From Dunaliella salina (lineage: Eukaryota; Chlorophyta; Chlorophyceae; Chlamydomonadales; Dunaliellaceae): a DNA stretch of 29,530 bases. This document shows positions 1-29,530 of the stretch, piece after piece (position 1 is the stretch's first letter; each line of letters starts with the position of its first letter). The stretch is taken from positions 196,802 to 226,331 of the forward strand of contig MU069764.1 in assembly GCA_002284615.2 (NCBI GenBank), given 5' to 3'. The notes under the pieces are model-generated. The model saw only the letters and a program-made list of their open reading frames with translations, was not told where the DNA came from and ran no database searches. Made by a program: the position numbers and the translations under genes.

Positions 1-1430
1 ATAAAAAGTGCTAGATTGCTTGGATTCTCTCGGCGTACGTGAATGCAGAGTGCCTACATATGCGCAGTCTGTGCTTACACTTGTATTACATCTGGAATTG
101 CAGGCTCTACATATGCGCAGTCTGTGCTTGTATTCTATCCACGCAGTATGGTGTTGCATTCTGTACCCAAGGTGTTGCAGCCTGCACACCTTGGGTCCCC
201 CAGTCTACACCTGTGTGTTCTTGTCAATGCCCAGAGCGTGTCAGGTAATGTATGCAATGCACAATTAGTGTTGCAGAAGGCCCAAAGTTTATGCTTACAC
301 TTGTATTCCATCTGTGCAATACGTCTACACCTAGGGTGTTCTAGTTTACACCTGTGGTGTGCTTGTCTACGCCTTCAGCGTGTCAAGCAATGCATACACA
401 AATAGTGCTGCAAAAGGCCCAAAGCCTATGCTTACGCTTGTTTTCCATCCGTGCAATTTGTCTACACCTAGGGTGTCCTAGTGTACACCTGTGGTGTTCT
501 TGTCTACACCTTCAACGTGTCAAGCGATGCATGCACAAAGTGCTGCAAAAGGCCCTCATCCTTATGTCCCCAGCAACAACCAGCCCTGGCTATTGCCAGT
601 AGGGTTTCCTGGTCTACACTTGCTTGGGCGTTCTTGTCAATGCCTAGGGCGTGTCACGTAACGTATGCAATGCACAATCAGTGCTGCAAAAGGCCCAAAG
701 CCTATGCTGACACTTGTATTCCATCTGCGCAATATGTCTACACCTACGGTGTCCAAGTTTACACCTGTAGTGTTCTTGTCTACGCCTTCAGCGTGTCAAG
801 CAATGCATACACAAATAGTGCTGCAAAAGGCCCAAAGCCTATGTTTACGCTTGTTTTCCACCTGTGCAATATGTCTACACCTAGGGTGTCCTAGTGTACA
901 CCTGTGGTGTTCTTGTCTACACCTTCAACATGTCAAGCAATGCATGTACAAAGTGCTGCAAAAGGCCCTCATCCTTATGTCCCTTGCAACAACCAGCCCT
1001 GGCTATTGCCAGTAGGGTTTCCTGGTCTACACTTGCTTGGGTGTTCTTGTCAATGCCGAGAGCGTGCCACGTAATGTATGCAATGCACAATCAGTGCTGC
1101 AGAAGGCCTAAAGCATATGCTGACGCTTGTATTCCATCTGCGCAATATGTCTACACCTATGGTGTCCAAGTTTACACCTGTAGTGTTCTTGCCTACACCT
1201 TCAGCGTGTCAAGCAATGCATGCACAGCGTGTCAAGCAATGCATGCACAGCGTGTCAAGCAACGCATGCACAGCGTGTCAAGCAACGCATGCACAGCATG
1301 TCGAGCAACACATGCACAGCGTGTCAAGCAATGCATGCACAGCGTGTCAAGCAATGCATGCACCAATAGTGCTGCAAAAGGCCCTAATCCTTATGTCGCT
1401 GGCAATGACCAGCCCTGGCTGTTGCCAGTA
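1..1430. repeat. Higher-order tandem array, period about 415 bp, with a 23-bp sub-array
   Basis: The block around ccctcatccttatgtccc recurs at about 553, 966 and 1382 (about 413-416 bp apart). Each period is built of diverged subunits such as ctacacctagggtgtcc. Positions 1202-1362 hold seven near-perfect 23-bp units (gtgtcaagcaatgcatgcac core). It lies downstream of exon 16, in an intron or the 3' flank. Open frames here follow the repeat and are not genes. I see nothing certain between 1431 and 1568. Confidence 0.85.
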
Positions 1431-1568
1431 GTGGATGCACACGGTAGTGTTACAGAACCGCAAGTAAACAAACGGACTGCGCCCCCATGCTTGCCTCTCC
1501 AAAAGGTGGGTGCTAACTTGCAAAAAAAGGAAATGGGGAATACACGCGATGCTACAAAGGTGCACGCA

Positions 1569-1676
1569 CCTGCTAGCTTGCTAGTTTGCTTGCTTGTTAC
1601 TTAAGGGACCTTCCCTTAATGCACGCGGCCTCTGGCCTGCATAGACTTTTCTTTTTTCCTTCCTTTTTGCGCGCAC
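1569..1676. repeat. Dispersed repeat, copy A
   Basis: The segment with cctgctagcttgcta, then gcacgcggcctctggcct and catagacttttctttt, matches 29118-29205 in the same orientation. It also matches, inverted, a segment near 13604-13680. Copy A abuts the exon 16 donor. It looks like a small interspersed element, but I could not define its termini or a target duplication. Confidence 0.6.
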
Positions 1677-1790
1677 CTTGAGCGTCTTTGCGCTGTGCGG
1701 GAAATCCTTGAGCACAGCTTTGAAGTCAAACGCGCTCAGCACACAGAGGTCCAGATTTGACATGGAAACACAGTTTGCTGTGCGCTTGGC
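1677..1790 (-). CDS. Channel exon 16 (end of nucleotide-binding domain, helices B-C)
   Basis: The acceptor is gctattgcag| and the donor CTCAAG|gtgcgc, giving 38 codons in phase 0. It encodes AKRTANCVSMSNLDLCVLSA and then FDFKAVLKDFPHSAKTLK. Joined to exon 15, the cassette reads FGEIALFTEAKRTA, with the arginine that binds the cyclic phosphate. The D.C.L....F..VL.DFP pattern is the usual C-terminal helix region. The donor shows the protein continues; no later exon could be identified. Confidence 0.93.
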
Positions 1791-4700
1791 CTGCAATAGC
1801 ACAAAGAGCACGTGTACGCCGAGCGCATGTACGTCCAATTTTTTATATGAGCATGCAGTCTGCTGTGCGCTTGGCCTGCAATAGCACAAAGAGCACCTGT
1901 ACGTTCAATTTTTTCACAAGGACACGCAGTTTGCTGTGCACTTGGCCAGCAAGAATGCAAGGAATGCAGGTATCCTTAGGAAAGGAACAGGCTATAGAAA
2001 CACAATCACCCAGTTCCTAAATGCATCCAGCAGCACATGTGGTGGTCCAACTTGACACGGACAACAGTCCCTGTTGTACGATGGATTGGAGAGAGCCTTC
2101 CCCAAAATGCTCCTTGAATAATGCTTTATTGAGCAAAGCATTGGCCATACAAACAAGACGAATAGCCCACACTTCCACACACCTCTGAAAGCAGGGTCAT
2201 TACCCCGTAGTGCTGTCCGACTATCAGTAATCCCACATTTTCACAAATCACTGTCTGTAACTTTCAGCAATCCCACACTTTCACAAATCACTGTCTGTAA
2301 CTTTCAGCAATTCCACACTTTTGTACACACCTGCAAACGAGGCTACCCCACAAAGTGCTGTCTGCAACTGCCAGCAATCCCACACTGCAAAAAGCGCTGT
2401 CCAACTGTCGACGACCCCTCGCCATGATGCACCCCTGTAAACCACGCTACCCTGCGCAGTGCTGCCCGACCATCAGCAATCCCCAACTGTCAGCAGTTCT
2501 GAACTTCCACGCACCTCTGTAAACAAGGCAATCTCTCCAAAGTGCTGCCCAACTGTCAGTAATCCGAGCATGTGGTTGTGCCTGCCAATGACGGCCACAC
2601 TGCCCTTGCAGATGATGTACATCTCAAGGCCAAGGTCACCCGCCCTGAGGAGCAGCATAGGCGCATGGGGAGCACAATGACAAAATGGTGCTGCCTGAAA
2701 AAAGAGCATCCTCAGCATGTGGCTGTGCCAGCCACTGACAGCCCCACTGCCAATGCAAATGATGCACATCTCGAAGCCTCAGTCACCCGCCATGTGGAGC
2801 GGCAAAGGCGTACGAAAAGCACACTGACAAAATGGCGCATGGGATGCACATTGACGAACATGGTGCTGCCTGAAAAAAAAAGGAAATCGCACACATGGCT
2901 GTTCCTGCCAATCACGGCCAAACTGCCCTCACAGATGATGCACAACTCGAGGCCTCAGTCACCTGCCCTGGAGGACAGCGAAGGCGCATGAGAGCCACAT
3001 TTGCAGCAACTGGAAAGTTCTGAAGGCCTGGCTTGGCCTGAGAAGGGCTCCTTATTATTCCATCAAGCACATCAAAATTCGGCCTCCAGGTTGCACTATT
3101 TCCGTGTCGCTTGGCTTCAGAAAGTCTCGTTCCACCAAGCACGTCTCGTTCCACCAAGCACACCAAAATTTGGCCTCCAGGTTGCACTATTTCCGTGTTG
3201 CTTGAGAAAGCTCCGTCTCATTCCACCAAGCACGCGGAAGCACTATTTCCGTGTCGCTTGGCTTGAGAGAGCTCCATCTTGTTCCACCAAGCACGCGGAA
3301 ATTTGACCTCCAGGTCGTATTCTTCCGTGCGCAGGCGGGAAGCTCGTTTGCTTTTCCACATTTTCCTTCTATGATGTGCGGAACACAAGAATCAATGGCC
3401 TCATCGTTGTAGAATTCGAACATGAAAGCTTAAAACGCTAAGCAACAGCGTTGATGATGCTGTACACACATGTAAGTGTGTATGCATGCATGCATACACA
3501 TATGTATGTTTTCTGAACAACAGCTGGGCATCGAATTTTGATCTAATAATCCACAAACGCCTCAAAATTCCGCTATAAAGTGTACAATGAAAAGGTATTT
3601 GCACACAAATTCATTTCATCATCTATGCACAGTGCATCACAATCTCACAAAACCATCAACACACAGTGCAAAATTTTGCCACGTAGTGCACCATCTAGAG
3701 GTTTTGGCAACACAATCCGATCCTGATATCCATGCACAGTGGGAAGTTTTGCTGCCAAGTGCAATCAAAAATTTCGGGCATCCCAAGCCAGTGGGATCAT
3801 CCTGGAGTGAACCCTGATCCGATCAGGCCTATCGGGCGAAAATGCTTTTTTTTGTGCAGTCTATTGTTTCTCTGAGCAAAGCTAAATCCTCTATGTGCAG
3901 TCTTGTCTATTGTGCCTCTGGGCGAGTCTAAATCTTTTTGTGCAGTCTCGCCTCCTGTGTACCTGTGAGCGAGTAGTCCTCTGCCACAAGCAGTGGTAAA
4001 TCATCAAACCCATGTGAGGAAAACAATGCAGAATAAAACATCTGAGCACACCACTGCCAATGAGGGGTGAACCATCACACCCAGCACTTCTAGCACCAAG
4101 AGTTTCCGCGACTATCACAGCCACTTTTGCTCTTAATGCTCAACAGACTGCCTTGACATTAAAGGCAGGACGGAGCTCTCCTTCCTCCATATTTCAGATG
4201 TGTAGATTATAGGTACAGTCTATTATGGGTTGTAGGTATGGAGTGCAGGTTGAAGATATGGTCTACATGGTTATGGGCATATTACGTAAACTGTAGGTTT
4301 AGTCTGATAAGTTATAGTATGTAGATTAAACGCGACAAGACAGGCCCCAAAACGGCTTCTTTGGAATAAACACAATCATGTGCGCTGGAAGTAAAATTTC
4401 TTCAGAGAAAAGAGAACCACCTCTGATGTTGAACCATGTTGTACTGACCTGAAAATGGTCTCCTTGGGGATGAACATAATCATGCGCATGCGCAGCGACA
4501 GGTTCATGAGGAAAGCCTCTTCAAGGTCGAAAAAGAGGGGCACACGCTGCAGGTGCTTCCGATATGCATGGCCTGCAGTGGACAAGGAGATTGACATCGG
4601 AAATGGTGTTCTATTATACCAGCCAGACAGCCTGGAGATCGACAATGGTGATGGTGTCATGGTGTACAAGCCATGCAATCCAAACATATGAGCATGCAGG

Positions 4701-5383
4701 CCATGGGCGAAACAAGGCAGGAATGTGGTAGGTGCTTCCAATATGCATGGCCTGCAATGCGCAAGGAGATTGATACTGGTGGTGGTGTATTGTTGAACCA
4801 GCCAGGCAGCCTGGAGAGAGGCAATGGTGATGGTGTCATGGTGTACAAGCCATGCAATTCAAACATATGAGTAGGGTTGGCCAATTCTGTATAAGGTCTA
4901 AGACGTCGTATAATATACGGTACGTATAAGACGGCCCGTATAAGTGGGGGGACCTCCGTATCCGTACCCGTATAAGCGTCTAATACGGCAAATTCCGTAT
5001 TAGGCGTTTAGACGGGTATAAGCGTCTAATACGGCAAAATTCCGTATGTGCCTTAGAAAGGGACCCTTCGAAGTGACCCTTCGACAAAACATTGAGTGGC
5101 TGAAATTCGATACCCCCAAAAGCTTAACGAAGCTGTTCAATGATTGCATGAATTAAAATGCTTCGAAGTTTATAGGGCCAGGCTTCAGTTGCCCCATCAC
5201 GAAGGGGTGCTCAGGCAAGAGGTACTCAAGCAAGGGATGGTCGATCAGCACAGGGCACACCTACAGGGAACACAGCTGCACAAGATGCTGGCACAGGTAG
5301 TCCAGCAGGAGGAGGTGCAAGTGAGAGGGAGGGCTCTGCAGTGAGGAGCAGCACTGCAGNGGGCACTGCTGATGGGGCACCAC

Positions 5384-5414
<31 letters not shown>

Positions 5415-8400
5415 TCCTGCACGAGCATTAGCAGCAGCGGGACCAGCACCAGCACCAGCAGCAGCTGAGGAAGAGGCAGGCATGGCGATTGATGCAGAGG
5501 GAAGAAAGTGTGGGGGGGGAAGTTTGGGATGTGGGGAAAGGTGTGCAAGTAGTTGATGGGCTAGATGGGAGGAAGACAGAATTTTGGGATTGAGGGAGGC
5601 TGCTCTGGTCTTTCAAACTGAAGTACATTGACGTCTGTGAACCATGCCTGTGTGCATGGTGTGTTTGGAACGTTTGGGCTGCCCTAGCCTTGCAAGCTTT
5701 CATTTTTTGGTGGAACAGGATTGGGTAGGCATGCTCAGCTCTTTGAGAGCTGCAGAATGACCCCCCTTTGACTTAATCCTGAGAACATTTAAATTCTGAA
5801 TTGTACGGACTCTACGGATATACGGCCGTATTATACGGATATACACGTATTATACACGTATATGAAATCTCATGTACGGAACTGGCCAACCCTACATATG
5901 AGCATGCAGGCCATGGGCGAAACAAGGCAGGAATGTGGTAGGTGCTTCCAATATGCATGGCCTGCAGCGCGCAAGGAGATTGATACTGGTGGTGGTGTAT
6001 TGCTGAACCAGCCAGGCAGCCTGGAGAGAGGCAATGGTGATGGTGTTATGGTGTACAAGCCAGGCAATCCAAACATATGAGCATGCAGGCCATGGACGAA
6101 ACAAGGCAGGAATGTGGTAGGTGCTTCCGATATGCATGGCCTGCAGCGCGCAAGGAGATCGATACTGGTGGTGGTGTACTATTGTACCAGCCAGGCAGCC
6201 TGGAGAGAGGCAATGGTGATGGTTTCATGGTGTACAAGCCAGGCAGTCCAAACAAATAAGACACAGGCCATGACGATGAAAGGCAGGCATGTTGTAGGTG
6301 CTTTCAATATGCTGAGCCTGCAGGGCGCAAGGAGATTGCCAGTGGTGATCTGTGCACGAGGTTACAAGGTTACAAGGTTACAAGGCCTCCAGTTAAAACG
6401 ACTGACTGCTAGCCTGATGGCGCAAGGAGATTGCCAGTGGTGATCTATGTACAAGGCTACAAGGTTGCAAGGTTACAAGGCCTCCAGTCAAAATGACTGA
6501 CTGCTAGCCTGGTGCGCAAGGAGATTGCCAGCAGTGATCTGTGTACCAGGTTACCAGGTTACAAGGTTACAAGGTTACAAGGCCTCCAGTCAAAACGACT
6601 GACTGCTAGCCTGATGGCGCAAGGAGATTGCCAGCGGTGATCTGTGTACCAGCCAGGCAATCCAAACATGTGTGCACCAGCCGGGCAATCCAAAAATGTG
6701 TGTACGAGCCGGGCAACCCAAAAATTGGTGGAAGGCAATGTGTGCACCAGCCAGGCAGGCGTGTACCACAAGGCGAACCAGGCAGGCAACCAGGCAAACC
6801 AGCCAAGCGGACCAGCTAAAAGCAAAAGGCAAACCAGCCATGCAATCCAAAAAATTGGTGTGAGGCAGTGCGTGCACCAGCCAGGCAGACCAGCTAAAAG
6901 CAAAAGGCAAAGCAGCCATGCAATCCCAAAATTGGTGTGAGGCAGTGCGTGCACCAGCCAGGCAGACCAGCTAAAAGCAAAAGGCAAAGCAGCCATGCAA
7001 TCCAAAAAATTGGTGTGAGGCAGTGCGTGCACCAGCCAGGCAGACCAGCTAAAAGCAAGAGGCAAAGCAGCCATGCGATCCAAAAAATTGGTGTGAGGCA
7101 GTTCGTGCACCAGCCAGGCAGACCAGCTAAAAGCAAAAGGCAAACCAGCCATGCAATCCCAAAATTGGTGGAAGCCAACGTGTGCACCAAGCAAAAGGCA
7201 ATCCAACCAGGCAAATCCAAACAGATGAGCATGCAGGCCATGCACAACACGAGGCAGGCAAGTTGCAGGTGCTTCCAGTATGCAGAGCCCGCATTGCACA
7301 AGGAGATTGACACTGGTGATGTGTACCAGCCAGGGAATGCAGACGTATGAGTAGGGTTGGCCAGTTCTGTATGTCAACACCGTACACCTGTACATCTAGT
7401 GCTGAAAATTCCATACGCCTGCCGTATGATGCATATACATGGGTATAAAAAGAGGGAATTGGCCAGCCTTGGCCCACCTTAAATGATAATGAGCATGCAG
7501 GCCATGAACGATGCATGGCAGGTACGAGCAACAGGAACGGACGTACCTTCTTGGGCTGCAATGACTGTCACCATAGCTGCTGAAACGAGACGCAAGTCTT
7601 AAGAGTGAAGGCGTTTTTTTTTTTAATCACAGCTTGCATCAAAATTAGGCAAGGAATTGAAGCCCTGCTTTGAAGGAGCAATTGTGGTGGGCTGCATTGC
7701 GGTGCTCTGCATAATCCATTGCATTCTGGTGTTCAGGCACTCTTGTGCTCTGTTGCTCATGCGCTCTAGCTTTCATCAACAAATGTTAAGTTGATGAAAA
7801 AATTTGACTCCAGCGCTCTCCTGACATGCATGACCAGGCGCTCACCTGCGACTCCTTCCAAGGGATCCAAGCATTCTTCTCAAATCCTCATACAAAGAGA
7901 TCCTCAAACCCTAAAGGAGATCCAAGTGTTTCCCTGACATGCATGACCAGGCGACCTGTGACTTCCGCGAAGAGATGCAAGCGCTCTCTTCAAATCCCCA
8001 AAAAAGTCCTCTGGAGGAGATCCATGTATCACAGTGTTCCCCTCACATGCACAACCGCAGGCGCTCACCTGTCGGTCCTTTGAATAGATCCAGTGTTCTT
8101 CTCAAATTCTCAAGGAGCCCCTCAGATCATCAAGGAAATCCAAGCGTTCCCCTGACACGTGAGACCAGGCGCTCACCTGTGACTTCCGCACAGACTTTCT
8201 CGGGGAGTCGATGCGAGATCTAACCTGAACATGTATTTGATCTGGCCCTAAAATGTGCCACTGGGCGCTCACCTGTGAGTGGGTTGGGGAGCTCGTTCAA
8301 AAAGGCAATGCCCTCGCCTGCCGGGTGGCTGTAGTACGTGATATAGTTGAAACCCGCAAACACGCACATTACCAATCCTAGCATGCATGACCAGGCGCTC

Positions 8401-9032
8401 ACCGGTGACTTCCTCAAAGAGTGGCTTGGGGAGCTCGTTCAAAAAGGCAATGCCCTCGCCTGCCGGGTGGCTGTAGTGCGTGATGTAGTTGAAATACTCC
8501 TCCACGCGTCTGCGGTTCTCCTTGTTGAGACCAATGTAGCTCAGCACATCAAGTGTTGTGCCCTGCCTCAATCTGCATGAATCAATGAACAACGAGTGAT
8601 CTCAGATGCACAGATGCACAACATAATCAGCGCATCAAGTGTTGTGCCCTGCCTCAATCTGCACAAATCAATCAACATCAAAGATGCACAACATTATCAG
8701 CACACCAAGTGTTGTGTCCTGCCTCAATCTGCAAGAGGGGCATGCCCTGCCTCAATCAAGTGTTGTGCCTCAATCAACATATCAAGTGTTGTGCCTCAAT
8801 CAAGTGTTGTGCCCTGCTTCAATCTGCACAAACCAATGAACAACGAGTGATCCCACATGCACAGATGCACAACATAGTCAGCGCATCAAGTGTTGTGCCC
8901 TGCCTTAACCTGCTGAAATCAATGAACAACGAGACACAGATGCACAGCACAATCAGCACACCAAGCCTTAAGCCCTGCCTCAATCTGCACAAACCAATGA
9001 ACAGCGAGTGATCACAGATGCACAGACATCAA

Positions 9033-9128
<96 letters not shown>

Positions 9129-12100
9129 GTGGCGCATCCCCACCAAATCCATACTGGCCACCAGCACAGCCATCTGGCTGACCACAGCACTGCAATCGCA
9201 GGCAACACAGGGTTGGAAAGTGTAATGAGCAAAGCACCTCAGCGCTTGTGAAGAAGCAAGAAAAAAGAGGTTCTTGGCACGAAAGCTGAACAGTCATCAG
9301 CGTATCCGCCTGACTGCAGCACTGCAAACGCAGGAGGCACAGGGTTGGCGTGAGTTTCATGGGGAGAGCACCTCAGCGCTTAAGAAGGAGCAAGAAAAAA
9401 AGGAGCTTCTTGGCACTAAAACTGAATAGCTATCAGCACAGCCATCTGACTGAACACATCGCTGCAAAAACAGAAGGCACAGGACTGGCATGAGTATCAC
9501 GAGGCGAGCATTGCAGTGTTTGTGGAGGAGCAAGGAGATAAGAGGTCTTTGGCACCAACGCTGAAATAGTATAGGCGCACCCACCTGACTGAACACGGCG
9601 CTGCAAACACATGAAGCACAGGGCTGGCATGAGTATCATGAGGAGAGCACTGCAGCAAGGTTGTTGCTAGCATGCCCAAATTGTGCACCACCAGATCCCT
9701 TATTCAATACAAGCCATGTATGTATACCCCTCGTCGGCATGCACAGCTCTTGCGCAGCAGCAAGGTCGTTGCCTGCATGCCGGAATTGTGCACCACCACA
9801 TCCCTCGTACTACGCAAGTCCGTGTGCCTTAAACGCCATGTTGGCAGAGGGGGGCGGCAGGCCCAAATTGCTGTAAATGTTCTTTCCCGCCGATAGTTTC
9901 CAAATTTGACCATGCCAACCATTATAACATCAACCATTATAACATCAACCAAAACCATGTTCACCAAAAAGTGACGAAAATCAGTTGACTCCAGATCATG
10001 CCCATGGCTTCAGGAATCTGATGGTATATTTAAAATTCTGTGGCTCAGTAAAATTCTGGAAAGGGGGTCCCAAAAAGCCCAGACTCCCCTCGACCACCCA
10101 CCCCCACCGACCTTCTCTGAATGGACCCATATGAATACCAACCGATAGCTCTCGATCTCTGTATTCTGAATATATAGTTCTTAATTGGATTGACACATGC
10201 CAGCAAACAGTTATGCTTTTGGCACCCTCCTGCTCTGTGCCAGATTTACTTTAAATTAGGTGAATGGCTGAAATTCCGTATCTGACCAACCACTGGGTTT
10301 TTTTACTCCATTTTTTTGGCAATGACATTCTTTGGTACAAGGACTCCAATCCACAAAAATCACCCAATTTAGTGCAGTAGGTGGTCAGATAAGGAGTTTT
10401 GGTGGTAAAAAGTAGTGTTTACGCCGCGGCTGATAAGGCATGTTGGCCACAAGTTCCACCTTTCACGCTCGGATGCGTTGGATAGACGCATTTTGGTGCT
10501 AAGCTTGAAAGGTGAAATTTGTGGCCACCTTGCTCTGGGAACATTTTATAAGTACCCCCATTTCAGGCCTCCGTTGCCCCCCTTTGCCACATTGGCATGT
10601 GCGTCTCTTGCGTAGCAGCAAGGTCGTTGCTAGGATGCCCAAGTTGTACACCACCACATCCCTTGTACAATGCTAGCCATGTACAAATACCACGCATTTG
10701 CATGTATGGCTCTTGCGCAGCAGCAAGGTCATTGCCTGCATTCCCGAATTGTGCACCACCACATCCCTTGTACAATGCAAGTCATGTACGTTTATGAACC
10801 CCTCTTATGCACGTACAGCTCTTGCGCAGCAGCAAGCTCGCCGCTTGCATGCCCAAGAACGTCCCCAACATGCCTCTAGGTCATAGTCATTGCGTGTGGC
10901 ATATCATTATTATTTTTACTATTATTATTATTATTATTATTATTATTGTTGTTGTTGTTGTTGTTGTTGTTATTATTATTATTATCATCATCATTATTAT
11001 TATTATTATTGTCCATTATCATTTGTCCATCACTTTACGGTACATTCCTACATGGCCGATGCCGACATGCCAATTCCTACACGGTAGATCACTAAACAAA
11101 ACCTTCAAATGGCACAAACATTGTACGCTCTGCGCTCTTACGTGGTCTAAATCCAAACATGGTTGTTGCCCACATGCCCAAGGTCATGCCCACCACTACG
11201 ATTCGAGCAGAGTGCAAACCTCATACAATGTAACTCCAGCAGAGCGCTATTCCAGCAGAGTGCAACTCCAGAAGAGTTCAACCCCAGTAATGCGCGACTC
11301 CAGCAGAGTGCAGCCCCAATGCAGCGCAACTCCAGAAGAGCGCAACCCCAGTATGGTGAGACTCCAGCAGAGTGCAGCCCAATGTGAGAGCGAATCCAGT
11401 GCAAAACAGTACACTGGACTACTGTTGGACAACGGAGTGCAGCCCAGGAGCAGTGCAACTTCAACAGAGTGCAACTCAAGTGCTGTCAACTCCAGTAGAC
11501 TGCAACCCAGTAGGGTGCAACCTCTGCACAGAGCAGCTTCAGTAAAGTGCAAGTCCAGCAGACAGCAACTCCAGTGCAGTGCAATTCCACGAAAGTGCAC
11601 ACCCAATGTTGTACAACTCTTTTGAAGTGCATACCCAGTGCAGTGCATCTCTCCATGAAAGTACACACCTAATGTTGTACAATTCTTTTGAAGTGCGACC
11701 CCAGTGCAGTGCAACTCTCCATAAAAGTGCACACCCAATGTTTTACAACTCTTTCGAAGTGCGTCCCCAGTGCAGTGCAATTCCAGTCCAGCGCAACCCC
11801 AGTGCAGTGCAACTCCATCAGAGTCCAGCCCCAATACACTGCAAATTTAGCAGACTGCAACTCTAGGTACTACACAACTCCAGTACAGTGCAACCCAGCA
11901 CAGTGTTAATCCACTTGAGCGCAACCCCAGAACAGTGCAACTCCAGAACCCTACAGCTCATCTGCTACTATGTTCAAGCTCATCAATTGAGGTTTGTATT
12001 TTTATCTTAATTTTCAATTTTTACAATTAAATGGACCGAAGCATGGTACACATGTTTATGCTGTAAAAATATGAAATTGGTTTCCTATGCATTTACCTGT

Positions 12101-15100
12101 ACAACACGGCTCCACCCAGCAGAATGCAGATCATGTACACACGCTCCACATTGTTGAAAGCTGGCAAATCCTCGCCCAATAGGAGAAGAAACGACTGCAG
12201 TTAGGGAGTTAGGCAGCAAAAAGCAGAAGCTGAGTGAAGGGCACGAAAAAGGGCAAATCATGTGTGCGTGCACCATAACAATGGGGTCTTAACCGTGCAA
12301 AGGAAGGGGAGGGCACGCGAACTGGAAAGGCCTTGCAAAGTGGGTCGCACAATCAGGCAAAGTGGATTGCAAGTGGAGTAAGTGCAAGTGGAGCGCAAAG
12401 GGCAAATGGAATGCACGTGGAGTGCACAACACATGCAAAGTGGAGATCTAGACACAGGCAGGTTGTGTGCCACGAGGCGGCTCGATGGCTGGCTCTTTGT
12501 CAGCCCTTTACAGTGGCCGTGCGTCATAAATTCAAAAAAGTTTAAAATCAAATACAAATGTGGAAAAAAACCAACGACTCATGCTGAGACTCATAAGCGG
12601 GTGGGGAGGGGAGGCAGAAGGCAAAAAGGCAACGTCACAGTGCCCGCTTTTGTGAGACATGCCCTTCTGTTGTGCATATGTCAACACAAGCCACACACGG
12701 ATGAACGCTAGGGTTGGGTAAAGAGGGTTAAGCAACGGTAGAAGAAGGCCACAGGGCTACTTTGCTTGGGCGCCACGATCTGGTGCAGCTATGCTCACAA
12801 GCCAGCCACATACATGCAGGCTGCATATGCAAGTCTCGAATTGACCCCACTGTGCTTGCGAGTCACATTTGGAAGCCGCATGTGCATGCCTCAATTTGGC
12901 GCTACTGTGCTTGCAAGTCACGTATGGAAACCGCACGTGCATGCCATAATTAGGCGCAGCAATGCTTGCAAGCCAAGTACATGCAGGCTGCATATGCATG
13001 CCACAATTTCGTGCTGCTTTGCTTGCAAGCCACGTCTGCAAGCTGCATATGCATGCCCATGATTCGGTGCAGCTATGCTCACAAGCCAGCCACATACATG
13101 CAGGTTGCATATGCTAGTCTCGAATTGACCCCACTGTGCTTACGAGTCACGTACGCAAGCTGCGTTTGCAAGCCGCGCATGCATGCCACCGCGCATGCAT
13201 GCCACGTTTTGGTGCAGCTGTGCTTTTAAGCCCAATATATGCAAGCCTCGTACGCAAGCCTCAATTTGGCGCTGCTGTGCTTGAGAGTCACAAAAGTGCA
13301 AGCCATGCTTTGGCCCAGCTTAGATTGTGAGCCACGTATGCAAGCTTTATTCCTGTGCACAGCCTTGAATTAGCAGGCGCAGCTGACCCTTGCTTGGTAA
13401 AAGTTGACACACTCATTCTGGTCTGGTTCTGTTACAGGCACCTTTTTGCTAAAATCAGCAAAGCTGACCTCGTAGCCGGGAGCATGACTGTGACCCCCCC
13501 CCCTCCTCCTTTCGCTTGCCTCCCCTTCTCATGCTCATGCTTCTCATTTCTCATTTCTCATGCTCATGCTTCCTTCCTCATGCTTGTCCTGGTTGTAGGC
13601 ACAGTCAGGAACAAAAGAAAAAGAAAAGAAAAGTCTACGCAAGCCAAAGGCCGCGTGCATTAAGGGAAGAACCCCTAAAAGTTAAAGGCCTCACCAGGAA
13701 CAGCTATGTTACCCTCCCCTTCCTTCCTAATGCTTGCCTGGTAGTAGGAGGCGATGTACACGCTAACATTGTTATCCTCATCCAGGGTGCCTTCCATGGA
13801 GATCGACCACTCCTCAAAGCCCACAAAGGTGGTGAACTTGAACAGCATGTACCTGCGGCCAGCATGCAAGACAAAGGCAGGAACATAATCAATGCGCGTG
13901 ATGGGTGATTGATACCTAATGTCCGACATGCCAATGTAATTTCACCATTACAGTAATATTACAGTAATATTACCTGACCTTGGTGTAATAACAATTTTGC
14001 AGAAAAGTAATGTAATATTATAATATTATGTACTATTATTACTATAATGTAATATCACTGTCACAACGGATTTTGAAAAAGTAATACGACATGTCGTACC
14101 CTATTGATCCCTCAGCTCACACACATTGTGACTTTATACAGCATTGAACAATGGCAAGTATCATGAACCCATACAGCATTCAAACGTCAACATAGGACGC
14201 AGACAAGGCAGTTGAGACAGTCGCAGATCTTGGAAAGGTCCTGTGCTTGTACAGCGTGTAACCTTGGCCATAAACGTGTGATCGTGACCACGCTTGAAGC
14301 CTGCACACTGATTTGAGCATGGAGCACCACTTGCCGAGCCACTGGCAGGCAATGGGTACCTTGAAAAGTCCTTTAAGTCAAGCATCAGGGATTAGAGATG
14401 CCGATGGATGACCATCGCTTAGAGCATGAAGCACAAATGGCAGAACCATCACTGGGCAAGAAATGCCTTGGAAATTGTTTTTAACCAATCCTAGCGCCAT
14501 TAACTTGAAATGTTGACTGAGCATGGAGCAGCGTTGGCCAAGGCACTCACTGAGGCGGGGACATCCTGAGACGGCTATGCGTGTTTGCCATGCATTCATT
14601 TTTGCCATGCATTTTGGCCTTGCATGTTGCCATGCATTCATTTTTGCCATGCATACATTTTTACCATGCATTTTTGCCTTGCATGTTGCCATGCATTCAT
14701 TTTTGCCATGCATACATTTCTACCATGCATTTTTGCCTTGCATGTTGCCATGCATACATTTTTGCCATGCATTTTTGCCTTGCATGTTGCCATGCATTCA
14801 TTTTTGCAATGCATACATTTTTACCATGCATCCTTGCCATGCATGCATGTCTGCCATGCATTTTTGGATAGCAAGTTCTAGTAGCCCGCACAAGCTAGTA
14901 GCCGCACAAGCTGAGCAGGTCCTTTGCTGTGCAGCCTGAATGTTTGGAACACAGGCCACCCTGATCACATGAACAAAGGCAAGAATCACTTGCAAGCATC
15001 CTGAATCAGGTTGCGTAAAGAGGTTTGAGAAGTTGGCAAGAGAGGCTTCAAAGATGGCTGAAGCGGCCCCAATGAGGCTCTTTGACCCTCTTTTGCCACA

Positions 15101-15712
15101 CGCTCAACCCTCCTTTCCCAACCCCAATCCTAGTGCACCGGTGGATGGCTTGAGCTGCATGTTGATGCACTGGATATATTGCACTGCACGTTGATGCACA
15201 GGTAGCAGGGAGTGGATAAAACACATTTTGGATTGCAAAATGTGTTTGATCCACTCCCTGCTACTTTTTCCATGTCCTTGTCGTTGATTACCTACCTTTC
15301 GAGGGCGGACAAGCCTTGAGCGACTTCAATCGAATCTAATGGATTACCAGTTGCTCCTGCATCTGCCTCTGTAATGTTCTGAACGTTAAATCTCACATAA
15401 CTGTAAGCCTTCACATACATGTCCTCGATCTTCTGCTCGGGCAACCATCGCGATGTCGTGCCATCGGCTTGCAGTGTTGAAGCATACTGATTTGAAGCAC
15501 ACTGATTCTAAACCAATTGGAAACCATTGCAATCCAAAATGTGTAGGTAGCGATGGCTTGCACCGCATGAATGCTGATACACTGGTGAATAGTTTGCGCC
15601 GCATGAATTTTGTCACTCTGGAGATGCTTGAGACACACGAGTGTATTATGTGGAAGCAACCAGCAGCACTTCCGTCACGCCCAAACAAGGCAGGTGCGCG
15701 CGCGCGCGCACA

Positions 15713-15765
<53 letters not shown>

Positions 15766-18700
15766 ATCTTGGATTGGGCAAGCTTGGCTGCAGGCACTTG
15801 CCTGTGTTCCCTCTAAGCCCTCATAGACACATACAACTTAGCAACAACAACTTTTTTCCAGTCCGACGCGCCTAAGCATGGGAGCCAATGCGCCAGCAGA
15901 GCCATGTCCACATGCATTAAAGAAGTGCTCAGCCAAGTGCCTACATGCATATGCCTGCCAAAAGGATACTCAGCTACACACCAGAGACAGGTGTGCTAGT
16001 GCACCGTCATACAAAAGGATTCCCATTTACACACCAGGCGCGCCGACGCGCCAGCAGAACCACGTCCATATGCATAAACATCGATGCTTAGCCACATGCC
16101 TATATGCATGTATCTGCCAAAAGGATTCCCATTTACACACCAGAGACAGGCGCGCCAATGCGTCAGCAGAACCACGTCCATATGCATAAAAATCGATGCT
16201 CAGCCACATGCCTATATGCATGTATCTGCCAAAAGGATTTCCATTTACACACCAGAGACAGGCGCGCCAATGCGCCAGCAGAACCACGTCCATACGCATA
16301 AAAAACGACGCTCAGCCAAATGCCTGTATGCATGTATCTGCCAGAAGGATCCGCATTCACATACCAGAAACTGGAGCACCAGTGTTGCCAGCAGAGCCAC
16401 GTCCAGCTACATGAATCCAATGCTCAGTCATATTCCTAGAAGCATACAACTGCCACAAGGGTATGCGTTCACACACCAGACACGGGCGAGCCAGTGCGCC
16501 AGCAGAGTCATGTCCCAATGCATGAATCCGACGCTCAGCCGCATGCGTAGATGCATACATCTGCTGCAAGGGTGCGCGTTCACACACCAGATACAGGCTA
16601 GCCAGTGCGCCAGGAGAGCCACGTCCAAGTGCATAAATGGAATGCTCAGCCGTTTGCCTACATGCATTTGCTTGTTAAAGAAAACTCATTGACACACCAG
16701 ATACAGGCGAGCCAGTGCGCCAGCAGAGCCACGTCCAACTGCATGAATACGATGCTCAGCCATATGCCTGTACATGCATATGCCTGCCAAAGAACACTCA
16801 TTTACACAGAAACAGGCGAGCCAGAAACAGGCAAGCTAGTGTTGCCAGCAGGGCCATGTATAACTACATGAATGCAATGCTCATCCATACGACTACATGC
16901 GCATGCCTGCCAAAAAAAATCATATACACAACAGACACAGGCAAGCCAGTGTGCCAGCAGAGCCATGTCTAACTACAGGAATGCAATGCTCAGCCACATG
17001 CGTAAAGCATGCAAATGTTGGCGAAAATAACATGCAGCCACACACCAGATACAGGCGAGCCAGTGTGCAAGGAGAATCATCGCCCCCATGAGTGAAGCCA
17101 CGCGCACTGCATTGGCAGCCTTCAGACGGTCCAGGGTGCGGAAAATCCTGCGCAATGGACGACGACAGGGAGTGGGTGTGAATGCCGACAACAATCCCGG
17201 AAAGCCACATACTCTGAAGCAGCCTTCAAGGGGGGCACCCTGGATGGCATTGGGGAGGTGGCTGGGATCCAACTACCTGCCTTTTCCACCCCACTTGCAC
17301 TCAGTCAATTTGAAAACATGAATGAATGTATTTGGAAGAGCAGGGGGCACTCAAGTAACGAATCGGGTCCTGAGAGGCAACATGTGTTGGCAAGACAAGG
17401 CACGTAAATTCCTGTGCAAGTGGTGGTGACCTAATGTGAGTGTGATGCATGACAACGTCCTGTACAAAGTGGTGGTGACCTCATGTGAGTGTGATGCATG
17501 ACGAAGTCCTATGCAAAGTGATGGCGACCTCATGTGAGTGTGATGCATTACAAGTTCCTGTGCAAAGTGGTGGTGACCTCATGTGGATGTGATGCTGACG
17601 AAGTCCTGTGCAAAGTGGTGGTCACCCACTGTGAGTGTAATGCATTACGTCCTGTACAGTGTTGGGGACATCTGTGAGTGTGATGCATGACAAAGTCCTG
17701 TGCAAAGTGATGGCGACCTCATGTGAATGTGATGCATTACAAGTTCCTGTGCAAAGTGGTGGTGACCTCATGTGTATGTGATGCTGACAAATTCCTGTGC
17801 TAAGTGGTGGTCACCTACTGTGAATGTGATGCATGACAAATTCCCGTGCAAAGTGGTGATGACCTAATGTGAGTGTGATGCATGACAAATTCATGTGCTA
17901 AGTGGTGGTGACCTAATGTGAGTGTGATGCAATACAAGTTCCTGTGCAAAGTGGTGGTGACCTAATGTGAGCGTGATGCATGACAAAGTCCTGTGCAAAG
18001 TGGTGGTGACCTAATCTGTGTGTGATGCATGACAAAGTCCTCTGCAAAGTGGTGGTCACCCACTGTGAGTGTGATGCATAACAAAGTCTTGTGCAAGGTG
18101 GTAATGACCTAATTTGAGTGTGATGCATGACAAAGTCCTGTGCAAAGTGGTTGTGACCTAATGTGAGTGTGATGCATAACAAAGTCCTGTGCAAAGTGGT
18201 GGTGACCTAATTTGAGTGTGATGCATGACAAAGTTCTGTGCAAAGTGGTGGTCACCCACTGTGAGTGTGATGCGTAACAAAGTACTGTGCAAAGTGGTGG
18301 TGACCTAATGTGAGTGTGATGCATGACGAAATCCTGTGCAAAGTGATGGTCACCTAATGTGAGTGTGATGCATGACAAATTCCTGTGCAAAGTGGTGGTG
18401 ACCTAATGTGAGTGTGATGCATTACAAATTCCAGTGCAAAGTGGTGGTGACCTATTGTAAGTGTGATGCAATACAAATTCCAGTGCAAAGTGGTGGTCAC
18501 CTAATGTGAGTGTGATGCATTACAAATTCCTGTGCAAAGTGGTGGTGACCTAATGTGAGTGTGATGCATTACAAGTTCCTGTGCAAAGTGGTGGTGACCC
18601 ACTGTGAGTGTGATGCATTACAACGTCCTGTACAAAGTGGTGGTGACCTAATGTGAGCGTGATGCATGACAAAGTCCTGTGCAAAGTGGTGCTGACCCAC

Positions 18701-21700
18701 TGTGAATGTGATGCATTCCAAATTCCCGCGCAAAAAGTTGGTGACCTTATGTGAGTGTGATGCATGACAAAGTCCTGTGCAAAGTGGTGGTGACCTAATG
18801 TGGATGTGATGCTGACGAAGTCCTGTGCAAAGTGGTGGTGCTTTAATACGGATGTGATGCATAACAAAATTCCTGTGCAAAGTGGTGGTGACCTAATGTG
18901 AGTGTGATGCATNNNNNNNNNNNNNNNNNNNNNNNNNNNNNNNNNNNNNNNNNNNNNNNNNNNNNNNNNNNNNNNNNNNNNNNNNNNNNNNNNNNNNNNN
19001 NNNNNNNNNNNNNNNNNNNNNNNNNNNNNNNNNNNNNNNNNNNNNNNNNNNNNNNNNNNNNNNNNNNNNNNNNNNNNNNNNNNNNNNNNNNNNNNNNNNN
19101 NNNNNNNNNNNNNNNNNNNNNNNNNNNNNNNNNNNNNNNNNNNNNNNNNNNNNNNNNNNNNNNNNNNNNNNNNNNNNNNNNNNNNNNNNNNNNNNNNNNN
19201 NNNNNNNNNNNNNNNNNNNNNNNNNNNNNNNNNNNNNNNNNNNNNNNNNNNNNNNNNNNNNNNNNNNNNNNNNNNNNNNNNNNNNNNNNNNNNNNNNNNN
19301 NNNNNNNNNNNNNNNNNNNNNNNNNNNNNNNNNNNNNNNNNNNNNNNNNNNNNNNNNNNNNNNNNNNNNNNNNNNNNNNNNNNNNNNNNNNNACTGTGAA
19401 TGTGATGCATTACAAATTCCTGTGTGCAAAGTGGTGTTGACCTAATGTGGATGCGATGCTGACCAAGTCCTGTGCAAAGTGGTGGTGACCTAATGTGAGT
19501 GTGATGCATGACAATATTCAGAGGCACCACCACACAACATGGTCGGCCAATTTGTCCAGAATGCAGAAGATCCTTCCTATGCAAGTGAGGATATTTTTCA
19601 CGGTCTATGCTTGAGCCAACTGCTTGTGCAAATTATGAGGAAGGCATTCAGGCTTCAGCCCAAGACACACACGAGGAGCAAGTGAATGGATAGGCAGGGT
19701 TGGGTCATACGCGAGCTTGGGCTTAGCGAAACGCATACATAAGTGTGATTTTAATGATGCGTAAAAATACATATTCACGTATATTCGTGCAATTTTACTG
19801 CTTTAAGCTTAACGATACGCGTATAAACGAGCAATTTTAACGATACGTGAAAATACGCGTATTCACGTATGACCCATCCCTGCGGATAGGTAAGGCCTTG
19901 GAATGGAAAGGTATGGATAGGTAAGGCCTTGGAATGGATAGGTATGGATAGGTAAGGCCTTGGAATGGAAAGGTATGGNGGATAGGTAAGGCCTTGGAAT
20001 GGAAAGGTATGGATAGGTAAGGCCTTGGAATGGATAGGTATGGATAGGTAAGGCCTTGGAATGGAAAGGTATGGATAGGTAAGGCCTTGGAATGGATAGG
20101 TATGGATAGGTAAGGCCTTGGAATGGATAGGTAAGGCCTTGGAAGGTAAGATAGGAAGGTATGGATAGGTAAGGCCTTGGAATGGATAGGTAAGGCCTTG
20201 GTCCTACACGTGCCGACATGCTGCAAATCCATGCTGCTCACACATTAGGTATGGCCAATCATACAAACAACCACAAACACTGCCCCCTTCTTGCCCAGAG
20301 GGAAAAAAGGAACCCTTATGGTGCAAGCATAAACACCTGCAAGCATGCGCACTTATTCAGAGGCAGCAAGCACAAAATACGAAAGTTGACCAACGACATG
20401 ACAAACAATACGTCAAAAAGGGGGCATGGACCTGTCCCACTTGCACCGAGGATGGAGTGCTGCCTGAACACATCCTGCAGCTGGAAGAGTTTGATGACCA
20501 CCAACCAGCCCCCACAGCATGCTCGTCTTATACACTTCCTGCCCTGCATGGAGACGCACCTGCCCAAACGCAGCAGGCGTGGAGTACGCAAGAAGCCCAA
20601 GGCGTTGACCTCGTCTCCACTCAGGTTTCCAGCAGCAGCGATGACGATCTCTTCATAAGGGATCGTCGCAAAGCTGCAGCAATCATTTGTAGGGTGAAAG
20701 CCATGAGGACAAGTTTTTGACAAAGGGGACAAGATAAAGCACTTTGCTTCCACTCAGGCTGCCTGCAGCGGCAAAAACAATCTCTTCAGAAGGGATAGTC
20801 GCAAAGCTGCAGCAATCATTTGTAGGGTGAAAGCCATGATGACACGTTTTTGACAAAGGGGACAAGACAGAGCACTTTGCCTCCCCTCAGGCTGCCTGCA
20901 GCGGCAAGGACAATCTCTTCTTAAGGGATGGTCGCAAAGCTGCAGCAAGCAGTCGCAGGGCGAAAACCATGATGACACATTTTTGAGGAAGGGGACAAGA
21001 CAGAGCACTTTGCTTCCACTCAGGCTGGCAGCAGCGGCAAGGACAACCTCCTCATAAGGGATGGGGTCACAAAGCTGCAGCAATCATTTCCAGGGTGAAA
21101 GCCGTGAGGACACGTTTTTGACGACAGGGGCTTCCCACTCAGGCTACCAGCAGCAGCAAGGACAATCTCCTTGTAAAGGATAATTGCACGTCTGCAGCAA
21201 ACAAGCCACGGTGGAAACAGAAGTCGCAAAGGGATAGCCGCAAGGAGGGAGTTACAGGAAAAGTTGCACAGAGGGAGTGCCGCAAGGTGTATGGGATAGT
21301 TGCATAGAGGGAGTGCCGCAAGGTGTGAGGGATAGTCCCAAAAGGATAGTCGCATAGAGGGAGTCACGGGGATATGGTCGCCAAGGGATGGTTGCACAGA
21401 GGGCGTAAAGGACAGCCGCAAAGATGCAGCAAGCAGTCGCAGGGTGAAAGCCATGGAGGCACGTTTTTGACAACAGGGGCCAGTTTTGTTGAGGCCGCCT
21501 GTAGGCCCCTCATTTCCTATCTTCACAACCATCAGCTGCGGGACTTGACTGCTCTACAAAGAGCCTTACGTTCCTGCACTGAGCTCATTGCCAAATTTAT
21601 GAGTGCTTGGCAGCAACGCCCCAGTGAGGGCTGCCAGCAACAATCCAACCAACACATGCCATCCCTTCTTGGGAGGCGAGAAACCAACCAAACACGCGTC

Positions 21701-24700
21701 AACCCAGCAACCAACCAACCAACATGCGCCATCCATCCTTGGGAGGCAACAATCCAAACCCAACCAACACGTGCCAACCCAGCAACAAACCAACCAACAT
21801 GCACCATCCCTCCTTGGGAGGCAACGATCCAAATCCAACCAACACACGCCAACCCAGCAACCAACCAACTAACACACACCATCCCTTCTTGGGAGGCAAC
21901 AATCCAACCAACACGCGCCAACCCAGCAACAAACAAACCAACACGCGCTATCCCTTCTTGGGAGGCTACAGGAAAGCAGCTGCTCAAGGCCTTTCTTTTG
22001 CCATTTCTCATTTTCTTTCAGTCTTCTGCCATTCTCCATTTTCTCAAAGCCTTTCTTTTGCCATCCCTTCTTGGGAGGCATCAGGAAAGCAGCTGCTGAA
22101 GGCCTCTTCTCAGGGAAGCACTAGCCAGTAGCTTCCGCCAGGCACTACCGTGCTCAGGCTTATCCCCAGGCAGGCACAAGTCAGTAGGATCATGTAAAAA
22201 GGGTTGAGGAGTTGGCCAAAGAGGCTCCAAAGAGGGCTAAAGGGGCCCCACAGAGGCTCATTGACCCTCTTTTGCCGTATGCTCAACCCTCATTACCCAC
22301 CCCTACAAGTCAAGCATGGGCGTCTGGCTTTATCTTGATCAAGAAATACCCTCAAGCAAGCACTAGTTGGCCACTACTGGCTGGCAATACCGTGCTCGAA
22401 ACCTATCCCTGGGCCTGTCCTGCTTCGCACAGCTTGGGCACTACTGGTTGGCGCGACCATGCTCAAGACCTACCCCATGGCAAGCACCTGTAAGGAACTT
22501 CCATCACATACCACCTTGCCCAAGGCCTATTCAGTCAACAACTCTTGGTGGTATGGCCGACACACGTGCCCCTCATGATTCAATTGTCGTGAGCCTTACT
22601 ATCAACACCCCATGGCAAGCGCGAGTGAGGCACTACCCTCATGTATTACCTTGCTCAAGACCTACACCACAGCAGCACTGCAGGTCTAAACAAAAGGCAT
22701 GCAAGCATCGAGCTTCGTGACGTAGCTCAAGCATACTCTGGATTATGAATGTTGAGCAGCAGCATGTCTTGGCGGCAAAGGAACAGGCGGCACACATTCT
22801 AGCTTGCTGGCTGAATGCAGATACTGAAAATCACCACAGTCAAGAGGTTTTCTTGGCGTTCAAAACGAGTGATACGCATCCAAGCATGCTGCCTAAGGGG
22901 CGGCAAGATGTCATCAGTGAAGGGCTTCACAAATTCAGCTGGCTCTTGTCATTGCTAGGACACCTGGAATTTGTCTGAAGCGTTGCCATTTTTTTTATTG
23001 GCGGTATACGAACTCTTAATTGTCAGAAGTTGTGGATGCAGGCTTGTACTTTCTCGTGTGTGTTGGCTGGACAGGCTGGACCCAGCTTGGCTGGGGGCCC
23101 AAACAATTCACGCAGCTTCCGCTTTTTGATTTCAAATGCTTGCCGCTGACAAATGCTTGGAGATAACAATCATTCTCTGCACTATCCGCTGGTGGTCTTG
23201 GATTGCAATTTGGTGTAGTCTCATCCCAATAATCTCTGCTCTCCACCCCTCTACTGGAAGCCCCATCCACTCACAGGTCAATCCAGAACCAGAACTTCAT
23301 GTATTCCAGGGCGATCCTGTCGGTGTCTTTCACCAGGTGGCCTGTTTTGTCCACATACCTGAGCAGCAAAGCAAGGATGGTGCAGATAATGAACAAGAAA
23401 AAAGGGTGGAAGGGATGGAAAATGGGGGATCAAAAAGAAGCAGTAGAGAAGGTGCAGACAATTCCAATGCTGCCTCACACACCACCACAAGGAGTCCACA
23501 TGCCATATAACAGATTCATGGATGAGGGCATACAGCAGAGAGTATGGAAGATGGCTGCGTATGGAGGAGATCATGGAACGTGGCTGTGCACAAGTCAGTC
23601 CATTTCATTCTTTTTGAGAGCATGGGAAATGCCTTAAGAATAAAGATGATGGCATGGTATTTGGCTGTGTGTGGATGAGAGCGTGGAAGGGGGTCGGTCA
23701 CACTTTATTCCAGACCCACAGTACAACCCCTGTTCGATCATTTGATGCACTTCTTCCAGACCTCCAGGACAACCCCTACACAGATCATGATGCGCATCCT
23801 GCAGCAACAACAAGGCTCCCTCATCCTTTCTAGGTACTGTGCTTGTGCAGCAGCTGTCGCTTCACCAAAGTTGGCTGAAACGCCAGTCCAACAATCGCGC
23901 CCACTGCCACTTACGCAGTGCGGAAGTTGGTCAAAATGTCTGCCCCGAAGATCACATCCACCGCTACGCTCACTGCCTCAATGGCTGGGTCCCCCGGCAA
24001 GCCAAAGCTGACCTCCATGGGCACTGACCAAGCGTTGTACAGCACGACAGCCATGACAATGATGTCCCATCTGCATGTGCAAAAAGTGGGAAGTGGCACA
24101 CATTGAGCATGAGCACTTGAGCTGACCTCCATGGGGACTGACCAAGCGGTGTACAGCACAACAATGATGTCCCATCTGCATGTGCAGGAAGTGTGGGGGG
24201 ACACACATTGAGCATGAGCATTTGTGCAAATATGGGGTGACCAAATGATGGTGGGCCCATTTCTGACATCAACGAGACCTGCCTGCCACAAGATAGCTAC
24301 ATCCAGGATGTCCCACACAATTTAGTTCATGGATGGATGAATGGAAAATGGGCAAGCCCAGGAAATGTCATGTGACAAGAAAGGGGATGAATGCACATGC
24401 CAGAACCGGCTGCATGCGTTGAGGAGGGCTCCATGGTTAGCTTCAACAGCTAGCATGCCTTTAGGAGGCTCCAGGGTTAGCTTCAACAGCCAGCATCATG
24501 TGAAAGAGTTGCATTCAACTGACTCATTGGACCTCATGCTTGGGATGCGCTTCTCTTATCGACGAGACCTGTCTACCGTAAGATAGTCGCGACCAGGATG
24601 CCCCACGACTTTTTTCATGGATGGATGGATGGCAAGAGGGCAAGTCCAGGAACTGTCATGATGGAAAGGGGGCATGCCAGGGAATGTCACGAGGAAATGT

Positions 24701-27700
24701 CGTCAAATGCCACGAGGAATTGTCGTCAAATGTCAAGAGGAATATCACGAGGAAATATCATGAGGAATGTCACGAGGAATGTCATGAGGAAACGTCATGA
24801 GGAATGCCACGAGGAAAGAGATGTCACGAGGAATGTCACAAGGAATTGTCGTCAAATGTCAAGAGGAATATCACGAGGAAAGAGATGTCATGAGGAATGT
24901 CACGAGGAAAGAGATGTCATGAGGAATGTCACACGAGGAAACGTCGTGTGAAAAGAAAGGGCATGACTGCGAGATAGCACTCCCAGAAAAGGTAATATGT
25001 CTCGTCCGAACACGCCAGCGCCAATAATGAGAGCAGATACTGGATGCACTCGGAGAGATAATTTGTCTTTACTGGCAGAAATGTGAGCAAAGCCAAATCC
25101 TGCCGCAAGCATCAAGGCAGGCTCCATGCACTGCACCCAGTGTACAGCCAGCACCATATGAACGAGTCGCATTTTATTGGCCATGATATCATGCAGTAGG
25201 TACGCGTTTGGGGGAGGTGAATAGGGTGTGGATGTGTGGAAGCAGATTGGGTGCAGTTGCGTCTAATTAGTACTACGAGGTCTCTCCCACATAGAGTTCC
25301 AAATTATCGCAAGGCAGATTTGTTTGTGGGTCCTGAATGGACCTCATGCTCGGGGCGCACTAAGGAGGGCATTGTTGAGACTTGTGTGCCGGACGATGGA
25401 AACGACCAGGATGCCCCACGACATGCATGCTGGGCGAACAAACTCATTGCCAAGAATTGCCGAGAAAAAAAATGATCATACCCGCTAGGGACAGCTGCAG
25501 GTATCAAGTAAAGGACCCATAAGCAGCGCTCACAACTTGTGTAACGTGCATAAGTTGCGATTCATTGTTTCTATGAACTCCATCCATGGGGCTTGAATGG
25601 CAGCCCTGCTTATTCTCCTGTCCTAAAACCACATCAACTCCTCTATTTGTGTCTGCGATCGATCGTTTTCATGGACCTTATCATGGGGCTTGAATGGAAG
25701 CTCTTCTCTTGTCCTGAAGCCACACCCACTCCTTGGGTAATTTGCCTTCCTGGATTTGGAAGGTGTGCTTCAGGCTGACCTACAACACCTCATCATTGAA
25801 AGTGACAAGAAGCGCTTAGATCGATTGTAAACAGAAAATTGGTCCGTCTCCTTTGCCTTCGATTGGTGCACTCCAGCTTCAGCTTCACCAGCGACACCTT
25901 TTCCCATACAGCAACGAAATAGTGCAAGTAAGCATGGAGGTGGTGAGCGACCAAACAGTGTGAGTAAGCATGAGGGCATCATCCATGCATGATTCCTGCT
26001 GTAATGATTTGAAATTTGACTCATTCAAGGTTATAACATCTAACTCTTAGTGTATACACCCATGCGCAGACCACTGCCCCCCGGAAGGCTACAGGGTTTT
26101 GATCCTAGCATAGTAGATACACCCATGGCATGATTCCTGCTGAAAGGCAGAGATGAAAAGTGAACTCACGCGCGACGCCCCGGGGTGTGTGGGTTAAAAA
26201 CAGGGAGCACATTGTTGAGCCAATTCATGGCACCCATGAAGCGATCCCAGTAGCTGCCTTTCACGACCCGCAGCTGCGCACGGCGCGCGTAGTGTGTGGC
26301 CTTGCCTGCGCACGCATGGACGACGTAAGGCACAGTGTTCTGCTCATGAAGCGGTCTTAGTAGCTCGTTTCATGACCCGCAGCTGTGCACAGTGTGCGCA
26401 GCGTGCGGGCTTGCCTGTGCATACACGGACAGAGTAATGCGCGCTGTGCAGCCCAGCTCAAGATGCCCATGTGGCAATCCCAGTGAACACTTCAACGAGT
26501 GCAGCTGTGCATGGGGAGAGGCTTGCCAGTAAGTAATGCCGAGATAAGGATAGCTAGGGCTTCCCAGGCATTGCAACGAGTTGAAAGTGGTTTGAACAAA
26601 GGTGTTTTTACCATGGTTTCCAGTGGAGAGCCTTGTGTGCTCTCTCATCAGTCTAGCTGTGCTGTCTTGCCTGCATGCTCATGAATCTGGTGTGCTGTCT
26701 TGCCTGACGCTCAGAGGCAAAGTAGGACTTTTTTCTTCTTTTCCGTCCATCTCATGAGGCCCCTTCCGTGTGAATCACACCTCATGTGAAAGTTGGCGAA
26801 GTTTAGGCTGCAATGAACACTCTGCCACCAGCGCTGGCTCAAAGCGCTAATGCAGAATTCTCATTCCGGCACATGTCCTCCAAAACACACATCACTGCTC
26901 ACATGCATTGCATGCAGCATACTTGCTAAGTGCCCATATCTATGCCTTAAGATCCACTCCTCTTCCCACAGAACTGCGCATGCACTGTTCAGACCCTAGC
27001 CACTACATCCTTCGCGCAGAAGTCTCTCAGCACAAACGTGGACTCTTCCTTTCTTGCACCAAAACGAGTGAATCTGTCACGACCTGCACTCTGGGTTTCA
27101 CTCGCAAGTGAAGGAAGAAAGGGTGCAAGTTTATGGGTCTCGCGCTGTTAGCGGGCTTGGCGGAACCTGAGGTGGCTTCCCTTACGTTCTCTGAGTCCGT
27201 CTGACTTCTGTGTGCGACCATGATGGGGCACTTCTGGTGAGAACCAAGTGGCCTGACGCCCAAGGAAATCCTGCCCACCCACTCGCCCAGCCGCCCCCTT
27301 CCTTGCCCCACCCGCTTGTGGCCATGAAACATCTCGGTGAGTGGAGGGGCATGTGCTTCTTGGGCTGGGGATCTATGGTACCTGTTTGTGCTGCAGCGCT
27401 GCTACCTTCTGTCCTCTCCAAACCCAAGTGTCCGAGAAAAGCCTGCCTCCTAACCTGCTTGTGATGCGGCTCCTGATCTTGAGGCTCAGCAGGAGAAGCT
27501 GTGGGTGCCCCTACCTTCTTGAGGAAAAGGAGGCCTGTATCCGCACCTGCTTGCGCTGCAGGTCCACGCTCCCAGGCACAACAGGAAGAGCTGTGTTGCC
27601 TGTACCTTCTTGGCGGATCAGGTGGGCCTGCTGCAGAACTGCTCGTGCTCTGGGACCAGACTTACAAATGTTGGAGAAAAAGCTGAATCTGTGCCTAGGT

Positions 27701-29530
27701 ATGCATGCCCATACCTACTTGGAGGAGAAGATTGGCCTGCATCCCCACCTGCTTGCGCTGCAGGTCCACACTCCCAGGCACTATAGGAAAAACTCTGTCG
27801 CCCCCACTTTCTTGGCAATCAGGTGGGCCTGCTTCAAAACTGCTCGTGCTTCAGGCCCAGACTTACAAACGTCGGAGAAGGCGCTGTATGCATGTGCCCC
27901 TACCTACTTGAAGGAGGAGATTGGCCTGCATCTGCACCTGGTTGGGCTGCGCCTCCAGGCCTAGGTGCCTGGTGGCATTGGTGAAGAAGCTGGGTGTTTA
28001 CCACCTGCCACTCAGAGGAAAACGGGTTTTGGACCCACCTGATTGTCCTGTCTTCCAGAATTTAGAGAAGCTGTTCTGCTGAGCCACTGTGGCATGTGAG
28101 AATACGCGGTCAAAGTCTTGCCCCGCCAGCCATTCGCTAACATTGCCTGTGAGGTGTTCACAAAGGTTGCCTTTGTGTGAGATGCTCACAAAGGCGTGCC
28201 AGTGAGATGACGACTAAAATGCCGCGCCAGCCATTCGCTGACATTGCCTGGGAGACATGCACATAGGTGTGCCTTGTGTGAGACAATCGTGTCTCAGAGG
28301 TGCGAGATGTTCACAAAGGTGTGTCTGTGAGATGATCACGAAGGCGCCCTGCCAGCCATTCGCTGACGTCGCCTAAGCGATGCTCACATGGGTGTGCTTT
28401 CGTGTGAGATGTTCACAAAGGTTGCCTTTGTGTGAAATGCTCACAAAGGTGTGCCTGTGCGATGACCGCAAAATTGCCCCGCCAGCCATTCACTAACATT
28501 GCCTGTGAGGTGTTCACACAGGTGTTTTAAGGCTTAAAACAGGTAGCATGCGCTCACATTTCCTATCTGTGCAGATTTACAACAGTATACAGGGTGCAGA
28601 TCCAAGAGTCATAAAAAGAAACAGATTCAGATTCAGGTATAGGTCCAGAGTCAGATACAGGCACAGATGTTAATCCAGATTCTGATACAGCTCCAGGTAC
28701 TAATCCAAATCCAGATAGAGTTCAATTCAAATTCAGATTCAAGGATGTTTGCAAGTGACATTGCCTGTGAGATGTTCACAAAGGTGCTTCAAGGCGGCAG
28801 ACAGGGTGGACTCCCTCACATTGCCTGGAGGATGCTTGCAGGTGTCAAAGCTGCAAAAGCAGGTTTCAAACCTGCTAAGATCCGAACTCGCAATGACCAG
28901 GGAAAACTGGTCATTGCTTGGAGGGCGTCCACAGGTGCTGAGACTGAAAAAACAAAGCCCAAACTTTCAGTGACCAATGGGAACTTGATTGATCTACCGA
29001 CCCTGCTAACAAACAGGGAGCAGGGGTAGGGAGGAGCTTCCTTGCATGCAGTGACGATCATCGTGAACAGTGGAGTACAGCAGGCACATGCTGTAGCTCT
29101 GGAGAGCTTTGCATGAGGGCCCCTGCTAGCTTGCTACTTCAGAATTCCTTCCTTCCTGTACACGGCCTCTGTCTGGCCAGCATAGACATTCTTTTCTTTT
29201 TTTCCAGGAGGGCAGGTGTGGAAAGCAGTCCCAGGGAGACAAAGCAGCTCTCCCTCCCTCTCTGATGTGCCAAAAGAGCTTCACTAAGGCATGCAGGCAC
29301 CAACTGTAGCGCAGGAGAGCAGGTAGCATGGAAAGTGTGGAAATCATTCAAAGGGAGAGGAAGCGGTCCTCTGATGAGCCAACCAGAGCTTCGCTAGGGC
29401 ATGCAGGCGCGGACGCACCTCCTGCTTTTGGGGCAGGCTCTTCCTGCGATGGCCGGAAGTTCTTGCGCCTGTGGATCACAGACAACCCGTGGCTGGTCAC
29501 AGCGAGTGCCGGGTTGAACCCTCCGGAGGC
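1677..29530 (-). CDS. Voltage-sensor cation channel with cyclic-nucleotide-binding domain, 16-exon gene (partial at both ends)
   Basis: This is a plasma-membrane type six-transmembrane cation channel of the EAG/HCN/CNG superfamily, gated by voltage and/or cyclic nucleotides. Sixteen exons on the minus strand join with agreeing phase at every intron (about 1821 nt, 607 codons). In order they give an N-terminal cytosolic region, S1 (WDIIVMAVVLYNAW), S2 (ending ADILTNFRTAY), S3 (FWFWIDLFATIPYEEI), an S4 with arginine at every third position (LRTPRLLRLGR), S5 (LLAHWLACIW), a pore with GED, S6, a C-linker, and a nucleotide-binding domain with FGEIALF and RTAN. All introns are GT-AG except one GC-AG. 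Start and stop are outside or unseen. No frameshift or stop is needed, so the gene looks functional. Ion selectivity and the physiological ligand are inference. No homology search could be run. Confidence 0.9.
1791..1975 (-). repeat. Array of exon 16 5'-edge copies
   Basis: The real acceptor border at 1790 is repeated at about 1875 and 1946. Each copy has a gctattgcag-like acceptor followed by the first bases of exon 16 (GCCAAGCGCACAGC), then diverges. The duplicated unit therefore begins in the intron and ends inside the exon. Confidence 0.8.
2180..2514 (-). repeat. Array of exon 15 3'-edge copies and 47-bp repeats
   Basis: Copies around 2427-2485 and 2322-2380 match the 3' end of exon 15 plus its donor (real edge at 2506-2560). 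They are followed by near-identical units of about 47 bp at 2225-2320 (cacaaatcactgtctgtaac). Between 1976 and 2179 nothing else was recognised. Confidence 0.75.
2515..2644 (-). CDS. Channel exon 15 (nucleotide-binding domain core)
   Basis: The acceptor is gctcctcag| and the donor ACAGAG|gtgcgt, giving 43 full codons. It encodes AGDLGLEMYIICKGSVAVIG and, further on, GLLTVGQHFGEIALFTE. GD.G.EMY.I..G.V.V and the FGE phosphate-binding cassette are intact, including the glutamate that contacts the cyclic-nucleotide ribose. Partial copies lie on both sides. Confidence 0.95.
2700..3000 (-). pseudogene. Two upstream pseudo-exon copies of exon 15
   Basis: Copies at about 2711-2820 and 2886-2998 match the acceptor side and first 25 codons of exon 15. 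They still read CIICIGSGAVSG and CIICEGSLAVIG. Both carry TGA at the codon after GD, where the real exon has CTT. The distal copy keeps a good acceptor (cctccag|). They are degraded exon duplicates and not usable alternative exons. Confidence 0.82.
3040..3320. repeat. Short tandem array (gttccaccaagcacg units)
   Basis: Units of about 50-60 bp with ttccaccaagcac, tttccgtgtcgcttg and ggcctccaggttgcac recur about four times. The array lies in intron 14 and shows no clear likeness to an exon edge. Confidence 0.7.
3321..4448. other. Remainder of intron 14
   Basis: About 1.1 kb without a recognisable exon. It holds a palindromic gcatgcatgcatac tract near 3480, cacagtgca-type short repeats at 3620-3740, three loose units with gtgcagtct at 3855-3960, and ggttgtaggt-like repeats at 4200-4330. 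None is long enough to define a named element. Confidence 0.5.
4449..4572 (-). CDS. Channel exon 14 (start of nucleotide-binding domain)
   Basis: The acceptor is cactgcag| and the donor TTTTCAG|gtcagt. It encodes HAYRKHLQRVPLFFDLEEAF, then LMNLSLRMRMIMFIPKETIF. L.RVP.F..L...FL..L...L....F.P.E.I is the standard entry into a CNBD (helix A and first beta strands). It follows a 3.8-kb intron made of copies of its own 5' edge, other arrays and hAT elements. Confidence 0.93.
4573..6340 (-). repeat. 179-bp array of exon 14 5'-edge copies, interrupted by a hAT element
   Basis: The exon 14 acceptor border at 4572 recurs at 4751, 5961, 6140 and about 6317. Each copy keeps ttgca(g) plus GCCATGCATAT.GGAAGCACC of the exon and then diverges. 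Spacing is 179, 1210, 179 and 177. The 1210 interval equals 179 plus the 1031 bp of inserted element and target duplication. Confidence 0.92.
4872..5894. mobile_element. hAT-type non-autonomous DNA transposon (1023 bp)
   Basis: The termini are perfect inverted repeats TAGGGTTGGCCA / TGGCCAACCCTA, flanked by an exact 8-bp duplication CATATGAG (4864-4871 and 5895-5902). Subterminal regions are rich in CGTATA/TATACG motifs, as expected for transposase-binding repeats. Terminal TAGGG plus an 8-bp duplication is diagnostic of the hAT superfamily. The interior has a CAG run near 5385-5416 and one N, with no intact transposase frame. Confidence 0.9.
6340..6660. repeat. Array of about 110-bp units with ggttacaagg sub-repeats
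   Basis: Three units share gcgcaaggagattgccag, a variable number of ggttacaa repeats, and aaaacgactgactgctagcc. They begin with the caaggagattg stretch of the preceding 179-bp unit, so they look like a secondary amplification of that array. Confidence 0.8.
6640..7200. repeat. Array of about 75-bp units (accagccaggcagaccagct)
   Basis: About five near-identical units with caaaattggtgtgaggcag, cgtgcaccagccaggcag and aaaagcaaaaggcaaa, with shorter related units at 6640-6830. The 278-residue minus-strand frame across this stretch is repeat-driven. A further 179-bp-type unit follows at about 7210-7340. Confidence 0.85.
7352..7485. mobile_element. Degenerate hAT-type MITE
   Basis: The left end TAGGGTTGGCCAGTTCTGTA closely matches the element at 4872 and is preceded by CGTATGAG at the same array position. 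The right end (attggccagccttggccc) is only partly conserved and its duplication is blurred. The interior has the same CGTA/TACG-rich character. Confidence 0.65.
7486..7810. other. Unassigned intron 13 sequence
   Basis: One further partial array unit (gagcatgcaggccatg at 7490), a T tract at 7614-7624, and loosely repeated tgctctgcat/ttgctcatgcgctc words. No exon or element was recognised. Confidence 0.4.
7811..8350 (-). repeat. Array of exon 13 3'-edge copies with donors
   Basis: The real exon/donor border at 8403 recurs at about 7846, 7955, 8069, 8177 and 8273. Each copy keeps the gtgagcgcctgg donor flank or a close variant. The 8273 copy is longest and still reads NYITYYSHPAGEGIAFLNEL before its own gtgagc donor. 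It lacks the exon 5' half and any clear acceptor. Confidence 0.88.
8403..8572 (-). CDS. Channel exon 13 (C-linker)
   Basis: The acceptor is atgcag| and the donor TCACCG|gtgagc, giving 56 codons plus partial codons. It includes LDVLSYIGLNKENRRRVEEY, then FNYITHYSHP and FLNELPKPLFEEVT. The L....R.RV..Y..Y and LNELP.PL..EV motifs are the C-linker helices that couple the nucleotide-binding domain to the S6 gate. It carries copied edges on both sides: five of its 5' edge upstream and five of its 3' edge downstream. Confidence 0.93.
8590..9012 (-). repeat. Array of exon 13 5'-edge copies
   Basis: The real border at 8572 recurs at about 8658, 8728, 8823, 8910 and 8984. Each copy has tttgtgcag or a variant followed by ATTGAGGCAGGGCACAACAC, the first bases of exon 13. 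Unit lengths are about 70-95 bp. Confidence 0.88.
9034..9126. repeat. (CA)n microsatellite, (GT)n on the gene strand, touching the exon 12 donor
   Basis: About 46 CA units. On the coding strand the run begins with the GT of the exon 12 5' splice site. The threonine/histidine and valine/cysteine frames across it are artefacts. Confidence 0.97.
9127..9189 (-). CDS. Channel exon 12 (end of S6)
   Basis: A 63-nt exon between acceptor gattgcag| and donor CCACAG|gtgtgtg. After the completed codon it encodes AVVSQMAVLVASMDLVGMRH, matching the inner half of S6 and the gate of CNBD channels (.A.V.G.M..LV.S.D). The donor is the first unit of a long (GT)n tract. Three copies of its 5' edge lie upstream. 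Confidence 0.9.
9190..9655 (-). repeat. Array of exon 12 5'-edge copies, period about 137 bp
   Basis: The acceptor border at 9189 recurs at about 9321, 9461 and 9600 (132, 140 and 139 bp apart). Each copy keeps a tgtgcctYctg-type tract, tttgcag or ttgcag-like acceptor and a recognisable TGCTG.AGTCAG exon start. Confidence 0.85.
9657..9835. repeat. Left part of a split array (cagcagcaaggtcgttgc units)
   Basis: Units of about 110 bp with cagctcttgcgcagcagcaa, attgtgcaccaccacatccc and caatgcaagccatgta. The same units resume at 10590-10860, so the array is interrupted. Confidence 0.8.
9836..10592. mobile_element. Candidate insertion with long imperfect terminal inverted repeats
   Basis: The left end (ttggcagaggggggcggcag) and the reverse complement of the right end (gtggcaaaggggggcaacgg) align over about 33 bp. 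The segment splits a tandem array. The flanks show only a short gccatg/ggcatg likeness, so no superfamily is assigned. Inside are an inverted repeat at 10445-10526 and paired words around 10270-10400. No coding frame of note. Confidence 0.5.
10445..10526. repeat. Internal inverted repeat (hairpin)
   Basis: ggccacaagttccacctttc pairs with gaaaggtgaaatttgtggcc around a loop of about 35 bases, giving imperfect arms of about 25 bp. Confidence 0.75.
10590..10870. repeat. Right part of the split cagcagcaagg array
   Basis: Three units of about 105 bp match the units at 9657-9835. They are nearly identical to one another, suggesting a recent expansion. Confidence 0.82.
10905..11012. repeat. Trinucleotide microsatellite (att/gtt/atc)
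   Basis: An (att)n run, then (gtt)n, then (att)n and (atc)n, with no clear flanking structure. Confidence 0.95.
11220..11955. repeat. Array of 15-20-bp units (agcagagtgcaactcc)
   Basis: Over thirty diverged short units (ccagcagagtgcaactcc and relatives), with a longer 55-60-bp period at 11620-11800 (ttgaagtgc..cccagtgcagtgca). On the gene strand the unit (ctgctggagttgcactc) resembles the exon 11 3' edge ctgctgggtggagccg, so it may be another exon-edge amplification. That link is weak. Confidence 0.8.
12097..12194 (-). CDS. Channel exon 11 (pore loop and S6)
   Basis: The acceptor is aactgcag| and the donor TACAG|gtaaat. It encodes SFLLLLGEDLPAFNNVERVY, then MICILLGGAVLY. The N-N-V-E-R-V-Y stretch between filter and S6 is typical of EAG-type channels. 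The filter position reads LLGEDLP instead of TVGYGD. Animal CNG channels also lack GYG and have a Gly-Glu there, so a non-selective cation pore is a reasonable inference, though not shown. Confidence 0.9.
12195..12760. other. Intron 10, distal part
   Basis: Contains short gcaagtggag/gcacgtggagtg repeats at 12330-12440. At 12710 there is a TAGGGTTGGGTAAAGAGGG word like the termini of the MITEs at 15007 and 22185, but without a recognisable second end. No exon seen. Confidence 0.45.
12770..13350. repeat. Array with about 70-bp units and a roughly 300-bp higher-order copy
   Basis: Units carry ctgtgcttgcaagtcacg, gcatgtgcatgcc and caatttggcgc. The block ggtgcagctatgctcacaag / cgaattgaccccactgtgct appears at 12781-12855 and again at 13066-13140. 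Confidence 0.85.
13604..13680. repeat. Dispersed repeat, copy B (inverted)
   Basis: The reverse complement of this stretch matches copy A: ttcccttaatgcacgcggcc, then ttggcttgcgtagacttttc. It lies 60 bp from the exon 10 donor. Confidence 0.65.
13738..13852 (-). CDS. Channel exon 10 (turret and start of pore helix)
   Basis: The acceptor is ggccgcag|. It encodes YMLFKFTTFVGFEEWSISME, then GTLDEDNNVS and VYIASYYQ. VYIAS(F/Y)Y is the usual lead-in to the pore helix, where most relatives have Tyr-Trp rather than Tyr-Gln. The donor appears to be a GC site, CAG|gcaagc. It is supported because only this join keeps phase 0 with exon 11. N-V-S is a second possible glycosylation site. Confidence 0.88.
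13925..14100. other. AT-rich island, possible MITE
   Basis: Multiple taatattac/taatgtaatat words, flanked by gacatgccaatgtaattt on the left and aagtaatacgacatgtc on the right, which are partly complementary. The base composition is unlike its surroundings. No target duplication could be fixed. Confidence 0.4.
14101..14574. other. Unassigned intron 9 sequence
   Basis: Two loose copies of about 170-180 bp share cagcatt(c)aaac/aacttgaaatgttgactga..gagcatggagca and ccttggaaa words (14160-14375 and 14385-14570). No exon-like frame with splice sites. Confidence 0.4.
14575..14870. repeat. Array of 16-17-bp units (tttttgccatgcat)
   Basis: About 17 units with a secondary period of about 60 bp (gcattcatttttgccatgca, tttttgccttgcatgttgcc). 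All frames give histidine/cysteine-rich or lysine/methionine-rich artefacts. Confidence 0.95.
15007..15127. mobile_element. Small hAT-like MITE, second copy of the 22185 family
   Basis: It shares the interior ggcttcaaagatggctgaag / ttgaccctcttttgcc / gctcaaccctc with the element at 22185. The ends are caggttgcgtaaagaggttt and ctttcccaacccca. The flanks tcctgaat and atcctagt/tcctagtg match only partly. Confidence 0.72.
15202..15264. repeat. Perfect-stem foldback hairpin
   Basis: gtagcagggagtggat and atccactccctgctac are exact complements. They continue into aacacattttg / caaaatgtgtt around a short loop, giving arms of about 29 bp. It lies just 3' of the exon 9 donor on the gene strand. Confidence 0.88.
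15296..15467 (-). CDS. Channel exon 9 (long extracellular turret between S5 and pore)
   Basis: The candidate acceptor is actgcaag| and the donor GAAAG|gtaggt, giving 56 codons plus partial codons. The peptide includes RWLPEQKIEDMYVKAYSYV, RFNVQNITEADAGATGNP and SIEVAQGLSALE. It is non-repetitive, open and phase-compatible with exons 8 and 10. Its position would make an extended extracellular S5-pore turret with an N-I-T glycosylation sequon. The acceptor is weak. Since exon 8 could also join exon 10 directly through its other donor, this may be an optional exon. Confidence 0.72.
15468..15880. repeat. Intron 8 distal part with (CA)n microsatellite
   Basis: A (CG)n/(CA)n run at 15697-15761. 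Around 15535-15605 there is a diverged copy of the segment at 15130-15200 (gatggcttg..gcatg.tgatgcactgg words). No further exon recognised. Confidence 0.75.
15890..17043 (-). repeat. Array of exon 8 3'-edge copies with donors, about 110-bp units, about ten copies
   Basis: Units recur at roughly 110-bp steps from the real edge (17044) down to about 15978. Each keeps the codons for LAHWLA.(V/I)W or decayed versions and the donor context CTGGTGTGTG, followed by the same intron start (cagccacatgc..tatgcatgtatctgcc on the plus strand). One breakpoint is in the exon and one in the intron. Confidence 0.93.
17044..17147 (-). CDS. Channel exon 8 (S4-S5 linker and S5)
   Basis: The acceptor is attgcgcag|. 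It encodes IFRTLDRLKAANAVRVASLM, then GAMILLAHWLACIW. The HWLAC motif in S5 is typical of EAG/HCN/plant Shaker-type channels. The donor is ambiguous within CTGGTGTGTG. Ending after TGGT (17044) fits the two-base start of exon 9; ending after CTG (17046) would fit a direct join to exon 10 that skips exon 9. About ten copies of its 3' edge and donor fill the downstream intron. Confidence 0.9.
17390..19525. repeat. Large 49-bp satellite-like array (spans the N gap)
   Basis: More than 30 visible units of gtgagtgtgatgcatgacaa / agtcctgtgcaaagtggtgg / tgacctaat, extending into the gap on both sides. On the gene strand each unit holds tttgcacaggactttgtc, which resembles the exon 8 acceptor border (ttgcgcag|GATTTTCCGC), so an exon-edge origin is possible. 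Between 17148 and 17389 nothing was recognised. Confidence 0.95.
18913..19392. other. Assembly gap of 480 Ns inside the 49-bp array
   Basis: A run of N flanked on both sides by the same 49-bp repeat. The true copy number is unknown. Frames reported across it are meaningless. Confidence 1.
19695..19882. mobile_element. hAT-type MITE (188 bp)
   Basis: The termini CAGGGTTGGGTCATACG / CGTATGACCCATCCCTG are inverted repeats with two mismatches. The flanks TGGATAGG (19687-19694) and CGGATAGG (19883-19890) form an 8-bp duplication with one mismatch. The interior is rich in acgcgtata/cacgtata motifs. It sits at the edge of the ggataggtaagg array. Confidence 0.88.
19883..20205. repeat. 22-bp array (ggataggtaaggccttggaat)
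   Basis: About 14 units, alternating ggaatggaaaggtat and ggaatggataggtat variants, with one N at 19979. Each unit holds a consensus-like 5' splice site (ag|gtaag) on the strand opposite the gene. Confidence 0.95.
20560..20673 (-). CDS. Channel exon 7 (S3 end and S4 voltage sensor)
   Basis: The acceptor is ttgcagctgcag-like (ctgcag|) and the donor TTGGGCAG|gtgcgt. It encodes FATIPYEEI, matching the STIPFD position at the end of S3, and then the S4 helix ALGFLRTPRLLRLGR with four arginines three residues apart. This is the clearest evidence that the protein senses voltage. Five truncated copies of its 5' half lie in the upstream intron. Confidence 0.94.
20674..21440 (-). repeat. Array of exon 7 5'-edge copies, period about 133 bp
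   Basis: The acceptor border at 20673 recurs at 20806, 20939, 21074, about 21191 and about 21423. The nearest copies keep the frame FATIPSEEIVFAAAGSLSG, about 60 nt of exon, and then pass straight back into intron sequence. Shorter gagggagtgccgcaagg units fill 21230-21370. Confidence 0.93.
21640..22095. repeat. Array of about 70-bp units (caaccaaccaacacgcgcc / ttcttgggaggc)
   Basis: Five to six units with cccttcttgggaggcaacaa and caacccagcaaccaaccaa, then two diverged units at 21955-22090 carrying aggaaagcagctgct. Open frames on both strands are repeat-driven. It lies in intron 6. Confidence 0.9.
22185..22305. mobile_element. hAT-type MITE (121 bp)
   Basis: The ends taggatcatgtaaaaagggt and the reverse complement taggggtgggtaatgagggt align as imperfect inverted repeats. 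The flanks CAAGTCAG (22177-22184) and CAAGTCAA (22306-22313) form an 8-bp duplication with one mismatch. The interior matches the copy at 15007. Confidence 0.87.
22320..23274. other. Remainder of intron 6
   Basis: At 22340-22680 there are loose units of about 95 bp (caagcac, ctactggctggcaat, ctcaagacctacccc words), also seen at 22125-22170. From 22740 to 23274 nothing repeated or exon-like was recognised. Confidence 0.5.
23275..23358 (-). CDS. Channel exon 6 (S2-S3 loop and start of S3)
   Basis: The acceptor is gctgctcag| and the donor GACCT|gtgagt. It completes RTAY with exon 5 and encodes VDKTGHLVKDTDRIALEYM, then KFWFWIDL. The pattern (Y)V.....G.LV.D...IA..YLK.WF.ID is the standard S2-S3 loop of this superfamily. 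Phase agrees on both sides. The intron before it is one of the shorter ones (556 nt). Confidence 0.93.
23359..23914. other. Intron 5
   Basis: Mostly unique sequence, with a loose repeat of gtatggaagatggctgcgta-like words at 23535-23695 and ttccagacc..aggacaacccct at 23710-23780. No additional exon seen. Confidence 0.5.
23915..24070 (-). CDS. Channel exon 5 (S1 and S2)
   Basis: The acceptor is catgcag| and the donor ACTGC|gtaagt (51 codons plus partial codons). S1 is WDIIVMAVVLYNAWSVPMEV. S2 is AVSVAVDVIFGADILTNFRT. The VDVIF..DI..NFRT signature, with its acidic residue in S2, is characteristic of EAG/HCN/CNG-type channels, where it forms part of the charge-transfer centre. This exon is among the most secure in the window. 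Confidence 0.93.
24071..24240 (-). pseudogene. Pseudo-exon copy of exon 5 5' edge
   Basis: A clean tandem duplicate about 105 bp upstream (border at 24175 against 24070). It has a good catgcag-type acceptor (cctgcacatgcag|) and still reads WDIIVVLYTAWSVPMEVS, with an in-frame loss of three codons in S1. It then returns to intron sequence. It is the least decayed pseudo-exon in the window. Confidence 0.88.
24240..25190. repeat. Intron 4 arrays: 15-18-bp gaggaatgtcac units and a dispersed 55-bp word
   Basis: 24650-24950 is built of gaggaatgtcacgaggaaa units. The block gacgagacctg..agatag..ccaggatg.cccac occurs at 24270-24320 and 24560-24610, and in part at 25400-25430. On the gene strand it begins TGGGACATCCTGG, faintly like the S1 start of exon 5. 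24960-25190 is non-repetitive, but I found no phase-compatible exon in it. Confidence 0.7.
25191..26169. other. Remainder of intron 4
   Basis: Two units of about 90-100 bp (ggggcttgaatgg..ctcctgtcctaaaaccacat / cttgtcctgaagccacacc) at 25585-25735. Paired words gcatgattcctgctg at 25985 and 26130, and agtaagcatg at 25925 and 25970. No exon was needed here by phase and none was recognised. Confidence 0.5.
26170..26273 (-). CDS. Channel exon 4 (pre-S1 segment)
   Basis: The acceptor is gtgcgcag| and the donor CGCGC|gtgagt, giving 34 codons plus two bases. The peptide includes GSYWDRFMGAMNWLNNVLPV and ends FNPHTPGRR. Spliced to exon 5 it reads FNPHTPGRRAWDII. This resembles the short basic stretch with a His-Pro-like motif that leads into the S1 Trp-Asp of EAG-type channels. 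Two copies of its acceptor edge lie upstream at 26382 and 26504. Confidence 0.75.
26274..26520 (-). repeat. Exon 4 5'-edge copies
   Basis: The acceptor border at 26273 recurs at 26382 and 26504 (109 and 122 bp apart). The copies begin gcacag|CTGCGGGTCATGAAACGA and gcacag|CTGCACTCGTTGAAGTG, against CTGCGGGTCGTGAAAGGC in the exon. Confidence 0.82.
26521..27460. other. Unassigned part of intron 3
   Basis: About 0.9 kb of mostly unique sequence with a few word repeats (gtgctgtcttgcctg at 26660 and 26690). No exon, element or array recognised. Confidence 0.4.
27470..27907 (-). repeat. Array of exon 3 3'-edge copies
   Basis: Copies at about 27715-27775 and 27508-27566 repeat the exon 3 3' end (GATGCAGGCCAATCTTCTCC and a diverged form) with the donor gtaggtatg or gtaggggc. 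The rest of the roughly 200-bp unit includes gcagttttgaagcaggccca. The 207-residue plus-strand frame here is a repeat artefact. Confidence 0.82.
27908..27960 (-). CDS. Channel exon 3 (short N-terminal exon)
   Basis: A 53-nt exon between acceptor cacctag| and donor CTTCAA|gtaggt. It encodes LEAQPNQVQMQANLLLQ, a glutamine-rich, probably helical segment. It enters in phase 1 from exon 2 and leaves in phase 0, matching exon 4. The intron before it is only about 78 nt, far shorter than any other. Downstream copies of its 3' edge, with the gtaggt donor, support the boundary. Confidence 0.55.
28039..28146 (-). CDS. Channel exon 2 (N-terminal cytosolic region)
   Basis: The acceptor is cctcacag| and the donor TCAG|gtgggt. 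It encodes 35 full codons, including NVSEWLAGQDFDRVFSHATV and FSKFWKTGQSG. The balanced composition and open frame contrast with the repeats around it. Truncated copies of its acceptor and 5' edge fill the upstream intron, the same pattern seen at the domain-bearing exons, which supports it as a real exon. The function of this segment is not recognised. Confidence 0.65.
28147..28840 (-). repeat. Array of exon 2 5'-edge copies
   Basis: The acceptor border at 28146 recurs near 28247, 28372, 28502, 28764 and 28824. Each copy has cacctcacag| or a variant followed by GCAATGTCAGCGAATGGCTG or a shortened form. 28600-28745 is a separate patch of 6-12-bp cagattcagattcagg repeats. Confidence 0.87.
28841..29117. 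other. Unassigned intron 1 sequence
   Basis: Contains a short inverted pair, aatgaccagggaaaactggtcatt, near 28891 and no exon-like segment. Confidence 0.45.
29118..29205. repeat. Dispersed repeat, copy C
   Basis: cctgctagcttgctact, then cacggcctctgtctggccag and catagacattcttttctttt match copy A. It lies about 210 bp from the exon 1 donor. Confidence 0.6.
29206..29410. repeat. Two-unit tandem repeat beside exon 1
   Basis: Two units of about 100-115 bp share agggagacaaagc / agggagaggaagc, gagcttc.cta.ggcatgcagg and gtgtggaaa. The unit ends just before the exon 1 donor, so here the copies appear to be intron sequence only. Confidence 0.7.
29419..29530 (-). CDS. Channel exon 1 seen here (N-terminal cytosolic region, runs off right edge)
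   Basis: The frame is open from the window edge for 37 codons plus one base, then meets the donor G|gtgcgt. The peptide is hydrophilic (it includes IHRRKNFRPSQEEPAPKAG) and has no recognised domain. Its end phase (1) fits the two-base start of the next exon. It is assigned to the channel by strand, phase and position only. It may begin further upstream, or at the internal acceptor-like ccacag within it. Confidence 0.55.

Follow-up and report, generated by a model that had tools for sequence, protein, structure and literature searches.

Exon edges, together with their splice sites, have been copied into the neighbouring introns of an ion-channel gene on the minus strand of the window analysed here (the whole stretch of 29,530 nucleotides, G000:C329:196802-226331; the assembly searched comprises 285 Mb in 1,403 contigs, and its matches to the chlorophyll a/b-binding family indicate a photosynthetic eukaryote). 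Of 28 distinct queries taken from the coding letters of exon ends, 11 had same-strand copies well above shuffled controls, and these 11 come from 10 of the 15 exons. In all 11 cases the best copy lay in the intron next to that exon, on the upstream side if the query was an acceptor end and on the downstream side if it was a donor end.

The gene has 15 exons between positions 1677 and 29530, and its 5' end lies beyond the window edge. Of these exons, twelve were located from translation and splice signals, and three more were added towards the 5' end; exon lengths are 57-172 nt, introns reach several kb, and intron totals 26,093 bp in the window. The joined exons read through 1,761 nt (587 codons) with no stop, whereas the other two frames contain 23 and 19; this open frame is partly a matter of construction because some borders (the e17 donor, both e28 ends and the GC donor at e13) were picked to preserve it. 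Pfam searches returned Ion_trans (1.6e-23) and cNMP_binding (2.1e-14), as in a channel with a cyclic-nucleotide-binding domain, and a 441-aa draft of the protein matched KCNH channels (KCNH1, 5.6e-29), with the best stretch from S1 to S6. Potassium channels carry a GYG or GFG filter and cyclic-nucleotide-gated channels GE; set against these motifs, the predicted selectivity-filter region LLLLGEDLPAF (12097-12194 and 13738-13852, minus strand), which depends on the inferred GC-AG intron at e13, would be nearer the GE of the cyclic-nucleotide-gated channels than the GYG or GFG of potassium channels. Four consecutive introns, after e26, e24, e23 and e20 (17147-26305, minus strand), are in phase 2 as judged from the exon joins. 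The short exons among long introns would be compatible with exon definition, without proving it. The exons and their arrays are as follows.

29419-29530, minus strand: exon e29, the window's first exon, continuing past the edge; donor without same-strand copies
28227-28785, minus strand: array of copies of the e28b acceptor and exon 5' end; five copies, four reaching 4 to 21 nt into exon letters
28039-28146, minus strand: exon e28b, with copies on the acceptor side (score 31, shuffles 19)
27904-27960, minus strand: exon e28, 57 nt, both splice sites chosen by frame (score 36, shuffles 17)
27505-27768, minus strand: two copies of the e28 body and donor, the aligned part without acceptor (alignment)
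26368-26455, minus strand: copy of the e26 acceptor and 47 nt of exon (alignment)
26170-26305, minus strand: exon e26 (translation and splice signals)
24131-24227, minus strand: copy of the e24 acceptor and 54 nt of exon (alignment)
23915-24070, minus strand: exon e24 (translation and splice signals)
23275-23358, minus strand: exon e23, no copies (shuffle-controlled alignment)
20749-21482, minus strand: five copies of the e20 acceptor region and 18-66 nt of exon, in 133-bp units (TRF and alignment)
20560-20673, minus strand: exon e20 (translation and splice signals)
17044-17147, minus strand: exon e17, donor chosen by frame (translation and splice signals)
15926-16966, minus strand: nine copies of the e17 3' end and donor, in units of about 112 bp (TRF and alignment)
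15296-15467, minus strand: exon e15, no copies (shuffle-controlled alignment)
13738-13852, minus strand: exon e13, GC donor, no copies (shuffle-controlled alignment)
12097-12194, minus strand: exon e12, no copies (shuffle-controlled alignment)
9698-10875, minus strand: unproven candidate exon beginning near 10875, followed along the gene by three repeats
8403-8539, minus strand: exon e08 (translation and splice signals)
7819-8342, minus strand: four copies of the e08 3' end, three across the donor (alignment)
4702-7324, minus strand: five copies of the e04 acceptor region and 34-51 nt of exon, with other sequence interspersed (alignment)
4449-4572, minus strand: exon e04 (translation and splice signals)
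2708-3013, minus strand: two copies on the acceptor side of e02 (alignment)
2515-2644, minus strand: exon e02, with copies on both sides (translation and splice signals, alignment)
2171-2452, minus strand: two copies on the donor side of e02 (alignment)
1856-1971, minus strand: two copies on the acceptor side of e01 (alignment)
1677-1790, minus strand: exon e01 (translation and splice signals)

Other repeated sequence was observed in the same window. The e04 array is interrupted by an insertion of about 1 kb (4864-5902). Its terminal inverted repeats are 20 bp long and the 8-bp sequence CATATGAG flanks it as a direct repeat, a structure such as hAT-like elements would leave. An array of units of about 49 bp occupies 17406-19512 (31 copies by TRF up to an N run at 18913-19392, resuming beyond it) and contains no known exon edge. 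A short motif of about ATGCACGCGGCCTCTGGCCTGCATAGACTTTTC, in either orientation, was seen by eye at 1618-1660, 13595-13665 and 29150-29200; a similar motif also stands just past an exon (L049) of a TCP-1 gene elsewhere in the assembly, so it looks dispersed, unlike the border arrays.

Each exon-end query comprised up to 60 nt of coding sequence and was aligned to the whole window with the exon masked. The first set covered 24 ends of 12 exons with 40 dinucleotide shuffles per end, and the second covered five ends of three exons (e28b, e28, e29) with 40 plain shuffles; the 57-nt e28 supplied one query for two ends, hence 28 distinct queries in total. Nine first-set ends scored 25-42 on the gene strand (the acceptors of e26, e24, e20, e04, e02 and e01 and the donors of e17, e08 and e02), and the shuffles never rose above 21. 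The second set added the e28b acceptor (31, shuffle maximum 19) and e28 (36, shuffle maximum 17). None of the 11 positive queries had a minus-strand score above its shuffles. The donors of e26, e24, e20, e01 and e28b, the acceptors of e17 and e08 and both ends of e23, e15, e13 and e12 fell below threshold; the e29 donor scored 15 on the gene strand against a shuffle maximum of 18 (19 on the minus strand), and the e04 donor was borderline, at 19 against a shuffle maximum of 20, with its copy on the expected side. Five of the 15 exons were without copies at threshold.

These results uphold the proposal of an earlier, sequence-only reading that duplications which broke once in the exon and once in the intron occurred at many separate borders, each array being specific to its own exon. 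The alignments of the positive queries scored well above their shuffles and not at chance level. Its count of at least eleven of sixteen exons stands only in part: ten of fifteen were recovered, which we take to be its exons 2, 3, 4, 5, 7, 8, 13, 14, 15 and 16. Its exon 12 would be the candidate near 10875 with the three downstream repeats, which is unproven because e12 joins e08 in frame without it; if the candidate is omitted, the linker is about 30 residues shorter than usual.

Individual copies were listed, without shuffles, where an alignment scored at least 22 and covered at least 15 exon nt in the exon's own intron. By this rule 31 copies were found at nine borders. All but one of them extend across the splice site, and in 25 of these 30 the AG or GT is intact (acceptors 12/16, donors 13/14). 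The exon part of a copy ranges from 17 to 127 nt and its identity to the exon from 0.63 to 0.97; old and recent duplications therefore coexist. A whole exon with both splice sites, as tandem exon duplication would leave, was found in none of the 31 copies, and the fullest copy, one of e02, holds 127 of that exon's 130 nt and has only the donor, at an identity of 0.63. A whole-exon duplication was considered for e28 and rejected, the aligned part of both copies being without the acceptor. The best copy of the e28b acceptor aligned to 28450-28502 of the window. The 3' end of e17 faces nine near-copies, eight of them with GT, within about 1.1 kb. The side on which copies lie follows from geometry, without selection, because a breakpoint in the exon puts the extra half-exon on that side only. 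Together the 31 copies span 2,837 bp, or 11% of the intron total of 26,093 bp, a sum that leaves out the arrays of e28b, e28 and the candidate exon; this does not support the earlier suggestion that tandem border units produced the roughly 26 kb of intron.

Other loci of the assembly were then compared. Matches to PF00118 comprised 12 exon loci on three contigs. On C445, three adjacent loci were joined into a TCP-1 gene of 10.3 kb, whose exon ends are tblastn ends and hence approximate; five of its 12 ends scored above the maximum of 100 shuffles, and all five best hits were on the right side. The 3' end of exon A scored 26 against 17, with eight copies, all in the next (downstream) intron, and the 5' end of exon E 25 against 17, with five copies, four in the preceding intron and one out of place; the remaining ends were marginal (B 5', 18 against 16; B 3', 18 against 17; F 3', 23 against 22). 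Copies were present for 28 of 84 intron 60-mers of this gene. The C417 and C656 loci were compared with 30 plain shuffles per end, a weak control, and an end was called clear at a score of 20 or more. On C417 one of 10 ends was clear (the L049 3' end, 21 against 15), three more, with scores of 13-16, stood 1-2 points above their shuffles (one of the three on the wrong side), and 19 of 142 flank 60-mers had copies. On C656 none of 10 ends was clear, one end passing by a point (13 against 12) and one minus-strand score reaching 19 against 14, and copies were found for 1 of 131 flank 60-mers. The channel-related hits L013 and L017 gave 0/4 ends, and one 2-kb kinesin stretch on C699 gave 0/6 ends, with copies for 4 of its 24 intron 60-mers. 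Strong signals thus came from two gene regions only, the channel and TCP-1, and the idea that the phenomenon was limited to one gene has to be given up, the unrelated TCP-1 gene on C445 showing the same arrays. Genes whose introns hold many local copies also had border copies, and those whose introns hold few had hardly any. Exon-blind duplication predicts such a link, which was seen here in a handful of genes, too few for a law.

The pattern is quite probably explained by local tandem duplication that is blind to exons and is tolerated because the intact exon retains its own splice sites, with introns growing and acquiring half-exon decoys. Segments ranging from tens of bp to a few hundred would be duplicated often, by slippage or unequal exchange, and would enlarge introns regardless of exons. 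A segment covering one splice site would leave an intact exon and an extra half-exon, either an acceptor with an exon 5' end upstream or an exon 3' end with a donor downstream, and the mRNA would stay unchanged while the spliceosome uses the site next to the intact exon body. Splice sites are paired across a short exon under exon definition, as described in the part of PMC3488318 drawn on here. Such pairing would favour the proximal site, and a half-exon would presumably be ignored because it has only one splice site. Duplications of this kind would then be close to neutral and could persist, drift and sometimes expand within the intron; their direction and timing are read from similarity and are accordingly tentative. 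The absence of whole-exon copies (0/31) suits such a tolerance filter, though many units are too short to span an exon. It is also conceivable, if rather unlikely, that exon-crossing duplication is a standing process throughout the genome in which a splice site or exon end may pass to a neighbouring copy, the arrays forming a reservoir that rewrites exon ends and splice sites over time.

A survey of intron sequence speaks for exon-blind duplication. Same-strand copies scoring 25 or more were present for 119 of 248 intron 60-mers (116 of the 119 within 3 kb) and minus-strand copies for 2 of 248, the exon mask in this survey covering twelve exons only. Exon ends (11/28, 39%) were no different from intron 60-mers (48%; Fisher p 0.43), and TRF reported 74 rows in the window with periods of tens to a few hundred bp. 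Six random 10-kb stretches with at least 40 usable windows gave 27/537 against 120/268 for the window, a contrast that is only indicative, the stretches not being known to be genic; the control drew 20 stretches, of which 10 were all N (L019-L023, L026-L029, L033) and four were excluded (1/15, 13/13, 2/2 and 0/29).

If duplication were instead targeted to splice junctions, for example through transcription-coupled or R-loop-coupled breaks, exon borders would be the engine of intron growth. The many borders involved in one gene speak for this, but local copies are not denser near borders: they were found for 20 of 55 intron 60-mers within 250 bp of a border and for 99 of 193 beyond (p 0.07, in the opposite direction), and the listed copies make up only the 11% of intron length given above. 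The claim that border crossing is the mode of intron growth is likewise not borne out by these counts. Further evidence comes from seven arrays in which mean copy-to-exon and copy-to-copy identities were compared. Copies on average resembled the exon more than one another in e08 (0.75 against 0.65), the e02 acceptor array (0.76 against 0.68) and e01 (0.80 against 0.69), and barely so in e20 (0.83 against 0.81); these four of seven show what repeated seeding from the border would give, although an exon that evolves slowly will seem to lie at the centre of whatever copies drift around it. Copies were closer to each other than to the exon in e17 (0.71 to the exon against 0.77), e04 (0.70 against 0.85) and e28 (0.69 against 0.77), and three of the four e04 copies compared were 0.93-0.97 alike mutually and 0.68-0.71 alike to the exon. 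Some arrays may thus fit several separate border duplications, with the same caution about a slow exon, and others would fit seeding followed by expansion inside the intron. Full independence of the units is accordingly not supported, the e17, e04 and e28 copies being mutually closer than to their exons. On this evidence, targeting of splice junctions seems quite unlikely.

Splice-site retention bears on whether the half-exon copies have a function, either in providing alternative ends for exons or as splicing decoys that regulate the channel. The AG or GT kept in 25 of 30 border-crossing copies would favour function, as would the donors, where the GT bases were kept in 27/28 cases against 30/42 for the next three intron bases (p 0.01); against the last five exon bases (60/70) the difference had p 0.17. 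Acceptor dinucleotide bases, by contrast, were no better kept than the three bases before them in the same copies (28/32 against 46/48), so that there is no sign of selection on acceptor dinucleotides in the copies. The donor figure leans towards leaving room for selection and is not taken as proof because copies in an array share descent, so that it overstates the number of independent cases. None of the 31 copies holds an exon with both splice sites, and the same pattern recurs in the unrelated TCP-1 gene; we therefore consider a function for the copies very unlikely.

Ordinary satellites, or an assembly artefact, that merely touch exons are a highly improbable source, even in a window this rich in tandem repeats (74 TRF rows) and with the N run at 18913-19392 inside one array, for the copies hold coding letters 3-37% different from the exon, unlike a mis-assembled duplicate, and the DNA of the two arrays searched in the assembly (e17 and e20) matched its own locus only, in a search that skips very common words. 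The occurrence of the same units at unrelated loci, which the sequence-only reading had named as counter-evidence, was therefore not seen for these two arrays, and neither behaves as an introner or dispersed satellite; the window segment 1677-3000 had a single hit elsewhere, covering 72 query bases, on C605.

In the portion of PMC4974935 drawn on here, a potato gene gained a new intron through a tandem duplication that spanned an intron-exon boundary, a documented route of intron gain. That the arrays are remains of such births, the introns having arisen by tandem genomic duplication of exon sequence, is nevertheless hardly credible here, with 30 of 31 copies carrying an exon edge and adjoining intron, so that the intron was already present, and five of 15 exons without copies at threshold; the link to intron gain is thus replaced by the lengthening of existing introns. 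Duplication of the direct, adjacent type that breaks within the exon was found for 11 of 28 queries, in the own adjacent intron and on the same strand, and in this the channel gene is like the ATP2A1, fission yeast and potato RdRp cases as that portion of PMC4974935 presents them. The potato duplication, as here, also spans a boundary between exon and intron that was there beforehand, and takes over the splice signals of that boundary (PMC4974935, same portion). In those cases, so far as that account goes, one duplication makes a new intron, whereas here many duplications enlarge existing introns and the spliced product would stay the same. In Drosophila, novel intron positions are reported to arise through intron sliding or tandem duplication (PMC2891723); there too tandem duplication would change intron borders, apparently yielding new positions rather than half-exon arrays in long introns.

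Exon-blind duplication can also be set beside systems of repeated sequence that it resembles in part. Intronic minisatellites consist of tandem units of tens to hundreds of bp; the unit size is alike, and here the end unit of an array is part of a coding exon with a splice site. Tandem exon duplication, as in mutually exclusive exons, repeats an exon in direct order beside its source; the order and position are the same here, but none of the 31 copies is complete. Introner elements change introns genome-wide through repeats that resemble one another across genes, whereas the best copy of each exon end here lies in its own intron, and the two arrays searched match their own locus. A literature search whose reach excluded most subscription papers found no description of half-exon arrays as a mode of intron growth. 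The process is a known one, and what is new in the finding lies more in its density and visible coding tags than in its mechanism.

How introns lengthen without transposons is poorly resolved. The coding part of a unit serves as a tag of the origin of an intron segment, so that growth by tandem duplication can be traced for each exon in turn, and the e17 edge among its nine near-copies offers a natural experiment in splice-site choice. Should the process act genome-wide, it would yield predictions, open to a check against RNA data, about how exons are defined and how splice sites turn over.
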